Notes under the pieces: model-generated
The model's database searches: none
What the model saw: the letters and a program-made list of their open reading frames with translations, nothing else
What the model was told of the DNA's origin: nothing
Shown here: positions 1 through 64,000 of the stretch, in pieces
How the letters are laid out: each line of letters starts with the position of its first letter
Position numbering within the stretch: the stretch's first letter is position 1
Program-made: the position numbers and the translations under genes
Assembly: GCA_021413945.1 (NCBI GenBank)
Contig: JAIOPK010000017.1
Coordinates: 1 to 64,000, forward strand
Length of the DNA: 64,000 nucleotides
Direction: 5' to 3'
Source of the DNA: Candidatus Uhrbacteria bacterium
GTDB taxonomy: Bacteria; Patescibacteriota; Patescibacteriia; 2-12-FULL-60-25

Positions 1-564
1 AAAATAGACATCGCCGGAGCCGATCACAAACGCATACGTGCTCCACAAGAGCGCGGAACCCGTTCCAACCGTAACCAAGGTATCCATGCTCGCGCGCACG
101 TGACGAAGATCGTTCCAAGTACCGGTATGAAATTTCCAACCAAGCACGGCGACCAAGACCCAAGCACAAAACGCGAGCAAGTTCGTCGGCAGCATCACAA
201 ACATGCTAACGATCAGCGGCACAGCCAAAACTCCGGCGATCACGAGTCCTTTCGTATCAATGTAACCGCCATGCGTCAGATGGCTCGCACCGCTTTCCTC
301 TCCATGGTTCATCTTTTCATGCCCCATGGCCGCGTGATCGGCGTGAACGGAACCACGCTTCTCGACGATCGATCCGTAACCGTTGTCGCGAACAGCCTCA
401 ACGAGAGCTTCGGATTGCACATGCTCTTCATGCTCGACCGTGGCACGCTCACTGGCGTAATTGACCCTCGCTTCCGTTACGCCCGGAACTTTTTTCAAGG
501 CCTGCTCCGTCGTAAGCGCGCATGAAGCGCAATGCATCCCGGTAATCTTCAGTTGCGTTTTCAT
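1..564 (-). CDS. copA: Copper-translocating P1B-type ATPase, N-terminal part (cut by window start)
   Basis: The visible 188 residues are the N-terminus of a heavy-metal P-type ATPase that would pump Cu(I) out of the cytoplasm. Seen: a heavy-metal-associated (HMA) domain with the metal site GMHCASC at about residues 9-15, a His/Met-rich linker (HADHAAMGHEKMNHGEE) at about residues 73-90, then the first transmembrane helices (GLVIAGVLAVPLIVSMFVML and a following hydrophobic stretch). The ATG at 564 lies 4 nt downstream of the preceding gene's stop, so the gene is the last visible member of the copper operon. The phosphorylation, nucleotide-binding and CPC segments lie outside the window. Copper specificity is inferred from the HMA motif and the CsoR neighbour. 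Confidence 0.88.
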   Translation of the reverse strand, partial: MKTQLKITGMHCASCALTTEQALKKVPGVTEARVNYASERATVEHEEHVQSEALVEAVRDNGYGSIVEKRGSVHADHAAMGHEKMNHGEESGASHLTHGGYIDTKGLVIAGVLAVPLIVSMFVMLPTNLLAFCAWVLVAVLGWKFHTGTWNDLRHVRASMDTLVTVGTGSALLWSTYAFVIGSGDVYF

Positions 565-568
565 AGCG

Positions 569-1669
569 TTACTCGACAACTTGGAATGAACCGCGAATCA
601 TACCCATCGAACAGGAGAATGGGATCGTTCCGGAACGCGACGGGGTAAATCGAATAAGATTCTTCCCGACCACCAAGCTCTGGGTAATGCCGAGTGTCGG
701 CACGACGATCGAATTGGCGCATCCGGAGACATCAACGCCATCGATATCCCAACGCACGGGCACGCCGCGCTTGATAATAAAACGGTTAGGCGAGAATGCG
801 CCGTACGCAACCCGCATGCTCACGATCTGCTCTTCCGCCTGCACCGGAGCAACCGTGAATGCACCGCCTACGGAAGCGAGCGTCCTATCGAATGTCACCG
901 GCGATCCGAGGACGGTCAGTCCGCCGTCGATTTGTGCCACCGCAAACAAAGCAAGCATACCACCGGTCGCCAGCTGTAACGTTCGGCTCTTCATCGACGC
1001 GATCGATCCAAACAAACTCAATCCGACCAGGACGGGAAACGTTCCGAGAGCAAAAACGCCCATCATCGTCGCTCCGACTTGAGCGGAACCCGAGGCCAAA
1101 GCCATGGCTTGAGCGGCTTGGGTGAATCCGCAGGGAAGCAAAAACGTGACGGCTCCAACCAATGGCGGAATCGCCTTGCCGTGCTTACCGGCGACACCAT
1201 GCGCGAAGCGGCCAAAGGCCATCGGGAGGGAAACAAGACTGCGCGGCAACAAATCGAGCAAGTACAACGCAACACCGGCAAGCACCAAACCAAGCACGAT
1301 CCCGACAAAGCCATACATACCTGCCGAGAGTGCGATCCCCTGACCGATACCGCCAAGCAACGCACCTCCGATAACAAACGTGACCAATCGTCCGGCATGC
1401 GTGAGCGCGACGCTCATGGCGTCCTTGCCGCTAAACGCAACAAGGAATGCGCCGGTTGATGCGAGACACGTAGAAACGCTCGCCACCAAGCCAAGAATAA
1501 ACATCGCGGCATACGAAGGCCCGACGGTCGCGCTCGGAAGCAGAAATAGGAACGGCGAAATCATCCATTTCCAAACAAACCAGACCAACGCCACGGCAAG
1601 AAGAGCCTGCCAGAACCGTGGCCAGAAGGCCTGTCTGGATACCGCTTCACATGTTTGGGTCGTATTCAT
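569..1669 (-). CDS. UreH/DsbD-type membrane protein with C-terminal cupredoxin-like domain
   Basis: This 366-residue protein has about seven hydrophobic helices of the UreH-like/sulfite-exporter (TauE/SafE, DsbD-like) type at about residues 15-255. They include a glycine/proline-rich pair with conserved cysteines (MFILGLVASVSTCLAST; VGAVTFLLPCGFTQAAQAM). A cupredoxin-like beta domain follows at about residues 285-366, with possible copper ligands in VSGCANS and the final FSCSMGM motif. Such fusions move or buffer copper across the membrane, with the cupredoxin on the outside. The gene lies between csoR (2 nt gap) and the copA-type gene (4 nt gap), consistent with one transcript. Transport direction is not decided by sequence. 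The N-terminal HMA domain found in some relatives is absent here. Confidence 0.8.
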   Translation of the reverse strand: MNTTQTCEAVSRQAFWPRFWQALLAVALVWFVWKWMISPFLFLLPSATVGPSYAAMFILGLVASVSTCLASTGAFLVAFSGKDAMSVALTHAGRLVTFVIGGALLGGIGQGIALSAGMYGFVGIVLGLVLAGVALYLLDLLPRSLVSLPMAFGRFAHGVAGKHGKAIPPLVGAVTFLLPCGFTQAAQAMALASGSAQVGATMMGVFALGTFPVLVGLSLFGSIASMKSRTLQLATGGMLALFAVAQIDGGLTVLGSPVTFDRTLASVGGAFTVAPVQAEEQIVSMRVAYGAFSPNRFIIKRGVPVRWDIDGVDVSGCANSIVVPTLGITQSLVVGKNLIRFTPSRSGTIPFSCSMGMIRGSFQVVE

Positions 1670-1670
1670 A

Positions 1671-1970
1671 TTATCGATCTGATAATTCCATCACGCGTAT
1701 CACTTCATCCAAGGCCTGCTTCCGCTCCCGCTTCCCATCCGCCATAGCCGTAGAAAAGCACGTACTCATATGATTGCTAAAAATACGCCGAATCACGCCC
1801 TTCCACAAACCTTGGACGGCGAGTGCCTGTTGGAGAACGTCGATGCAATAGCAGTCATCCTCGAGCATACGGACGACATTCGCGAGCTGCGTCTGGGCCT
1901 TACGAGCATTCGCCAACACCTGGCGTTTGGAATGCGCATCCAGAGAAAGCGATTTATTATTCGTCATCAT
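1671..1970 (-). CDS. csoR: CsoR/RcnR-family copper-sensing transcriptional repressor
   Basis: A 99-residue all-helical protein of the metal-sensing DUF156 family. The expected Cu(I) ligands of CsoR, Cys-His-Cys, are visible: a cysteine in DCYCIDVLQQ near residue 43, and NHMSTC near residues 66-71. In the family, Cu(I) binding at this site releases the repressor from an operator overlapping the promoter, and a matching palindrome lies upstream of this operon at 2652-2672. The start could be either of two adjacent ATG codons. It is the second gene of the operon, 4 nt after the DUF305 gene and 2 nt before the membrane/cupredoxin gene. The conserved His-Cys pair argues for copper rather than nickel or formaldehyde sensing. 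Confidence 0.88.
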   Translation of the reverse strand: MMTNNKSLSLDAHSKRQVLANARKAQTQLANVVRMLEDDCYCIDVLQQALAVQGLWKGVIRRIFSNHMSTCFSTAMADGKRERKQALDEVIRVMELSDR

Positions 1971-1974
1971 ATAA

Positions 1975-2622
1975 TTAATGAATCATCATTGGCATATAAC
2001 CGGCCCGTTCGGACAGCCACTCAAGCATGCGTCCGATTTCCTCGCTCTGAACACGAATAACTCCTTGGGCAAACGACACCATCTCGGATCGCTCGGTAAT
2101 CGGAAGAATCTCACGAGCCATATCGATCGCGCCCATGTGGTGCATGATCATGCCATGTAAGAATGCCGGGATCACTTGGTTATCCGACAATGTCCTCAAA
2201 TTCGGCATCATCGGTCGATAGCGTTGGTCGGCGGTATACTCGCTGCCATACCACTCCACATGCCAGCGCTTCATTTGAATGATCTCCGCTGTCTGCGCAT
2301 CGATAATACTCTGCAAAAAAACTTTTATTTCTTCATCCTGCGTCTTCGTAATCGCATAGGACGCAGTATCCACGGCTTCCTGATGATGCGGAATCATACC
2401 CATTAAGAAGTCGGCATCATTTCGAATCTCTACGGAATGGCCCATCATGCCTCCCATCATTCCGTAGCCGGTCGGCATAACCCCGCGTCCGACGCCTGTA
2501 CCCCATGACATCATCGGTGCATAGGGCGTCCAAAGAAACTGCGAAGCCAGTGCCCCCAGGAAGAAGACGACGATAGCAATAATAATGACTGTAACGACAG
2601 GCAAACCCGAGGATTTTTGCAT
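1975..2622 (-). CDS. DUF305 domain-containing membrane-anchored protein (copper resistance)
   Basis: A 215-residue protein with one N-terminal transmembrane helix (about residues 8-30), a Gly/Met-rich stretch (GYGMMGGMMGHS) and a DUF305 ferritin-like four-helix domain. The two characteristic His/Met motifs are present: MGMIPHHQEAVDTA near residue 74 and HGMIMHHMGAIDMA near residue 155. DUF305 proteins are extracytoplasmic and often sit in copper-handling operons. The Met/His-rich helices could bind copper, which is inference. It is the first gene behind the CsoR-regulated promoter and is followed by csoR after 4 nt. Confidence 0.85.
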   Translation of the reverse strand: MQKSSGLPVVTVIIIAIVVFFLGALASQFLWTPYAPMMSWGTGVGRGVMPTGYGMMGGMMGHSVEIRNDADFLMGMIPHHQEAVDTASYAITKTQDEEIKVFLQSIIDAQTAEIIQMKRWHVEWYGSEYTADQRYRPMMPNLRTLSDNQVIPAFLHGMIMHHMGAIDMAREILPITERSEMVSFAQGVIRVQSEEIGRMLEWLSERAGYMPMMIH

Positions 2623-2649
2623 AGAAATAGAGAAAGAAAGACTGCGTCG

Positions 2650-2678
2650 ATTATACCTACCCCCTAGGTATACGACAA
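2650..2678 (-). promoter_or_regulatory. Sigma70-type promoter of the copper operon
   Basis: Read on the minus strand there is TTGTCG at 2678-2673, a 17-bp spacer, and a perfect TATAAT at 2655-2650. The start codon of the first gene (2622) is about 20 nt downstream of the predicted transcription start. The spacer is filled by the palindrome at 2652-2672. Confidence 0.8.
2652..2672. promoter_or_regulatory. CsoR operator palindrome
   Basis: A perfect 8-bp inverted repeat, TATACCTA-CCCCC-TAGGTATA. The G/C-tract centre flanked by TA-rich arms is typical of CsoR-family operators. It occupies the whole promoter spacer and part of the -10, so a bound repressor would exclude RNA polymerase. Confidence 0.8.
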
Positions 2679-2703
2679 GTAAGCTACCTTTCTTTCAACG
2701 CCC

Positions 2704-3405
2704 CTATCGCAGCGGTCGATTGAACGTAAATTCACCGGAAGTGCGCTGCCATTTCCCTCGAACAAACGAGTAAACGAGTGGGTGGGCCTTGGGCAAATCG
2801 AGGAACGCGATATCATCGTCGCTAATCCCCTCCAGATACTTGATCGCGGTACGCAGCGTATTGCCGTGCCCGACCACAAGCACGTCTTCACCCTTTCTAA
2901 CTCTCGTAAGAATCTGTTTCACCAAAAACGGCTGTGCGCGATTCAACGTGTCTTCAAGACTCTCTCCGCCCCCAGGCGGACGAGCATGATACCCGCGGCG
3001 CCAAGCCAAAACCTTAGCAGCTCCATAACGCTCGACGGCCTGCTGTTTATCAAGTCCTTGCAACGCTCCATAATAGCGTTCGTTCAGAGACGTGCTCTCA
3101 AACACCGGAATCTCTTTCGTGCCATATCCGTTGGAATGCTTGGTCCATCGATAGTACTTGGCGTCATGCTCATGCTGAACAATACCCGTGCGGTTCTGAT
3201 TCGCGAGAAGAATAAACAATGTTAAGTGGGCGCGTTCAAGCTTGGATGTGTACGCCGCAGAAAAGTCGTAGGCATCGCAATGTTTGGCACAGGCACGTGC
3301 CTCGCGAATCCCATTCTCGCTCAACGGAACATCGATCCATCCGGTAAACCGGTTCGAAAGATTCCACCGCGATTCCCCGTGACGCACCAAAACAAGTGAA
3401 GCCAT
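2704..3405 (-). CDS. gpmA: 2,3-bisphosphoglycerate-dependent phosphoglycerate mutase
   Basis: A glycolytic enzyme interconverting 3- and 2-phosphoglycerate. The histidine phosphatase signature LVRHGESRWN sits at the N-terminus, followed by FTGWIDVPLSENG, the SLNERYYGALQG motif, PPGGGESLEDT and the second catalytic histidine in VVGHGNTLRT. All are typical of dPGM, and the length (233 residues) fits. An upstream in-frame GTG (3426) would add MYDIAID, but the ATG at 3405 places the RHG motif where the family has it. No clear ribosome-binding site precedes either start. It lies downstream of tRNA-Ser and its terminator. Confidence 0.93.
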   Translation of the reverse strand: MASLVLVRHGESRWNLSNRFTGWIDVPLSENGIREARACAKHCDAYDFSAAYTSKLERAHLTLFILLANQNRTGIVQHEHDAKYYRWTKHSNGYGTKEIPVFESTSLNERYYGALQGLDKQQAVERYGAAKVLAWRRGYHARPPGGGESLEDTLNRAQPFLVKQILTRVRKGEDVLVVGHGNTLRTAIKYLEGISDDDIAFLDLPKAHPLVYSFVRGKWQRTSGEFTFNRPLR

Positions 3406-3434
3406 ATCAATGGCGATATCGTACACGAGAATAC

Positions 3435-3460
3435 AAAAAACCGCCCTTTCGGGCGGTTTT
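3435..3460 (-). terminator. Intrinsic terminator after tRNA-Ser
   Basis: Stem AAAACCGCCC / GGGCGGTTTT with a TTTC/GAAA loop (arms 3437-3446 and 3451-3460). A run of T follows on the minus strand. It separates tRNA-Ser from gpmA. Confidence 0.8.
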
Positions 3461-3465
3461 CTTTA

Positions 3466-3555
3466 TGGCGGAGAGGGAGGGATTCGAACCCTCGATAGCC
3501 GTGAAGCTATACTGGATTTCGAGTCCAGCGCGTTCGACCACTCTGCCACCTCTCC
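3466..3555 (-). tRNA. tRNA-Ser(CGA)
   Basis: 90 nt with acceptor arms GGAGAGG / CCTCTCC, discriminator G and an encoded CCA. The anticodon arm is CTGGA-CTCGAAA-TCCAG, giving anticodon CGA (codon UCG). There is a long variable arm (TAGCTTCACGGCTA) as expected for serine, and the T-arm GGTTCGAATCC is present. Confidence 0.95.
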
Positions 3556-3578
3556 TCGGGTCGATAGGCAGCAGGATA

Positions 3579-4775
3579 CTATCGACGATTAGCCTCTCGG
3601 TCAAGCTGGATGGTCGCTAAAAACGCCAGCAACCAAAACGCAATCGCAAGATCATTTTTGAAGTACGGCACATCAACCAACCCATGAATCAAAATGGCGA
3701 TAAGCGGCGCCATCGCTATCCAAGAAACTCGTTTTCGAATCCACGTCACGACCACCCATCCAAACGCGAAGAGGCCGACGAGACCCGCCTCGCTCCACAC
3801 GTTAAAGACGATCGTATGCGGATACTGGAATATCTCGATGAATGTCTTCTCATGATACGGCTTAAACACCGTCGGATACCCGCCAAATCCCGCGCCAAGC
3901 ACCGGATGATCCTTCAACATGTTCCAAGTCTCGGTCCAAGTCCAGGTCCGTACTCTCCCCGACCACCCGGAAAATGTCGCCTGTTCAATAAACGCCCCGC
4001 GTAACGGCGCAACCGCGACCACAAACACCGTACCAACAACCGCGAGGACAATGGCGATACGTCGCGTCTCCCGTCGAACGACCAAAACAAACCAAGTCGC
4101 GACAGCAAGCGCCAACATTCCCCCATCGCTCTTTGCAAGAAACGCCGACAAGAATGCCATCGCCCATGAAGCAAGCAGCCACCACTCACGCTTTGCCTCG
4201 ATCCATCGTGAAAAGAGATATGCGCCAAACGGCACAACAAAAAGAGCCAACGCATTCGGATACGGAAATGGCCCGGTCGCTCGTCGACCATCCGCAATCG
4301 AAACGTTCCAAGGACTCGGAATCCCCTGACCTGTTACGTACTGATAGATCGCCCAAAAGCCAACGATCGTAATCACGATGCGCATCGATTGTTCGATTCG
4401 CTTCCTGTCGACAATGTCGCGCAACCCAAACAACAAAACAAACACGAGCACCGGCTCAAGAACATACGCACGCCACAATCCAAGTCCCGTCACCATCGAC
4501 GGCGACCAAAACACCGCCGCCAAAGTCGCTACCGACCAAAGCAACACCGGCCATCGCCACTCACTCATCGACTTCCAACCCTTACTCCAAGAAACCATTC
4601 CGAATCCCAACGTCGCAGCGACGAAGAGAACGAGCAAATACACTTCAAGCAGTGTCGTCGGTAACGGTCCGATCTTGAATCGAACTAAATACAGCGGAAG
4701 CGCCAAAGGCAGTCCCCAAATCATCCAAGTTGCCGCCTGCTTGTAATACGCTGTCCACGACTTCATACTAGCCAT
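3579..4775 (-). CDS. O-antigen ligase (WaaL/Wzy)-like polytopic membrane protein
   Basis: A 398-residue protein with about 10-12 hydrophobic helices. The conserved periplasmic region of the O-antigen ligase/polymerase family is recognisable: SGRVRTWTWTETWNMLKDHPVLGAGFGGYPTV-type sequence near residues 270-300, followed by HTIVFNVWSEAGLVGL. Members transfer or polymerise lipid-linked glycans at the outer face of the membrane. The substrate here is unknown. Start alternatives are the ATG at 4775 and ATG at 4766. A divergent gene begins only 10 nt away at 4786. A second, TPR-fused member of this family lies at 32.1-34.6 kb. Confidence 0.75.
   Translation of the reverse strand: MASMKSWTAYYKQAATWMIWGLPLALPLYLVRFKIGPLPTTLLEVYLLVLFVAATLGFGMVSWSKGWKSMSEWRWPVLLWSVATLAAVFWSPSMVTGLGLWRAYVLEPVLVFVLLFGLRDIVDRKRIEQSMRIVITIVGFWAIYQYVTGQGIPSPWNVSIADGRRATGPFPYPNALALFVVPFGAYLFSRWIEAKREWWLLASWAMAFLSAFLAKSDGGMLALAVATWFVLVVRRETRRIAIVLAVVGTVFVVAVAPLRGAFIEQATFSGWSGRVRTWTWTETWNMLKDHPVLGAGFGGYPTVFKPYHEKTFIEIFQYPHTIVFNVWSEAGLVGLFAFGWVVVTWIRKRVSWIAMAPLIAILIHGLVDVPYFKNDLAIAFWLLAFLATIQLDREANRR
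4741..4769 (+). promoter_or_regulatory. Probable promoter for the small acidic protein gene
   Basis: TTGTAA at 4741-4746, a 17-bp spacer and CATACT at 4764-4769, about 10 nt before the expected transcription start and 17 nt before the ATG at 4786. It is embedded in the 5' coding end of the divergent O-antigen-ligase-like gene. Confidence 0.45.
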
Positions 4776-4785
4776 AGCCTACTCT

Positions 4786-5019
4786 ATGATCACCAAAGAG
4801 CAACTCCGCGCCATGTGTTATGACGAGGCGGGAACCGTGCGCCTCAAAGCCGATATCCGCGCGGAAATGATTAACAAACTTATTCTGGAAGAGATGATGG
4901 ACATCGATGAAGCAGAAGATCTCATCGATAAATCTCTACGCGAGTTCAACCTGTGGGGCGAGCCTACACTTGAGGATCTCCTGCGCGACGATGAAGAGGA
5001 AACAAAAGAGACTCCCTAA
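4786..5019 (+). CDS. Small acidic helical protein of unknown function
   Basis: A 77-residue, strongly acidic and probably all-helical protein with no recognisable domain and no cysteines beyond one (AMCYDE). The C-terminus is very acidic (EDLLRDDEEETKETP). It reads as real because it has its own promoter-like sequence, an AT-start close to that promoter, and a strong terminator whose stem overlaps the stop codon. The function is unknown. Confidence 0.6.
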   Translation: MITKEQLRAMCYDEAGTVRLKADIRAEMINKLILEEMMDIDEAEDLIDKSLREFNLWGEPTLEDLLRDDEEETKETP

Positions 5020-5035
5020 GGAGTCTCTTTTGTTT
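5003..5035 (+). terminator. Intrinsic terminator overlapping the stop codon
   Basis: A 13-bp perfect stem, CAAAAGAGACTCC / GGAGTCTCTTTTG (5003-5015 and 5020-5032), with a CTAA loop and a T-rich 3' side. The remaining 5036-5189 stretch shows no gene. Confidence 0.8.
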
Positions 5036-5189
5036 TCGCCGGCAAGCATGGAACCGACGAAACCGAGAGGCTCGGCCCCTCGCTCTCGCGACAAACGAAT
5101 CATTACGTTTCTCGCGAGAGTGAAGAGCTGAACTGACCCAAACTTCTTATCACACCGTCCGATCGAGTCAAATGCCCTCGGTGGATAAG

Positions 5190-6689
5190 TTAAGGTAAGC
5201 GAAAAATCACGGCCTCTTCATCGGCATACACCTGTTGGAAGCGCGCATCGTTTTTCAAAATCTCCTCGAGCTTCTGGCCCGGCTTCCGCTCCACCAAAAC
5301 CATACGTGAATGGAATAGTCCGGAAATGACTTCAAAGGCCGTCGATGTGTTCGTTCCGAGAGTCAATGCGGTATAGGTATCAGATAACGTCGATGAAGAC
5401 TGCAATAAAAACACCGGATCCAATCCCGCGACATAATGAATCGAGTCGTTGCGATTCCACAGCAATGAAAACTGCGCCCAATCGGAATGGAAGAGCCGCT
5501 CCCCCGGTTTAAGCTCGCTCGAAACGACATCCATCGATTTTTCAAAACGCGTAAACGGTTTTGCCGATGATCGTAGCTCCCAACGAGTAGCGAGCGCACC
5601 TTTGCCGACGATAAAGATCATCGCAACAAGAAGTGCATGCGGTAAGTATCGAAAAAATTTTCTTAACGATGCAATAAGTCGCGTCTCGTCGATCTGTTGA
5701 AACAAACTTGCGAGCAACAATACCAAAACCGGTACGAGGTACTCCACAAAGCGGGCGCTCTTGAACGTGAGTGCGAGAAAAATCGCAACAAGCAGTCCGC
5801 AGCCGATCGCAAAGGAGGCTTGCACCGCGTCGAGTTGATGTCGACGAGCCCGTACAAAGCCAAGTACGGCGATACAGACGATCATCATCAATAATGAGAG
5901 GTGCACAAACAGCTCGAGCGGCGCATACGGATACCATTCCGTGCCCATGACGACGCGCCCCGTAGGCGTGGCGACTCCGATCTGAAAAATCTGCACCCAA
6001 AGATACGGAATATTCTCCGGAAAATTTGGATGAATGAATGTTCCGAGCAATCCCCCTCCTAATGTCGCAAGTGCGATACGAAAATCCGGCATCGTACGTT
6101 TCTCTTCGACGAATCGCGCATACACCCAAGCTCCAATCGCCAAAACAACTTGCGCACCGATCAAAAGTAGCCAACCTCCATGCGTAAGTGCATACACAGC
6201 GCCAACGATAAACGCCCAATGACGCGCAGACTTCTTCCAAGCGACCATTCCCAAGAGAAATAGTCCGATCGCAAATGGCGATGCTTTCCCAAGCGAGAGA
6301 CGCGTAATCATCGGCGGCATCGCGACCATCACCATCGTCCAAAACCAAGCGTGACGGACCGCGAGCTTCTCAACCGCCCATAACACGATGACCGTAAACA
6401 TTCCCCCGGCCACAACCGCCGCGATCTGTGCGCCGGGTAAAACCCCGAACCATTTCACGAACGGCATTAAGAAGTAATGAAAAAGAAGATGCTGATCATT
6501 AAAACCCGGATGTAGAACGGTTAAATCGAGCCAAGGGAAGGAGAGTAAAGGCCCGCCGTCTAGCATTAAAGCGGAGATCTTTGCGTGATAAAACGCATCA
6601 GGATCGGGAAATGCGCCCCAAATCTGGAACAAGGAAAACCAAGCGGATCCAAGAACGAAAGCGAGTATAAAACGGAGACGCTTGAGCAT
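5190..6689 (-). CDS. STT3/PglB-like GT-C membrane glycosyltransferase
   Basis: A polytopic protein with about 11 hydrophobic segments. Near its N-terminus it carries the acidic loop FPDPDAFYHAKI, which matches the DxD-type first external loop of GT-C oligosaccharyltransferase-like enzymes. FNDQHLLFHYFLMPF, a second typical motif, follows. The C-terminal 110 residues form a soluble domain (FHSDWAQFSLLWNRND). Such enzymes transfer sugars from polyprenyl-linked donors on the outer face of the membrane; donor and acceptor cannot be named. The track-length start (GTG, 6722) lies inside a terminator hairpin, so the ATG at 6689 is preferred (499 residues). The classical WWDYG motif of STT3 was not found, so this is a relative rather than a proven oligosaccharyltransferase. 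Confidence 0.65.
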   Translation of the reverse strand: MLKRLRFILAFVLGSAWFSLFQIWGAFPDPDAFYHAKISALMLDGGPLLSFPWLDLTVLHPGFNDQHLLFHYFLMPFVKWFGVLPGAQIAAVVAGGMFTVIVLWAVEKLAVRHAWFWTMVMVAMPPMITRLSLGKASPFAIGLFLLGMVAWKKSARHWAFIVGAVYALTHGGWLLLIGAQVVLAIGAWVYARFVEEKRTMPDFRIALATLGGGLLGTFIHPNFPENIPYLWVQIFQIGVATPTGRVVMGTEWYPYAPLELFVHLSLLMMIVCIAVLGFVRARRHQLDAVQASFAIGCGLLVAIFLALTFKSARFVEYLVPVLVLLLASLFQQIDETRLIASLRKFFRYLPHALLVAMIFIVGKGALATRWELRSSAKPFTRFEKSMDVVSSELKPGERLFHSDWAQFSLLWNRNDSIHYVAGLDPVFLLQSSSTLSDTYTALTLGTNTSTAFEVISGLFHSRMVLVERKPGQKLEEILKNDARFQQVYADEEAVIFRLP

Positions 6690-6703
6690 GTCGGAGATCT
6701 TAG

Positions 6704-6744
6704 CAGAAACGAAAGCGCCCACCCCAGTAAGTCAGGGTGGGCGC
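6704..6744 (-). terminator. Intrinsic terminator closing the minus-strand half of the GC-rich island
   Basis: Perfect 10-bp stem GCGCCCACCC / GGGTGGGCGC (6715-6724 and 6735-6744), then TTTCGTTTCT on the minus strand. It marks the left edge of the island. A second hairpin (GCCACGT / ACGTGGC, about 6755-6785) precedes it. Confidence 0.75.
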
Positions 6745-6793
6745 GATCAGTAGTGCCACGTGGTCCGTGAGGACTTTACGTGGCGAAGGAGCG

Positions 6794-8503
6794 TTACTCG
6801 TCGCAGTGATAGCGACGACTCATGTGCTCACGGAAACGATCCGTGAGGCCTCTCGTGCGTGCGATCATGTCGCACCGATCTTCCGCGGCCACCGAAGCGG
6901 CCATGGGAGCACTTGTGTGAGAGATCGTCGGAATCGGCGGAACCGACCCCGTCGTGCCGAGATCCGGCATCGCGGTGACGATCGGAGCCGGTGCTACCAC
7001 CGTCCCCGCTCCCCTCATCCGGTCGATCGCGTCGGGTTCATGCGGCGGGGGCGTCGGCGGAGTCTCCGCCGAAACCTCCTGAGCCAGCGCACGGCCGGAA
7101 GGCATGTCCGGCAGACGCAGGTCCGACCCTCCGAGATGAAGCCCCCAGCCGATGAGCGGCAGAAGAGCCATCAGCCCAAAGAAGACGGTGAACGTCCGGA
7201 ACATGTTGACCATGAAGGGGTGCTTCATGTCCTTCATCTTGCCGGCAAAGAACGTGGCCATGCCCGCGCCAAAGATGACGAGGCCGACCGTCGTCCAGTT
7301 GAGCCCGCCGTCGCCCAGCAGGTTGTTGCACCAGTGGGCGATCGGGTTCCAGATGACTTCGCCCGACCACCACAGGCGCCAAAGCCCCAGGATGACGAGC
7401 TGAACGATCCGGAAGAACAGGATCGCCATCATGAACCACAGATGCAAACGACTCGACCCTTCGACGAAGTTCTTGGGGTCGAGACCGCGCTCCTTGTGGA
7501 CGACGACGATGATGTAGGACCCGATGCCCGCGAGAGCAACGAGTCCGAGGATCGCGACCTGGGGCAAGAGAATGGCCCAGATGATCACGATCAGGCAGAT
7601 CGACCGGATCGAGAGCGTCGTACCCTTCACCGCATCGGCCGCCTTCTTGAAAGGCGCCTCAAGCGGTTTGGGCATGATCTTCTCGTAGTTCTCCTCCGTG
7701 ATGAACGGAAGAATGAGGAGACCAGGCCGGATGAGCATGGCGTTGGCGAGCCGGTTCAAGGCATCACCACCGTCGCCCAGCACGGCGCCGAGCACCCCGC
7801 TGAAGAGACGCATCAGAATCTCGCCGAGCAGGTAGCAGGCGAAGCCGATCACCGCGATGGGCAGCGACTGAAACCATTCGACGCCATTCATGGTGCTCAA
7901 GAGCACGGCGACGAAGGAGAAGCCGATACCCATGACGATCGGCGCGACGACGAGGACGAGGACCGAGAGCATCGGACTGCGTGCCTTGCCGTACCGCTTA
8001 AGGAATTCCGTGTTGAACTCCTCCAGCTTGTGTTCGATGTCGCCGCGAAGCAGGTCGAGCTCGGTCGCGGAAGCGTTCTCACGCTCCCGCTTGTCCCGCG
8101 CTTTCTCGAGCGTTTCCATCTCATCCGTGCGTTCGTTGATCCAGCTCCAGTTGCGGATGCGCTTGGCGGGCAGAAGCCGCACCCAGCACACCACGAGGGC
8201 GAGGAGCGCGACTGCTGCGACGATGATCTGGGTGTTGAGCCAGACATCGCTCGTGCCGATCGCGAGATCGGACGCGATGCTGTACACCCCGTAGTTGGCG
8301 GCGGCGAGGAGAACAATCACGAGCGTGATCATCCCCCACGCGCCGGCCGCCACCGAGTGCAGATACCAGAGTCGGGTCTTGTCCCAGACCTGGCCGGAGC
8401 GCTGGTAGGCGAAGCTCGACGCGTTGGCGAGCTCCTCCCGGAATGCGCGCTCGCCGAGGACGGCGGCCACGAAGCCGATGAAATCTGCGAACATGTTTCC
8501 CAT
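6794..8503 (-). CDS. Unrecognised polytopic membrane protein of the GC-rich island
   Basis: A 569-residue protein with no family I can name. About eight hydrophobic segments lie at about residues 48-70, 90-110, 180-230, 297-330, 353-375, 400-420 and 430-455. A charged coiled-coil-like segment (about 120-170, ERTDEMETLEKARDKRE) separates the first two helices from the rest. The C-terminal 110 residues are proline/alanine-rich and end in a Cys-containing tail (DRCDMIARTRG...YHCDE). A GAGGT ribosome-binding site precedes ATG 8503. It starts 30 nt after the preceding island gene. Third positions are almost all G/C, unlike flanking genes. It may be a structural membrane component of an envelope complex; this is inference. 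Confidence 0.75.
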   Translation of the reverse strand: MGNMFADFIGFVAAVLGERAFREELANASSFAYQRSGQVWDKTRLWYLHSVAAGAWGMITLVIVLLAAANYGVYSIASDLAIGTSDVWLNTQIIVAAVALLALVVCWVRLLPAKRIRNWSWINERTDEMETLEKARDKRERENASATELDLLRGDIEHKLEEFNTEFLKRYGKARSPMLSVLVLVVAPIVMGIGFSFVAVLLSTMNGVEWFQSLPIAVIGFACYLLGEILMRLFSGVLGAVLGDGGDALNRLANAMLIRPGLLILPFITEENYEKIMPKPLEAPFKKAADAVKGTTLSIRSICLIVIIWAILLPQVAILGLVALAGIGSYIIVVVHKERGLDPKNFVEGSSRLHLWFMMAILFFRIVQLVILGLWRLWWSGEVIWNPIAHWCNNLLGDGGLNWTTVGLVIFGAGMATFFAGKMKDMKHPFMVNMFRTFTVFFGLMALLPLIGWGLHLGGSDLRLPDMPSGRALAQEVSAETPPTPPPHEPDAIDRMRGAGTVVAPAPIVTAMPDLGTTGSVPPIPTISHTSAPMAASVAAEDRCDMIARTRGLTDRFREHMSRRYHCDE

Positions 8504-8533
8504 CAGAACCTCACGATGTTGGGGGTTGGAAGA

Positions 8534-9604
8534 TTACTTGTTTTCGATCAGGCGGCCGAGCGCGCGGCGAACCGTGCGGTGTCCGGCGGTGGCTGCCTTC
8601 GCATCCATGTTGAGCTTCGCGCGCTTCCCCTTGTCGGTCAGCACGTCCAGTCCATGCTGTACGTAGTCGGTCGCTCTCTCGAGCGGCGACTTCACGGGCT
8701 TGGACCCGTCCATGCGGACGAGGAGAAGCAGGCGCTTCTTCTTCATGGCCGGATCCTCGGTCTTGAGAACCAATCGGATCTTGGCCACGGTGACGTCCTT
8801 GGCCAAGCTCCCTTTGCTAAGGAGCTCGTCGCGGATGTCAGACATCGACGCGAGGTACGCGTCGAACTCACGACGTCGATCGTCGTCGAGGCGCATGAGC
8901 GCCGCATCGAGCGTGCCGGCCGGATCCGTGAGGATGCCGACGCAGGCGCACTCGGTGGTCATGCGGCCGCCGAGGGAGATCGCGGCGAGGAGCGTGAAGT
9001 CGTTGCCCGCATCATCCTTGCGGATGATGTGGTCGTCATCGCCCTTGATCACGTCGCACTTGGGCTTGTGCGCCAACCCCGAGACGGAGTCGTACCACAC
9101 CGGCTTCAGTCCCTCGCGGTTGTTCGCGCGGGCGAGGCTCGTGACCTTCTCGACGAGCTTGTCCGCGTTCGTGTCGATGATGACCTTCTGCTCGGCGGGG
9201 TTCTTCCCCTTGGCCGCGCTTCCGGTCTCATCGAGGAACGAGAGGATCGCATGGTCGACGCCCTCCTGCACGATGTCATCCGCGATCGACTCGTCGACAC
9301 GCAGAAGACGCGCGAGCATCGGGCGCAGGAACGTACCGGGCAGCTGGATCGCGCCCGCCGCACCGGCCTTGAAGAGCTCGCTGCCAAAAATGGCATCGGC
9401 GGAACCGGCACCGATAGCCTTGTCGATCGGCGCTTTGATCGCGTCGATCGCAGCCTGAACGTACGAGTTGCCGGCGACGGCCTTTCCGCCTGCACCGGCA
9501 AGGCGCTCGAGAAACACCTTGGCGATCCGCACATGAAGCGGACCGGAGGCGTCGAGGCCCTTCTTCTTGTCCTTGTCGCCGCTCTTCTTCTTGTCGTCTG
9601 CCAT
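8534..9604 (-). CDS. Unrecognised soluble protein of the GC-rich island
   Basis: A 356-residue protein without signal peptide or membrane helix. It begins with a highly charged Lys/Asp tract (ADDKKKSGDKDKKKG), followed by an Ala/Gly-rich helical region (about residues 25-90). The middle domain contains a potential metal or redox site (KPKCDVI ... TTECACVG, about residues 190-235), and the C-terminus is basic. The ATG at 9604 is chosen because a strong AGGAAAGG Shine-Dalgarno sequence lies just upstream; longer in-frame extensions run through the promoter region. It is transcribed from the consensus promoter at 9713-9741 and is followed by the polytopic membrane gene. No function can be assigned. 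Confidence 0.72.
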   Translation of the reverse strand: MADDKKKSGDKDKKKGLDASGPLHVRIAKVFLERLAGAGGKAVAGNSYVQAAIDAIKAPIDKAIGAGSADAIFGSELFKAGAAGAIQLPGTFLRPMLARLLRVDESIADDIVQEGVDHAILSFLDETGSAAKGKNPAEQKVIIDTNADKLVEKVTSLARANNREGLKPVWYDSVSGLAHKPKCDVIKGDDDHIIRKDDAGNDFTLLAAISLGGRMTTECACVGILTDPAGTLDAALMRLDDDRRREFDAYLASMSDIRDELLSKGSLAKDVTVAKIRLVLKTEDPAMKKKRLLLLVRMDGSKPVKSPLERATDYVQHGLDVLTDKGKRAKLNMDAKAATAGHRTVRRALGRLIENK

Positions 9605-9712
9605 GACTGCCTTTCCTCCCCGCTTTTGGCGGAGAGATTGGTGAATTGTTGCTAACTCAAACTGTGAAACAGCATCACCCAGGAAGAGAGAATCCTCCAG
9701 AATGAACCAAAT

Positions 9713-9741
9713 AATATAGCACAATTTGCCCCGTTTGTCAA
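9713..9741 (-). promoter_or_regulatory. Consensus promoter of the minus-strand island operon
   Basis: TTGACA at 9741-9736, a 17-bp spacer and TATATT at 9718-9713 on the minus strand. It is a mirror of the promoter at 9812-9840, with identical hexamers and spacer length. Confidence 0.85.
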
Positions 9742-9760
9742 TAATAGTGAACAAAACTAT

Positions 9761-9793
9761 TTTGGCTAAGATTAGCGACCATTTTTTGGCTAA
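9761..9793. promoter_or_regulatory. Direct and inverted repeats between divergent promoters (operator candidate)
   Basis: TTTGGCTAA occurs at 9761-9769 and again at 9785-9793, 24 bp apart. The first copy continues into a GCTAA-GA-TTAGC inverted repeat (9765-9776). AAGCTT is also duplicated at about 9799-9813, touching the plus-strand -35. The position midway between two divergent promoters suggests a shared regulator site. Confidence 0.5.
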
Positions 9794-9811
9794 CCTTAAA
9801 GCTTATTAAGC

Positions 9812-9840
9812 TTGACAAAAGCCTCTTTTTATGTTATATT
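9812..9840 (+). promoter_or_regulatory. Consensus promoter of the plus-strand island operon
   Basis: TTGACA at 9812-9817, a 17-bp spacer and TATATT at 9835-9840. The leader to the ATG at 9935 is about 88 nt and contains a small hairpin (TGGACA / TGTCCA). Confidence 0.85.
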
Positions 9841-9934
9841 ACTATGTTCGATGATGGATCCGGCGCTGTTGCCAATCCGCATCAACAAGTTCTTTGGACA
9901 ACCTGTGTGTGTCCAGAAAGGCTAGGAGATCCAG

Positions 9935-10483
9935 ATGAAGAAGAAGATCAGTGACCTGTTCCAGAAGAAGCCCGGCGAGCGCATGCCCAACCTCCTCGGT
10001 TGGCTCGTGATCATCGCCTTTGACCTCGCGGTCGTCGGACTCATCGTCCTCACCATGACGGTCACCGGCATGTGCAGCGGATGTGCCACGTCGCGCATCA
10101 CCCGCCACACGCCGATGGGCGACGTGACGGCCACGAGCTCAACGACGCCGTTCACGTCGGACTACTCGGAGGACTTCAACTCCGACGCCGACTACGAGCG
10201 CTGTATCGAGGTCAGCCATGACCTCATGGCGCTCTACCGCGTGGGACGGGTCATCAACTGGGCCGAGTTCAGCTCGATCCAGCAGACCTGCTTCACGCAG
10301 ACCGCCGGCTTCTGCATGCCGGACTGGCGCATCGACGGCATCCCGTCGGGCGTCAGCTTCGGTCCTTCCGCTGCCATGTGCGGCGGCGGGAGTGGTGCCG
10401 GCGGCTTTGGCGGCTACGGTGCCCTCGGCTACAGCTGGACTTCTCCGCCGACTCTCAACCCCTACGTCAGGAGCGCGCGATGA
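9935..10483 (+). CDS. Unrecognised membrane-anchored exported protein (GC-rich island)
   Basis: A 182-residue protein with a basic cytoplasmic N-terminus (about residues 1-20) and one hydrophobic helix (about 21-46) ending in MCSGCATSR. It then has an extracytoplasmic domain with several cysteines (YERCIEV, QQTCFTQ, GFCMPDW, AAMCGGG). The last 40 residues are Gly/Tyr/Pro-rich. AGGAG precedes the ATG at 9935 with good spacing. Its TGA stop overlaps the next start in an ATGA arrangement, so the two are translationally coupled. No family is recognised. Confidence 0.72.
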   Translation: MKKKISDLFQKKPGERMPNLLGWLVIIAFDLAVVGLIVLTMTVTGMCSGCATSRITRHTPMGDVTATSSTTPFTSDYSEDFNSDADYERCIEVSHDLMALYRVGRVINWAEFSSIQQTCFTQTAGFCMPDWRIDGIPSGVSFGPSAAMCGGGSGAGGFGGYGALGYSWTSPPTLNPYVRSAR

Positions 10484-10977
10484 AGATGTTCAGCCTGATC
10501 CTCGGTCTTCTGCTTCTCGTCGCAACCTCCGGCTGCATGCGCCCCGGCATGACCGGCGGTCGCGGCAGCATGATGGCCGGCGGGGGCTACGGCTCCTCCG
10601 GCTACGGCAGTCCGACGGGCTACGGTAGTCCGATGGGCTACGGCTCGGGAGGCTACGGCACCGGCCCCATGGTCGGAGCGCCCATGGCCACGAGATACGT
10701 GCGCGGCGCAGCCTCGCCCTTGGGCGGAAGCTCGCTTCACGGAAGCGGGTACGTAAGCCCAGAGGCAGTCGTGGCCGCAGACTCGGCCTACCAAGCATGG
10801 GCAACCGCACCCGTACCCACGGGTGCGGCAACCGTCCCCGTTCCGCCCTGTACAAGCGGCAGCTGCCCGACTTCGGTCGGAGCGGCTCCCGTCGCCCCGC
10901 TCGTCGAGCGATTCGACATGCTCGAGGATCAAGTCCTCGACCACATCGCGGCGGAGGAAACGCCTCCGACGCACTGA
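10480..10977 (+). CDS. Gly/Tyr-rich lipoprotein (GC-rich island)
   Basis: A 165-residue predicted lipoprotein: signal peptide MKMFSLILGLLLLVATSGC with a clear lipobox (ATSGC, Cys19). A glycine-rich region with repeated GYGS units follows (about residues 34-62: GYGSSGYGSPTGYGSPMGYG), then an Ala/Pro-rich segment with CTSGSC and a short acidic helical tail. The ATG overlaps the previous stop codon by the ATGA quartet. The flexible Gly/Tyr repeats suggest a surface or periplasm-exposed structural role; this is inference. Confidence 0.75.
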   Translation: MKMFSLILGLLLLVATSGCMRPGMTGGRGSMMAGGGYGSSGYGSPTGYGSPMGYGSGGYGTGPMVGAPMATRYVRGAASPLGGSSLHGSGYVSPEAVVAADSAYQAWATAPVPTGAATVPVPPCTSGSCPTSVGAAPVAPLVERFDMLEDQVLDHIAAEETPPTH

Positions 10978-11136
10978 ACACACATAGTTCTGCTGAGGTG
11001 AGCTCCGGGATTACACCTAGAGCTCCTTCACACCAAATCGATGACTCCGTCGTCGCTTTCGTGGGAAGTCCCGCAGTTCTGCGAGACAACCAAACGTTCC
11101 CGATAACAACAACCGCTAACAACCACGAGGTTCCAG

Positions 11137-11919
11137 ATGCTCAAGAATTCCCTCTCGTTCCTGCTCGCGCTCACCTGCCTCACCGTCATCGGCTGCGGCG
11201 GCAGCAGCGTCGACATGCGATCGCTCGTCGAGCGTCTCGACCGCGCCGAGGCACGTGCCACGGCCGCGGAAGAGGAGAACGCCCGCCTCGCGCGCGACCG
11301 TGACGACCTCATGGCCGGTCGCCCCATCGAGGACGATGCCGAGACCAGCGGTGGAGACACCGCAACGGTCACGGCGACGGCTCCCGTCGTGGGTAGCATC
11401 GGTGCTCCGTTCATGTCGCCCGTCGGTTCGACGGGAGTCATGCCGGGCGTCGTACCGTCCATCGACGGAGTCGACTCCGGCCTCATGTTCGCATCGGGAG
11501 TACTCACGTATTCCCAGGCGTACCTCGAGGGCACACAGCCCACGGACATGCTGCCGATCAACACGGTTCTCGTGATGAACAGCAGCGGGTACGATGTCGA
11601 GCTCGAGATCGCGGGGCGCATCGTCCACGTCTCGGAGGGCGGCGCCTACCCTGACGCGACTGTCCGTTCCGGCGGATACGCCGCAGCCCCCGTGTTCCGT
11701 TCCGGAACCTCGGGCAGCCCGATGCGCTTCGTCATCGACGCTTCAAGGCTCCCCGGCCGCGCGGACACGTCGAGGTCGCACCCCTACCGCTACCGTTGCT
11801 TCCAGACTTCGGGCGGAATGGTCCCCTCGGACCCGACGCCGTGGCGCAACGGTGTCCTCCGTTTCGGAGGTTCCACAACCTACGGACCGACCATCAACGT
11901 CACGCCTGGCGGCTGCTGA
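11137..11919 (+). CDS. Lipoprotein with N-terminal coiled coil (GC-rich island)
   Basis: A 260-residue predicted lipoprotein with signal peptide and lipobox ending in VIGCGG (Cys20). A coiled coil follows (about residues 27-62: VERLDRAEARATAAEEENARL), in the manner of Lpp-like or spacer lipoproteins. A Thr/Val-rich linker comes next, then a globular beta-rich domain (about 125-260) with two cysteines (YRCFQTS and the terminal Cys). GAGGT lies upstream of the ATG. The 159-nt gap before it (10978-11136) holds a GAGCTC inverted repeat and no gene. It is followed by a terminator. No family is recognised. Confidence 0.75.
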   Translation: MLKNSLSFLLALTCLTVIGCGGSSVDMRSLVERLDRAEARATAAEEENARLARDRDDLMAGRPIEDDAETSGGDTATVTATAPVVGSIGAPFMSPVGSTGVMPGVVPSIDGVDSGLMFASGVLTYSQAYLEGTQPTDMLPINTVLVMNSSGYDVELEIAGRIVHVSEGGAYPDATVRSGGYAAAPVFRSGTSGSPMRFVIDASRLPGRADTSRSHPYRYRCFQTSGGMVPSDPTPWRNGVLRFGGSTTYGPTINVTPGGC

Positions 11920-11947
11920 ACGCACCTTCGTTCCTTAACTTCTGATC

Positions 11948-11994
11948 ACGACCGTCGTGAGCATCTCGCAAGAGAAGCTCCGACGGTCGTTTTC
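11948..11994 (+). terminator. Terminator of the plus-strand island operon
   Basis: Stem ACGACCGTCG / CGACGGTCGT (11948-11957 and 11981-11990) with a 23-nt loop, followed by TTTCGTT. Confidence 0.65.
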
Positions 11995-12002
11995 GTTATC
12001 CA

Positions 12003-12038
12003 AAAACACAAAACCCGCTTTCGCGGGTTTTGTGTTTT
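12003..12038. terminator. Strong bidirectional terminator at the island/pilin boundary
   Basis: A 16-bp perfect stem, AAAACACAAAACCCGC / GCGGGTTTTGTGTTTT, with a TTTC loop. Being A/T-tract symmetric it can stop both the plus-strand island operon and the minus-strand pilin operon. Confidence 0.85.
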
Positions 12039-12054
12039 GCTGGCCAGCGAAGTA

Positions 12055-12453
12055 TTACGACGTGACTGTCAGCAACTGCTGAAGCACGAAGCTGGAAATC
12101 GCGTAGGAAGACACGATGATCACAAGGCCGATAATGGCATTGCGGATCATGGTCTTGGCTGCGTCGACACCCTTGCTGTCTCCTCCCGATGTCATCCACA
12201 GGAATCCACCGTAGAGTAAGTAGAACAAGAGCACGATGCCCATGAATCCAAGCACGACGTTGATGATGTTACCGATAATCTGCGGCAACGGGGTCGCGGC
12301 TCCGATACCGGCCGTGGAACCGACCGTATTCAGGTCTGTTCCGGCTTTCTCAAACGGGTTGCGACCGGGTTGGGCTTGGGCGATAAACGGGATCGATCCC
12401 GCCATCACGCTCATGCCGGCTCCGGCAGCGTAATAGAGTTTTTTCAAGTTCAT
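12055..12453 (-). CDS. VirB2/TrbC-like type IV secretion pilin (paralog 1)
   Basis: A 132-residue preprotein with a signal peptide (residues 1-27, ending FIAQAQ) followed by two hydrophobic helices. The first contains IIGNIINVVLGFMG, a short cytoplasmic loop carries YGGFLWMTSGGD, and the second is NAIIGLVIIVSSYAISSFVL. This two-helix hairpin with the YGGxxWMxxGD signature is that of the T4SS_pilin family common in CPR genomes. It may form surface pili for attachment or DNA uptake. It is the last and shortest gene of a six-gene tandem set on the minus strand, ending just before the terminator at 12003-12038. Confidence 0.75.
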   Translation of the reverse strand: MNLKKLYYAAGAGMSVMAGSIPFIAQAQPGRNPFEKAGTDLNTVGSTAGIGAATPLPQIIGNIINVVLGFMGIVLLFYLLYGGFLWMTSGGDSKGVDAAKTMIRNAIIGLVIIVSSYAISSFVLQQLLTVTS

Positions 12454-12509
12454 AGATCAGTCTGGGATTAAGTCTTACGTGGAACAGCGCCGATACTCGA
12501 TACACGTCA

Positions 12510-13025
12510 TTAGCTACAGCATCGATCGTATTCTTCACAACCGGTACGATCCGCACGCGAAGCAGGACAAAAGCTCGCTCCGCCGACACAGTCAAAGCTT
12601 GCACAAGCATCAGCTCCTCCGCCTGCCGCCCCTCCGCCTTCACCGGAAATCGTTGCAAGCTGGCCGAGAACGAAACCGGTAATTGCGTAGGATACGGCGA
12701 CGATGACGACGCCGGCGACGGCATTGGTAATCATGGTCTTGGCAGCCTGGACGCCTTTGGTGTCTCCGCCGGAAGTCATCCAGAGGAAACCCGCGTACAA
12801 CAGCATGACCAGAAGCACGACTCCCATGAATCCAAGGGCGATGTTGATCACGTTCCCAATGATCGTGAGCAAACAATCCGTCCCCGTACAGGAGGTAGAC
12901 AAACCCGTTCCGGCAGCCGCACCGGCGAGTCCGGTGCTTTCAGCCGTGAGTTGTGCCGACGCCATCACCGGCATCAACACGAGTGATGCGGTGAGGCAGG
13001 CGGTGATAAATGAGTGACGAGACAT
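12510..13025 (-). CDS. VirB2/TrbC-like pilin (paralog 2)
   Basis: A 171-residue preprotein: signal peptide to VMASAQ, a short variable region with CTGTDC, then the two-helix pilin core (IIGNVINIALGFMG, YAGFLWMTSGGD, NAVAGVVIVAVSYAITGFVL). It has a C-terminal extension rich in glycine and cysteine (ACASFDCVGG...CPASRADRTGCEEYDRCC) that is not present in paralog 1 and could form a disulfide-bonded surface cap. The ATG at 13025 is chosen because the signal peptide then starts normally (MSRHSFI); upstream codons overlap the previous gene's end. Confidence 0.72.
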   Translation of the reverse strand: MSRHSFITACLTASLVLMPVMASAQLTAESTGLAGAAAGTGLSTSCTGTDCLLTIIGNVINIALGFMGVVLLVMLLYAGFLWMTSGGDTKGVQAAKTMITNAVAGVVIVAVSYAITGFVLGQLATISGEGGGAAGGGADACASFDCVGGASFCPASRADRTGCEEYDRCCS

Positions 13026-13057
13026 GTAGTGAGTACCGGCGCTGTGCCGGCGCAAGA

Positions 13058-13453
13058 TTATTCAGAGGTTGCGGAGAGGAGCTGGCCGATCACGAAACTC
13101 GTGATTGCCCATGCGGACAAAATGATGGCGAGTCCGATAATACCGGAAACGATCAAGTTCTTGGCTTCCGATGTCTTCTCTTCGTTACCACCCGAGATCA
13201 TGTACTTGAATCCTCCAACGAGCACGATTACCACGGCGATAATGCCGAGGAAACCGAGAGCGACGTTGATGATACGAGCAGCAGTCTGACGGACATCTCC
13301 AGAGCCGAGTTTAATGTCGTTCTGGATGGCTCCAACACCAAGATCGTTGGCGTTCAAACCTCCTTGGGCAAAGGTGACAGCTGGAAGAGCTGTGGCGGCA
13401 AGAATGCCGGCCGTAGCTGCAAATCCAACAAGCTTTTTCATACGTAAAGTCAT
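13058..13453 (-). CDS. VirB2/TrbC-like pilin (paralog 3)
   Basis: A 131-residue preprotein with a signal peptide (ATALPAVTFAQ) and the pilin hairpin core (RIINVALGFLGIIAVVIVL, GGFKYMISGGNEEK, NLIVSGIIGLAIILSAWAITSFV). The start at 13453 is supported by an AGGAGG Shine-Dalgarno sequence about 10 nt upstream, the strongest in this operon. This may be the major subunit, because it is compact and has its own strong translation signal; that is inference. The loop reads KYMISGGN rather than FLWMTSGGD. Confidence 0.75.
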   Translation of the reverse strand: MTLRMKKLVGFAATAGILAATALPAVTFAQGGLNANDLGVGAIQNDIKLGSGDVRQTAARIINVALGFLGIIAVVIVLVGGFKYMISGGNEEKTSEAKNLIVSGIIGLAIILSAWAITSFVIGQLLSATSE

Positions 13454-13545
13454 GCGTATGTCACCTCCTTTCTCATAGTCAAAGATATGTTTTCGTTCTG
13501 CAATTAACGCGCGGAACGACGGGGGAAGTATACCACAGGCAACAA

Positions 13546-14235
13546 TCAACCGCCCACGGCCTGTCCAGCCAAGGAAAACACCAAAGAAACCATCGAGTAC
13601 GAAAAGGCGACAATGACCATTCCGATCACGGCGTTCACGAGCGTCTTCTTGGCCGTATCGATACGCTTGCTATCCCCCGCCGTCATCCAAGTCACACCGC
13701 CGTAAATAAACATCACAAGAAACAGAGCCCCAACAACACCGAGTACCGCACGAATCATTCGGCTGATGATGACGCGCAAGTCCGTTGAACCAAGCGGATT
13801 CCGTAAACCAAAATCGCTCGGGCTTGTGCGGCTTTCTCCTCCATCGCCCATGCCTGATGATGGAGTCGGTGATCCGCTTCCTCCGGCCGGAGCCTCGCTC
13901 GGCGTACAGTGGTTTTCTCCCTCGGGTGAAGGATCGCTTTGAAGATAGTTACGAAAATCCGTCTCGCAATGCACGGCGCGCATACTGCGAGACGCACAAT
14001 ACGTGGAACAGGAAGTCGTGCCCTCGGCGCCCGTTCCGACTCCGCCACTACACAATAAACCGAGCCTGCTTCCGGAAGGAGCGTCGTTTAAACGATGATT
14101 CTCGCAGGTACCGTCAGTTTTTTTACACCAGCAATAGATAGACGGAGTCGCATCCGCGGCAAAAGCGGCCAGCGGCATAAACATGACCCCGGCAATCAGG
14201 ATGATGCGTGCTACGAAATTTGCGATACGAGTCAT
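13546..14235 (-). CDS. VirB2/TrbC-like pilin with cysteine-rich exodomain (paralog 4)
   Basis: A 229-residue protein: signal peptide to LAAFAAD, then an extracytoplasmic Cys-rich domain of about 120 residues (YCWCKKTDGTCENH, LLCSGG, TSCSTYCASR, HCETDF, HCTPSE), then the two-helix pilin core with YGGVTWMTAGDSKR and NAVIGMVIVAFSYSMVSLVF. The exodomain precedes rather than follows the membrane hairpin, so it would project outside. The ATG at 14235 follows the previous stop by 7 nt. Confidence 0.7.
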   Translation of the reverse strand: MTRIANFVARIILIAGVMFMPLAAFAADATPSIYCWCKKTDGTCENHRLNDAPSGSRLGLLCSGGVGTGAEGTTSCSTYCASRSMRAVHCETDFRNYLQSDPSPEGENHCTPSEAPAGGSGSPTPSSGMGDGGESRTSPSDFGLRNPLGSTDLRVIISRMIRAVLGVVGALFLVMFIYGGVTWMTAGDSKRIDTAKKTLVNAVIGMVIVAFSYSMVSLVFSLAGQAVGG

Positions 14236-14242
14236 AAATCGA

Positions 14243-15046
14243 TTAGGTCGTGCCCAAAAGACTGAAAACAATCGAAACGATGCTATACGAGAAGAAGATG
14301 AGCAGAAGTCCGATTGTGGAGTTCTTCAAAATCTCCTTAGCTGTATCGATACGCTTGCTATCCCCCGCCGTCATCCACATCACGCCGCCATAGACAAACA
14401 TCAGCAGGGCAAGCGCGCCAACAAAACCGATAACGGTACGGAGAGCGCGGCTAATGAATTCAGCCACGCCCATATCGGTGCCGAGCGGGTTGAAGAGAGC
14501 GACGGACCCGCCGCTTCCCGTGGAACCAGTATCTGTGGACGAAGATGGAAATAACGAGGCCGGACACGTACCGAGTGTCGCGGTAAAACTTGTCCCGCTC
14601 CTATTCGTTGATTGAGTCTGACACAGCGTTTGGCAGGTCGATTGCGTTTCCGCAAGCGTTGCCGGACCGGTAGCGGTGCCAACACCCATCACATTCATGG
14701 AAACGGTTTCCGGACTCGTGGCCGTCTGAATCGTACATGTACAACGACAGCTTCCGGCAGGCGCAGCCGATTCAGAAACGACATGAGTACAAGTGATACC
14801 TCTGCTGGTACCGGCGCTCGTACATCTCTCTACCGGAATATCCCCGGTCACCGTACAAGTTCCCGCTGACGCATTGCGTACGCCGCCAACAAGATCGCAG
14901 AACGTGGCTCCGGCGGCGTCTTCAGGCGCCGTGCCGCCTCGGCACGTACAGGTATCCGCCTGCGCGACCATCGGCAATGCGATCGTAATCGCAATCAGGA
15001 TCGAAGCGATCTTCGAGAACCGGCGCGGAGTGTTCGAGAGCATCAT
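14243..15046 (-). CDS. VirB2/TrbC-like pilin with cysteine-rich exodomain (paralog 5)
   Basis: A 267-residue protein with the same plan as paralog 4: signal peptide to MVAQAD, a Cys/Thr/Ser-rich exodomain (DTCTCRGG, FCDLVGG, GTCTVTG, CRCTCTIQT, CQTLCQTQ) of about 145 residues, a Ser/Thr-rich linker, and the hairpin core with YGGVMWMTAGDSKR and NSTIGLLLIFFSYSIVSIVF. Starts at 15046 or 15043 (adjacent ATGs), 7 nt after the previous gene's stop. The core is close to paralog 4 (shared WMTAGDSKRIDTAK), which suggests a fairly recent duplication with diverging exodomains. Confidence 0.7.
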   Translation of the reverse strand: MMLSNTPRRFSKIASILIAITIALPMVAQADTCTCRGGTAPEDAAGATFCDLVGGVRNASAGTCTVTGDIPVERCTSAGTSRGITCTHVVSESAAPAGSCRCTCTIQTATSPETVSMNVMGVGTATGPATLAETQSTCQTLCQTQSTNRSGTSFTATLGTCPASLFPSSSTDTGSTGSGGSVALFNPLGTDMGVAEFISRALRTVIGFVGALALLMFVYGGVMWMTAGDSKRIDTAKEILKNSTIGLLLIFFSYSIVSIVFSLLGTT

Positions 15047-15053
15047 AAGAGTA

Positions 15054-15863
15054 TTATCTGCCTGACTCCGTAGGACAGCACACAAGCCGATTTCCATCGC
15101 CGCACAACCCCGGCTGGCATCTTCGTGTACGTATCTCCGCATCGCGTGCCGTCACATCCTCCCAGTTAGCGGAAAGCGGCTGACAGGAATTCGCAGGATA
15201 GGACGCCGTACAGCGCGCATCGCCTCCCGAGCCTCCCGCGCGAAAGGCATTATAGACGGTCGTCACAAGTGCGCTGGCACCAAACATCAAGATGATACCG
15301 ATCGTCGCATTCACGAGCATGCCCTTGGCGGAAGAAACCTCGCTCGCTTGTGAGGCAAAAAAGATATATTTGAATCCGGCATACACAAAGATTGCTAAGA
15401 AAATCGCACCGGAAATTCCGAACAGAAAATTCGCAAAATTCACACCGGTCTCGACAATGTCATCCAGTCCGCAATTCCCACTTTGGATACAAGCCGGTAA
15501 TTGGAGCCGAAGCGCACCTCCCCCGCCGCCCGCAGCCGGTGCCGCCGGTTCCGTTGTAGTTCTTCCTCGCGAAGCCCCCGTACCGGCCATACAACACATG
15601 GTGTCCGTACCACCGGGACAAGCACCGGAAATACAGCGTTGCAGTCGAGCTTCAGGCGTCACTTCAGCTGACAAGTTCTGACAGCTCATCTGTGTAAGAT
15701 CGCCAAACGCAGAGATTTGTCCCGGTGTAAGATCCGTTGCTTGTGGAGGACATTCGATGGCATGCACTCCGGAAGGAGCAAAGAACAAAAAAACAGAGAG
15801 CAACAGGGCGAGTACCGGCCAGATGTTCTTTGTTCTTTGCTTACTGTTCATAGTCGCCATCAT
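15054..15863 (-). CDS. VirB2/TrbC-like pilin with cysteine motifs on both sides (paralog 6)
   Basis: A 269-residue protein: signal peptide to GVHAIE, an N-terminal Cys-containing exodomain (MSCQNLS, RCISGACPGGTDTMCC, PACIQSGNCG), the pilin hairpin (NFLFGISGAIFLAIFVYAG, KYIFFASQASEVSSAK, NATIGIILMFGASALVTTVY) and a C-terminal Cys-rich tail (DARCTAS ... RRCQPGLCGDGNRLVCC). The C-terminal tail resembles the CCMAG/VCCPT ends of the N-terminal part, as if the small Cys module were duplicated. First pilin gene of the operon, 5 nt after the solute-binding protein gene. Confidence 0.68.
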   Translation of the reverse strand: MMATMNSKQRTKNIWPVLALLLSVFLFFAPSGVHAIECPPQATDLTPGQISAFGDLTQMSCQNLSAEVTPEARLQRCISGACPGGTDTMCCMAGTGASRGRTTTEPAAPAAGGGGGALRLQLPACIQSGNCGLDDIVETGVNFANFLFGISGAIFLAIFVYAGFKYIFFASQASEVSSAKGMLVNATIGIILMFGASALVTTVYNAFRAGGSGGDARCTASYPANSCQPLSANWEDVTARDAEIRTRRCQPGLCGDGNRLVCCPTESGR

Positions 15864-15868
15864 ACCAT

Positions 15869-17269
15869 TTACTGGATCGTTAGCGCGATCTGATCGGCCG
15901 CAAACCGTACCGCTTTGACCGCGGTCGTTCCATTCACCACCGCCGTAATCATCTCGCGGAAGATCCGTTCCATAGCGGCCGAGTCCTTACCGCGATACCA
16001 GCTCGTCGCCGTCAGCACCTGTGCCGCAAACACGCCGACGCGTTCATCCTGCAATTGCGCGGTCAAAAGCGACTTGCGCGCGCTCGGACGCTTCGCCTTA
16101 TCCAAAACCTTTTGCAATACGTCTGGTTGCGTGAGCTGCATCAAGAAACTCCAGGCAAGATCCTGGTTCGTCGACTTTTTTGCAACAACCCAGTTCCAGT
16201 AATTCGCAAAATTCTTCTGCGGATTGCCCTCGATCTGCGGAATCTTGGCCAGACCAAGATTCAGTTTGGGTGCGCGTGCCCGGATCAAATCATATTGATA
16301 CGCATAGCCAAAGAAGAATGCCGCTCGTCCCGACACGAACGATTCGAGCGAGTTAGGCATCTTACTATTCCACGTGTAGACATCCTTGCTTGGATTGGCA
16401 AAGTCCGTATAAAACTCGAGCGCTTGAAACGAGGGTGGGGTATCGCGAGTAAGCGCAGGCGGGACCTTATGGAACAAAGGGAAACCAATATCATCCTCCA
16501 TGGTTTGGCCGTTCTGAATCATGAGCAGAGAAACCAAGTCGGTCGCACGCTCCACATTATCCGCCGTTCCGATACCTGCGGCGGATTGCGTCACATTTCC
16601 CTGGCTATCGACTTTCGTCAGTAATTTAACTTGATCGGAAAACTGCGCCCAATTTTCCGGCGGCGTCGGAATTCCGGCCGCATTCAACAAATCCTTGTTG
16701 TAATAAAGTGCCATCGTATCGACGCCTACCGGTACGCCCATAATTCGCTCCTGATAGTCGCGTTTGCTCGTATCCGTCGAAACATCGATCGTACGCACCA
16801 AATCATGCTGGACGACGTCGGCATACTGATTCTTGAAATCGATCAGGGCGATCGTCGGCTCCGTACGCAGCTCCCATGTCAGTTCTTTTTTGAGCGTTCC
16901 CGTCACCGCGCGATAGGCCGTCTTGATCGTGCGCGGCATCGGAACCGTCTTGGTCAAATACTCCCCCGTCCATGTGTTATGGATCAAAAAGACATCCGGT
17001 CCGCGGTCCTCGGCCAGCGCATTCAAGAGCTGATCCTTATATTCCTCAAGACGGAAACGGCGAAAATCGATTTGAACGTTCGGATGCGCCACGCGGTACG
17101 CCGTAATCATTTCTTGATACACGTCCACATCGTCGACAACGCTCCAAACCTTCAGGACAACAGGCTGGGAAGCGCGGATCGTATCGGCGGGTAATGCCTT
17201 GGTACAGCCTTGGCCGGAAAGCGCGACAAGCGCCATGACCGCAATGAGCTTTTTGATTTTGTGATTCAT
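15869..17269 (-). CDS. Extracellular solute-binding lipoprotein (family 1, sugar-type)
   Basis: A 466-residue protein with a lipoprotein signal (LSGQGC, Cys22) and the fold signature of ABC-type sugar-binding proteins: LKVWSVVDDVDVYQEMITAYRVAHPNVQI near the N-terminus, GPDVFLIHN and GVPVGVDTMALYYNKDLLNAAGI. No ABC permease or ATPase genes are nearby. It sits between galU and the pilin genes with very short gaps (15 and 5 nt), so it may act as a surface binding protein linked to the pili or to another transporter elsewhere. The ligand cannot be read from sequence. Confidence 0.82.
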   Translation of the reverse strand: MNHKIKKLIAVMALVALSGQGCTKALPADTIRASQPVVLKVWSVVDDVDVYQEMITAYRVAHPNVQIDFRRFRLEEYKDQLLNALAEDRGPDVFLIHNTWTGEYLTKTVPMPRTIKTAYRAVTGTLKKELTWELRTEPTIALIDFKNQYADVVQHDLVRTIDVSTDTSKRDYQERIMGVPVGVDTMALYYNKDLLNAAGIPTPPENWAQFSDQVKLLTKVDSQGNVTQSAAGIGTADNVERATDLVSLLMIQNGQTMEDDIGFPLFHKVPPALTRDTPPSFQALEFYTDFANPSKDVYTWNSKMPNSLESFVSGRAAFFFGYAYQYDLIRARAPKLNLGLAKIPQIEGNPQKNFANYWNWVVAKKSTNQDLAWSFLMQLTQPDVLQKVLDKAKRPSARKSLLTAQLQDERVGVFAAQVLTATSWYRGKDSAAMERIFREMITAVVNGTTAVKAVRFAADQIALTIQ

Positions 17270-17270
17270 A

Positions 17271-17298
17271 AATCATTCCGATGATTATCGGAATGATT
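17271..17298. repeat. Palindrome between galU stop and solute-binding gene start
   Basis: A perfect 12-bp inverted repeat, AATCATTCCGAT / ATCGGAATGATT, with a GATT loop. It overlaps the end of galU and ends 2 nt before the next start codon (17269). It lacks a T tract on the minus strand, so it may be a translational or processing element rather than a terminator. Confidence 0.5.
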
Positions 17299-18151
17299 TT
17301 AGCATGTTAAGCGTTTCCTTGCCTAAATCGTCGCGTTTCAAAGCAAAAGCCAAGTTAGCCTTCAGCCATCCGATCTTTGTGCCGGTATCGTGATACTCCC
17401 CCTCGATCTCGCACGCATACACGGGGCGCTTGTTCATGAGCAGTGAAATCGCATCCAGCAAAACATACTCTCCGCCGGCACCCGGCTTCAATCTCTCGAT
17501 CGCCTCAAAAATATCCGGCGTCAGTACATAACCGCCAACGCTCGCGAGTCGAGACGGCGCGGCCTCCGGACCCGGCTTCTCAACCACGTCCTTAACTTCA
17601 TACACTCGTTCCGCAACCTGCACGCCAGGATCGATCATCCCGTATTTCCTCGTACCTTCATCATCGGTCTTAATTGCCGTAAGCACCGGATCTCCATAGC
17701 GTTCGTAGACATCCAGCATCTGCCGCAGCCTCGGCCGCTCGCAATCAAACACATCGTCGCCAAATAAGACGGCAAACGGTTCATTTCCGAGCACATGCCG
17801 GGCGTTCATAATCGGCGTTGCGTTCCCATACGGACCTTTTTGTCGGATATAGATAAAGTTCGCGAGCTTGGAGATGTCCTTGATTTCCTCGAATGCGCGT
17901 TGTTTTCCATGTGACATCAACCACGACTCAAGAACTGGCGTGTCATCAAAATGATCCTCAACCGAGCGCTTATTATGGCTCGTCACAAGAATCACATCGG
18001 TAATTCCCGAGGCCACAGCCTCCTCGACGATGTATTGGATCACCGGCTTGTCGATAATCGGCAACATTTCCTTAGGCATCGCTTTGGTCGCGGGCAGAAA
18101 GCGCGTGCCGAAGCCGGCCACGGGAATCACGACTTTGCGAACCGAGGTCAT
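17285..18151 (-). CDS. galU: UTP-glucose-1-phosphate uridylyltransferase
   Basis: Makes UDP-glucose from UTP and glucose-1-phosphate for surface glycan synthesis. The nucleotidyltransferase motif VIPVAGFGTRFLPATKAMPKEMLP is at residues 8-31, followed by KPVIQYIVEEAVASGI, FAVLFGDDVFDCE and VVEKPGPE. The family length fits (288 residues). The start overlaps the leuS stop by 4 nt (ATGA), so the two are translationally coupled. The product fits the surface-glycan genes elsewhere in the window (O-antigen-ligase-like and GT-C enzymes). Confidence 0.95.
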   Translation of the reverse strand: MTSVRKVVIPVAGFGTRFLPATKAMPKEMLPIIDKPVIQYIVEEAVASGITDVILVTSHNKRSVEDHFDDTPVLESWLMSHGKQRAFEEIKDISKLANFIYIRQKGPYGNATPIMNARHVLGNEPFAVLFGDDVFDCERPRLRQMLDVYERYGDPVLTAIKTDDEGTRKYGMIDPGVQVAERVYEVKDVVEKPGPEAAPSRLASVGGYVLTPDIFEAIERLKPGAGGEYVLLDAISLLMNKRPVYACEIEGEYHDTGTKIGWLKANLAFALKRDDLGKETLNMLKSFR

Positions 18152-21096
18152 ACAACGATACTTACAAGCCTCCCCTTCACATAAATGACTTGTTTCGGCT
18201 CCTTCCCTCCCAACGTCTTCACGACATTCTCCTCTTTCAACGCCATCGCCTTTGCATCCTCCTCACTCACATCCGCATCAACCGTAACTTTTCCACGAAC
18301 TTTTCCATTCACTTGCACGACGAGTTCGAATGTCGACGCTTTCAATTTCGATTCGTCATACGACGGCCACGCCGATCGGTGAATCGATCCCTGCATTCCA
18401 AGATTCGACCACAACTCTTCCGTCATGTGCGGAGCAAACGGAGCAAGAATTTGGAGATACCCTTTGCGCATCGCCTCCGGTACTCCGCCCGCTTCCACAA
18501 ATGCATTCGTCATGATCATCATTTGTGAAACACATGTATTGAAATACAAGCCGTCGATACCGTCCGTCATCTTTTTTATCGACTGATTGTAGAGTGTTAC
18601 AAGCTCTTCACTCGCATCGACATTTTTTTCATCGTCGAACAGGGTCCAAACCTTGTCCAAAAACTTACGCACACCCTCGATTCCGTTCGTATCCCACGGT
18701 ACAGGCTGATCAAAAGGCCCCATGAACATTTCGTAAACACGGAACACATCAGCACCATATTCGCCCACAACGTCGTCAGGATTCACGACATTTCCTTTCG
18801 ACTTGCTCATCTTTTCTCCCCCTTCCGCGAGAATCAATCCGTGCGATCGGCGTTTTGCATACGGTTCGCTTCCACACTCCTCCGGAACGATACGCAGGTC
18901 CCACAAAAACTTGTACCAAAATCGAGAATACAACAGGTGAAGCGTGGTGTGCTCCATGCCTCCGTTGTACAAGTCGACCGGCATCCAATATTTTAATTTT
19001 TCTTGCGACGCAAATTCTTTTTCATTCTGCGGATCGCAGTAGCGCAAAAAGTACCAACTCGATCCCGCCCAGTTTGGCATCGTATCGGTTTCACGTTCCG
19101 CCTTGCCTCCGCAGTTCGGACAGTCGACCTCAACCCAATCACGAATCGCGGCGAGCGGAGACTCGCCGGAATCCAACGGCTCGTATGCGTCGACATCGGG
19201 TAACATGAGCGGCAACTCTTTTTCCGGCACCGGAACATATCCGCATTTGGGACAAATCACGATCGGGATCGGTTCACCCCAGTAACGCTGTCGCGAGAAA
19301 ACCCAGTCGCGCAGCTTATAGGTAACGGCCTTATCGCCCTTACCTTCATCCTTAAGCCAGCTCGCCATATCATCCTTAGCCTTCCAAGTCGGCAACCCGT
19401 CCAAAAAGCCTGAGTTAAGCGCTTCTCCTGGCTCTGTAACCACAAAAGCCTCCTTGCTCATTATTCGAGCGAGAATGTAGTTACGCTCCAACGGAGGAAG
19501 ATTTTCCTTGGCGATTTTATTCAACGGAATCCAAACCGGTTCATGCGTATCTGTTTCCGACGCGGGAACTTCTTCTCGTTTGTCACTCACAAGATCAAAC
19601 ATGACCGCCGTGATATACGCGACGCGATTCTCATCCTTATGCGCGGCAAAATAATCGGCGCGCATGGGACCGCCTAACACTTCGACAAACTTAAGATCCG
19701 TATATCCGGTCTCCTCTCGAACTTCGCGCTTCGCAGCTTCGATCGGATCTTCTCCCTCATCCATCCCGCCAATCACAAATGTCGTGATGTCGCGATGCTT
19801 CCACTTCATGCACAAAATCTCATCTGTTTTTGGATTCCGAATAATCGCATGAACCGTCGGACGCGTGACCGTCTTCTTTCCTTCGCGATGCGGGTTTGTG
19901 GAATCAATCACGACAGGTGCGACAACATATTTGATCGGCAATTCAAATTTGCTCGCGAATTGGAAGTCGCGTTCATCATGCGCCGGCACCGCCATAATCG
20001 CTCCCGTTCCATAACCGGCGAGCACGTAATCGGAAATCCAAATGGAAATATTCTCCCCATTTGCGGGATTCACGGCCTCAATTCCCTTGAGTACACATCC
20101 ACTTTTTTCTTTCCCCTCCGCCGTGCGCTCCATCTCGCTTTTGCCTGCTGTTGTTGATTGATATGCCTGAACCTCGTTTTGATTCTTTATGTCTCCCTCC
20201 TTCAACCACGTCGCAACGAGAGGATGCTCCGGAGCCAGCACTAAATACGTTGCTCCAAAGAGCGTATCGGGACGTGTCGTGAACACCGTTACTTTGTCGA
20301 AAGGATTCTTGGAACCGGAAATATTGAAGTCGACGTACGCACCTTCACTCTTTCCTATCCAATTAATCTGTTGCGCTTTGATCTTTTCAAGATAGTCGAC
20401 GTTGTCGAGATCCTTCAAAAGACGTTCCGCATATTTTGTAATGCGAATCATCCACTGCGCCTTCTCGCGTTTCTCGACCGGGTTCCCACATCGCTCACAA
20501 ACTCCCCCTTGCGCCTCTTCATTCGCCAAACCAATTTTGCATCGCGGGCACCAGTTGATCGTCGATGCAGTCTTGAACGCCATGCGATGTTCATCCTTGT
20601 TCAAGTGCGCTGGCAACTCCTCAATCGGTCGCGCACGTTGTTCTGCTTCATCGTAAAAAGAATTGAAGAATTTCAAAAACTGCCACTGCGTCCATTTGTA
20701 ATATTTCGGATCCGTCGTATCGACTTCGCGTGACCAGTCGAATCCCAAGCCGATCGATTTAATTTGGCGTGTGAAATTCGCGATGTTCCCTTTGGTTGCT
20801 TCCTGCGGTTTGATTTTGTTCTTGATCGCAAAGTTCTCCGTCGGCAGTCCAAAAGCATCCCAACCAATCGGATACATGACATTTTTGCCTGACATTCGCA
20901 GTTTTCTCGTAACCGCATCAATCGCGACATACGATCGCGGATGGCCCACGTGCAGACCTTCTCCGGACGGATACGGAAACTCGATTAGTCCGTAAAACTT
21001 CTCGGCTTTTCCGCTATCCTCTGCTCGATAAACACCGTCCGCCTCCCAGCGTTCCTGCCATTTCTTCTCGATATCGTGGACGGGACGTTTGGACAT
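18148..21096 (-). CDS. leuS: Leucyl-tRNA synthetase with an inserted Nudix hydrolase domain
   Basis: A 982-residue class I synthetase charging tRNA-Leu. HVGH (residues 49-52) is the HIGH motif and KMSKS is at 762-766. Cys pairs (CPRC, CERC near 183-203; CPKC, CPNC near 615-662) suggest zinc knuckles. The CP1 editing domain shows TTRPDTLFGATY (about 273-284) and GYGTGAIMAVPAHDERDFQFA (361-381), including the conserved editing aspartate. Between IKYVVAPV (about 395) and FVVTEPGEALNSGFLDGL (from 551) there is a foreign block of about 150 residues containing a complete Nudix box (see separate entry). The C-terminal anticodon-binding domain ends in a short ubiquitin-like fold (VVQVNGKVRGKV). The reading frame is uninterrupted. 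Confidence 0.95.
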   Translation of the reverse strand: MSKRPVHDIEKKWQERWEADGVYRAEDSGKAEKFYGLIEFPYPSGEGLHVGHPRSYVAIDAVTRKLRMSGKNVMYPIGWDAFGLPTENFAIKNKIKPQEATKGNIANFTRQIKSIGLGFDWSREVDTTDPKYYKWTQWQFLKFFNSFYDEAEQRARPIEELPAHLNKDEHRMAFKTASTINWCPRCKIGLANEEAQGGVCERCGNPVEKREKAQWMIRITKYAERLLKDLDNVDYLEKIKAQQINWIGKSEGAYVDFNISGSKNPFDKVTVFTTRPDTLFGATYLVLAPEHPLVATWLKEGDIKNQNEVQAYQSTTAGKSEMERTAEGKEKSGCVLKGIEAVNPANGENISIWISDYVLAGYGTGAIMAVPAHDERDFQFASKFELPIKYVVAPVVIDSTNPHREGKKTVTRPTVHAIIRNPKTDEILCMKWKHRDITTFVIGGMDEGEDPIEAAKREVREETGYTDLKFVEVLGGPMRADYFAAHKDENRVAYITAVMFDLVSDKREEVPASETDTHEPVWIPLNKIAKENLPPLERNYILARIMSKEAFVVTEPGEALNSGFLDGLPTWKAKDDMASWLKDEGKGDKAVTYKLRDWVFSRQRYWGEPIPIVICPKCGYVPVPEKELPLMLPDVDAYEPLDSGESPLAAIRDWVEVDCPNCGGKAERETDTMPNWAGSSWYFLRYCDPQNEKEFASQEKLKYWMPVDLYNGGMEHTTLHLLYSRFWYKFLWDLRIVPEECGSEPYAKRRSHGLILAEGGEKMSKSKGNVVNPDDVVGEYGADVFRVYEMFMGPFDQPVPWDTNGIEGVRKFLDKVWTLFDDEKNVDASEELVTLYNQSIKKMTDGIDGLYFNTCVSQMMIMTNAFVEAGGVPEAMRKGYLQILAPFAPHMTEELWSNLGMQGSIHRSAWPSYDESKLKASTFELVVQVNGKVRGKVTVDADVSEEDAKAMALKEENVVKTLGGKEPKQVIYVKGRLVSIVV
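19447..19893 (-). other. Nudix domain inserted in the LeuRS editing domain
   Basis: LeuRS residues about 402-550. The Nudix box matches the GX5EX7REUXEEXGU pattern exactly: G443, E449, R457, E458, V459, E461, E462, G464, Y465. The flanks are typical Nudix strands (VHAIIRNPKTDEILCMKW; RVAYITAVMFDLV). Nudix enzymes hydrolyse nucleoside diphosphate derivatives; whether this one is catalytic on ATP, aminoacyl-adenylate or a damage product cannot be read from sequence. Confidence 0.88.
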
Positions 21097-21128
21097 ATAT
21101 AATGATGAGCCTCACCTTACCGCGATAC

Positions 21129-21157
21129 TTGCTTAAAATCCAGAGTTTTGCTAGCCT
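21129..21157 (+). promoter_or_regulatory. Probable rpsO promoter
   Basis: TTGCTT at 21129-21134, a 17-bp spacer and TAGCCT at 21152-21157. The -10 is poor, so support is moderate. Confidence 0.4.
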
Positions 21158-21163
21158 TTCACC

Positions 21164-21272
21164 ACTAACTTACTGCGTCCCGTCGGCAATGCTGGCGGAA
21201 ACGTGAACCCGGCCCTTCCGGCCCGAAGTCGATTCGCAAGGATCACTTGGGGCCGAAAGACGCCGACAAGCT
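21164..21272 (+). promoter_or_regulatory. rpsO: Structured rpsO leader
   Basis: A 110-nt GC-rich leader with GTCGGC (21182-21187) complementary to GCCGAC (21262-21267) just before the start codon, and inner GGCC-rich hairpins. No Shine-Dalgarno sequence is seen. S15 commonly represses its own translation by binding its leader, so an autoregulatory structure is plausible; this is inference. Confidence 0.35.
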
Positions 21273-21533
21273 ATGTTGAATCCAGACAAGAAGAAACGCA
21301 TCATTGAGAAATTCAAGATGCATGCGACGGACACCGGCTCCCCGCAAGTTCAGATCGCCATTTTGACGGAAGAGGTCAAAGAGCTCACGGAGCACTTGAA
21401 AACCCACAAAAAGGACAACTCCTCCCGCCGCGGTCTCATCAAAAAGGTCGGCGAACGCCGCCGCCTGATGAAATACCTCAAGCGCGAGGACGCCAAGGCC
21501 TACGACGAGTTGATGAGCAAGCTAAAAGTCTAA
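21273..21533 (+). CDS. rpsO: 30S ribosomal protein S15 (uS15)
   Basis: An 86-residue protein with the S15 signature: KKRIIEKFKMHATDTGSPQVQIAILTEEV at the N-terminus, LTEHLKTHKKDNSSRRGLIKKVGERRRLMKYLKR and a C-terminal helix. It binds 16S rRNA in the platform. The start lacks a Shine-Dalgarno sequence. In most bacteria rpsO is followed directly by pnp; here an NYN-domain gene lies between them. Confidence 0.96.
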   Translation: MLNPDKKKRIIEKFKMHATDTGSPQVQIAILTEEVKELTEHLKTHKKDNSSRRGLIKKVGERRRLMKYLKREDAKAYDELMSKLKV

Positions 21534-21534
21534 C

Positions 21535-21567
21535 AAAAACGGTCCGACATCACGTCGGACCGTTTTT
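21535..21567 (+). terminator. rpsO terminator
   Basis: Stem AAAAACGGTCCGAC / GTCGGACCGTTTTT, 14 bp, with an ATCAC loop and T tract. It separates rpsO from the NYN gene. Confidence 0.88.
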
Positions 21568-21711
21568 GTATTAATCCAAGCCAAATTCGACAACACGCCA
21601 ATATTTTGATATACTGTATCTACAAGTTAATTTAACGCGTCAGTACCTTGTTTTTCTGACGCACTCCCTTATTTTTTGTCGGCTCTATTTTGCCGGCTAT
21701 TCCACTCTTTT

Positions 21712-22332
21712 ATGATGATCCAACGTCCGGACCAGCGTGTCGCCGTTTTTATCGATACGCAAAACATGTATCACAGCGCAAAACATGTTTTTAACTCAAA
21801 AGTTTCTTTTTCCGCACTCGTCGAGGCTGTAGTCGGCTCGCGCATGATGAGCCGTGCCATCGCTTATGTCGCAAAATCAAAAGGCGGCGATGAATCGGCC
21901 TTTTTTGAGGCTTTGCTTGCGAGCGGCATCGAGTTGAAGATCAAAGACGTTCAAGAATTTGCCAGCGGCGCCAAAAAAGCTGACTGGGACGTCGGTATGG
22001 CCGTCGACGCCATTTCCATCTCCTCCAAGGTCGATGTCGTCATTCTCGCGACAGGCGACGGCGATTTTGTGCCTCTGGTCGAATACTTAAAGGCTCACGG
22101 CGTGATTTGCGAGGTCGCGGCCTTTGCAGAGTCCACTAATGCTCGTTTAAAAGAGGTCGCCGATGCGTTTTTGGATCTTTCGAGCGAGCCGGAACGCTTC
22201 CTCATCGGATATCGCGGCCGCGGCAAAGCGGAAAAAGAAGAATCCGGAAAACAAACCCGCCGCAAGGGCAATTCCCGACGTGAATCGCCTCCGGAAGACA
22301 ACGGCGCAAGCAGAATCCGCATTACCCACTAA
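21712..22332 (+). CDS. NYN-domain (LabA/DUF88-like) PIN-fold ribonuclease
   Basis: About 206 residues. The NYN nuclease domain (residues about 5-150) shows its acidic active-site motifs in order: VAVFIDTQNMYHSAK, DWDVGMAVDAIS and LATGDGDFVPLVEYLKAHG. The C-terminal 55 residues are Arg/Lys/Glu-rich and probably disordered (GRGKAEKEESGKQTRRKGNSRR), suited to RNA contacts. NYN proteins are metal-dependent RNases. The position between rpsO and pnp (polynucleotide phosphorylase) suggests an RNA-decay role. Start at ATG 21712 or 21715; a weak promoter (TCGACA-17-TATACT) lies at about 21590-21620. Confidence 0.85.
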   Translation: MMIQRPDQRVAVFIDTQNMYHSAKHVFNSKVSFSALVEAVVGSRMMSRAIAYVAKSKGGDESAFFEALLASGIELKIKDVQEFASGAKKADWDVGMAVDAISISSKVDVVILATGDGDFVPLVEYLKAHGVICEVAAFAESTNARLKEVADAFLDLSSEPERFLIGYRGRGKAEKEESGKQTRRKGNSRRESPPEDNGASRIRITH

Positions 22333-22355
22333 AACCGCTAAAATACTAGGCAGAA

Positions 22356-22384
22356 GCAGGACTTTATGATACATAAAGTCCTGC
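22356..22384 (+). promoter_or_regulatory. Perfect 13-bp hairpin in the NYN-pnp intergenic region
   Basis: GCAGGACTTTATG / CATAAAGTCCTGC with a 3-nt loop (22369-22371) and no T tract. Further partial stems (GATCCC / GGGGAT) follow before pnp. It resembles a processing or regulatory stem rather than a terminator. In enterobacteria the pnp leader is cleaved by RNase III at such a stem. Confidence 0.5.
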
Positions 22385-22468
22385 ATTGATCGTGAAATTG
22401 TCGATCCCAATTCAACGGGGATTCATCAATTCCGTGATCGTGCACAAGTTAACCCTCCCATTTTTTCT

Positions 22469-24646
22469 ATGATCCAACCCTCAAACGAATTCTCCGCCGA
22501 CTGGGCCGGCCGCAAACTGACCATCGGCACAGGTCAACTCGCTCAACAGGCTCACGGCTCCTGCACCGTCCGCTATGGCGACACTGTCGTCCTCTGTACC
22601 GCCGTCATGGGCGAGACCAAAGAAGAGTATGAGCATTTCCCGCTCATGGTCGATTTTGAAGAACGCATGTACGCCGCCGGCCGTATCAAAGGCTCGCGCT
22701 TTGTAAAACGCGATGGCCGCGCAACGGATGAAGCGATTCTCTCCGGACGCATGATCGACCGCGCGATCCGACCGCTATTCCCTTCCCACATCACCAACGA
22801 AGTCGCCGTTGTTTCAACGGTCCTCTCACATGACGGAATCAATGATGCCGATATTCTCGGCCTCATCGGCGCCGCGTGCGCTCTTGCGATCTCGGAAATC
22901 CCATGGAACGGACCGATCGCCGCCGTCCGCATCGGACGCGTGGAAGGAAAACTCATCGTCATGCCGACCTACACGGAAACGGAACTCGGCGATCTCGACC
23001 TTGTTGTCTCCGGTACCGCTGACAAAACCATCATGGTCGAGGCCGGCGCAACCCAAGTCTCGGAAGCCGACATGCTTGAAGCCATGAAGCTTGCGCATGA
23101 AAGCCTGTTGCCTGTGATCGAACTCATCAATGAAGTCGTGCAGGCAATTGGCAAAGCAAAAGTCGATCCGACACAACCCAAGGACGATGTCCAAGCGACC
23201 AAGCACGCCGCAAACACGGAAGCGCAGAAAAAAGCGTGGGCCTTCCTCGAATCCAAGCGTGGCATGTTGTTCGCCAACCCGCTCCGTTCCAAAGCGGATC
23301 GCAAAGCCGCCGTATCAAAACTCAAAAAAGAATTGGTCGACAATCTCGACACGCTCGGAATCGGCAAAGACGAATACGCCAAAGCCGTCGCCATCATGGA
23401 TCGTTTTGTCGACAGCGAAGTCACTAAACTCATCCTCGACGAGAAGCGCCGTGCCGACGGCCGCGCCCTCGATGAAATCCGCTCGCTCGGCGCGATGGTC
23501 GGCATCCTCCCCCGCACCCACGGCTCCGGCTTATTCGAGCGCGGTTCAACGCAAGTCTTGTCGACCGTCACGCTCGGCTCCCCGGGTATGGAACAGACGC
23601 TCGACACGATGGAACTCCAAGGCACCAAGCGCTACTTCCATCACTACAACTTCCCCGGCTATTCCGTCGGTGAAACCAAAGGCGGCGGACGCGGTCCGGG
23701 CCGTCGTGAAATCGGCCACGGCGCTCTTGCGGAACGCGCCATCATGCCGGTGCTCCCATCAAAAGCTGACTTTCCCTACACCGTCCGCGTCGTTTCCGAA
23801 GTACTCGGATCCAACGGCTCTTCTTCGATGGGCGCAACATGTGGTTCGACGTTGGCTTTGCTTGACGCAGGCGTCCCTCTTTCCGAACCCGTCGCCGGTA
23901 TTGCTATGGGTCTTGCTTCCGATGAAGCCAACAATCGCTATCAAGTGATTACCGATCTTCAAGACGTAGAAGACGGCACAGGCGGCATGGATTTCAAGAT
24001 CGCGGGCACAAAAAACGGCATCACCGCCATTCAGCTCGACACCAAAACAAGCGGTCTACCTTGGAATATCGTCGTTGAAACATTGGAACAGGCCAAAAAA
24101 GCCCGCTTGCAAATTCTGGAAGAAATCAAAAAAGCGATCCCGACTCACCGCGCCGAAATGAGCAAGTTTGCTCCTCGCATCGAGAGCTTCCACATCAATC
24201 CGGAAAAGATCCGCGATGTTATCGGACCGGGAGGAAAGATGATTAACGGCATCATCGACGCACTCAAAGTAGAGATCGATATCAACGACGACGGAACCGT
24301 CATGGTCACCTCCAACAATCCGGAGTCGATGCAGCGCGCCGTCGATTGGATTAAGGAACTCACGCGCGAAGTCGCCGTCGGAGAGACATTTGATGGCGAG
24401 GTCGTTCGCATCATGCCGTTTGGCGCCTTCGTCAACATCCTCCCCAAAGTCGATGGACTCGTTCACATCTCTGAGATGGCATTGGGCCGTACCGAGAAAG
24501 TCGAGGACGTCGTAAACATCGGCGATACCGTCAAAGTCGTCGTGTACGAAATCGACGACCAAGGCCGCATCAATCTTTCGATGAAGCGCCTCGATCCCGA
24601 CTACGTTCCCTCCGACAAAGACAGCAAGCCGCTCCGCAAAAAATAA
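22469..24646 (+). CDS. pnp: Polynucleotide phosphorylase
   Basis: A 725-residue 3'-5' phosphorolytic exoribonuclease. Two RNase PH-like domains flank an all-helical region: the first starts with KLTIGTGQLAQQAHGSCTVRYGDTVVLCTAVM; the second has LPRTHGSGLFERGSTQVLSTVTLG, HHYNFPGYSVGE and SSSMGATCGSTLALLDAGVPL. A KH domain (about residues 573-632, IRDVIGPGGKMINGI) and an S1 domain (about 640-707, GEVVRIMPFGAFVNILPKVDGLVHISE) complete it. No Shine-Dalgarno sequence is visible before ATG 22469. An unknown membrane protein gene follows after 5 nt. Confidence 0.97.
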   Translation: MIQPSNEFSADWAGRKLTIGTGQLAQQAHGSCTVRYGDTVVLCTAVMGETKEEYEHFPLMVDFEERMYAAGRIKGSRFVKRDGRATDEAILSGRMIDRAIRPLFPSHITNEVAVVSTVLSHDGINDADILGLIGAACALAISEIPWNGPIAAVRIGRVEGKLIVMPTYTETELGDLDLVVSGTADKTIMVEAGATQVSEADMLEAMKLAHESLLPVIELINEVVQAIGKAKVDPTQPKDDVQATKHAANTEAQKKAWAFLESKRGMLFANPLRSKADRKAAVSKLKKELVDNLDTLGIGKDEYAKAVAIMDRFVDSEVTKLILDEKRRADGRALDEIRSLGAMVGILPRTHGSGLFERGSTQVLSTVTLGSPGMEQTLDTMELQGTKRYFHHYNFPGYSVGETKGGGRGPGRREIGHGALAERAIMPVLPSKADFPYTVRVVSEVLGSNGSSSMGATCGSTLALLDAGVPLSEPVAGIAMGLASDEANNRYQVITDLQDVEDGTGGMDFKIAGTKNGITAIQLDTKTSGLPWNIVVETLEQAKKARLQILEEIKKAIPTHRAEMSKFAPRIESFHINPEKIRDVIGPGGKMINGIIDALKVEIDINDDGTVMVTSNNPESMQRAVDWIKELTREVAVGETFDGEVVRIMPFGAFVNILPKVDGLVHISEMALGRTEKVEDVVNIGDTVKVVVYEIDDQGRINLSMKRLDPDYVPSDKDSKPLRKK

Positions 24647-24651
24647 GAGAC

Positions 24652-25806
24652 ATGTCGGTTGAAATCATCTTGAACCGGGAAAGCAACATCATCATGGCGG
24701 AAGGCCATGGGAGTCGTTGGAATTTCTGGAATCTTTCGGCGCTCGGCGTCATGATCGGACTCGCCATCTTTTTTGGAGGCTTGTGGTTCTTGTTGTCACG
24801 ACCTATCCCAATCCCAGCCGACACGGCGATCTTGGCCGTCATCTCACCCAAAGCGAGCCGGCAAATACTCCCCACTGCCTTCCAAGAAAAAATCCCGGGC
24901 GTATGCCAAAACGCCCTCGCTTCCGATTCCGATTGGCCGATTATTTGCGGCGTCACCGTTTCCGGACAATCGTTCGCCATCACGCCTCGTTGGCTCAATA
25001 ACGGCGTCTATGCGAGTTTCACGGCCGGACTGGTAGCTCGTTCCGGTGAAGTCGCGGGAGAGACCACGCCATTCAGATATACCAGCGCCCTCTACTGGCG
25101 CGGGATCGCCAAACAACCGGGAATACTTGTCGAAAGCTCGGCCATCGAGAAATGGCTCGGTTTAGAAGTCGCATCGACCTCAACCAAGATCCTCTTCCGT
25201 TGGAATGGGCGCGGATTCGACAGCGATCTTAAACTCTCTCCCCAAACCACACCTCTCCCGGCAGGCGACATCGCACTCGCCCTTGATCGCAATGCGTGGG
25301 ACGCGCTTCCGGGTGATTTATTCTTGAACGCGGTCAATTTACCGGATAAAAGCCAATGGAAACCGCTTCCGCCTATCGAGCGATATGCCGTCTGGTTGGA
25401 CGCCGACCGTTCGACAGAAGGACGATTCATCGGATTTGCGGAACCGCTCGACCAGGAACTCGCCGCCCGCGTACTCGGCATGATGGGCGTCACCGAGCGC
25501 CGAGCCCTCACTCTCCCCGACGGTACGGTTTCCTTTGAGCGCCTGCTCCCAACCGCATCAACAAATACAAATCTGTTTGGTCGCCGACAAAATGACATCG
25601 GTCAGTGGGTCGATCTCTCTTCACGGTTCATTCTTGTATCCAACGCGAGTAGTACTTTGGATCAAAGCAATGTTGCCCCTTGTGGCGCGAGCTATCCATG
25701 GCTTCGTCTATCCAAAAACGTCCTTAACAGCATGCTTGGAACGACCCTCCCTAGTCTTCAGGCATATTCAGAAAACAATCATCTCTCCATTTGCTTTGAG
25801 CAATAG
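24652..25806 (+). CDS. Unrecognised single-pass membrane protein downstream of pnp
   Basis: A 384-residue protein with a short cytoplasmic N-terminus, one transmembrane helix (about residues 27-49, LSALGVMIGLAIFFGGLWFLL) and a long external domain. The domain is beta-rich, with two cysteine pairs (PGVCQNALASDSDWPIICG; APCGAS ... SICFEQ). I recognise no family. It begins 5 nt after the pnp stop and is probably co-transcribed with it. An internal ATG at 24694 (MAEGHG) would shorten the tail before the helix. Confidence 0.7.
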   Translation: MSVEIILNRESNIIMAEGHGSRWNFWNLSALGVMIGLAIFFGGLWFLLSRPIPIPADTAILAVISPKASRQILPTAFQEKIPGVCQNALASDSDWPIICGVTVSGQSFAITPRWLNNGVYASFTAGLVARSGEVAGETTPFRYTSALYWRGIAKQPGILVESSAIEKWLGLEVASTSTKILFRWNGRGFDSDLKLSPQTTPLPAGDIALALDRNAWDALPGDLFLNAVNLPDKSQWKPLPPIERYAVWLDADRSTEGRFIGFAEPLDQELAARVLGMMGVTERRALTLPDGTVSFERLLPTASTNTNLFGRRQNDIGQWVDLSSRFILVSNASSTLDQSNVAPCGASYPWLRLSKNVLNSMLGTTLPSLQAYSENNHLSICFEQ

Positions 25807-26255
25807 GTTATCCACAGATGATACACAGGTTATTCAAATAAAAAGTGAAGATACTTTGGCGGTATCGACATCAAAATTTTGTATAACCCTAAGCTTTTTT
25901 AAGATAATTCCGTATTTGTTTCTTATTACCCGGAATAATGGTATAGTAGTAGTGACTCACCGGAGTCTTGCACCTTCTCTTTTCCGTTCTTTTCCCCGGA
26001 ACGCTATATCGATGCTAATTGCCTCGTCGCGTACCGGTTACGCTCTTTCTTTTACGGATTCCGCCAAATGCGGATGATCACCAGGGTAACCACTCCCCCG
26101 CAGCCGCCGTACAGCGCACCTTCACACTACGCTCAGGACCGACCTTCGTCTCGTACGAATGTCGATTCCATTCCTCTCACTTGATCCATCGGTCGCTTCG
26201 CGACTCATGGAAATCAAAAACCAAATAAAATGTCCCTTTGGGCAACCTTAATTTT
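25807..26255. other. 449-nt region without a recognised gene; one perfect DnaA box
   Basis: It begins with a perfect DnaA box, TTATCCACA (25808-25816). A possible -10 (TATAGT, 25942-25947) with a poor -35 precedes about 250 nt of pyrimidine-rich sequence with local inverted repeats (GGATTCCGCC...GCGGATGATCACC). Short ORFs of 21-38 codons exist but none looks convincing. It could specify a non-coding RNA; I could not match it to RNase P, tmRNA or SRP RNA signatures. Confidence 0.3.
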
Positions 26256-26284
26256 TTGCACTTCGGTGCATCTTTTGCTACAGT
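26256..26284 (+). promoter_or_regulatory. Promoter of the DksA-type gene (near-leaderless)
   Basis: TTGCAC at 26256-26261, a 17-bp spacer and TACAGT at 26279-26284. The ATG at 26293 is only 9 nt beyond the -10, so the transcript should have almost no leader. The -35 lies in a TGCAC-TTCG-GTGCA hairpin. Confidence 0.6.
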
Positions 26285-26292
26285 CTGCCCAT

Positions 26293-26664
26293 ATGAACGC
26301 CGAATCCCTCGAGCAGATCAAAGCCCAACTTATCGAGCAAAAAGCCCGTCTTGAGCAGGATTTAAAGGACATGGGTTTCCATCCTGGGACCAAAGCGCCA
26401 AAAACTCCCGACTTTCCGGAATCCGGCGGAAACTCCGACGACGATAACGCTTCGGAAGTCACGACTCTCGCCGATGAAATCTCTCTTGGAGAGAAACTTG
26501 AGGATGAGCTCAAGGACACAGCCAAAGCCATTAAGTCGATCGACGACGGTTCTTACGGCACCTGTAAATACTGCGGCAAACCCATCGATGAAAAGCGCCT
26601 CATCGCCCGCCCCACATCTTCTTCGTGCATCGAATGCAAGAAAACACTCACGCAAGAGGCCTAG
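26293..26664 (+). CDS. DksA/TraR-type C4 zinc-finger protein
   Basis: A 123-residue protein: N-terminal coiled coil (ESLEQIKAQLIEQKARLEQDLKDM), an acidic middle (NSDDDNASEVTTLADE), and a C-terminal C4 zinc finger CKYCGKPID ... SSCIECKK. DksA-type proteins act in the secondary channel of RNA polymerase and work with ppGpp. The coiled-coil tip aspartates essential in E. coli DksA cannot be placed with certainty, so it could be one of the shorter DksA-like paralogs. The C-terminus overlaps the start of lspA by about 30 nt in another frame. Confidence 0.85.
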   Translation: MNAESLEQIKAQLIEQKARLEQDLKDMGFHPGTKAPKTPDFPESGGNSDDDNASEVTTLADEISLGEKLEDELKDTAKAIKSIDDGSYGTCKYCGKPIDEKRLIARPTSSSCIECKKTLTQEA

Positions 26665-27110
26665 GAATCGCTCTCTTGGCGGCAGGTTCGACATTTGTCC
26701 TCGATCAGTGGCTGAAGTCGACATTATTTGCGAATGAATCGTTGTTGAACGGATCATGGCTCCTTGGCCTGATCCGTTTTACGGATCATCACAATTACGG
26801 CATCAGCTTCAACCTCCCCGTCCCGCTGTGGCTTATCATTGCTATCGCGATCGGCGCCCTCATCTGGGCGTTCCGCGAAGTTATTCGACCAAACGTTACG
26901 CGCTATGCGTTACGTGACATCTTTCTCGGCATTTTCATCGGCGGCGTCCTAGGAAACTTGTTCGACCGCATTACGCTCGGCTTTGTCCGCGACTGGTTAC
27001 TCCTCTGGGGCCGATCTGCCGTTAACCTCGCCGACGGAGCGATCTTGCTCGGCCTCATCGGTTATCTTTTTCATTCAAATAAACCCGCGCCTCCGACGTT
27101 ATCCCCTTGA
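26634..27110 (+). CDS. lspA: Signal peptidase II (lipoprotein signal peptidase)
   Basis: A 158-residue membrane aspartyl protease that removes lipoprotein signal peptides after lipidation. Four hydrophobic segments are visible, with the catalytic motifs GNLFDRITLGFVRDW (first Asp) and AVNLADGAILLG (second Asp). TDHHNYGISFNL replaces the usual N-terminal NxGxAFS motif. The ATG at 26634 lies inside the 3' end of the DksA-type gene. The predicted lipoproteins in this window (solute-binding protein and GC-rich island proteins) would be substrates. Confidence 0.93.
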   Translation: MQENTHARGLGIALLAAGSTFVLDQWLKSTLFANESLLNGSWLLGLIRFTDHHNYGISFNLPVPLWLIIAIAIGALIWAFREVIRPNVTRYALRDIFLGIFIGGVLGNLFDRITLGFVRDWLLLWGRSAVNLADGAILLGLIGYLFHSNKPAPPTLSP

Positions 27111-27143
27111 CAATCCGGCCATTTTGTAACAACGGAGTAGAGT

Positions 27144-28661
27144 ATGGCCTCTTTAATCCATACCGCATCCGTTCTCGGTCTTGAAGCGCATCCCGTTCAG
27201 GCGGAAACCGATATTTCTCCGGGTTTAGGAGCTTTTCTTATTGTCGGATTACCCGATACTGCCGTTCAAGAAGCGCGTGAACGCGTCAAAAGCGCGCTCA
27301 AGCATGCGGGAGTAAGCTTTCCCCGCACGCGCGTCATCATCAATCTCGCCCCGGCGGATTTACGCAAAACCGGTACACCTTTTGATCTCCCGATCGCCGT
27401 CTCGATCATGGCCGCCGGCGGGGATATTGATGAAGAACCGCTCAAACAGATCCTCTTTGCCGGCGAACTCGGCCTCGACGGTTCTATCCGACCCATTTCC
27501 GGCGCACTTTCATTCGCAATTCTTGCTAAAAACTCCGGATTCCACTCGATCGTCTTACCTGTCGAGAACGCGAACGAAGCTGCACTCATCGACGGAATCG
27601 ACGTTATTCCCGCTCGCCATTTAGTCGACGTCATCAACCATCTCAAAGGAAACAAGCTGGAAGCGATACCGCCAAGAGACGTCACGCCGTTTATTTCCCA
27701 ACCGTTCCAAGGACCGGACTTCTCTGCGATCCGCGGACAGGCGCAAGCACGACGCGCCCTCGAAATTGCCGCGGCCGGCGGTCACAACATCCTGCTCCAA
27801 GGTCCGCCCGGCTCCGGAAAAACACTACTCGCGCGAGCGTTTCCGGGAATTCTTCCGAGTCTCACGATTGAAGAGGCGCTCGAGGTCACGCGTATTCACT
27901 CCATCGCCGGATTACTCCCAAGCGACGGCATCGTCAGCAATCGACCATTCCGCTCTCCGCATCACACGGCAAGCACGGCCTCGATGGTCGGCGGCGGATC
28001 GATTCCAAAGCCCGGAGAAATCTCTCTCGCTCATCGCGGCGTACTTTTTCTCGATGAATTCCTAGAATTCCCTCGTTCGGTTCTCGAAAGTCTCCGACAA
28101 CCGCTTGAAGACGGAACGATTACCGTCAGCCGCGCCCAAGGCACGCTTTCTTTTCCGGCTCGCGTCACCCTCGTCGGCGCGATGAATCCCTGTCCCTGCG
28201 GTTTTTCGACGGATCCGGACCGTGCCTGCACGTGCTCGGCCATGCAGCTCTCCCGCTACCAAAAAAAGTTGAGCGGGCCGTTACTCGACCGCATCGATCT
28301 CTTCCTTGAAGTCCCGAAAGTTCCAACCGCGGAACTCACCGATGTTTCCGCGCAAGAAGGAAGTGCAAATGTGCGTACCAGAGTACAAGCGGCTCGCGAC
28401 CTTCAAACGGCCCGCTGGAAATCGATCGGCTGCAAAACCAATGCCGAACTCGGCTCCGATCATGTGAGAAGACATATTGAACTTGAGCCGGAAGCTAAAA
28501 CCTTGCTCCGCCATGCCGTCGATACCCATCGTTTAAGTGCCCGTTCCTACTTCCGTCTCCTCAAAGTCTCCCGCACCATCGCCGATCTCGCCGGCGAGGA
28601 AAAAATCCGCTCGTTACATGTCGCCGAGTCGCTCAATTACCGCCACGATCCATCCACTTGA
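27144..28661 (+). CDS. comM: ComM/YifB-family AAA+ ATPase (Mg-chelatase-like)
   Basis: A 505-residue protein. The N-terminal Lon-like domain (residues 1-170, VGLPDTAVQEARERVKSAL) precedes an AAA+ module with Walker A GPPGSGKT (220-227) and Walker B GVLFLDEFLEF. A Cys cluster (NPCPCGFSTDPDRACTCS) near residue 352 follows, then a C-terminal Mg-chelatase domain (LSARSYFRLLKVSRTIADL). ComM is a hexameric branch-migration helicase that helps integrate DNA taken up by transformation. This fits the pilin genes if those support DNA uptake, which is inference. Confidence 0.93.
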   Translation: MASLIHTASVLGLEAHPVQAETDISPGLGAFLIVGLPDTAVQEARERVKSALKHAGVSFPRTRVIINLAPADLRKTGTPFDLPIAVSIMAAGGDIDEEPLKQILFAGELGLDGSIRPISGALSFAILAKNSGFHSIVLPVENANEAALIDGIDVIPARHLVDVINHLKGNKLEAIPPRDVTPFISQPFQGPDFSAIRGQAQARRALEIAAAGGHNILLQGPPGSGKTLLARAFPGILPSLTIEEALEVTRIHSIAGLLPSDGIVSNRPFRSPHHTASTASMVGGGSIPKPGEISLAHRGVLFLDEFLEFPRSVLESLRQPLEDGTITVSRAQGTLSFPARVTLVGAMNPCPCGFSTDPDRACTCSAMQLSRYQKKLSGPLLDRIDLFLEVPKVPTAELTDVSAQEGSANVRTRVQAARDLQTARWKSIGCKTNAELGSDHVRRHIELEPEAKTLLRHAVDTHRLSARSYFRLLKVSRTIADLAGEEKIRSLHVAESLNYRHDPST

Positions 28662-28700
28662 CAGCTTCCGGACGGTCCTGAAAAAACGAGTGCCGTTTGG

Positions 28701-28729
28701 TTGACTCCCACCCCCTATTCTGCTATAGT
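28701..28729 (+). promoter_or_regulatory. Promoter of the LysM/M23 peptidase gene
   Basis: TTGACT at 28701-28706, a 17-bp spacer and TATAGT at 28724-28729. Because this promoter covers the most upstream TTG start of the reading frame, the true translation start must be downstream. Confidence 0.75.
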
Positions 28730-28760
28730 ACGTAAGCTACAGTATCAATTTTTCTCCGCT

Positions 28761-30194
28761 GTGTTGACACAAAAAATTAAGCACATCCTGGCCAAAATTG
28801 CCCTCGCAACCCTGCGTGGGTTGTCGGCATTTCGTCGTCAGATCGGACGCGCCTGGAAGCCGGTGCAACCGATTGCCGCAACCCTTGGACGCATCAGCAT
28901 GCGTTTTGTGCTCCTCCCGATCTACCGCCTCCTCACATTCCTGCGCATGCGTTTTGGAAAACTCCTGTCTTCCGTCCGCGGAGTAGCCTTTGTCTTTGTT
29001 TCAAACCGCTACGTGTTCCATGCCGTCGTCGCCGGCGTCGGAATCGTCACCATCGCTACCCAATTCCAAGCCAAGAGCGCGACCGCCCTTGATGCCGGTC
29101 AGCGCAGTTTACTGTACTCGATCGTCAGCGACGGACGTGAAACGCTCGTTGAAGAAGACGTCCAGCCGGAGCTAGCAACCAAGGACGCCCGCTATTTGGG
29201 TGCGGAAACAATCGAGGCTTTGCCTTCCATCGACTTTGACTACAGTGAATCTCTCGATCCGCCAATCGCCGATTTGACGGTTCCGGGTTCCATCGCCGCC
29301 TTGCCAGGCTCCGAACATCCGGGTGAGCCTTCGGAAGTCATCGTCGCTCGCACCAAAACGGAAACATACGCGGTTGAAAACGGCGACACCATTAGCACCA
29401 TCGCACGACGCTTTGGCGTGAACGTGGGTACCGTGCTCTGGGCAAACAATCTGACGATTCGTTCGACGATTCGCCCGGGCTCATCACTCAAGATTCCTCC
29501 GGTGTCAGGCGTCCTACACACCATTAAAAAGGGTGACACGCTCCAAAAAATCGCTCTGACGTACAAGGTGAGCACGGATCAAGTCAGCGCATTCAACAAC
29601 CTCTCAAACGGAGCAACGCTCTCGGTGGGAGAAGAGATCATGATTCCCGACGGCGTTCCTCCGGAAATCAATACCCCGATCGCGATTCGTAAGCCGACCA
29701 CGGGCAATGTCCGTCCTGACGTACCGATCGCCCGCATCGCCAACAAAGCGATCGACGTGTATCAGGAATTGACCGGCAAGCAGGACACACGTGCAAAACC
29801 GACGGATGAAACGGCCGCGGAGGATAAAGCCAAGACCAAGTTCCTCTGGCCGACCCGACAGCACATTATCAACCAGTACTATGGTTGGAAGCACACGGGT
29901 ATGGACATCGAGGGAGACTATGTCGATCCGATCTATGCCTCGGCTGATGGCGTCGTAGAAACGGCTGGCTGGAATAGTGGAGGCTACGGTCTGCAAATCA
30001 TCATCAATCACGGAAACGGCAACAAGACCCGCTACGCCCACTCGTCCAAAATGTTTGTGAAGGTCGGAGACACGGTGAAACGCGGACAAGTCATCGCCAT
30101 GGTTGGAACGACAGGCCGTTCAACCGGTACGCACTTACACTTTGAACTTTACATCGCTAACAAGCGTGTAAACCCGCTCCCCTACATCCGTTAA
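28761..30194 (+). CDS. LysM-domain M23 peptidoglycan endopeptidase
   Basis: About 477 residues if translation starts at GTG 28761 (the start is uncertain; it must lie after the promoter at 28701-28729). A basic N-terminus precedes a hydrophobic segment (YVFHAVVAGVGIVTIATQF), then two LysM repeats (VENGDTISTIARRFGVNVGTVLWANN and IKKGDTLQKIALTYKVSTDQVSAFNN). The C-terminal M23 metallopeptidase domain has HTGMDIEG and HLHFELY zinc ligands and a third histidine in YAHSSKM. It would bind and cut peptidoglycan outside the membrane, remodelling the wall at division or around surface machines. Confidence 0.9.
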   Translation: MLTQKIKHILAKIALATLRGLSAFRRQIGRAWKPVQPIAATLGRISMRFVLLPIYRLLTFLRMRFGKLLSSVRGVAFVFVSNRYVFHAVVAGVGIVTIATQFQAKSATALDAGQRSLLYSIVSDGRETLVEEDVQPELATKDARYLGAETIEALPSIDFDYSESLDPPIADLTVPGSIAALPGSEHPGEPSEVIVARTKTETYAVENGDTISTIARRFGVNVGTVLWANNLTIRSTIRPGSSLKIPPVSGVLHTIKKGDTLQKIALTYKVSTDQVSAFNNLSNGATLSVGEEIMIPDGVPPEINTPIAIRKPTTGNVRPDVPIARIANKAIDVYQELTGKQDTRAKPTDETAAEDKAKTKFLWPTRQHIINQYYGWKHTGMDIEGDYVDPIYASADGVVETAGWNSGGYGLQIIINHGNGNKTRYAHSSKMFVKVGDTVKRGQVIAMVGTTGRSTGTHLHFELYIANKRVNPLPYIR

Positions 30195-30202
30195 TCGATC
30201 AA

Positions 30203-30230
30203 GAAAAACCCGCCACATGGCGGGTTTTTC
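30203..30230 (+). terminator. Terminator after the M23 peptidase gene
   Basis: Stem GAAAAACCCGCCA / TGGCGGGTTTTTC with a CA loop and T tract. Confidence 0.85.
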
Positions 30231-30255
30231 ATTTCTGAAATATCATACCTCACAT

Positions 30256-30651
30256 ATGAAGTTCAACTTCCGTAACCGATATCTGGTCATCACCATCCGC
30301 GTCCTACTGGGATTGATGTTCCTCTTCAGCGGCGTCTCCGGCATTCTGGCCGCGAGCAACGGCATGCAGGGTGTACCGGAAGTGATGGTAATCTCCCAAT
30401 GGCAGCTCTGGGATATGGGCATCTTCCAACTGATCAAGATTACGGAAATCGTCGCCGGCATCATGTTTATCACAGGCTTCCTCCCCGCTCTCGCCCTCTT
30501 GTTTGTTTCACCGATCTGCGTCGGTCTGATTGCGTACGACTTGAGTGTCGCGCCCGACTACTCCGCATCGTTTGTTGTCATCTCCGTCATGACCGCCTAT
30601 CTCGGTTATGCCTACTGGGACAAATACAAAGCTATCTTCCAACGACAATAA
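30256..30651 (+). CDS. DoxX-like small membrane protein
   Basis: A 131-residue protein with four hydrophobic helices in the DoxX/MauE arrangement: VITIRVLLGLMFLFSGVSGI, a loop with QWQLWDMG, FQLIKITEIVAGIMFITGF, ALALLFVSPICVGLI, and a last helix YSASFVVISVMTAYLGYAYW. DoxX-like proteins are small membrane proteins of poorly defined redox or quinone-related role. The ATG at 30256 is preferred over an upstream one lying inside the terminator. It has its own terminator (30656-30682). Confidence 0.75.
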   Translation: MKFNFRNRYLVITIRVLLGLMFLFSGVSGILAASNGMQGVPEVMVISQWQLWDMGIFQLIKITEIVAGIMFITGFLPALALLFVSPICVGLIAYDLSVAPDYSASFVVISVMTAYLGYAYWDKYKAIFQRQ

Positions 30652-30655
30652 AACA

Positions 30656-30682
30656 CAAAAGCCCCGCAATGCGGGGCTTTTG
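30656..30682 (+). terminator. Terminator after the DoxX-like gene
   Basis: Stem CAAAAGCCCCGC / GCGGGGCTTTTG with an AAT loop. Confidence 0.85.
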
Positions 30683-30685
30683 TAA

Positions 30686-30745
30686 TGGTGGACTGTAACG
30701 GGATCGAACCGTTGACCTTCCCGATGGACATCGGGACGCTCTACC
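30686..30745 (-). pseudogene. 3' fragment of an alanine-type tRNA with disrupted 5' half
   Basis: Reading the minus strand, the sequence runs from the D-loop (GGTAGAGCG) through an anticodon arm TCCCG-ATGTCCAT-CGGGA, an intact T-arm (CGGTTCGATCCCG), ACAGTCC, A and encoded CCA. Everything 5' of the D-loop is replaced by the end of the GIY-YIG gene, whose stop codon TAG is formed by tRNA sequence. Its first 36 nt (30745-30710) are repeated exactly at 31198-31163. Confidence 0.75.
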
Positions 30746-30995
30746 TCGCTGTAACTTTTCCATCTCGAATGATCTTATCTATTACTACTTTCGACTTCCA
30801 CCTCTTTAGTCTCCTTTCAAACATCGCAGCTTCATTATGCGATTGGAATTCTTGTTTAAAAACTAGTTTCCATAAATAACCCCTAGTACTTTTCGTCTGG
30901 CCTCTTAGGTGTTCCGACAAACGTCGTTCGATATCGTCAGTACTGCCAATATAAGTTCTTTCGGAGTCCGAACGCAAAATATATAACCAAGCCAT
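30741..30995 (-). CDS. GIY-YIG family nuclease inserted at a tRNA
   Basis: An 84-residue single-domain GIY-YIG nuclease. The two-strand motif appears as WLYILRS...YIGSTDDIERRLSEH, with the catalytic Arg in ERRLSEH and the conserved Glu in AAMFERRLKRWK. The family includes small stand-alone nucleases as well as homing and mobile-intron enzymes. A GGAG ribosome-binding site precedes ATG 30995. Its last codons and stop (VTAR-stop) run into the D-loop remnant of a broken tRNA, so the gene ends exactly at the junction of a rearrangement. This context suggests a mobile or former mobile element; no intron or partner protein is seen. Confidence 0.82.
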   Translation of the reverse strand: MAWLYILRSDSERTYIGSTDDIERRLSEHLRGQTKSTRGYLWKLVFKQEFQSHNEAAMFERRLKRWKSKVVIDKIIRDGKVTAR

Positions 30996-31033
30996 ATACT
31001 ACTCCGTTCCATATTTTTAACCGCTTGTCAATA

Positions 31034-31063
31034 CAAAACCCCTGCTGTTGAGCAGGGGTTTTG
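31034..31063 (-). terminator. Terminator of tRNA-Ala(GGC)
   Basis: Stem CAAAACCCCTGCT / AGCAGGGGTTTTG with a GTTG/CAAC loop, directly after the tRNA on the minus strand. Confidence 0.85.
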
Positions 31064-31065
31064 TT

Positions 31066-31141
31066 TGGTGGACTGTAACGGGATCGAACCGTTGACCTCT
31101 TCCATGCCATGGAAGCGCTCTACCAGCTGAGCTAACAGCCC
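31066..31141 (-). tRNA. tRNA-Ala(GGC)
   Basis: 76 nt with encoded CCA. Acceptor GGGCTGT / ACAGTCC contains the G3:U70 wobble that identifies alanine tRNAs. The anticodon arm is CTTCC-ATGGCAT-GGAAG (anticodon GGC), and the T-arm is CGGTTCGATCCCG. It lies between two halves of a broken tRNA. Confidence 0.96.
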
Positions 31142-31162
31142 TTAATTGAATTCCGCTCGACT

Positions 31163-31215
31163 CGTTGACCTTCCCGATGGACATCGGGACGCTCTACCAG
31201 CTGAGCTAACAGCCC
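31163..31215 (-). pseudogene. 5' fragment of an alanine-type tRNA with degraded 3' half
   Basis: Minus strand from 31215: GGGCTGT acceptor strand, a normal D-arm (TAGCTCAGCTGGTAGAGC), and the same TCCCG-ATGTCCAT-CGGGA anticodon arm as the 30.7 kb fragment. The sequence then departs from tRNA after GGTCAACG. Its last 36 nt (31198-31163) are identical to 30745-30710. The two fragments together would make one complete tRNA with CCA. Confidence 0.75.
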
Positions 31216-31266
31216 GAGGAGAGAGACAAGAAAATAGAGCTAGCTCTTTTTCTTGCGAACGACGAG

Positions 31267-31301
31267 GGACTGTATCGAGCTCTTTAGCGAAGATACAGCC
31301 C
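31267..31301 (-). other. tRNA-acceptor-like hairpin in the tRNA transcript leader
   Basis: The minus strand forms a 10-bp stem GGGCTGTATC / GATACAGTCC around a 15-nt loop. The first 7 bp equal the alanine acceptor arms of the nearby tRNAs, including the G:U at position 3. It lies between the promoter and the first tRNA fragment. It may be a deletion relic of another tRNA-Ala or an RNA processing signal. A second, AT-rich palindrome follows at about 31227-31255. Confidence 0.5.
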
Positions 31302-31325
31302 GAATCACTTTTCTCGAGCCCCAAA

Positions 31326-31354
31326 ATAATGCCAAAACCGGCACCTTCCGTCAA
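31326..31354 (-). promoter_or_regulatory. Promoter of the rearranged tRNA locus
   Basis: Minus strand TTGACG at 31354-31349, a 17-bp spacer and CATTAT at 31331-31326. It lies directly after the stop of the 31.4 kb gene. Confidence 0.6.
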
Positions 31355-31357
31355 TCC

Positions 31358-32137
31358 CTACGCCCCAAACGCGGAAAGCCGGTACCTCCGGATCCCACGC
31401 ACCCGATCCGCCTGTTTCAAATTCCCCTGCGCCAAGCGGAATCCCTTAGCCAAACGCATCGCTTGTCCTGCCGAGAGCTGAGGCGCATCGACTCCTGCGA
31501 CAACGCCTTCCCAGAAATCCGCCGCCGTATCCGCTTGCGAAAGCCACATCGGCTCCCAATCATCGGCCAAACCCGGCTGAACTTCAGGTTCACCCATCGC
31601 CGACTCAACAATAGGCTGCGTCACCTCCATAGCAACACTCGTCGTCTCTTCCGTCACAGGCTCCATCGACGACAAACTTGGCCTCGGCAATTCGATTCCG
31701 CGTAAGCGCAATTCCGACGCGAGCATCTCCTGTCTTTCAAAACGTGCGAGGCTTTTATCGCCCTTGGAAACTTGTGCGTGACGCTCCCAATCATTCCACT
31801 CATTTAAAAGTTCCGAACGGCTCTGGCGGGCCAAAATAAGTCGATAGAGTGCGCGTCTAACAGAAAGGAGCTCCTGACAAACCACATCCCAACGATCCAT
31901 GAGTTCGCGATCAGGTTTCTTGGACAAATCTTCAATAAGCTCTTTGAGAAGTGAGCCATGTCCGCTAAACGCCGTGTCGAGCAGCTTACTAATGGTCTTG
32001 GCTTCGGAAAGCAAAAGCCGACGCATCTCCGCGGGAGATGGTCGGCGTTGCTCATTCCCTCCCGCCGTCCACGATCCGGGAACGAAGGATTCAATCAAGC
32101 GGTTGAGACGCTTGAGAAGATTACGGGGATCAAACAT
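31358..32137 (-). CDS. Unrecognised helical cytoplasmic protein
   Basis: A 259-residue protein without signal peptide or membrane helix. The N-terminal 150 residues are rich in Leu, Glu and Arg and probably form a helical bundle (SPAEMRRLLLSEAKTISKLLDTAF; WDVVCQELLSVRRALYRLILARQSRSELL). A Ser/Thr/Glu/Pro-rich linker (about 160-200) and a short C-terminal segment follow. It starts 6 nt after the stop of the O-antigen-ligase/TPR gene, so it is co-transcribed with it. No family is recognised. Confidence 0.65.
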   Translation of the reverse strand: MFDPRNLLKRLNRLIESFVPGSWTAGGNEQRRPSPAEMRRLLLSEAKTISKLLDTAFSGHGSLLKELIEDLSKKPDRELMDRWDVVCQELLSVRRALYRLILARQSRSELLNEWNDWERHAQVSKGDKSLARFERQEMLASELRLRGIELPRPSLSSMEPVTEETTSVAMEVTQPIVESAMGEPEVQPGLADDWEPMWLSQADTAADFWEGVVAGVDAPQLSAGQAMRLAKGFRLAQGNLKQADRVRGIRRYRLSAFGA

Positions 32138-32143
32138 GAAAGT

Positions 32144-34615
32144 TTATTGGCGGACCGGCGTGTTGTCTGTTTGGCTGCGGACTTCTTCGCGAATCGGTTC
32201 CGGCAATGCACGCGTCGTGGGACGTAGTCGCGCATTAACGGCAGCCGTCAAAGAATTCATACGCTGTTGAATAGCCGAATTATCCGGATATTGCGTGGAA
32301 AGAGGCTTGATCTGGTTCAGCGCCTCCTGATACTCGCCGCGTTCCTCAAGCATCGCCGAGAGATACCAGCGAGCATTGACATTCGAAGGCTCAATCGCTG
32401 AAACCTGTTTCATGAGTTCAAGCGATTCATTCTTCTGGTTATTGCGGTAATAGAGAATGGAAAGCTCGAATGCGACGCCGAGGTCCTTGTTGTTGATACG
32501 CAGGACATTCTCAAGCTCCGTAATCGCATCCTTCACGCGACCTTGGCGTTCATAGACGATTCCGAGGTGGTAACGGGCCGGCAGGTAATCCGGCTTGGCG
32601 ACAATAGCGGCCTTCAGCTTCTGTTCGCCAAGAGCGAGGTTATCATTCACATTTTTCTGTGTTTCCGCCTTGGCCGCGGCATCTCCCGTGGTCAGTTGTG
32701 TGCGATAGGCATCGGAGCGAAGCAAATACAATTTGCCGATTTCATTCAAGAATACCGGATTCTGCGGCTCGCGCAGGCTGGCTTCCTCGTAGTTCTTGAT
32801 GGCAAATTCATCGGCACCGCGCGTAAAGCTGGCGACACTCTGGTAGATCAAACCAAGGTTGGACCAGTTATCGACGTTCGCCGGAGCGAGTTGTGTGGCG
32901 CTCAAACCCATATCAACGGCCAATTTAATCTCGTTCTGAATGGCAGGCACCATCTCCGGAGTCGCGCCGGCCTGAATGAGATTAGCCGCTTTGATCAAGT
33001 GAGCCTGTGACAAGTTTCGCTTGTACATGTCGAGCATCGGATTGAGCGAGCTCGCCTTCTGGATCTTGGCGATAATAGAGTCGATAGGAGCTCCGCTACG
33101 GAAATCGCTGACTGCGCCCGTAAACGCTGCATCCGCCACAAAACGCTGTCCCGTCAGCCACGTCACGGAGATACCCCCAATGAGTGCAACGACAAATACA
33201 ACGGAGATAACCCCATAAGCATAGGCACTCTTACGGGCGTCCCAAGTGATCGTGTTGCGACCCACCAAGGCACCGAGCAGGGAGAACAAGAACCACAGCG
33301 CAAAGAGATGCGCCATGTTGAAGTTGTAAAAGAAGGAAATGAACACCAAAGTCAGCCAGCCTGTGAAGACGATGAGGTAGGCGTACCAGACATCGTCATT
33401 CCGTTCCGTCATCAAGTGTCCGGCGCTTTTCACGATGGCGGAAATGATGAGGATGAGCCAAAGCGCAGCTCCGACAATACCCGTCGTGGCGAGTAAGGTC
33501 AGGAAGAACGAGAATCCTCGATCAAAACGGACGTTCCAGAACGGCGAAAGGTTCACCATCTGTACGCGGTACTTGGCGTAGTCGTAGATCCACGTGCCAG
33601 GACCGGAGCCAAAGACAGGCATGTCGCGCAAAGTAACCTTAGCGATATCCATGGTTGCCATGGCGGAAGGAGAAACTTCCGAAGGAAGGTTCAAGGCAAC
33701 AGGCGTGCGGAAGACCAAAAGAAGAATAGAAACAGCAACGAGTACGCCCGGAATCGCCAACTTGCTCGGAGCACCGACTTCGCGCGTACGGAGATATCCA
33801 ATGACAACCGTCGCGAGTGTTCCAAACAGGAGTGCGGCCCAAGCGACCCAATAATCGACAAGGATGAGGGCTAGCAAGGAAACGATCATCGTCGCCCACA
33901 GCAATCCACGGGCAATTTTACCGCTAGACTTGCTCGAACCTAATAGACAGACATTGTTGCGGCAGCCGTGAAACGCGAGGCTGGCGGAAATAAGAAGCGG
34001 AATCGTCATGTACACAGCAAAGCTGAACACGCTTCCAACGCTGGTAAAGGTTGTTGTTTGTGTAGCGGCCACCGGAATCAAGAAGATACCGAACATCTGT
34101 AACAGGCCATACACGCCAGCGATGAGCGAGCTGACGAGAAAACTAAAGACGAAGTCATATACTTGCGCCGTCTGACGGATGCGATGCACGGCCACAACAT
34201 AAAAGACGACCAAAGCCGCTACTGTGGAAAAGGCCCACGGCATCTGTCCGAGCGTACCGACCATCGAGAGATAACGGTCGCCGGAAAGCAGTGATACGAG
34301 CAAGTAACCGACTCCAAAGAGGACTGCTACCAAGTGAATCCAGTTACGTACAAGAGTAAATTGTTTGTCCGCCAAAGCCTTTCCAAGCCAAGCGATACCG
34401 GCGATACCTGCCAAAATAATAAGAATGGTCTGTTTGTTCAGCTCAAGAACGTCGATCGTAAGCGAGCTAAAAAACAACGGCACCAAGAAAACGGCTCCAT
34501 GGAGACAAACATCGATGACGGTGTTGAGCGCCTTGGAAACGCCCGGCAGTGTTTTAAGAGGCTCTGGACTGCTCGCGCTAGGCGAGGAATTGGAACGCGA
34601 GAAGATAGTGCTCAT
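32144..34615 (-). CDS. O-antigen ligase/Wzy-like membrane protein with C-terminal TPR repeats
   Basis: About 823 residues. The N-terminal half has about 12-14 transmembrane segments and the typical ligase/polymerase loop (TLRDMPVFGSGPGTWIYDYAKYR ... FDRGFSFFLTLLATTGIVGA) near residues 330-385. After the last helix (SAYAYGVISVVFVVALIGG), about 330 external residues carry TPR motifs (NVDNWSNLGLIYQSVASFTRGADEFAIKNYEEA; LPARYHLGIVYERQGRVKDAITELENVLRI; VNARWYLSAMLEERGEYQEALNQI). The fusion is known in glycan ligases, where the TPR part docks protein partners. It sits just downstream of the giant surface proteins, which suggests a role in glycosylating or tethering them; this is inference. Start ATG 34615 is preferred to TTG 34624. 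Confidence 0.78.
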   Translation of the reverse strand: MSTIFSRSNSSPSASSPEPLKTLPGVSKALNTVIDVCLHGAVFLVPLFFSSLTIDVLELNKQTILIILAGIAGIAWLGKALADKQFTLVRNWIHLVAVLFGVGYLLVSLLSGDRYLSMVGTLGQMPWAFSTVAALVVFYVVAVHRIRQTAQVYDFVFSFLVSSLIAGVYGLLQMFGIFLIPVAATQTTTFTSVGSVFSFAVYMTIPLLISASLAFHGCRNNVCLLGSSKSSGKIARGLLWATMIVSLLALILVDYWVAWAALLFGTLATVVIGYLRTREVGAPSKLAIPGVLVAVSILLLVFRTPVALNLPSEVSPSAMATMDIAKVTLRDMPVFGSGPGTWIYDYAKYRVQMVNLSPFWNVRFDRGFSFFLTLLATTGIVGAALWLILIISAIVKSAGHLMTERNDDVWYAYLIVFTGWLTLVFISFFYNFNMAHLFALWFLFSLLGALVGRNTITWDARKSAYAYGVISVVFVVALIGGISVTWLTGQRFVADAAFTGAVSDFRSGAPIDSIIAKIQKASSLNPMLDMYKRNLSQAHLIKAANLIQAGATPEMVPAIQNEIKLAVDMGLSATQLAPANVDNWSNLGLIYQSVASFTRGADEFAIKNYEEASLREPQNPVFLNEIGKLYLLRSDAYRTQLTTGDAAAKAETQKNVNDNLALGEQKLKAAIVAKPDYLPARYHLGIVYERQGRVKDAITELENVLRINNKDLGVAFELSILYYRNNQKNESLELMKQVSAIEPSNVNARWYLSAMLEERGEYQEALNQIKPLSTQYPDNSAIQQRMNSLTAAVNARLRPTTRALPEPIREEVRSQTDNTPVRQ

Positions 34616-34653
34616 AGTATGCAAATTGGTTTCAAGTATAACACGAAGACAAC

Positions 34654-37600
34654 CTACAGTGCGACCGTCGTTGAAGCGCTCTCCGCTTCCGGTACGATTG
34701 GGGCTTCTACGACAGGATCGGTGCTTGTCGGAACAACCACTGCCGGCGCTGATACAGGCTCAGCTGTTGAAGTTTCAATGGTATCGGTCGTACTCGACGG
34801 CGCAATGAAACCCGTCGGCAAACCCGTGATCGGATCAACGGTTGCATAGGTTCCATCCGACATGCGCATAACATCCGAGGCAGTCGTCGCCTCCACGCGC
34901 CAGGCAAACACCACGTCATGATCCTCGGTTTCCGACAAAATGATCTCAAAACCCGTATCCGTGTAGCTATCCGTCCACCAACCGCCGCGTGTCGATCCGC
35001 GCGGAGTCACCTGTACATTCGGATACGCACCAAGCGAAGGGAACTCAATACGAACCTTCTTGGAACCGGCCGTGATCGTCGCAAAACCCTGTTTTCCTTG
35101 GCTAACGACAATTTGAGAGGAAACGACGGGTGCGACAGCCGGCGCGGGTGCCGCGACCTCATTCTTATTCACCCAATAACCCGGATTCACAAACACTTCA
35201 ATCTTGTCGATGTTGGCATTCTCAAAGTCTTCAAGAGCAAGACCGATGATAGGGCCAGTATGGATAGCCTTGGCGGCAACGCCGGGGATGGAAGTCGGGG
35301 AAAGAGGATCTCCTGCCTTGATGGCACCGTTGATATTGGAGACTTTGGTCGGAACACGACCGGAGAGGGCGATGGGATAGGTTGAGGTAGCAGGTCGTCC
35401 TGCGATGAAGGCGGGACGTGTTGAGACGATACCGAGGAGCATCTGCTCGGTATTCATGGAACGTTGGACGTGTGTTCGGCCTGAATCGGAAACAATGACG
35501 AGATCACCAGGTTCAAGCTCATCAGGTGAATAGTAGCGTTCGGCAAAGTCATACGTATCCATGCTCATGAAACCTGCGGCATTGGTGGAGATATAGGTAG
35601 AGGTCGGATCATCGGCGTTCACGAACAAATACCAATCATTCTGGATACCTCCGCCCTTAAGGCTCGGGAAGAAACGTCCTCCGACATGGAGATCGTTCAT
35701 GATCGACACGTTACCGCTGTCATCGACTTGAATCTGTCCTGTCGGACCGAACGCAAGCCCTGCCCAGAAGCCGACGCTGACGAAGACTTGAGCGGTGCCT
35801 GTGGCGGAGGCGCTTTCGAGAGCATAGCCGAGAATCATGCCTGGTTGAGTTGCTTTCATCGCATAGCCGGGGACATCGGAGGAGACGAGAGCGTCTCCAA
35901 CATTGATTGGACCGTTGTTTGTTGAGAACTTCACGGGAACTCGACCGGCAAGAGCAACTTTGGTGCCACCAGACCAGCCAAGGACAAAGCCTGGATCTGT
36001 GGAAACGATACCGATGACTTTAGAATCATAGGCGACTCCGGTACTGCGCATGACCGTGGCTGTCGATGAAGCGTCGAGAACGAGGACGTCTCCTGCTTCT
36101 GATGTGCCGGTGACGGAATACATTTCAGCGATGTCAAAGGCGTTTGAGATGACGGCACCATCGGCCATGATGGAGGCGCCGACATTGGTCGGACAGGTCT
36201 GGCCCGTACTTGTGTCGTCGATACAGAGGCCGCCGAAGGTGGCGGAAGAGGCGTAGGTGAGGACCATGGAGTAGTTGGCAGAACCTGTGGCGGAGGCGTT
36301 GGAGCCGACGGTGAGTTGGTCGATGTAGGCACCCCAATTCTGTCCGCCGGCGTCGGCGGCGCGATTGCTAAAGATGGAAGTAGGTAACGTGCTCGATGCA
36401 ACCACGGACAAACCTCCGGAAATATTCACCGATTGTCCGACCGTCAAACCGCCTTGAAATGATGCATCCTCGCCCTGCAGACTACCGGTAAGGGTTAGTG
36501 CTCCCGCCTCCAACCCACCGACCTCAAGCTGCTGAATATACGCGCCTCCGACATCAAAAACCTGTAATCCACCAGCCGAACTATTTACAACAAGAGCAAA
36601 GCGTCCTTGAACGTAAACGGAAGTCGGACCAGAATCCGTAGCTACAAAACCACGGTGAACCGGCGCAGATGGATTGGAGACATCGATAACTGCCAAGGTA
36701 CTGCCACCGTTATTCGCCACATACGCGTTTCTTCCTTGAACATGCACTCCGTAAGGACCACTTCCTGTCTCCACGGTACTAACGCTCACAGGTGCCGACG
36801 GATCTGTAATATCAATGATTTGAAGGTCGTCATCATTATTATTCACGACATATGCGTAGCTCCCCTGAACAAAGACATCCAAGGAGCCAGCTCCTGTCGC
36901 TACGGTACCCACGCTCGCAGGCGCAGATGGATTGGAGAGATCAAAGATCTCGAGTCCCGTACTGAAACCGACGACATAGAAGTATCTGCCTTGCACAACT
37001 CCCGATGCAGGACCCGAAATAGTCGGGTTCGTACTAACCAGCGATACAGAAAGCGGATTCGAAACATCAAAAACCTGAAAATTGTTAGCGGTCTGGTTCA
37101 CGACATAGGCATACTTGCCATGTACGACGACGGAAACGGGGCCATCTCCTGTTACCGCCGTACTGACGACCACCGGCGACGATGGGTTGGAAACGTCGAT
37201 AATATCCATGCTGTCGCTATTTTGGTTCAGGGTATAGGCATACTGTCCCTGAACATGCATGCCGATAGCGTTCGCTCCCGTCGTAGAAACCGCGCCTACG
37301 CTTACTGGAGAAGACGGATTAGAAATATCGTAGATCTCCAAGCTCTCAAAGCCGGTAGCAGAATCCGCAACATAAGCGAGTCTCCCTTCCACGAAAACGG
37401 AGTACGACTGCACCGGTCCCAAGATGGACCCGATGGCGGAAGTTGGAACACGACCAGGTACGTAAAGCTGTGTAACCGGTGTCGATGTTCCAAATCCGAT
37501 ATTCCCTAAGAATGTCGTTGTGCTGCCAACCAGAAGATCTCCGGAAGCGGATAACGTTAAATCTCCGTTAGTTTTTGCAATAAACCCGTCACCATACAAC

Positions 37601-40600
37601 GTGCTTCCTAGACCCGTTACAAAAGCTCCATTCGTATACACGCTCGATGCCGATCCGATATTTCCGGCGACAAACAAATCGTCGCCCGAAAGCTGGAACG
37701 CCGCATTCATACCGCTAGCCGTTGTCGCACCGATCACGAGGTCGGCTCCGGCTCCCGTCGATGAGTTCTGCCCGATGAGGAAACGGCTCGTTGTCGTATT
37801 GTTCAAGAAAACGAATGGAGCATTCGCTAATGTTGATGAACCGATGGCGATATCCGTGGTCGCGGTCGCATTGCGTACGAAGTCGCCTGCCAAGTTATAC
37901 GTCCAATTCAGATCGGTGGAGGCAGACGACGACAACATATCCGTCGTCGCGATACCGTACCAACCATTTGCCCCGTTATTACCAGCCTTCAGATAAGCCT
38001 GCGTACCGGATGTCGCCGAGTTGGTACGGAAATAGATACTTCCTTGAGTAGCATAAACAACGCCCTCAGGAGAGCCTAAGCCGACATGCTGAATAATTTC
38101 CTGACCGGGGCTACGGAGAACCAAAACGGCGGTTGAGGAATTCGTACTCGCATTTTCAATCTGAATGGCGCCGTGAATCGACGTATCCCCTCCATCAAGA
38201 TCGTTCAAAAGAATTTTAGACTGTGTATTTCCAACGCCGCCGGCGCCGTTAAGTAACAAAGAATATTGATTTGTATCGTGGTTATACAGCATCAACGTTC
38301 CGGAAACACTTAATGAGCTTGTAACGCTATTCGTCATTGAAAACAAACTGACGTCGTTACCCGTGGTACCTCGTGCCATCGCGATACCGCGACCCGAGGA
38401 TGATGTTGCGATAGACAAACCGATACTCTGGTCGATAGCCGCACCATAGGTAGGCACCGTAATTCTGAATGCGGTCGACGTAGTCTGTGAAGCTAGATTC
38501 ATTGTCCCCGTAGTATTGAGAGCCCCGATGACGCTTAACGTTCCCGTCACACTTGAGCTCGCAGCGACAAATCCGCCAAAGAACTGAGCCGTTGTTGTGG
38601 TAAAACTTCCACGAGCCGTAACGCTCTGAAGCGTGTCGCTTCCAATTGTTCCACAATTTGTACCATTTGAAAGACAGACATTGATTCCCGCAACGGAAAG
38701 GCCCCCTGAAAACTCTCCACGTGTAGATGAGACCGCGTAAACAAATGTCGAGGTCGTATTTGTAGATCCAACCGCCAAAGAACCAACGCTATACAAACCA
38801 AACGCACCTATATTCAAACCGGAATGGATATTGAGCGATCCCCCAATATCAACATCATTCATGACATTAAGAACTCCTGTTTGAAGAGCGCCAATGCGAG
38901 CATTCGCAAAATCTGCGCCACCCATATCGTAAATATAGGCACCAGTACCATCCCCTATATAGAGATAACGTCCAGCAACATGAACACCGCCGTTCGAAAT
39001 AGTAAGCGATGCTCGTGACAAAGGATTCGTTGAACTTGTGACGTCTATGACATGGAGCGTAGTCGCGGCAGAGACATAGAGAAGGTTATCTGCGATGAAC
39101 ATGTCTCCAGATCCGTTCCCCAGAGCGAACGTGGAATCAAGGACCGGATTTGTAGAGCTTGAGATGTCATAGATATTCAAAGTCGTATTAGAGGAGAGGT
39201 ACAGGAAGCGTCCGGATACGGCCAAGCTTTGCGCTGTAGATCCTGCGATCTGTGCTAATACGATAGGACTCGTAGGATTTGAAACATCATAAATGTTCAC
39301 CTTATTACCACCGCCGAGACTAACAAACGCATACGAGCCTTGTACAACGATATCACTACCCGTACTGGTAGCGACCGTAGACACAAGACGCGGATTAGCA
39401 GGGTCTGCAACATCGACAATATCAAAGGAATCACTATCAACAGAGTAAAGATAATGTCCGGAAACAACACAATCTTCACACGCGACGTTGCTAAGCGTAC
39501 CTACAAGGACGGGTGTAGATGGACTGCGAATATCATAAATTTGAAGAGGAGATGATTGTGCCGCTGTATAGAGATAGTTGCCTGCAACATAGACGCCGCC
39601 ACTGTTACTCCCACCCGTAGCAATCGTCTTAACGATCTCTGGGAATTTAGGGTCTGAGATATCAATAATACTGACAAGTGCATTTGCAGGTTGAGATGCG
39701 TACAAATATTTACCTGAAACATACATATTTGTAACACTGCCTGTTGTCGTTGCCTTGCTGATAAGATTAAAGAAATCTCCAGGAGAAGAATATTCTGTAG
39801 ACGCGACTGTACGAGAAGAAAGATATCCAATCGTACTCGTGCCAACACTTTCAAATGATCCAGTTGACGCACCAAAATTTAATCGAGAGGTTCTTACAAT
39901 ACCTCCTGTAAACAAATTCGTACCACTCGCACTATTCCAAAACATCTGCGATGTCGTCACACTCGTACCTGTGGCGGATGTAAAAGCGAGACTCGTGGAA
40001 AATAAGCCGGTACTTGTGCTAAACGTCGATGTCGTATTCCCAAAGTAACCATTATATCGTAGAGATACGGAACCAAGCGTTACGCCAATATCCGACTGCG
40101 GAGTAACAAATCCTCCCGATGCGTTGATCGTAAGATTTCCGTCGTTCTTGTTAATATAACCGTTTCCGTAATACGTTGAACCGCTTCCGGCGATAAACGC
40201 ACCATTTGTGTACACAGATGAAGCGGATCCGATATTGCCGGCGGTAAAAAGATCATCCCCGGTCAACTGGAACAAGGTGTTCATTCCCGAAGCCGTTGCC
40301 GCTCCGATGACAAGATCGGCACCCGCGCCGGTTGATGAATTTCGTCCAATGATCAGCCGAGATGTCGTCGTGTTATTCAAGAAAACAAATGCGGAATTTC
40401 CAAGTGTCGATGAGCCAATCGCGATGTCAGTCGTACCCGTAGCATTCCGAACAAAGTCTCCTGCAAGATTGTAGGTCCAGTTGAGATCGGTTGAGCCGCT
40501 GGTCGCACAATTCGTGCCGTCAGCCAGACAGACAGAAACAAATGTAAGCGCTCCGGAACCGTTTGTTCCAATAACGGTCGATGATGCTCCATCAGCAAAT

Positions 40601-43600
40601 GGCAAAATATAACTGACGATATTGGTCGTGCTCGGAGCTTCAAGGCTGATGATGCCACCTCCGACAGATGTAAAACGTAATCTCGGTTGGTTCGTTGATC
40701 CGGACGGGTTGATATAGACATTGCCCGGATTACCGAAGGCGGAATCACCGGGAGTCAGAATAACATCACCTCCCGGAGTTCCTGCGAGGGCGTCGCCCGC
40801 CGTGATTTCAACATCACCCGCGGCATTCGTCGGATCGTCCCCCGCACGAATGATGATCGATTCTTGTCCGATGACACCGTCTGCCGTAATTAAGAGATTT
40901 CCTTCCATCTGACGAACATAACCGTCGCCATAAACCGTCGGACCGGAATTACCAAGAACTAACTCGGCATTGGAATAGATGGAGGAGGCGGTTCCAATAT
41001 TTCCCTCGACATACAGATCATCGCCCGAGAGTTGAAACTCATCGATCCAGCCGGAAGATGTCGTCGCACCAATAACAAGATCAGCTCCTGCCCCGGACAA
41101 TGGGTTCTGTCCAATAAGGAAGCGACTCGTCGTTGTGTTATTCAAGAAAGCAAACGGTGCATTAGCGAGCGTTGATGAACCGATAGCAATATCCGTCGTC
41201 GGCGTCGCATTGCGGACAAAGTCTCCGGCAAGATTGAAGGTCCAGTTGAGATCCGAACCCAAACAATTTGTCCCATTCGCCAGACAGACCGAAACTCCGT
41301 TCACCAGCACATCCGTTGCGATACGTGCTGTTCCCGAAGCATAAATATCGCGGAACGAATTTGCAGCAGAACCAATATCAAACGCATTGTTTGTATCCGG
41401 CAACAGGTTCACATGAAGATTCATGTTTGCACCGCTTCCGCCGCCAATAGGAAGTTTGGTAACACTGCCAGCAGTCGTATTAGCGACCCACATATGACTG
41501 CCATCAAAAACAATACCGTTCGGACCATCACCGACCGCTGTGGTTGCCACAACGGCGTTTGTAGAAATATCAATTCTTGAAACATTATCAGAGCCCGTAT
41601 TCACGACCCAGATTTGACGACCATCAAACGCCACGTAGGAAGGAGCCGTTCCGACGGTCGTCGTCGCAACAACGGCGTTTGTCGTGACATCAATCTTGGA
41701 GACATCTTCCGAGATGGCATTTGAAACCCACACATGACTACCGTCGTACACAACACCAAACGGACCATCACCCACCGGAATAGTGGCTACAACCGTAGCT
41801 GGCCCGGGATCAATCTTGGAAACATTGTCAGATGCCGCATTGGCGACCCAGACATACTCGCCATCATAGGCGACCATGCGCGGACCCGATCCAACCGTAA
41901 CCGTTGCCGCGACGACACCCGTGAGACTATTGATTTTGGAAACCGTGCCATCGGCAATATTGCTAACCCAGACAAAATTGCCTGCAACGGCGATACCGAA
42001 GGGAGAAGTACCTACCGTCGTCGTCGCAACAACGGTGTTCGTCGTGACATCGACCTTGGAAACATTGCTCGAGCTATTGTTCACGACCCAAAGATATTGG
42101 CCATCAAACGCAACCCCTTGCGGACTCGTTCCCACAGGCAAGGTTGCAACCACAGAATTGAAGAACGGATCAATCTTGGAAACCGTGTTGCCCGTTGAAT
42201 TTGCATTCCAAATATAAGCGCCATCAAACGCGATACCTGTTGGACCGGTTCCAACGGTCGTTGTGGCATGGGCACCTCCATAGATGGAGTTGTCTAAAAT
42301 GGGAGTTGTGAACCAACGATTCAAATGAGGGAGATCCGTTCGGCTGAACGAAAAAATATTTTCACTAGCAGACAACGTCAGTCTGCCATTTGTTTTTGAG
42401 ATAAGACCGTCACCAAATATCGTGGTACCGGTACCCGCTATGAATGCGCCATTCGTATAAATAGACGATGCCGAGCCAATGTTCCCTGCGACAAACAGAT
42501 CATCGCCAGTGAGCTGGAAGGCACTATTCATGCCGCTCGAAGTCGTCGCGCCGATCACAAGATCCGCACCCGCTCCTGTAGATGAGTTCTGCCCGATAAT
42601 AAAGCGGCTTGTCGTCGTGTTATTCAAGAACACGAACGGTGCATTCCCGATGGTTGATGAACCAATCGCGATATCTGTCGTTGCAGTTGCATTACGAACG
42701 AAATCTCCGCCGACATTGAATGTCCAATTCAGATCTACGCTAGATGCGACCTGACAATTCGTTCCATTCGCCAAACAAACAGCCTGTCCATTCACAAAGA
42801 CGGCTGTAGAAGTAACAGTGTTTGCCGAAAGAGTAAGCAAGTTCAATGTCGATCCGGTCGAGTTGGTGAAGTTAAGCGAAGTAATGGTCCCTGTCGTAGA
42901 GAGAAGATTGATCGCGAAGAGATTCGTCGAGAAGAGATTCGTCGTTGTTGCATTCGTTCCTGTGCCATTGGTGAACGTGATGCCACCCAAAGTCGATATT
43001 CCGGTGACATTGAGCGTCCCCGTCGCCGTGATATTCGACGCGGTCAGTCCTCCAAAGAGGGAAAGCGTCGTCGTCGTAAAAGCCTCTCGATTCGTAACTG
43101 TTTGCAACGTGTCAGCCTCCGCAACTGAACCGGACGAACAAAAACTCCCATTCGACAGACAGACCCCCTGTCCGGCAATGGTAGCCGTAGCAAAAGAGGC
43201 GATGTTCACCTGAAGATTGGTCGATGTGACCATGGAGGCAAAGATATTCGAGGCATTGAGGAAACTCGTCGTCGCATTTCCCTGTCGATTCACGGAGAAA
43301 ACAGTCGATCCAAGGTCGTTGATACCTCGAAACAAGAAATCATTCGCATTCGATGTACCGTTCGACCGAACATCGAGCGTCGATCGGGTACCCGTAGCCG
43401 CGTTGTTCTCCGTCTGATTCAGCGTAAACAGTGTTTGACCGCCAGAAGCAGTCGAAGAGGCATACATTCCCTGAAGTTGGCGTGCATTGAAGGCTTGAGG
43501 AGCGCTCGCAAAGCGCTTTCTTGGGGTCATTTCACTGTCGGCATTGATCGTGACGCCGAGATAGATCTGATCGGAGTTCCAATTGACCGTGTCGAGCGTG

Positions 43601-43923
43601 TTTTGGGAGCCTCCTCCGACAGAAGTGTCGCCTAAAAGAACCGTGAATAAGCCATTTTGGACGTTAACCGTAAGTGCTGTCGGTGAACCAACGGTTCCGG
43701 ATGCAGTCCAAAGGCGAGTTCCTGCAGTGGAAGCGTCGTATAACGAAAAGATGATCGAATAGTTTCCATCGGCCAAAGGGAAGCCGGAAGCATCCATGAG
43801 ACGGGCTTGGTAGTTGATCTGGTTATTGATCTGGGGGGCGGCGAGAACAGGCGAGAACGACAACATCCACCCACCAAGAAGGAGGGCTAGGGTCAAGAAA
43901 AAAGAACGTGCGAAACGGGGCAT
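34654..43923 (-). CDS. Giant secreted modular surface protein A (3089 aa, three seven-bladed propellers)
   Basis: A Sec signal peptide (residues 1-28, ending SPVLA) precedes a conserved head (about 29-265: INNQINYQARLMDASGFPLADG...). Then come repeats of a roughly 125-residue module starting LNWTxNxxGDFVRNAT and containing IGSSTLANAPFVFLNNTTTSRF (four copies at about 42.36-42.74, 40.88-41.26, 40.10-40.49 and 37.54-37.92 kb). One YVTN/FDG-type propeller (about 544-824, seven VAFDGxxxWVxN blades) and two LVIVD-type propellers (about 1381-1674 and 2154-2454, seven blades each) follow. Recurrent CLANGTNC motifs may form local disulfides. The C-terminal 560 residues are shared with proteins B and C (FDIAEMYSVTGTSEAGDVLVL; YDFAERYYSPDELEPGDLVIVS). 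No LPXTG or terminal membrane helix is seen. A role in adhesion or as a surface sheath is inferred. Confidence 0.88.
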   Translation of the reverse strand: MPRFARSFFLTLALLLGGWMLSFSPVLAAPQINNQINYQARLMDASGFPLADGNYSIIFSLYDASTAGTRLWTASGTVGSPTALTVNVQNGLFTVLLGDTSVGGGSQNTLDTVNWNSDQIYLGVTINADSEMTPRKRFASAPQAFNARQLQGMYASSTASGGQTLFTLNQTENNAATGTRSTLDVRSNGTSNANDFLFRGINDLGSTVFSVNRQGNATTSFLNASNIFASMVTSTNLQVNIASFATATIAGQGVCLSNGSFCSSGSVAEADTLQTVTNREAFTTTTLSLFGGLTASNITATGTLNVTGISTLGGITFTNGTGTNATTTNLFSTNLFAINLLSTTGTITSLNFTNSTGSTLNLLTLSANTVTSTAVFVNGQAVCLANGTNCQVASSVDLNWTFNVGGDFVRNATATTDIAIGSSTIGNAPFVFLNNTTTSRFIIGQNSSTGAGADLVIGATTSSGMNSAFQLTGDDLFVAGNIGSASSIYTNGAFIAGTGTTIFGDGLISKTNGRLTLSASENIFSFSRTDLPHLNRWFTTPILDNSIYGGAHATTTVGTGPTGIAFDGAYIWNANSTGNTVSKIDPFFNSVVATLPVGTSPQGVAFDGQYLWVVNNSSSNVSKVDVTTNTVVATTTVGTSPFGIAVAGNFVWVSNIADGTVSKINSLTGVVAATVTVGSGPRMVAYDGEYVWVANAASDNVSKIDPGPATVVATIPVGDGPFGVVYDGSHVWVSNAISEDVSKIDVTTNAVVATTTVGTAPSYVAFDGRQIWVVNTGSDNVSRIDISTNAVVATTAVGDGPNGIVFDGSHMWVANTTAGSVTKLPIGGGSGANMNLHVNLLPDTNNAFDIGSAANSFRDIYASGTARIATDVLVNGVSVCLANGTNCLGSDLNWTFNLAGDFVRNATPTTDIAIGSSTLANAPFAFLNNTTTSRFLIGQNPLSGAGADLVIGATTSSGWIDEFQLSGDDLYVEGNIGTASSIYSNAELVLGNSGPTVYGDGYVRQMEGNLLITADGVIGQESIIIRAGDDPTNAAGDVEITAGDALAGTPGGDVILTPGDSAFGNPGNVYINPSGSTNQPRLRFTSVGGGIISLEAPSTTNIVSYILPFADGASSTVIGTNGSGALTFVSVCLADGTNCATSGSTDLNWTYNLAGDFVRNATGTTDIAIGSSTLGNSAFVFLNNTTTSRLIIGRNSSTGAGADLVIGAATASGMNTLFQLTGDDLFTAGNIGSASSVYTNGAFIAGSGSTYYGNGYINKNDGNLTINASGGFVTPQSDIGVTLGSVSLRYNGYFGNTTSTFSTSTGLFSTSLAFTSATGTSVTTSQMFWNSASGTNLFTGGIVRTSRLNFGASTGSFESVGTSTIGYLSSRTVASTEYSSPGDFFNLISKATTTGSVTNMYVSGKYLYASQPANALVSIIDISDPKFPEIVKTIATGGSNSGGVYVAGNYLYTAAQSSPLQIYDIRSPSTPVLVGTLSNVACEDCVVSGHYLYSVDSDSFDIVDVADPANPRLVSTVATSTGSDIVVQGSYAFVSLGGGNKVNIYDVSNPTSPIVLAQIAGSTAQSLAVSGRFLYLSSNTTLNIYDISSSTNPVLDSTFALGNGSGDMFIADNLLYVSAATTLHVIDVTSSTNPLSRASLTISNGGVHVAGRYLYIGDGTGAYIYDMGGADFANARIGALQTGVLNVMNDVDIGGSLNIHSGLNIGAFGLYSVGSLAVGSTNTTSTFVYAVSSTRGEFSGGLSVAGINVCLSNGTNCGTIGSDTLQSVTARGSFTTTTAQFFGGFVAASSSVTGTLSVIGALNTTGTMNLASQTTSTAFRITVPTYGAAIDQSIGLSIATSSSGRGIAMARGTTGNDVSLFSMTNSVTSSLSVSGTLMLYNHDTNQYSLLLNGAGGVGNTQSKILLNDLDGGDTSIHGAIQIENASTNSSTAVLVLRSPGQEIIQHVGLGSPEGVVYATQGSIYFRTNSATSGTQAYLKAGNNGANGWYGIATTDMLSSSASTDLNWTYNLAGDFVRNATATTDIAIGSSTLANAPFVFLNNTTTSRFLIGQNSSTGAGADLVIGATTASGMNAAFQLSGDDLFVAGNIGSASSVYTNGAFVTGLGSTLYGDGFIAKTNGDLTLSASGDLLVGSTTTFLGNIGFGTSTPVTQLYVPGRVPTSAIGSILGPVQSYSVFVEGRLAYVADSATGFESLEIYDISNPSSPVSVGAVSTTGANAIGMHVQGQYAYTLNQNSDSMDIIDVSNPSSPVVVSTAVTGDGPVSVVVHGKYAYVVNQTANNFQVFDVSNPLSVSLVSTNPTISGPASGVVQGRYFYVVGFSTGLEIFDLSNPSAPASVGTVATGAGSLDVFVQGSYAYVVNNNDDDLQIIDITDPSAPVSVSTVETGSGPYGVHVQGRNAYVANNGGSTLAVIDVSNPSAPVHRGFVATDSGPTSVYVQGRFALVVNSSAGGLQVFDVGGAYIQQLEVGGLEAGALTLTGSLQGEDASFQGGLTVGQSVNISGGLSVVASSTLPTSIFSNRAADAGGQNWGAYIDQLTVGSNASATGSANYSMVLTYASSATFGGLCIDDTSTGQTCPTNVGASIMADGAVISNAFDIAEMYSVTGTSEAGDVLVLDASSTATVMRSTGVAYDSKVIGIVSTDPGFVLGWSGGTKVALAGRVPVKFSTNNGPINVGDALVSSDVPGYAMKATQPGMILGYALESASATGTAQVFVSVGFWAGLAFGPTGQIQVDDSGNVSIMNDLHVGGRFFPSLKGGGIQNDWYLFVNADDPTSTYISTNAAGFMSMDTYDFAERYYSPDELEPGDLVIVSDSGRTHVQRSMNTEQMLLGIVSTRPAFIAGRPATSTYPIALSGRVPTKVSNINGAIKAGDPLSPTSIPGVAAKAIHTGPIIGLALEDFENANIDKIEVFVNPGYWVNKNEVAAPAPAVAPVVSSQIVVSQGKQGFATITAGSKKVRIEFPSLGAYPNVQVTPRGSTRGGWWTDSYTDTGFEIILSETEDHDVVFAWRVEATTASDVMRMSDGTYATVDPITGLPTGFIAPSSTTDTIETSTAEPVSAPAVVVPTSTDPVVEAPIVPEAESASTTVAL

Positions 43924-43928
43924 GTCGG

Positions 43929-43952
43929 GGCTAAGATTAAAGTCTCTTAGCC
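43929..43952 (-). promoter_or_regulatory. Start-proximal leader hairpin of surface protein A
   Basis: A perfect 8-bp stem, GGCTAAGA / TCTTAGCC, with an 8-nt loop. It ends 5 nt upstream of the ATG at 43923. An identical copy precedes protein B. No Shine-Dalgarno sequence is present, so the hairpin could regulate initiation. The remaining 43953-44069 interval shows no gene. Confidence 0.5.
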
Positions 43953-44069
43953 TATCATCTATTTTATGTTTAATAGCTGGAGGGTGCTAAACAGGGCTAA
44001 AACAGTATAAAAAATACAAAAAACACGTGAACTAACACAAATAATAATCTGTGTATAAACTGTGGCTAA

Positions 44070-47000
44070 TTACAAATTGGTAGAAGTCGCAATTTCTTGT
44101 GACGGTGGCGTTTCAATTGAAGAAGTAGACGAGATCGATTCTGTCGGAGTGCTGACAGAAATTTCGGGAGATGAGGTTGGCGCTGTGAAACCATACGGTA
44201 AACCGGTTATAGGATCCATGCCCGCGGTCGTACCATCAGAAAGATTCAATCGGTCACGTTCATGCAGCGGCTCAACGCGCCAGGAGAAGTAAGCATCAAA
44301 TGTCTGTTCTTGCGACATAATAATGTCGAATCCGGTATCGCTATACCCATCTGTACCCCAATTGCCTTGTATCAGACCGCGCAGGGTCACCTGTACGTTT
44401 GGATACGCTCCGATCGAGTCAAACGAGACATGGACGCGTTTGGATCCTGCGGCGATGGTCGCATAACCCTGTTTTGCATCGCTAAGGACTGTCTCTGATG
44501 AGATCTCCGGTGCAACCGACGGTGTGACAACCTCATGCTCATTCACCCAATACGAAGGATTCACATAGACCTCAATCTTTTCAATATTCGCACTTTCAAA
44601 GTCCTCAAGCGCCAAGCCAATGATTGGGCCTGAACGAACAGCCTTAGCAGCAACTCCTGGAATCGTCGTCGGAGCAAGCGGATCTCCAGCCTTGATTGCA
44701 CCGTTCATATTCGAAACCTTCGTAGGAACACGACCGGAAAGCGCGATGGGATAAGTTGAGGTAGCGGGTCGTCCTGCGATGAAGGCGGGACGTGTCGATA
44801 CAATGCCCAAAAGCATCTGATCTTCATTCAAAGAACGCTGTACATGCGTACGACCATTATCAGACACGACGACCAGATCTCCAGCTTCGAGTTCGTCAGG
44901 AGAATAATAACGTTCGGCAAAGTCATACGTATCCATGCTCATGAATCCGGCGGCATTGGTGGAGATATAGGTAGAGGTCGGATCATCGGCGTTCACGAAC
45001 AAATACCAATCATTCTGGATACCTCCGCCCTTAAGCGATGGGAACAGTTTTCCTCCAATATGGAGATCATTCATGATCGACACGTTACCGCTGTCATCGA
45101 CTTGGATCTGTCCTGTCGGGCCAAAGGCGAGCCCTGCCCAGAAGCCGACGCTCACGAATACTTGAGCGGTACCTGTGGCAGAAACACTCTCGAGAGCATA
45201 GCCGAGAATCATACCTGGTTGGGTCGCTTTCATCGCATAACCGGGGACATCGGATGAGACGAGAGCGTCGCCGACCTGAATGGAACCGCTATTCATGGAA
45301 ACTTTCACAGGTACACGCCCCGCCAAAGCAACCCTGGATCCGCCATTCCAACCAAGAATAAAACCCGGATCTGTTGAAACGATACCGATAATCTTGGAAT
45401 CATACGCGACGCCTGTGCTTCGCATGACCGTGGCTGTCGATGAAGCGTCGAGAACGAGGACGTCCCCTGCTTCCGAAGTGCCTGTGACGGAATACATTTC
45501 AGCGATATCAAAACGGTTGGCGATGATCGCCCCGTCTGCAACGATTGATGCTCCCGGGTTCGTAGGACAGGTGGGTCCGGAGTTCGTATCATCAACACAG
45601 AGTCCGCCAAAAGACGAGCTCGAGGCATATCTGATCGTGGCCGCGTAGTTACTCGTGCCCGTTGCCGTGCCCGTTGCCGCGTTCACCATCAAACTTAAGA
45701 CGGTAAGAGATGAAGAAGCATAACCCGTACCAACACCGACCGGAATCTTGGAGATAGTTGAAGCGACCTCCGGCGTCGCGATCCACATATGGCTTCCATC
45801 AAAAGCCATGCCAACCGGGTTGCCAAAGAATAAATGGAGATCAATCGTTTCAACAATTGAGTTCGTCGTAGGATCAATCTTGCTTACCGACGAAGAGGCG
45901 GATTGTCCAAACCAGAGATAACGTCCATCGAATGCTCCGTACTGAGGATTTCCACCCAACGGGAGTGTTGTTATCACTGTATTTGTGATCGGATTCACCT
46001 TAACAACTGCGTTTGTAAAATTTGTTGTGACCCAAATAGAGGTACCGTCAAAAACAACTCCAATAGGCTGCCCTCCAACCGTCGTTGTTGCCACAACGGT
46101 ATTTGCTACCGGATCAATTTTAGAAAGAGTTCCATCGGTGCTGTTCGCAACCCACAAATACTTACCGTCAAATGCGATACCATACGGATTGACTCCAACC
46201 GGAACACTAGCAACAAGCGAATTCGTAACAGGGTCGACCTTGCGGACAACGCTCGATGATGGAAACGTTCCCGTTTCCGTAACCCAGATATATGTACCGT
46301 CAAATGCAACGCTTTGCGCGTACAAGAAATCACCGCCAAGAGCAACCACCGCCTCAACTCGATTGGTAACCGGATTAACCTTCGATACATTATTATCCGA
46401 TCCAAATCCATTGGCTACCCAAATATATTTACCATCAAATGCCATACCATCGGCTCCACCGCTTCCGGCGCCAACCGTGGTCGTAGCAACCACCGTATTC
46501 GTTAATGGGTCAACCTTAAATAGATTGTTAGTTCCATTCACATAGTCCGTGACCCAAATATGGCTTCCGTCAAAGACTACGCCGCGCGGAGACGTTCCAT
46601 TGATCGATGTAGTCGCCGAACCGCCCTTATATACTGTTTGTGTCAGTAGCGGACTCGTGAACCATCGATTCAAATAAGGAACATCGGCGCGACCGGAAGC
46701 AAAGAACGTATCCGTTCCAATACCGCCCGTCACAAGCAGATCATTACCGTTCAAAGTGAACAACGGCATCCCGCTCGGCGTTGAGCTCGTTCCGCCAATC
46801 ACGACATTTGTATTCGTCGAGAAGCCAAAGAAGACGGTTGAGGTGCCCGTCTGCATGTCAAAGTAAACTGGCGCACCGGTTGACGTCGCAGTTGAACCAA
46901 GCACGATGTCATTCGTTGCTGTTGCACTACGCACGAAACCGTTGGCATTATTATAAATCCAGTTGTAGTCGGTCGTCGTAGCGCTACCGCCGCCGGCTGT

Positions 47001-49523
47001 GACAAAAGATAAATTACCTAAACCATCGGTAGAAAGGACCTGTCCGGAACTACCATCCGCATCAGGCAATATCCAGACGCGTGTTGCAACGACACTCGTC
47101 GGTGCACGGAAACCGACGTAGTCGCTACCAAAGGATTGATCCTCTGCCAATCTAAACTCAGGAGGCGCATAACCAAAGCCGCTCTGCAGAACAAGATTTC
47201 CCGTTCTTCCGCCAATAGAAATTCCGGGGCTAAGCGTAATACTTCCTCCATCCGCTACACCAAAACTTGAACCGGCTGTAAGAGTAAAAGTGCCCGCGCT
47301 ACCCGTCCCATATGCCGTACCGGCAGTCATGCTTAGGGATCCGCCATTTCCTGCACCAAAGGTATCTGCACCGGTAAGACTCATGCCTCCACCGCTACCA
47401 TCACCCACGGCTGGCCCTCCCGCAATGTAAACGCCTCCGCCCGCGGCAAACGTGGATGTACCACTCAGACCACCCGTAATCGAGACATACCCACCAGTGC
47501 CATCATTATAACCGGCTCCACCTTGCAAACTTACCGCACTACCGCCTTGAAGCGTAGACGTGCCGTCTCCCGCATAAAATGCGATGTCCCCGGGTATAGC
47601 TAAGTTGGTGTCCGGCGTAGCCTGCACGAGAAGGCTTCCAGTCATCTGCATGAGGAAGCCATAGGTGATCGGAGGGGTAAGCTCCTGCATCCCATCAAGC
47701 TTTTTGATAAATCCATCACCGTAATGCGTTGAGCTTGGTCCAATAACTAACTCGCCATTGGTATATATCGATGAAGCAGATCCGATATTCCCCTCTACGT
47801 ATAAATCATTACCATCCTGTACAAATGCAGAGTTGAGCGAGGTTGTCGGAGCACCAACATGAACATTACCCATCACATTCAATGTACCCGTCACACTCGA
47901 TGAAGCGGCAACAAACCCCCCAAAAAACTGAGCGGTGGTCGTCGTGAACGATCCTCGAGACGTGACGCTCTGAAGCGTATCAGTCTCAGGTCCGGAGCTT
48001 GTACCAGAACCGAGCATATCAACCGTTGCAATGCCGACCCAACTCGACGAACTGCCACTCGTATTCAAATATGCTTGTGTTCCTGATGAGGTATCGTTTC
48101 TAAAATAGATACTTCCGGCAAACCCGCTCACAAGACCATTTGGATGTGATGTTCCAACATTAAGTGTTGCTTGCCCCAAATTGGATCCAAGATTCCATAA
48201 ATGAAGAAGGGAAGATGTGGCATTATTCGTATATTTACGAATAGTCATGGCCGCCTCAGCGCCAAAGCCGGGGTACATGTTGTCATTATCCGTCAGCTCG
48301 AGAAGAGTCGCGTTGGAGCCTGAGTCGCTAACAGAAACATTTAGCTGATTAAACTCGTTCGCATAGTTAATTCTTGCTCCTCCGCTTGTTAAAACATTAT
48401 CAAGATCTTTAGCAAAATTTAATGTTGTATAGGTAACAAATCCAAACTGGTTTAAATTTGTTAAACTAAAACCTTCGGTCCCCGTCGTATGATACGTTAA
48501 TGCCTGAGCAAAATCTGAACTTGCAGGCTGCGGGCCGCGTAACGTGAATGGTGAAGATGTTGAAGTAAGGTAGATATCTGCAGATCCGGTGACATGGAAG
48601 TTGCCTAGCACGGCGAGTGTACCCGTCACACTCGATGAAGCGGCAACAAATCCGCCAAAAAACTGAGCCGTGGTTGTAGTGAACGATCCTCGTGCCGTTA
48701 CGGATTGAAGTGTGTCATTCAAAACCGTTCCAGCCGGACATCCGACGCCGTTTGCAAGACAGACCGCCGATCCCATGACAGTAGCCGTGGCAAAAGAGGC
48801 GATGTTCACCTGAAGATTGGTCGATGTGACCATGGAGGCGAAGATGCTCGAAGCATTGAGGAACGATGTTGTGGCATTTCCCTGTCGATTAACGGAGAAA
48901 ACAGTACTTCCAAGGTCATTGATACCTCGAATGAGGAAGTCATTGGCACTAGAAGTACCGTTCGATCGAACATCGAGCGCAGTTCTCGTTCCTGTCGCAG
49001 AGTTAGCCTCGGTTTGGTTAACGGTGAAGAGTGTCTGACCGCCGGAAGCAGTGCTAGACGCATACATTCCTTGAAGTTGTCTGGCATTGAAGGCTTGAGG
49101 AGCGCTCGCAAAGCGCTTTCTTGGGGTCATTTCACTGTCAGCGTTGATAGTGACGCCAAGATAGAGCTGATCAGAGTTCCAATTGACGGTATCAAGAGTG
49201 TTTTGGGAGCCTCCACCGACGGAGGTATCTCCAAGAAGGACGGTAAACAAGCCATTTTGGACGTTGATGGTCAGAGCGGCTGGTGAGCCGACGGTGCCGG
49301 AGGCTGTCCAAAGACGAGTACCTGCAGTAGAAGCGTCGTATAACGAAAAGATGATCGAATAGTTTCCATCAGCGACAGGGAAGCCGGAAGCATCCATGAG
49401 GCGGGCTTGGTAGTTGATCTGGTTATTGATCTGGGGGGCGGCGAGAACAGGCGAGAACGACAACATCCACCCACCGATGAGGAGGGCTAGGGTCAAGAAA
49501 AAAGAACGTGCGAAACGGGGCAT
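44070..49523 (-). CDS. Giant secreted modular surface protein B (1817 aa, one seven-bladed propeller)
   Basis: Same signal peptide and head as protein A, almost identical at DNA level. A variable middle follows, including a glycine-rich repeat patch (about residues 644-780: GGSAVSLQGGAGYNDG, GGGVYIAGGP, GNGGSLSMTAGTAYG), which may form a beta-solenoid of about 14-residue steps. One YVTN/FDG propeller with seven blades comes next (about 954-1261: GVVFDGSHIWVTD ... GMAFDGSHMWIA). The C-terminal block (about 1291-1817) is shared with A and C. The extreme C-terminus (GLIQGNWGTDGYSDTGFDIIMSQEQTF-type sequence) matches C rather than A. Secreted; no covalent anchor motif is seen. Function as a surface fibre or adhesin is inferred. 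Confidence 0.87.
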   Translation of the reverse strand: MPRFARSFFLTLALLIGGWMLSFSPVLAAPQINNQINYQARLMDASGFPVADGNYSIIFSLYDASTAGTRLWTASGTVGSPAALTINVQNGLFTVLLGDTSVGGGSQNTLDTVNWNSDQLYLGVTINADSEMTPRKRFASAPQAFNARQLQGMYASSTASGGQTLFTVNQTEANSATGTRTALDVRSNGTSSANDFLIRGINDLGSTVFSVNRQGNATTSFLNASSIFASMVTSTNLQVNIASFATATVMGSAVCLANGVGCPAGTVLNDTLQSVTARGSFTTTTAQFFGGFVAASSSVTGTLAVLGNFHVTGSADIYLTSTSSPFTLRGPQPASSDFAQALTYHTTGTEGFSLTNLNQFGFVTYTTLNFAKDLDNVLTSGGARINYANEFNQLNVSVSDSGSNATLLELTDNDNMYPGFGAEAAMTIRKYTNNATSSLLHLWNLGSNLGQATLNVGTSHPNGLVSGFAGSIYFRNDTSSGTQAYLNTSGSSSSWVGIATVDMLGSGTSSGPETDTLQSVTSRGSFTTTTAQFFGGFVAASSSVTGTLNVMGNVHVGAPTTSLNSAFVQDGNDLYVEGNIGSASSIYTNGELVIGPSSTHYGDGFIKKLDGMQELTPPITYGFLMQMTGSLLVQATPDTNLAIPGDIAFYAGDGTSTLQGGSAVSLQGGAGYNDGTGGYVSITGGLSGTSTFAAGGGVYIAGGPAVGDGSGGGMSLTGADTFGAGNGGSLSMTAGTAYGTGSAGTFTLTAGSSFGVADGGSITLSPGISIGGRTGNLVLQSGFGYAPPEFRLAEDQSFGSDYVGFRAPTSVVATRVWILPDADGSSGQVLSTDGLGNLSFVTAGGGSATTTDYNWIYNNANGFVRSATATNDIVLGSTATSTGAPVYFDMQTGTSTVFFGFSTNTNVVIGGTSSTPSGMPLFTLNGNDLLVTGGIGTDTFFASGRADVPYLNRWFTSPLLTQTVYKGGSATTSINGTSPRGVVFDGSHIWVTDYVNGTNNLFKVDPLTNTVVATTTVGAGSGGADGMAFDGKYIWVANGFGSDNNVSKVNPVTNRVEAVVALGGDFLYAQSVAFDGTYIWVTETGTFPSSSVVRKVDPVTNSLVASVPVGVNPYGIAFDGKYLWVANSTDGTLSKIDPVANTVVATTTVGGQPIGVVFDGTSIWVTTNFTNAVVKVNPITNTVITTLPLGGNPQYGAFDGRYLWFGQSASSSVSKIDPTTNSIVETIDLHLFFGNPVGMAFDGSHMWIATPEVASTISKIPVGVGTGYASSSLTVLSLMVNAATGTATGTSNYAATIRYASSSSFGGLCVDDTNSGPTCPTNPGASIVADGAIIANRFDIAEMYSVTGTSEAGDVLVLDASSTATVMRSTGVAYDSKIIGIVSTDPGFILGWNGGSRVALAGRVPVKVSMNSGSIQVGDALVSSDVPGYAMKATQPGMILGYALESVSATGTAQVFVSVGFWAGLAFGPTGQIQVDDSGNVSIMNDLHIGGKLFPSLKGGGIQNDWYLFVNADDPTSTYISTNAAGFMSMDTYDFAERYYSPDELEAGDLVVVSDNGRTHVQRSLNEDQMLLGIVSTRPAFIAGRPATSTYPIALSGRVPTKVSNMNGAIKAGDPLAPTTIPGVAAKAVRSGPIIGLALEDFESANIEKIEVYVNPSYWVNEHEVVTPSVAPEISSETVLSDAKQGYATIAAGSKRVHVSFDSIGAYPNVQVTLRGLIQGNWGTDGYSDTGFDIIMSQEQTFDAYFSWRVEPLHERDRLNLSDGTTAGMDPITGLPYGFTAPTSSPEISVSTPTESISSTSSIETPPSQEIATSTNL

Positions 49524-49528
49524 GTCGG

Positions 49529-49552
49529 GGCTAAGATTAAAGTCTCTTAGCC
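49529..49552 (-). promoter_or_regulatory. Start-proximal leader hairpin of surface protein B
   Basis: GGCTAAGA / TCTTAGCC with an 8-nt loop, identical to the element before protein A and again 5 nt upstream of the ATG (49523). Confidence 0.5.
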
Positions 49553-49678
49553 TACATCTATTTTATGATTAATCTTAACCACTCCCTAAAATAGGCTAGA
49601 ACAGTAACAAATACGTAAACTACAGCTAAATACGCGACTCTAGCGAACCTGTGTACAACTTGTGCCTAATTACGGAAT

Positions 49679-52600
49679 CTATAAAACTGGCGCTTCCTCC
49701 GTTGGCACAACCTCGCTCTGTGCTGGCGTATCAATCAATTCTGTTGGAGGGCTAACAGGTTCAGTAGAAGCTACAACCGGCTCCTCAACAATAGGTTCCG
49801 TGGTCGTAGTCGTACTAAAGCCGAACGGTAGACCCGTCACCGGATCCATATCGGCAGTCGTACCATCCGACAAATTCAGACGATCGCTCCCTTGTAACGG
49901 TTCAACCTGCCATGAGAAGTAGGTATCAAACGTCTGTTCCTGCGACATAATGATGTCGAATCCGGTATCGCTATACCCATCCGTGCCCCAATTGCCTTGA
50001 ATCAACCCTCGCGGAGTCACCTGAACAAAGGGATAAGCGGCAATCGTATCGAATGCGATATGAACTCGCTTGGAACCTGCGGAAATCATACCGACGCCGC
50101 GTCGCATAACTCCCGTAGGAGAACTTACGACCGTTTGGTTAATCACTGTTTGTTGATTTGTCTCAGCAACATTCGTCCACCAACCCGGATTCACAAACAC
50201 TTCGATCTTGTCGATGTTGGCACTCTCAAAGTCTTCAAGAGCAAGACCGATGATAGGACCGGTATGAATCGCCTTGGCGGCAACTCCGGGGACGGAAGTC
50301 GGAGAAAGAGGGTCGCCAGCCTTGATCGCGCCATTGATATTGGAGACTTTGGTAGGAACACGACCGGATAAAGCGATTGGATAGGTAGAAGTGGCAGGTC
50401 GTCCTGCGATAAAGGCGGGACGTGTCGAGACGATACCAAGGAGCATCTGCTCGGTATTCATGGAACGTTGGACGTGTGTTCGGCCTGAATCGGAAACAAT
50501 GACGAGATCACCTGGTTCAAGCTCGTCAGGCGAATAGTAACGTTCCGCAAAGTCATACGTATCCATGCTCATGAATCCGGCGGCATTCGTTGAGATATAG
50601 GTAGAGGTCGGATCATCGGCATTCACGAACAAGTACCAATCGTTCTGGATACCGCCGCCCTTAAGAGAAGGGAAGAGACGTCCTCCGACATGGAGATCGT
50701 TCATGATGGAGACGTTGCCGGAGTCATCGACTTGAATCTGACCTGTCGGACCAAAGGCAAGTCCTGCCCAGAAGCCGACGCTGACGAAGACCTGTGCCGT
50801 ACCTGTGGCGGAGGCGGATTCGAGAGCATAGCCAAGGATCATGCCTGGTTGGGTCGCTTTCATCGCGTAGCCTGGGACATCCGATGAGACAAGGGCATCA
50901 CCGACAGCAATCGAACCATTGTTCATGGAGACCTTCGTAGGGACGCGACCGGCAAGAGCGACTTTGGTGCCGCCAGACCAGCCAAGGACAAATCCGGGGT
51001 CTGTGGAAACGATACCGATGACCTTGGAATCATAGGCGACGCCTGTGCTTCGCATGACCGTGGCTGTCGATGAAGCGTCGAGAACAAGGACGTCTCCTGC
51101 TTCTGATGTGCCGGTGACGGAATACATTTCAGCGATGTCAAAGGCGTTTGAGATGACGGCACCATCGGCCATGATGGAAGCGCCGACATTGGTCGGACAG
51201 GTCTGGCCTGTGCTTGTGTCGTCGATACAGAGGCCACCGAAGGTGGCGGAAGAGGCATAGGTGAGGACCATGGAGTAGTTGGCGGTGCCTGTGGCAGAGG
51301 CGTTGGAGCCGACGGTGAGTTGGTCGATGTATGCGCCCCAGGCAGTTCCGCCGGTATTTGCCAATGTATTTCGAATTGTTACGGCAGAAGTCGACGTCGA
51401 TGTTTGAACATTCAACATTCCGGCAAACGAGGAAGCGGTACCTGTCGCGGTAGACGAGATCGGGCCTCGTGAAAGAACGCCGTTCGTTCCAACCTGCAAC
51501 CCGCCTTGTACCGTAAGTTGTTTCGCCATTTCTGCAGCATTTCGAACCATGAGTGTCCCAAATTCACCTGTGCCCGCCTGAATACCGTCCGTTTTTACGC
51601 CACCGACGTCTACGACGGACAAAACGCCCGTAGTCGCACCAACAAAGGTGTCACTATGAATCGTATAGACATAGCTTCCATACTTCGTCAGTTTTTGCAT
51701 CTGCTCTGTAGGCGCAGTCGGTTCAACCATTTCTAGTTGGGAAAGCGTTACAGGACCCGTGGCTCTGGAGATATCCCAAAAATGGATATAGTCGTTGTTC
51801 GGTGAGAAGAAGTCCCTGGCGCGTCTGATTAAATAATCCCCCGCAATAAATCCGCCTGTACAGTCATAACTTGGACATGTGCTCGTAGCAATGGCGTAAG
51901 GTGCGGTCGGGTCGGAAACATCAATGGTAACGAACTGAGTCGTAGACAGTGATACATAGGCGTATCTACCCTGCTGAAGAACGTCTTGCGGAGCATTGGC
52001 AACGGCGACGGAACCCGTAATAATCGGTTGATTCGGCTTGCGAACATCGACGATATAGAGTCGATTGCCCGTGCCTTCCGTGATATAGGCAAAACCGTCA
52101 CGAACTTTCACATCCGTAGGCGAACCAAGTACGTTAATCATCGATGAAACGAGTGTCGGCGATCCAGGCGTGGAAATATCGACGATATAGAGCGCGGAAC
52201 TCGCGGATGCCACCGCAAATACATAATTACCCGACATGTCGATTCCTGAAATAGAATCATTGGTAAGAACGAGATCGCCAACACTTGTTACGTTCGCAAA
52301 ATTAGATACATCAAGGATACGAATGCCTCTTTGTGACGCGTTAAACTGTCCTCCTAAAGCGATAACCGAGCCATTGGTGACAAACTTGGAAGTACCAAAT
52401 CCATCCAAAGTTGACGAAGCGGTTATAAATGGAAAGTTCGGATCGGTAATATCGATGATTTCAAGACCGTTGTTACCGCCGATGTAATAGAGATAGCGGT
52501 CGCTGGCAAAAATACCGATTGGGTTTCCACCGACCAAGGTTGAGGTAGAAACAATATCCGCATCCGGAAGCGATCCGGACGGAGGCTCGGCTGTTACACC

Positions 52601-55600
52601 GCGACCTGAAGTAATCAGGCTCGTCGCCGTGACGCTGCGGAAGTAACCATCCCATGGCAAGAAGGAGGAACCGAGCGTCCGTCCCACGGAATCCGGCACG
52701 ATATCGCTCGCGATACTTCCGCCAATACTGATGAGATCACCCGAGTCATCGCCAAGCGTCATCGGACCAAGAGCCTCAAAGACATCCGTCGCCTGAACTC
52801 TCGCCGCCTTTACATATCCTGAATAGGTCGAGGTCGTATTGGTTGCGGAAACGAATATCGATCCGCCGGAAGAAATACCTTCTAAACCAACCTGTAAACC
52901 GCCGTTCAAAATTGACTGGCCCTCGACCGTAAACAAGTCACCGACTCTCACCGAGCCCGCTTGAAGCGAATGCGCCGTAAGGCTCTGTAGTTCCGTACCC
53001 TTCATGTCGTAAATCTGTAAATAACCATCCGGCGTACCTCCGCCAGACAAAATCCCGTAACGGCCAAAGATGGAAAACTGTCTGACCGAACCCGGCGAAG
53101 TCTCAAAATCTAAAACTTGTACAGGAGCCGTGCTTGAAGAGACGTCCAGAACAACGACATCTGTTGTACTACTGGAAACATAGGCATACCTTCCGGAGAC
53201 GGAAACCATACTAACGCTGGGAATCGTTGTTGAAGCGGCGACAGAAACACTAGCACCATTAGACACATCCAAAATCCAAAACGCGTTCGCTGATTCTTCC
53301 GTTACATATGCGTAGCGATCTTTAACGGCAATATTCGTCGGTGTCGTTGTAAATGGAGTCGCCGTAGACAAGAGAACCGGATTACTCGGATTCACGACAT
53401 CGTAAACAGCAAGTCTGTCCGGAGTAGTGGCCAAAATATACGCGCGTCCGTTTTGGACGGTAAATTTAGCGGAATCGATGGCAAACGTGCTAAGCAAGTT
53501 ACCCTTTAAATCATAAATATTAAAACTTGCAATCGTGACTGTATAGAGAACATTACCATCAATCTGGATAAAGCTGCCTACTCCGACGAGTGTATCGACT
53601 AGCGCGGGAGCAGATTTATCAGCGACGTCATACACGTAGACATCATTTGTGCCCGTTCCAACGTAGATTTTCCCACCGACATAAGCGATGGAAACCGGTG
53701 TTGCCGGTACATCGATAAAACCGGTGCTTGTCGGATGGGTCGGATCGCTAATATCGACGATATAGAGTGGTCCGCTATTACTTAACACATATGCATAGCT
53801 CCCAACGACAACGAACCTGGAAGCCTTGGGAATCACTCCGGTAGATCCGAGCAGTGTTGGCGAAATATCGGAAGAAATGAATTGCTCTAAAGCATTCGTG
53901 ACACGCGTACCGCTCGTCGATTTCACATTCAAATATCCATTTGTCTTACTGATCATTCCATCGCTAAAGAACGTCGTACCCGTACCGGCAACAAAAGCCC
54001 CGTTCGTGTAGATCGATGAAGCCGATCCGATATTCCCGGCGACAAAGAGATCATCGCCCGTGAGCTGGAATGCCGGACTCATGCCGCTCGATGTTGCCGC
54101 ACCGATCACAAGATCCGCACCGGCTCCTGTCGATGAGTTGCGTCCGATGAGAAAGCGGCTCGTCGTCGTATTATTCAGGAATACAAACGGGGAATTTGCT
54201 AACGTCGATGAACCGATCGCAATATCCGTAGTTCCCGTCGCATTGCGGACAAAATCTCCGGCAAGATTGTAGGTCCAGTTGAGATCTGTTGAAGTAGCCG
54301 TACAATTAGTTCCATTTGCAAGACAAACGCTCTGCCCATTCACCGTAAGGTTGGTCGTTGTAACGGAGGAAAAGAATCCACGCCAAGCTTGTCCGATCTG
54401 ACCGAGCGAATATGTATCATTCGTCGTAGGCATCAAGTTGGAATCGATCGTTGACGTGAAGATCACGCGATCTTGGTTTGTGCTGTTTCCTAAGAAAATA
54501 TTTCCATTAACCGTGGAAGTACCTGTAATCGTCTCATCATTAAAGACGGTAAGGTTCGTAATATTTGCCTGGTTGCTGTTCAACGTTGTTACCGTACCGC
54601 TCGTTGCGATAAACGTTGTTGCCGAAGCATTTGTTGCAAACAAACTTGAATAGACGCCTGAAACCGAGCGGATAGTACCTGATGCATAAATATTGCGTAC
54701 AGAGGTTACAGATGAACCTAAATCATAAACGTTATTTGCATTGACATGAAGATCAGACGCAATCTCGTCTTGAAATACAATAATACCCGGATTAGAGCCT
54801 GCTGCGCCTAACATAACACTGCTTCCCGGAGCGCTGACAAACACTTTGCCTCCTCCTGTAGAAGTCAGAACAAGGTGACTGGAAGCTTCAACCGTTAAGA
54901 TACCGTTATCTTTGTTGATATATCCGTCTCCATAATGCGTCGAAGCATTTCCTGCTATGAATTCTCCATTCGTAAACACCGACGATGCAGAACCTATATT
55001 GCCGGCTACAAACAAATCATCTCCGGAGAGTTGAAAAAGTGCATGCATGTTCGACGACGTCGTCGCACCAATCACAAGATCCGCACCAGCACCCGTAGAG
55101 GAATTCTGGCCGACAAGGAATCGACTCGTCGTCGTGTTGTTCAAGAAAACAAATGGCGCATTCGCAAGCGTTGATGAACCGATAGCGATATCGGTCGTCG
55201 CCGTTGCATTGCGGACAAAATCTCCGGCTTGGTTGAGGGTCCAATTCAAATCCGTAGAAGATCCTCCTGTCGATGAACAAAAGCTCCCATTCGACAGACA
55301 AACCCCCTGTCCGGCAATGGTAGCCGTAGCAAAACTCGCAATATTCACCTGAAGGTTGGTCGATGTGACCATGGAGGCGAAGATGTTTGAAGCATTGAGG
55401 AACGATGTTGTGGCATTTCCCTGTCGATTAACGGAGAAAACAGTGCTTCCAAGGTCGTTGATACCTCGAATGAGGAAGTCATTGGCACTAGAAGTACCGT
55501 TCGATCGGACATCGAGCGCAGTTCTCGTTCCTGTCGCAGAGTTAGCCTCGGTTTGGTTAACGGTGAAGAGTGTCTGACCGCCTGAAGCAGTGCTAGAGGC

Positions 55601-56074
55601 ATACATTCCCTGCAATTGTCGTGCATTGAAGGCTTGAGGGGCGGAAGCAAAGCGCTTTCTTGGGGTCATTTCACTGTCGGCATTGATCGTGACGCCAAGA
55701 TAGAGCTGGTCGGAGTTCCAATTCACCGTGTCGAGCGTGTTTTGGGAACCGCCTCCGACGGAAGTATCTCCAAGAAGGACCGTAAACAAGCCATTTTGGA
55801 CATTAACCGTAAGCGCAGTCGGTGAACCAACGGTTCCGGATGCAGTCCAAAGACGAGTTCCTGCTGTTGAAGCGTCGTATAACGAAAAGATGATCGAATA
55901 GTTTCCATCGGCGACAGGGAAGCCGGAGGCATCCATGAGGCGGGCTTGATAGTTGATTTGGTTGTTGATCTGGGGGGCGGCAAGCGAAGTCTGGATTTGA
56001 AAGACAAAAACGCAAACGAACCCGCCGAGTATAGCGAGTGCTGATCGAAAAAAAGTACGTAAGGAAACGTTCAT
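49679..56074 (-). CDS. Giant secreted modular surface protein C (2131 aa, two LVIVD propellers)
   Basis: It has a different signal peptide from A and B (VSLRTFFRSALAILGGFVCVF, cleaved near SLA) but the same head immediately after (INNQINYQARLMD). Two copies of the LNWT/GDFVRNAT module lie at about 54.88-55.26 and 53.91-54.30 kb. Two LVIVD-type propellers of about seven blades each follow (about residues 738-1025 and 1171-1475: VSGRYAYVSSSTTDVVVLDVSSSTAP; VQ/KVRDGFAYITEGTGNRLYIVDV). The C-terminal 550 residues are shared with A and B. The tail is Val/Pro/Glu/Thr-rich. The first of the three paralogs in transcription order, it lies downstream of an AT-rich interval. Function is inferred as for A and B. 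Confidence 0.87.
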   Translation of the reverse strand: MNVSLRTFFRSALAILGGFVCVFVFQIQTSLAAPQINNQINYQARLMDASGFPVADGNYSIIFSLYDASTAGTRLWTASGTVGSPTALTVNVQNGLFTVLLGDTSVGGGSQNTLDTVNWNSDQLYLGVTINADSEMTPRKRFASAPQAFNARQLQGMYASSTASGGQTLFTVNQTEANSATGTRTALDVRSNGTSSANDFLIRGINDLGSTVFSVNRQGNATTSFLNASNIFASMVTSTNLQVNIASFATATIAGQGVCLSNGSFCSSTGGSSTDLNWTLNQAGDFVRNATATTDIAIGSSTLANAPFVFLNNTTTSRFLVGQNSSTGAGADLVIGATTSSNMHALFQLSGDDLFVAGNIGSASSVFTNGEFIAGNASTHYGDGYINKDNGILTVEASSHLVLTSTGGGKVFVSAPGSSVMLGAAGSNPGIIVFQDEIASDLHVNANNVYDLGSSVTSVRNIYASGTIRSVSGVYSSLFATNASATTFIATSGTVTTLNSNQANITNLTVFNDETITGTSTVNGNIFLGNSTNQDRVIFTSTIDSNLMPTTNDTYSLGQIGQAWRGFFSSVTTTNLTVNGQSVCLANGTNCTATSTDLNWTYNLAGDFVRNATGTTDIAIGSSTLANSPFVFLNNTTTSRFLIGRNSSTGAGADLVIGAATSSGMSPAFQLTGDDLFVAGNIGSASSIYTNGAFVAGTGTTFFSDGMISKTNGYLNVKSTSGTRVTNALEQFISSDISPTLLGSTGVIPKASRFVVVGSYAYVLSNSGPLYIVDISDPTHPTSTGFIDVPATPVSIAYVGGKIYVGTGTNDVYVYDVADKSAPALVDTLVGVGSFIQIDGNVLYTVTIASFNIYDLKGNLLSTFAIDSAKFTVQNGRAYILATTPDRLAVYDVVNPSNPVLLSTATPFTTTPTNIAVKDRYAYVTEESANAFWILDVSNGASVSVAASTTIPSVSMVSVSGRYAYVSSSTTDVVVLDVSSSTAPVQVLDFETSPGSVRQFSIFGRYGILSGGGTPDGYLQIYDMKGTELQSLTAHSLQAGSVRVGDLFTVEGQSILNGGLQVGLEGISSGGSIFVSATNTTSTYSGYVKAARVQATDVFEALGPMTLGDDSGDLISIGGSIASDIVPDSVGRTLGSSFLPWDGYFRSVTATSLITSGRGVTAEPPSGSLPDADIVSTSTLVGGNPIGIFASDRYLYYIGGNNGLEIIDITDPNFPFITASSTLDGFGTSKFVTNGSVIALGGQFNASQRGIRILDVSNFANVTSVGDLVLTNDSISGIDMSGNYVFAVASASSALYIVDISTPGSPTLVSSMINVLGSPTDVKVRDGFAYITEGTGNRLYIVDVRKPNQPIITGSVAVANAPQDVLQQGRYAYVSLSTTQFVTIDVSDPTAPYAIATSTCPSYDCTGGFIAGDYLIRRARDFFSPNNDYIHFWDISRATGPVTLSQLEMVEPTAPTEQMQKLTKYGSYVYTIHSDTFVGATTGVLSVVDVGGVKTDGIQAGTGEFGTLMVRNAAEMAKQLTVQGGLQVGTNGVLSRGPISSTATGTASSFAGMLNVQTSTSTSAVTIRNTLANTGGTAWGAYIDQLTVGSNASATGTANYSMVLTYASSATFGGLCIDDTSTGQTCPTNVGASIMADGAVISNAFDIAEMYSVTGTSEAGDVLVLDASSTATVMRSTGVAYDSKVIGIVSTDPGFVLGWSGGTKVALAGRVPTKVSMNNGSIAVGDALVSSDVPGYAMKATQPGMILGYALESASATGTAQVFVSVGFWAGLAFGPTGQIQVDDSGNVSIMNDLHVGGRLFPSLKGGGIQNDWYLFVNADDPTSTYISTNAAGFMSMDTYDFAERYYSPDELEPGDLVIVSDSGRTHVQRSMNTEQMLLGIVSTRPAFIAGRPATSTYPIALSGRVPTKVSNINGAIKAGDPLSPTSVPGVAAKAIHTGPIIGLALEDFESANIDKIEVFVNPGWWTNVAETNQQTVINQTVVSSPTGVMRRGVGMISAGSKRVHIAFDTIAAYPFVQVTPRGLIQGNWGTDGYSDTGFDIIMSQEQTFDTYFSWQVEPLQGSDRLNLSDGTTADMDPVTGLPFGFSTTTTTEPIVEEPVVASTEPVSPPTELIDTPAQSEVVPTEEAPVL

Positions 56075-56583
56075 GACTGGCCTTTGAAATCCCAGTTCGA
56101 AGAGAATTCAAAAGTCTCTACTATTGTATAAATTTAGAAATTATCCTAGCTCCTATTGAAATATATGCTCTATATACAGCAAAAAATTGTAATTAAAATA
56201 CAAAGTGTTTTGCATAATATATATGTGGATAACTTGTTCAAAAGCTACGAGCAGGCCTCTCGACAACATTTTCCAATTTCAGTGAGCAAGCTGTCCGTCT
56301 CAGACAGTACAAGACAATGCGTCTCCTTGAGACAGACGGCGCGATCACCAAATTGGCAACGAAAAAAGACTTATCCCCTAAATCAAGATCGGAGATGCAC
56401 AAAAAGAACGTAGAAATGCATGACGAACAGAGCAAACAGAAGAGCAGACCATGTTCCTTATGAGCTAACGATTCCCCAACCGGTAGCAAAGGAAACCCTC
56501 CTGCAAAAGAGCGACGATAAGCGAATGAGTAAGCCGTATCTGGAAAATAAGGACTTCTTCAATGCTTATATTCAGTATAGGGG
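56075..56583. other. 509-nt region: AT-rich stretch, DnaA box, possible decayed ORF
   Basis: 56100-56230 is very AT-rich and ends in a perfect DnaA box, TGTGGATAA (56224-56232); another lies at 56653-56661 inside the neighbouring gene. An inverted repeat CCGTCT / AGACGG follows at about 56295-56340. On the plus strand a 48-codon ORF (56317-56463, MRLLETDGAITKLATK...) and a shifted continuation (YELTIPQPVAKETLLQK...FFNAYIQYRG, to about 56600) look like one frameshifted small gene. None of this is a confident gene. Confidence 0.35.
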
Positions 56584-56611
56584 AAAAACAAAAGCGCTAG
56601 GATCTAGCGCT
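56584..56611 (-). terminator. Terminator of the FN3/carboxypeptidase-regulatory protein gene
   Basis: Minus strand AGCGCTAG-ATC-CTAGCGCT followed by TTTGTTTTT. It stops transcription before the AT-rich interval, so surface proteins C, B and A need their own promoter. Confidence 0.78.
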
Positions 56612-56625
56612 AATGTTGGGCACAT

Positions 56626-59600
56626 TTACTTCTTCTTAAGCTCTGTCGCACCTGTGGATAACGTGTTCGATGCCTTCTTAAGCGGAATATGTTTATCGAT
56701 CACGGCTTCTTTGGCCTTCGTAAGATCAAGATCCTCGGACTTATACTTTTCAAAGCCGGGTTTCTCGGCAGTGATAAAGTAAAGGCTCTTTGAGGCAAAG
56801 AAGCCATATTGACCCTTCGAGTCGGTAACCTGCGTCTCCAAGAGCTTATTAAATTTTTTATCAAAGATTCTCACGATAGACGTACCGACGGGCTTGCGGG
56901 TACCGGCATCATAAATAATTCCCCAGCCTTTAGGCTTCTTAGGCAAAGCCAAACGTCGGAAAAGAAGATACGTAAGCACCTGCAGTACCAATAACCCGAC
57001 CATGAGCCAGCTCGGGGCGATCATGAGTGCAAACAGTGTAATGAAGACGCTGATCAAGCTAAACGCGTGCTGGGCACGTCTCATGAATCGCTTCAACAAG
57101 ATGATGAACGGAGTCTCCTCTTTCGTAATCGGATCAACCGGAATATTTACCGCAATATTCGACTCCTCTTTCACTTCGATATTTTCTCCATGATACAAAT
57201 CAAGTAAATCGACGTCCTCGCGCTCGCCCTTCAGAAGCGCTGTCGGATAAACAAATCCCGGCTTCACTACTTCGATACGATACAGGCCCGGTTTAACACG
57301 AAAAGCAAAGCGCCCCTTGGCATCCGTCACGTGCGTTTGAACGACAATTCGCGTCTGCGCCTGAACGAGACGAACAACCGCAAGATCGATTGGGTGTTTT
57401 GAAAGCGAGTTGTAAACCAATCCCCATTTCTCACGTTTCTTGCGATTCAAGAGTAGGACGGGCTGCGTAAGAAGGAACCAGAGATAGTTAAGAAGACTAA
57501 ACAACGACGAGGCGACAGCGACGTTGGCAAGCGCCAAGGCAACAACAACGGGCGCGCTGATCGTCGCCGCTTCACGAGCTTGCTCAGATTGGAGCACCTC
57601 GAGTATTGGACCTATGATCGGAATCTCGATAGCCGTCGGTAGAATCACGTCCACGGAAATATAGTTCCCCGTAACATCGAGCTCTTTCTCCTGCGCGACA
57701 TATCCCTCTTTCTCTACGACAACACGATAACGGCCGTTCCTGACCGCAAACCCATAAAATCCTTGCGCACCGGTATTAATCGGATTCGATTGCCCGTATT
57801 GAGCGCCCTTCCATTCCTGCCATTGTCCATTTACGAATTCGAATAGACGGACAGATGCGTCTTGAACCGGTGAAAGTTCGGGTGAAATACCACGTCGTTC
57901 AAGAATCCGTCCCTGTCCCTTCGTCTCGATAATCGTTGATGCAGAAACGGTTTTCCCATCTTCCAACTGGAATTGAACCGTAGCCGGTACGCGCTCAACT
58001 CCGCGTGAAGGCACAAATGTTGCACCCCAATCCGTACCGCCCGGAAGCGGCGTAAGAGCATACGTTGCGGTACCGACGCGGATAACGGCGCTTGTCGGTT
58101 GAGATGGCAAATCCGTTACCGGAACACGTACCAAAACGGATGCACCCTGGGGTGAGCCCACCGCACCGCTTGAATCAGGTACGAGAAGAATCGATCCGCC
58201 TCCGGAAAAATAGCTGGGGCTAATCGTGATCACCGGTCCTTCTGATTCGACGGGTGGCGTCGAGGTAGGAGGAAGGACGATCGGGGGCGTCGGAGTCGCT
58301 GAGACAGGAGGGGGAATCGGAGGGGTCGTCGTGCTTCCGCCGCCCGAAGACGGAGGGGTCGTAGGAGGGGTCGATGGTCCAGATCCCGGCGGAGCTACCG
58401 GTGGCGGCGGAACCGGTGGCGGTGGTATTACGGGCGGGCCTGAGGGCGTCGCTTGGGCAAAAGCACCACTCGAATGATTGCCGGAATTATCAAAAGCGTA
58501 ATTGACGTAGAAATACGTCACGCCATTTACTAGACCCGAATCCACAAACGAACTGCCACTACCCTGATAGACAAGGCGTCCATCGGTAGGGCTGGAAGGG
58601 TAACCGTCCGTTCTTGCCCGAATACGAACAAATGAGAAATCCGGGTCCGATGGGTTGCTCCAATTGAGCGTATTCCGCGCATTGCCTGCCGTAGCCGTAA
58701 ATCCAAAAACGTTTGCCGGAGCGGTCACATCCCCGGTCGTCGTGAATGTAAAATCTCCGGAAATGGTCGTCAGTCCGGCAACAGGTTCAACGGAGGTTAC
58801 ACGATAGTGATACAGGGTACTGGGCTGTAGACCAAAAAGAGAGACATTGTGACTCGAGACATTGCCGCCGGTAGAAGCGTTGTCCGTATAGGAAGTCGTA
58901 AGGCCATACTCGACTAAGCTCGATGCCGGTACATTCGTATCCCAAGCGATAATCGACGAGGTGTCCGTGATCGAGATCGCACGAACATTCGTGATGAGCG
59001 GGGCAGCGGGAGGAGGCAATGTATGAAAGATGGCATCACCCGTCTGTGCAACGTTGCCGATCGCATCCGCTGAAGTGATACGAAAATGAATGTTGGTATC
59101 GCTCGGCAAGCCCGTAAGCGGCATGCTATGCGATGAAACGAGCGTGCCCGACTGGACATTCGTTCCATAAACAAAAGTTGTTCCAAAATCGACGCGCGAT
59201 GTAGCCGGCTCGTCCGTCTGCCACGTCACGACGGAACTTGATGCCGTAATATTGATGACCTGAACATTGAAAATGGTTGGCGGAGTTCCATCCGTTCCCC
59301 CACCGCCGCCTCCGCCTCCGGGTCCGGGTACTGGCGGGGCTGCAGCAATCGTAGCCGAAATAGCGATCGTATCATTCGATCCGACAAAAACCTCGATCCC
59401 TCCAACGTCCCCAAACGTACCGCCAATAGAAATGTTGACGGCGCTACCACCGCCGCTTGGATTAATAATTCGGTTTGTACCGCCCACGGCATTCGTACCA
59501 ATACGGACGTTCACAACATCTCCGACAGCGATCTCGCCAAGTACCGCATCTGTCGGAGCGGTTAGTGTCAGCGTTTGACCCGTTTTTGCAAAGCCCCAAA

Positions 59601-59919
59601 CTCCTGCGGCGGCACTTGCGGCAATGGTTTCATTGGTTTCAAATCCGGTAACGGCACCGTGATAAAGATCGACATCGCCAAACAGAACCGTCGACAGATT
59701 AAATCCGCTCGGAAAGTCGATGGTGATCGTGTCGGAAGAAGCGTCGACACCCGTAGAAGTAATAAAACGAATCTCATGATTAGAGGCAACCGACGGATTC
59801 TGACGCGACATGATATCGCGACGACCCGTCAGTACCGCCGCATGTGTAGAAACAAGCGGAGCAACGACAAAGAACACGGACAAAGCCGCGGCTAATACGC
59901 GAAAGAGACGTCTTGTCAT
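56626..59919 (-). CDS. Membrane protein with fibronectin-III and carboxypeptidase-regulatory-like domains
   Basis: 1097 residues. Signal peptide (1-28), an N-terminal cohesin- or adhesin-like beta domain (to about 195), a Pro/Gly-rich linker, then three fibronectin-III-like domains (about 213-300, 302-390 and 397-490; ASSSVVTWQTDEPATSRVDFG, TSSIIAWDTNVPASSLVEYG, RNTLNWSNPSDPDFS). A long Pro/Thr/Ser linker (PPPPVPPPPVAPPGSG) follows. The C-terminal half has a carboxypeptidase-regulatory-like domain (VRNGRYRVVVEKEGYVAQEK), a transmembrane helix, a second such domain (FRVKPGLYRIEVVKPGF), two more helices, and a third domain (FFASKSLYFITAEKPGFEKY). The alternation implies beta domains on both sides of the membrane. 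It may link the surface layer to the cytoplasm; this is inference. Confidence 0.82.
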   Translation of the reverse strand: MTRRLFRVLAAALSVFFVVAPLVSTHAAVLTGRRDIMSRQNPSVASNHEIRFITSTGVDASSDTITIDFPSGFNLSTVLFGDVDLYHGAVTGFETNETIAASAAAGVWGFAKTGQTLTLTAPTDAVLGEIAVGDVVNVRIGTNAVGGTNRIINPSGGGSAVNISIGGTFGDVGGIEVFVGSNDTIAISATIAAAPPVPGPGGGGGGGGTDGTPPTIFNVQVINITASSSVVTWQTDEPATSRVDFGTTFVYGTNVQSGTLVSSHSMPLTGLPSDTNIHFRITSADAIGNVAQTGDAIFHTLPPPAAPLITNVRAISITDTSSIIAWDTNVPASSLVEYGLTTSYTDNASTGGNVSSHNVSLFGLQPSTLYHYRVTSVEPVAGLTTISGDFTFTTTGDVTAPANVFGFTATAGNARNTLNWSNPSDPDFSFVRIRARTDGYPSSPTDGRLVYQGSGSSFVDSGLVNGVTYFYVNYAFDNSGNHSSGAFAQATPSGPPVIPPPPVPPPPVAPPGSGPSTPPTTPPSSGGGSTTTPPIPPPVSATPTPPIVLPPTSTPPVESEGPVITISPSYFSGGGSILLVPDSSGAVGSPQGASVLVRVPVTDLPSQPTSAVIRVGTATYALTPLPGGTDWGATFVPSRGVERVPATVQFQLEDGKTVSASTIIETKGQGRILERRGISPELSPVQDASVRLFEFVNGQWQEWKGAQYGQSNPINTGAQGFYGFAVRNGRYRVVVEKEGYVAQEKELDVTGNYISVDVILPTAIEIPIIGPILEVLQSEQAREAATISAPVVVALALANVAVASSLFSLLNYLWFLLTQPVLLLNRKKREKWGLVYNSLSKHPIDLAVVRLVQAQTRIVVQTHVTDAKGRFAFRVKPGLYRIEVVKPGFVYPTALLKGEREDVDLLDLYHGENIEVKEESNIAVNIPVDPITKEETPFIILLKRFMRRAQHAFSLISVFITLFALMIAPSWLMVGLLVLQVLTYLLFRRLALPKKPKGWGIIYDAGTRKPVGTSIVRIFDKKFNKLLETQVTDSKGQYGFFASKSLYFITAEKPGFEKYKSEDLDLTKAKEAVIDKHIPLKKASNTLSTGATELKKK

Positions 59920-59992
59920 AAAGGTTCAACGATCCTCAGCAGCCGGCCTCGTAATTCCGTTTCCGAAATAATGACGAGGTCGATGGCCAAAG

Positions 59993-60940
59993 CTATCTCG
60001 AATAAAGCCGCGGTTTGGATCGACGCATACCAATGTAGGCAAACGTCAGTAGCAAAATCAGCCCAAAGCCGATCGACAAGCTTCTCCAAGGCCAAACCTG
60101 GAATCGAACGAGCGTTTCCCCGGAATCTCCCACACGGCTTGAGACACGGATCCTGGCCTCATACCAACCGATAGCTCCGTTGCTCCACTCCTGCTTAAGC
60201 TCATTCCAAAAACCTCCATCGCTCACTCCGCTTCCCTTGATCCAATCACTTGTAAAAACACGCGCAGATCCCGGCAAAACTCGGCTATCCACGGTATTGC
60301 CATCGAGAGAGGCGACCGTCTGACGAAAAACATTTGTAATATCGATACGAACGCTGGGAAGAACATGGACATTGCCATTATTCTCCACGGTAACGATAAA
60401 ACGAGCTGGCAAATGGCTACCGGAAATCTGCTCGACGCGTGCTTCGCGCAAAGCAACCTTTTCCACCACGTTGCCGTTCACCGTAGCAAAGACCAACACT
60501 CCGATACGCGGAATCGCGGAGACATTCTGCCCAGCGGATGTATCTAGGCTTGTTTGCGTTAGAAAAACTGCCGCATAATGTCCTCCCGGCGTCGCATCAT
60601 TCGGCACGCGTAAAGAAACGGAGACATTCCGACTCTCTCCGGAACGGAGAGTTAATGTCGGCGCCTCTAAAAACAACCAATCCGGTAAACCGCTCGTGTC
60701 ATTCGGCGAAAGAAATTCAACTTGCCCGCTATCCCCTTGCGGAATAAATTTTTGAATGGTTAACGCAAATGAAAGCGTTTGTGCTTCTTCGTTCGTAACA
60801 AGAATTGAAAAGTCCGTTTGTTTACCCGCATCGACGGTGACATCGACTAAACCCGGCCCTACACTAATCGCTTTCGTCGTATTCGCAACAGAAAAACCGA
60901 GACAAAGAACGAGTAGGAGCAGTAGGAAACGCGAACGCAT
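59993..60940 (-). CDS. WxL-interacting-protein-like (DUF916-type) membrane-anchored surface protein
   Basis: About 315 residues: signal peptide (to TTKA), then two immunoglobulin-like beta domains. The first contains ISVGPGLVDVTVDAGKQTDFSILVTNEE and LTLRSGESRNVSVSLRVPNDATPGGHYAAVFL, which is the typical DUF916 plan. One C-terminal transmembrane helix (LSIGFGLILLLTFAYIGM) and a short basic tail follow. In Firmicutes such proteins bind peptidoglycan and WxL partners. Start at ATG 60940, directly after the TGA of the upstream secreted gene, so the two are translationally coupled. Confidence 0.78.
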   Translation of the reverse strand: MRSRFLLLLLVLCLGFSVANTTKAISVGPGLVDVTVDAGKQTDFSILVTNEEAQTLSFALTIQKFIPQGDSGQVEFLSPNDTSGLPDWLFLEAPTLTLRSGESRNVSVSLRVPNDATPGGHYAAVFLTQTSLDTSAGQNVSAIPRIGVLVFATVNGNVVEKVALREARVEQISGSHLPARFIVTVENNGNVHVLPSVRIDITNVFRQTVASLDGNTVDSRVLPGSARVFTSDWIKGSGVSDGGFWNELKQEWSNGAIGWYEARIRVSSRVGDSGETLVRFQVWPWRSLSIGFGLILLLTFAYIGMRRSKPRLYSR

Positions 60941-60941
60941 A

Positions 60942-61859
60942 TCAATAATTTGCCGTGAGCGTGTAATACACGTTCTGCGAGTATGCACCCGGATTCGTAG
61001 ACGATAGCACCGACAATTTATAAATCATTCCAATCTTATCTGAAATGGATCCGGTAGAAGCACCGCTTGTCTGCACAACGCGCTGAGTAGTCGTCACCGC
61101 TAAATCTGTACCGGCAGAAAATGCGGTAGAACCTGTGGTTTCAGCGCCGTACTCCTCTGCTCCGAGCGAAACTGTACCATCGGAAACCGCCGTAATGATT
61201 TGAGCGGATGCGTTTTGCAGTTCTTGATCGGCCAAAATATATAAACTGTAACCCGATGCCACATTCGTGAGAACAGATGTACCGACCACGGAAGTATATG
61301 GAGTCCCCGCATCAATCGTTCCAAAGTTTATTGAGTTTGAATTCAATAAATAGACGGTGTCGTCCCCTCCTGCAGGCACAGCGCTCATACTTCCGCCATC
61401 ACCATCAAAATCATCAACCGTTATGACAAGACCGGCAATATCCGTAATCCTTCCGATAGCGGCAAATTGCGAAAAATCATTGTTCTCGATCACCGATATA
61501 AGATCGCCCACGTAAAAGCCTACGGCCGAGCTTACCGTCACCGTATTGGCACCATTGCTAAAAGCCGTATAAGCGGAGCTAACCGATGCTGAACGGGATC
61601 GGACTTGATACGTAAGTGTGTTTGCACCTTCTGGCGCTCGATATCCGGCTGAAAGTTGAAAGTTTGCACTCGTACTTGTACCGGAAGCATTATCCCCTAA
61701 CGTATCTCTTGATGAAAAGTTTGTGCTGCTCGCATTATCTAAACCTCCCGAGTTGATGTTGTCCCATTGAATCAAAAAATTTGTGCTCGTCATAGCCAAA
61801 GCTTTGCCCCCACCCAAGAAGAGAGAGCAACACAATATAAGGAGCAACCCTTTGTTCAT
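60942..61859 (-). CDS. Small secreted beta-rich surface protein paired with the WxLIP-like protein
   Basis: About 305 residues: signal peptide (ending GKALA), then a Ser/Thr/Asn/Gly-rich beta protein. The N-terminal part has NFLIQWDNINSGGLDNASSTNF and SANFQLSAGYRAPEG; the middle has VTVSSAVGFYVGDLISVIE; the C-terminus ends in VYYTLTANY. The last strand resembles the C-terminal TWTLxxxP-type strand of WxL proteins but lacks the Trp. No anchor is visible, so it could be held at the surface by the adjacent DUF916-type protein. Start ATG 61859 is preferred to GTG 61865; the promoter is only about 12 nt upstream. Confidence 0.65.
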   Translation of the reverse strand: MNKGLLLILCCSLFLGGGKALAMTSTNFLIQWDNINSGGLDNASSTNFSSRDTLGDNASGTSTSANFQLSAGYRAPEGANTLTYQVRSRSASVSSAYTAFSNGANTVTVSSAVGFYVGDLISVIENNDFSQFAAIGRITDIAGLVITVDDFDGDGGSMSAVPAGGDDTVYLLNSNSINFGTIDAGTPYTSVVGTSVLTNVASGYSLYILADQELQNASAQIITAVSDGTVSLGAEEYGAETTGSTAFSAGTDLAVTTTQRVVQTSGASTGSISDKIGMIYKLSVLSSTNPGAYSQNVYYTLTANY

Positions 61860-61871
61860 TCGCACATCCCT

Positions 61872-61900
61872 ATTTTAGCAAAAAATCGACAAAAGCTCAA
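61872..61900 (-). promoter_or_regulatory. Promoter of the surface-protein operon
   Basis: Minus strand TTGAGC at 61900-61895, a 17-bp spacer and TAAAAT at 61877-61872. The ATG at 61859 is 12 nt past the -10, so the transcript is nearly leaderless. Confidence 0.6.
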
Positions 61901-62384
61901 ATATGCTCATTTAGCGTCGTAAAATATTTAATATATTATTCATACGTGCTATTCAGACAGCAAATTCCAAAATATTGATCACGATATGTTTCACGTGAAA
62001 CATTTAACTTTGTTTTATCAAAGCATCATGATTGAGGCGGTCACAGTCATATACATAAGATTTCTAAGCTAGTAAATTTAGCAATTGTCGGATCCAGTAA
62101 TGCTTTGAACCGGATAAAGCATATATGCTTCACGTGAAACATATGTTAATGAGAATTTATACAGCAATCTTGTTATATTCAATTGTTTCACGTGAAACAA
62201 TTTGAAAGTATATATAGAAATTACTTAAAGAGCTTGATAACAAATAGTGTTTCACGTGAAACATTCGACATATATACCGCCATATATTTGTAAAGATACG
62301 GAGATAGTTAACAAACGGAAATATCGGTATAAGAAAATAGTTTGAAAAAACTAAATATTGTTTCACGTGAAACATTATTGAAAC

Positions 62385-62411
62385 AAAAGATCCCGCAATG
62401 CGGGACCTTTT
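62385..62411 (-). terminator. Terminator of tRNA-Ala(CGC)
   Basis: AAAAGATCCCGC / GCGGGACCTTTT with an AAT loop, immediately 3' of the tRNA on the minus strand. Confidence 0.75.
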
Positions 62412-62414
62412 ACA

Positions 62415-62490
62415 TGGTGGACAGTAGCGGAATCGAACCGCTGACCTCTGCAATGCGAATGCAGCGCTCTACCAGCTGAGCTAACTGCCC
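62415..62490 (-). tRNA. tRNA-Ala(CGC)
   Basis: 76 nt with encoded CCA. Acceptor GGGCAGT / ACTGTCC has the G3:U70 alanine identity pair; anticodon arm CTGCA-TTCGCAT-TGCAG; T-arm GCGGTTCGATTCCGC. It is embedded in the parS array. Confidence 0.95.
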
Positions 62491-62758
62491 ATGTTCGAAT
62501 GTTTCACGTGAAACATTAAGGCGTGGGACAACTTATAAATGTTTCACGTGAAACATTTAGTCATTAAACTTCGGTTAGGAGTCTAAAAATCGTATACGAA
62601 TGTTTCACGTGAAACATTTCCTAAAAAACCGTTACTTGCTGCGATGTAAACCTTGGAATGTTTCACGTGAAACATTTCCTACCAAGATTCACGTGAACCA
62701 CTTTCGAGAAGCCTCCAAAATGTTTCACGTGAAACAAATGCTGATCACTTGCTTCACC

Positions 62759-62833
62759 TGGTGCCTCCACGAGGAATTGAACCTCGATCTAGGGCTTAGG
62801 AGTCCCTCGTTCTATCCGTTGAACTATGGAAGC
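62759..62833 (-). tRNA. tRNA-Arg(CCU)
   Basis: 75 nt with encoded CCA. Acceptor GCTTCCA / TGGAGGC (one T:G pair); anticodon loop CTCCTAA gives CCU. The anticodon stem AGGGA / GCCCT has one A:G mismatch next to the loop. T-arm GAGGTTCAATTCCTC. Confidence 0.9.
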
Positions 62834-62973
62834 CTATGTGTCGTAAAACGTTATTAATGTTTAATTACGTCTTTAGCTCCGCTCAGCAGAGCGAGGATTC
62901 TCCCAGCCCCGGCAGGGAAGTGGGCCTAGTATATTTTTTTCAGGCGTTAACGTCAACGATTTTAGGCGAACGC

Positions 62974-63002
62974 TTGACGAAAAATGCGAGTACGGCTAAT
63001 CT
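62974..63002 (+). promoter_or_regulatory. rpsT promoter
   Basis: TTGACG at 62974-62979, a 17-bp spacer and TAATCT at 62997-63002; the ATG at 63015 is 12 nt beyond the -10. The 62834-62973 stretch upstream has small inverted repeats but no gene. Confidence 0.75.
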
Positions 63003-63014
63003 TAGGCAGATTCT

Positions 63015-63278
63015 ATGCCAAACAAGCATGCCGCAATCAAAGACCTCCGCAAGAATGAGCGACGCGCTCTTCGTAATGCTCGGCTTAAAATGCACGTAAA
63101 GTCGCTTTCTAAGCAATTAAAGGAGCTTGTGAAGGAAGGAAAGAAGACGGAAGTTGTCGCGCTTTCTTCCAAGCTTCAGCAAGCCGCAGACAAGGCCGCA
63201 AAAAATCATGTCTTACCGGTCAACAAAGTTCGTCGCATGAAGTCGGCAACACACAAACTGATTGCCACAACAAAATAA
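63015..63278 (+). CDS. rpsT: 30S ribosomal protein S20 (bS20)
   Basis: An 87-residue, very basic, all-helical protein with the S20 pattern: MPNKHAAIKDLRKNERRALRNARLKMHVKSLSKQL at the N-terminus and VNKVRRMKSATHKLIA at the C-terminus. It binds 16S rRNA near the foot of the 30S subunit. Its transcript is nearly leaderless. Convergent with holA, sharing a terminator. Confidence 0.93.
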   Translation: MPNKHAAIKDLRKNERRALRNARLKMHVKSLSKQLKELVKEGKKTEVVALSSKLQQAADKAAKNHVLPVNKVRRMKSATHKLIATTK

Positions 63279-63316
63279 TTAAAAAGTCCTCCGATCAATC
63301 GGAGGACTTTTTAATT
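63277..63316. terminator. Bidirectional terminator between rpsT and holA
   Basis: A 19-bp perfect stem, AATTAAAAAGTCCTCCGAT / ATCGGAGGACTTTTTAATT, with a CA loop. It overlaps the rpsT stop codon and serves both convergent genes. Confidence 0.88.
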
Positions 63317-63323
63317 ATTACAG

Positions 63324-64000
63324 CTAGGGGATCAAGGCAACGGATTCCGACTCGTTACAAAAACCCGCTCTTTGTAAAAACAACATTTCAAGCGCAGCGG
63401 CAAAAGCGACATTTGGTTCAACCATTTTCATTCCTTGTAACTTTCTCACTACAAAGGGAGGAAGACCTACGGTGTCATTATCGTTCACACGAAGCGCCGC
63501 GATCGACTGCTGTACCAAGATCGACGTTTCCGCATAACCAAACTCCATTTCATCGACAGACTTCCTTCTGCGTAAGTCATTCCGAATGACCTGATCCGCC
63601 ATGTCATAGGCGTTTGCTTCAGAACCCGTCGAACTTGGTTCCAGCGGTGCGCCGGCCGATAATTTTATCGCCTCATTAATAAACATCCAACTATCTCCTT
63701 CACACGCTGAAGCCAATCTTGATACATTATTTTCATCAATATTACCAAGGCTTTTTGCAACGTCCTTTGCCCATGTCAAAAAAGCATGACCCGTCAGCAG
63801 GGGATACTCATTCACGACAATTTTCGGTAACGATTCGTATGCCTTCATGACGCTCGATGGAGGTTTTTCTTCTTCAACACACACGACAATCATGGCATCG
63901 ACATCTCTAGAAAGAGCCTCGACCAACGCTTTCTGTTTTGCCTTCGGGCAACTGGAAATAATTCCATCAACACGCAGAAAACGCATCGGAGAAAAGAGAC
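63324..64000 (-). CDS. holA: DNA polymerase III delta subunit, C-terminal two thirds (cut by window end)
   Basis: The frame is open to the window edge, and the ATG at 63986 is probably internal because LFSP precedes it in frame, as in the delta-subunit motif before the first strand. Seen: the end of the N-terminal AAA+ domain (MRFLRVDGIISSCPKAKQKALVEALS, AMIVVCVEEEKP), the lid (ENNVSRLASACEGDSWMFINEAIKLS) and the helical collar domain (LRVNDNDTVGLPPFVVRKLQGM, typical of delta PFVVxKL). HolA opens the sliding clamp in the clamp-loader complex. Placing it beside rpsT is common in bacteria. Confidence 0.85.
   Translation of the reverse strand, partial: LFSPMRFLRVDGIISSCPKAKQKALVEALSRDVDAMIVVCVEEEKPPSSVMKAYESLPKIVVNEYPLLTGHAFLTWAKDVAKSLGNIDENNVSRLASACEGDSWMFINEAIKLSAGAPLEPSSTGSEANAYDMADQVIRNDLRRRKSVDEMEFGYAETSILVQQSIAALRVNDNDTVGLPPFVVRKLQGMKMVEPNVAFAAALEMLFLQRAGFCNESESVALIP

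Follow-up and report, generated by a model that had tools for sequence, protein, structure and literature searches.

For most Patescibacteria, the means of recognising and holding other cells are, to our knowledge, largely unknown, the exceptions being type IV pili and a small number of cultured lineages. Large surface proteins of this phylum have already been reported in the literature. Patescibacterium danicum (class ABY1) and others encode FhaB/DUF2341-annotated proteins of more than 4000 aa (PMC11809585), and the Absconditicoccaceae carry very large surface proteins of over 1500 aa, with signal peptides or transmembrane (TM) segments, for which a role in host recognition was proposed (PMC13059738). 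Phages hold further counterparts, namely the C-terminal autochaperone of phi29 gp12 (PF11962) and virion proteins of jumbo phages, among them PA5oct gp359, which was found in the virion by mass spectrometry (MS) and whose gene adjoins a tail-fibre gene.

The window analysed here, meaning the whole 64,000-nucleotide stretch of a Candidatus Uhrbacteria contig, carries three giant open reading frames (ORFs), which occupy 21 kb of the genome of this tiny uncultured bacterium:

34654..43923, minus strand: giant A, 3089 aa; a signal peptide and head, one YVTN and two LVIVD propellers (in the order YVTN, LVIVD, LVIVD), then two gp12-like modules, a lectin-like domain, and an S/T/P-rich end
44070..49523, minus strand: giant B, 1817 aa; head, glycine-rich patch, YVTN propeller, A-type tail
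49679..56074, minus strand: giant C, 2131 aa; head, two LVIVD propellers, A-type tail

The original prediction had claimed three tandem giant secreted paralogues, and the ORFs were indeed located at these positions with signal peptides; all three frames are intact, with zero internal stops. The signal peptide is near-identical in A and B (MPRFARSFFLTLAL..VLAAPQ) and different in C. It is the sole hydrophobic segment of each giant and no C-terminal TM was detected in A, B or C by the hydrophobic-segment check. The common head and C-terminal block, likewise predicted, showed aa identities of 97-98% and 80-85%, respectively, between A, B, and C. A fourth giant of 4824 aa, with the same type of head and tail, lies on another contig of the genome; no propeller signature was seen in it by eye. 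Antisense ORFs, such as 36607-37509 on the plus strand, were rejected as chance open frames facing the giants, and a tRNA-Val called by ARAGORN at 52555-52642, within giant C, was taken as a false positive.

Common heads and tails and repeated modules, in a genome split into 23 contigs, would favour mis-assembly, so that the giants would be a collapse or a chimera of repeats, the danger named in the original prediction. However, the synonymous divergence between the copies was high, with an overall dS of 0.4-1.4 (head, 0.4-0.7; tail, 0.55-1.4), and the dN/dS was low (head, 0.025-0.06; tail, 0.10-0.22). Since dS is high and dN/dS is low, A, B, and C are old constrained paralogues rather than assembly duplicates; the head is under strong purifying selection. 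Furthermore, the propeller order of A was also found in the independently assembled relative L057, and tandem giants recur in the relatives L058, L074, and L133. Mis-assembly is thus extremely improbable.

The head domains are located as follows:

43468..43833, minus strand: head of A (residues 31-152), an Ig/macroglobulin-like beta sandwich
49068..49433, minus strand: head of B (residues 31-152)
55607..55972, minus strand: head of C (residues 35-156); the structure model was made from this copy (pLDDT about 95)

A structure search with the C model revealed no clear structural relative of the head, the best Z being 5.6 among many Ig/macroglobulin-like folds, and tblastn of the head against phage gave no match. 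Head and tail occurred together in 47 ORFs, in which the interior between them varied from 144 to 3076 aa, and the presence of propellers varied among the giants of relatives. The claim of modular, domain-shuffled secreted surface proteins in a small patescibacterial genome is supported. As judged from sequence, head and tail behave as an independent family absent from Pfam and NCBIfam, as had been suspected. The giants are similar to the patescibacterial FhaB/DUF2341 proteins in that both are giant, modular, inferred exported adhesins of the same phylum, for which domain reshuffling was proposed. However, the latter are defined by those domains and by length, and the available part of that report mentions neither propellers nor a chaperone module, a head/tail family or a gene cluster that is conserved (PMC11809585). 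Neither a TPS/haemagglutination domain (FhaB-type) nor the YadA-type beta-barrel anchor of trimeric autotransporter adhesins was detected in A, B, or C by Pfam at E<=1. The Absconditicoccaceae proteins are comparable in size, in export signals or TM and in the proposed host-recognition role, but they belong to another class and carry Fn3, concanavalin, fibrinogen, and integrin-type domains; a link to tail fibres is not drawn in the part of that report available to us (PMC13059738).

The interiors contain the following features:

41449..42303, minus strand: YVTN-type seven-bladed propeller of A, about residues 541-825
38884..39771, minus strand: LVIVD-type seven-bladed propeller 1 of A
36529..37431, minus strand: LVIVD-type seven-bladed propeller 2 of A
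45729..46631, minus strand: YVTN-type seven-bladed propeller of B
52970..53857, minus strand: LVIVD-type seven-bladed propeller 1 of C
51575..52552, minus strand: LVIVD-type seven-bladed propeller 2 of C
47151..47588 (approximate limits), minus strand: glycine-rich repeat patch of B
42373..42729 (A-1), 40888-41247, 40126-40482, and 37552-37908, minus strand: four LNWT/GDFVRNAT modules of A
54890..55246 (C-1) and 53924-54280 (C-2), minus strand: two LNWT modules of C
46656-46964, minus strand: the one LNWT module of B, a divergent copy

The six propellers were assigned by profile and motif count, and both agree with the sets originally claimed. Seven YVTN motifs (at exact 40-residue spacing) and twice seven LVIVD motifs were counted in A, seven YVTN motifs in B, and twice seven LVIVD motifs in C. 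Pfam LVIVD (PF08309; cut-off 20.2) scored 193.6 bits in A and 120 bits in C, and TIGR02276 (YVTN; cut-off 27.85) scored 132 bits in A and 60.8 bits in B, each with 7 motifs per propeller. The glycine-rich patch claimed for B was present on reading the sequence, and a shorter one was read in A. The LNWT module and the CLANGTNC motif had been said to recur between propellers. The recurrence held, as the copies above and a recurring C-x6-C motif, CLxNGxxC, demonstrate, but the location between propellers did not always hold, for C-1 adjoins the head region. Folded as a monomer, the LNWT module gave an uninformative pLDDT of 50-65.

The YVTN propellers of A and B matched the surface-layer YVTN domain of PDB 1l0q with E values of 2.5e-39 and 2.2e-27. 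This nearest relative is a Methanosarcina surface-layer protein, with which the giants have nothing else in common. The match, the large size and Ser/Thr-rich composition of A, B, and C, and the presence of three paralogues beside a conserved envelope-type cluster (see below) are consistent with a sheath or envelope layer, in which the giants would be a structural coat protecting or shaping the cell rather than binding others. We consider this unlikely, because interiors of 144-3076 aa and propellers that vary between relatives are unlike a lattice-forming coat, neither an SLH domain (E<=1) nor any other S-layer domain was found in A, B, or C in the Pfam scans, and the tail resembles a tail fibre. 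The propellers are also weakly similar to the lactonase, Vgb lyase, and hydrazine synthase beta profiles, as would suit proteins that serve nutrition by binding sugars, metals or small molecules or by acting as lyases or lactonases. However, the scores were far under the family cut-offs and reflect generic repeat propellers, which makes such a role very unlikely.

The C-terminal block consists of two tandem gp12-like domains followed by a tailspike/H-type-lectin-like domain:

45129..45530 (B; motif F-D1339-I-A-E), 35755-36156 (A), and 50759-51160 (C), minus strand: gp12-like module 1
44550..44948 (B; motif Y-D1534-F-A-E), 35176-35574 (A), and 50180-50578 (C), minus strand: gp12-like module 2, matching 3suc/3gqh
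44256..44483 (B), 34876-35103 (A), and 49886-50113 (C), minus strand: tailspike-tip/H-type-lectin-like domain

In the AF2 tail model (489 aa, pLDDT 84), module 2 matched phage phi29 gp12 with a Z of 15.4 (3suc; 2.1 A over 118 residues) and 14.7 (3gqh; 1.7 A over 108 residues). A profile of 69 tails searched against PDB sequences also gave 3gqh as the top match (E 1.9e-4); the alignment begins at the first residue of the chain, D692, and pairs DFAE with DFAE, so that the motif Asp falls on the residue with which cleaved gp12 begins (the P1' position). Module 2 is a homologue of the gp12 autocleavage chaperone and, as modelled, has its fold. In the aligned tails, D-x-A-E was conserved in module 1 (D 64/64, A 65/65, E 65/65) and in module 2 (D 68/69, A 69/69, E 69/69), and the modules share with gp12 a location after a beta-rich stalk. 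The giants differ from gp12 in being cellular and secreted and in having the module duplicated in tandem with a further domain after it, not at the extreme C-terminus. Moreover, PF11962 (Peptidase_G2) gave zero matches in the own genome at E<=10, and its cut-off was passed only in the tails of three Uhrbacteria relatives (L071, L078, and L065; 49.5, 40.6, and 33.4 bits). The endosialidase chaperone PF13884 (Peptidase_S74) was absent from A, B, and C at E<=1 and present in one relative. In a structure search of the model, the last domain resembles the ends of the Pam1, LKA1, and Sf6 tailspikes as well as H-type lectins (Z 8-9), within a range of Z 7-9 for many tips and lectins.

The residue at P1 is Phe in module 1 and Tyr in module 2 of A, B, and C rather than the Ser of gp12, and therefore the cleavage may be lost. 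The fibre could then be trimeric without autoproteolysis, the gp12-like modules being retained structural clamps and D-x-A-E serving folding only. The further conserved domain after the modules and the related folds 8qsy, 9ocb, and 5wk1, which are non-cleaving phage capsid decoration proteins, point in the same direction. Nevertheless, the Asp that forms the new N-terminus of gp12 and the Glu three residues later are near-invariant in both modules, and we regard this reading of a trimeric fibre without autoproteolysis as somewhat unlikely.

The gp12-like module was also found by sequence in the jumbo-phage virion proteins (PA5oct gp359 and those of Campylobacter phages, Atu_ph07, and Phosso). 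It forms the C-terminal end of gp359 (hhalign E 1.6e-13, 35% identity), in which stalk-type repeats were detected as well (51 bits with a profile built from bacterial giants only; 0 shuffled copies matched). Unlike the giants, these phage proteins are without propellers, have a single module at the very C-terminus, and, among those read, are about 400-660 aa long.

The giants are flanked by four genes:

56626..59919, minus strand: w1097; signal peptide, Fn3, CarboxypepD_reg, hydrophobic segments; kept directly upstream of the giant
59993..60988, minus strand: w331; signal peptide and C-terminal TM, with an Ig-like domain of weak resemblance to WxLIP_PGBD; kept upstream
60942..61865, minus strand: w307; secreted protein without a family match; kept upstream
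32144..34624, minus strand: w826; about 13 TM-like segments and C-terminal TPRs; kept downstream

This cluster is conserved across Uhrbacteria, in the order w307-type secreted protein, w331-type protein, w1097-type protein, giant(s), and polytopic TPR protein. Of the 36 testable loci, 33 had w1097 directly upstream of a giant and 27 had the complete upstream set of three genes; w826 was downstream in 60/72 loci. Since related species retain the same cluster, it probably encodes a fibre dedicated to contact with other cells. The earlier guess of partner-dependent secretion or assembly fits the membrane-anchored neighbours. w331 scored 17.5 bits against WxLIP_PGBD, below the cut-off of 27.3, and 7 of 16 w331 homologues matched it at E<=0.1 (best 5e-4). 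For w826, a PDB profile search with the membrane half yielded no useful relative, and the resemblance to O-antigen ligase (hhalign E 0.002, probability 14%, Wzy_C Pfam match absent) is only a lead. Phylum-wide matches of w1097 (177/240) were discarded as evidence of cluster spread, being mostly generic Fn3/CarboxypepD repeats. A promoter/terminator scan gave counts equal to those of shuffles and so marked no operon limits.

We give a probability of about 0.5 to the reading that A, B, and C are Sec-exported, phage-tail-fibre-like, trimer-forming surface fibres with exchangeable propellers, likely for attachment. The giants would leave the cell via Sec and be organised like the tail fibre or tail spike of a phage, with an N-terminal Ig-like head and then a long beta-rich stalk into which the propellers would be inserted. 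By homology they probably form trimeric fibres, not loose strings of propellers. The chaperone-like modules would most likely bring three chains into register and make the stalk trimerise, as their phage counterparts do; after the trimer has formed, they may cleave themselves at D-x-A-E. The TM-anchored, WxLIP-like w331 and the membrane protein w1097 would probably hold the fibre on the surface, and w826 probably has an accessory function for it, such as modification of its Ser/Thr-rich chains. The exchangeable propellers would be the binding heads, most likely for a putative host or a neighbouring cell. More tentatively, cell-encoded, phage-tail-fibre-like trimeric giant fibres that bear exchangeable propeller heads and are matured by a gp12-type autochaperone might be widespread in Patescibacteria, with the Uhrbacteria cluster displaying a host-recognition device.

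An open literature search found no paper on the head/tail family or its gene cluster. A conserved cluster that comprises a named fibre, candidate anchors, and a defined domain for assembly offers specific protein targets for imaging, tagging, and expression. The findings suggest that one fibre-building module is common to cells and jumbo phages, and that the cellular version bears propellers.

The three long reading frames that the original prediction placed at 34654-56074 were found there on the minus strand.

34654-43923, minus strand, giant A, ORF of 3089 aa
44070-49523, minus strand, giant B, ORF of 1817 aa
49679-56074, minus strand, giant C, ORF of 2131 aa

Each giant carries an N-terminal signal peptide, which is its sole hydrophobic segment. 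The signal peptide and the head (the N-terminal domain) are common to A and B, and C has the same head with a signal peptide of its own. The heads were 97-98% identical at the protein level (dS 0.4-0.7, dN/dS 0.025-0.06), and the tails (the C-terminal block) 80-85% identical (dS 0.55-1.4, dN/dS 0.10-0.22). Judged by sequence, A, B, and C are old paralogues under constraint. The predicted propellers were also confirmed, namely one YVTN and two LVIVD in A, one YVTN in B, and two LVIVD in C; seven blade motifs were counted in each, and the propeller families gave strong profile matches. The YVTN propellers match 1l0q, an archaeal surface-layer structure. One further locus (L057) has the same domain order as giant A. 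A tRNA-Val called by ARAGORN at 52555-52642 (minus strand) lies inside the coding sequence of giant C and is most likely a false positive.

The head was modelled confidently as an Ig/macroglobulin-like sandwich, for which no known structure emerged as a clear relative (best Z 5.6), and monomer prediction did not resolve a fold for the LNWT module, the repeat of about 125 residues. The tail of B, modelled from an alignment of 69 sequences (mean pLDDT 84), has a C-terminal domain preceded by two beta-rich modules. When module 2 was aligned by VIA-align with the C-terminal domain of phi29 gp12, Z was 15.4 for 3suc (2.1 Å over 118 residues) and 14.7 for 3gqh (1.7 Å over 108 residues). Independently of the structure comparison, the best PDB match of the tail sequence profile was 3gqh (E 1.9e-4), in an alignment that begins at the chain's first residue, D692 in entry numbering, with DFAE on DFAE; the D-x-A-E pattern is near-invariant in both modules. 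In phi29 gp12, the equivalent domain serves as an intramolecular chaperone and is removed by cutting, and the original gp12 paper reportedly suggested that some bacterial adhesins mature similarly. The P1 serine of gp12 is not kept: in B, D1339 is preceded by Phe and D1534 by Tyr. Tails of three Uhrbacteria relatives score above the Pfam Peptidase_G2 cut-off, and the giants' own genome gave no Peptidase_G2 match. The tail module is therefore called a homologous domain rather than an established peptidase-family member.

A BFVD search with the tail model found many phage proteins of this fold, including ones annotated as tail fibre protein or preneck appendage protein; it also matched two proteins (A0A481YT87, A0A7M3UP28) from Marseillevirus LCMAC101 and Pyramimonas orientalis virus. 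PA5oct gp359, a virion protein detected by MS whose gene adjoins a long-tail-fibre gene, terminates in the tail module by sequence (hhalign E 1.6e-13). A stalk-repeat profile built from bacterial giants alone found repeats in gp359 (51 bits; 0/200 shuffles), a score subject to composition bias. At Z 7-9, the modelled last tail domain is similar to H-type lectins, to the tips of pyocin fibres, and to the tailspike ends of Pam1, LKA1, and Sf6, which is suggestive only.

In the Uhrbacteria loci, the giants have constant same-strand neighbours in the order w307, w331, w1097, giant(s), and w826. The w307 product is secreted; w331 is Ig-like and weakly WxLIP-like with a C-terminal TM; w1097 has Fn3, CarboxypepD_reg, and hydrophobic segments; and w826 has about 13 TM-like segments and TPRs. 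Thirty-six loci had an intact head and 3 kb or more of upstream sequence; w1097 was directly upstream of the giant in 33 of them and all three upstream genes were present in 27. The downstream gene w826 lay within 3 kb downstream in 60 of the 72 loci with enough downstream sequence (median gap, 97 bases). Since loci were picked by their tails, these counts are biased towards the head/tail family, not towards the neighbour genes. The slot holds three giants in the window and two each in L058, L074, and L133. A terminator-like hairpin with a T-run lies between w1097 and giant C (56593-56611, minus strand); as total counts equalled those in shuffles, it only hints that the giants may be transcribed separately from w1097. 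Two w1097 homologues (G002 C3:2253-5480 and G022 C4:4013-7237) carry one in-frame TGA apiece, which may reflect a sequencing error, a pseudogene, or recoding.

The genome (1.05 Mb, 23 contigs) encodes a fourth giant of 4824 aa on contig C2, whose head and tail are of the type seen in A, B, and C and whose interior is stalk-only by eye. Directly upstream (locus L009, 7138-9230) are dockerin-like and cohesin-like (plus TM) genes, both weak matches below Pfam cut-offs, and cohesin-dockerin surface anchoring is possible from these sequences. Elsewhere in the window, the leucyl-tRNA synthetase gene (18148-21096, minus strand) has an unusual internal NUDIX match (58.6 bits, residues 411-539), and two T4SS_pilin-family genes adjoin (14243-15142 and 15054-15863, minus strand).

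Neither head nor tail is represented in Pfam or NCBIfam. Both occur together in 47 ORFs among the fetched loci, the interiors measuring 144 to 3076 aa; LVIVD was present in 5 of 21 giants scanned, propellers being just one interior type. Among 240 evenly sampled patescibacterial genomes, the tail type was found in 67 and the head type in 60; in the class sample, the tail was found in 45 of 115. Tail carriers in the named genome collection were almost only Candidatus Uhrbacteria and Patescibacteria MAGs, which places the genome encoding the giants close to Uhrbacteria. Open frames extended to 6561 aa in the search with the tail and to 7471 aa in that with the head (match at G229 C32:63875-64228, other Patescibacteria). 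A CarboxypepD_reg-type match lies in a 9474-aa frame (G192 C11:66536-67627, other Patescibacteria). Frames of about 258-287 aa matching the second tail module alone recur across many Patescibacteria of the phylum sample (e.g. G120, G164, G207, G227, G263, G284) and may be standalone relatives.

Giant modular surface proteins are already known in Patescibacteria. Two reports describe FhaB/DUF2341-annotated proteins of 4939-6025 aa, with reshuffling proposed, in an ABY1-class Patescibacterium (PMC11809585), and very large proteins with adhesion domains in Absconditicoccaceae (PMC13059738). No description of the head/tail family, chaperone modules, propeller insertions, or gene cluster was found in the open-access library consulted.

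Established for the giants are the export signal, the domain order, the phage-autochaperone homology, the conserved motif, and the conserved cluster. Their stalk would probably be trimeric and, somewhat less surely, the anchored neighbour proteins would display them at the cell surface. Less surely again, the propellers could be binding heads for other cells and, most tentatively, self-cleavage might follow assembly. In phage T5, the fibre blocks phage adsorption only once the analogous chaperone has come off (PMC4690869), and by analogy cleavage could be important for the giants as well.
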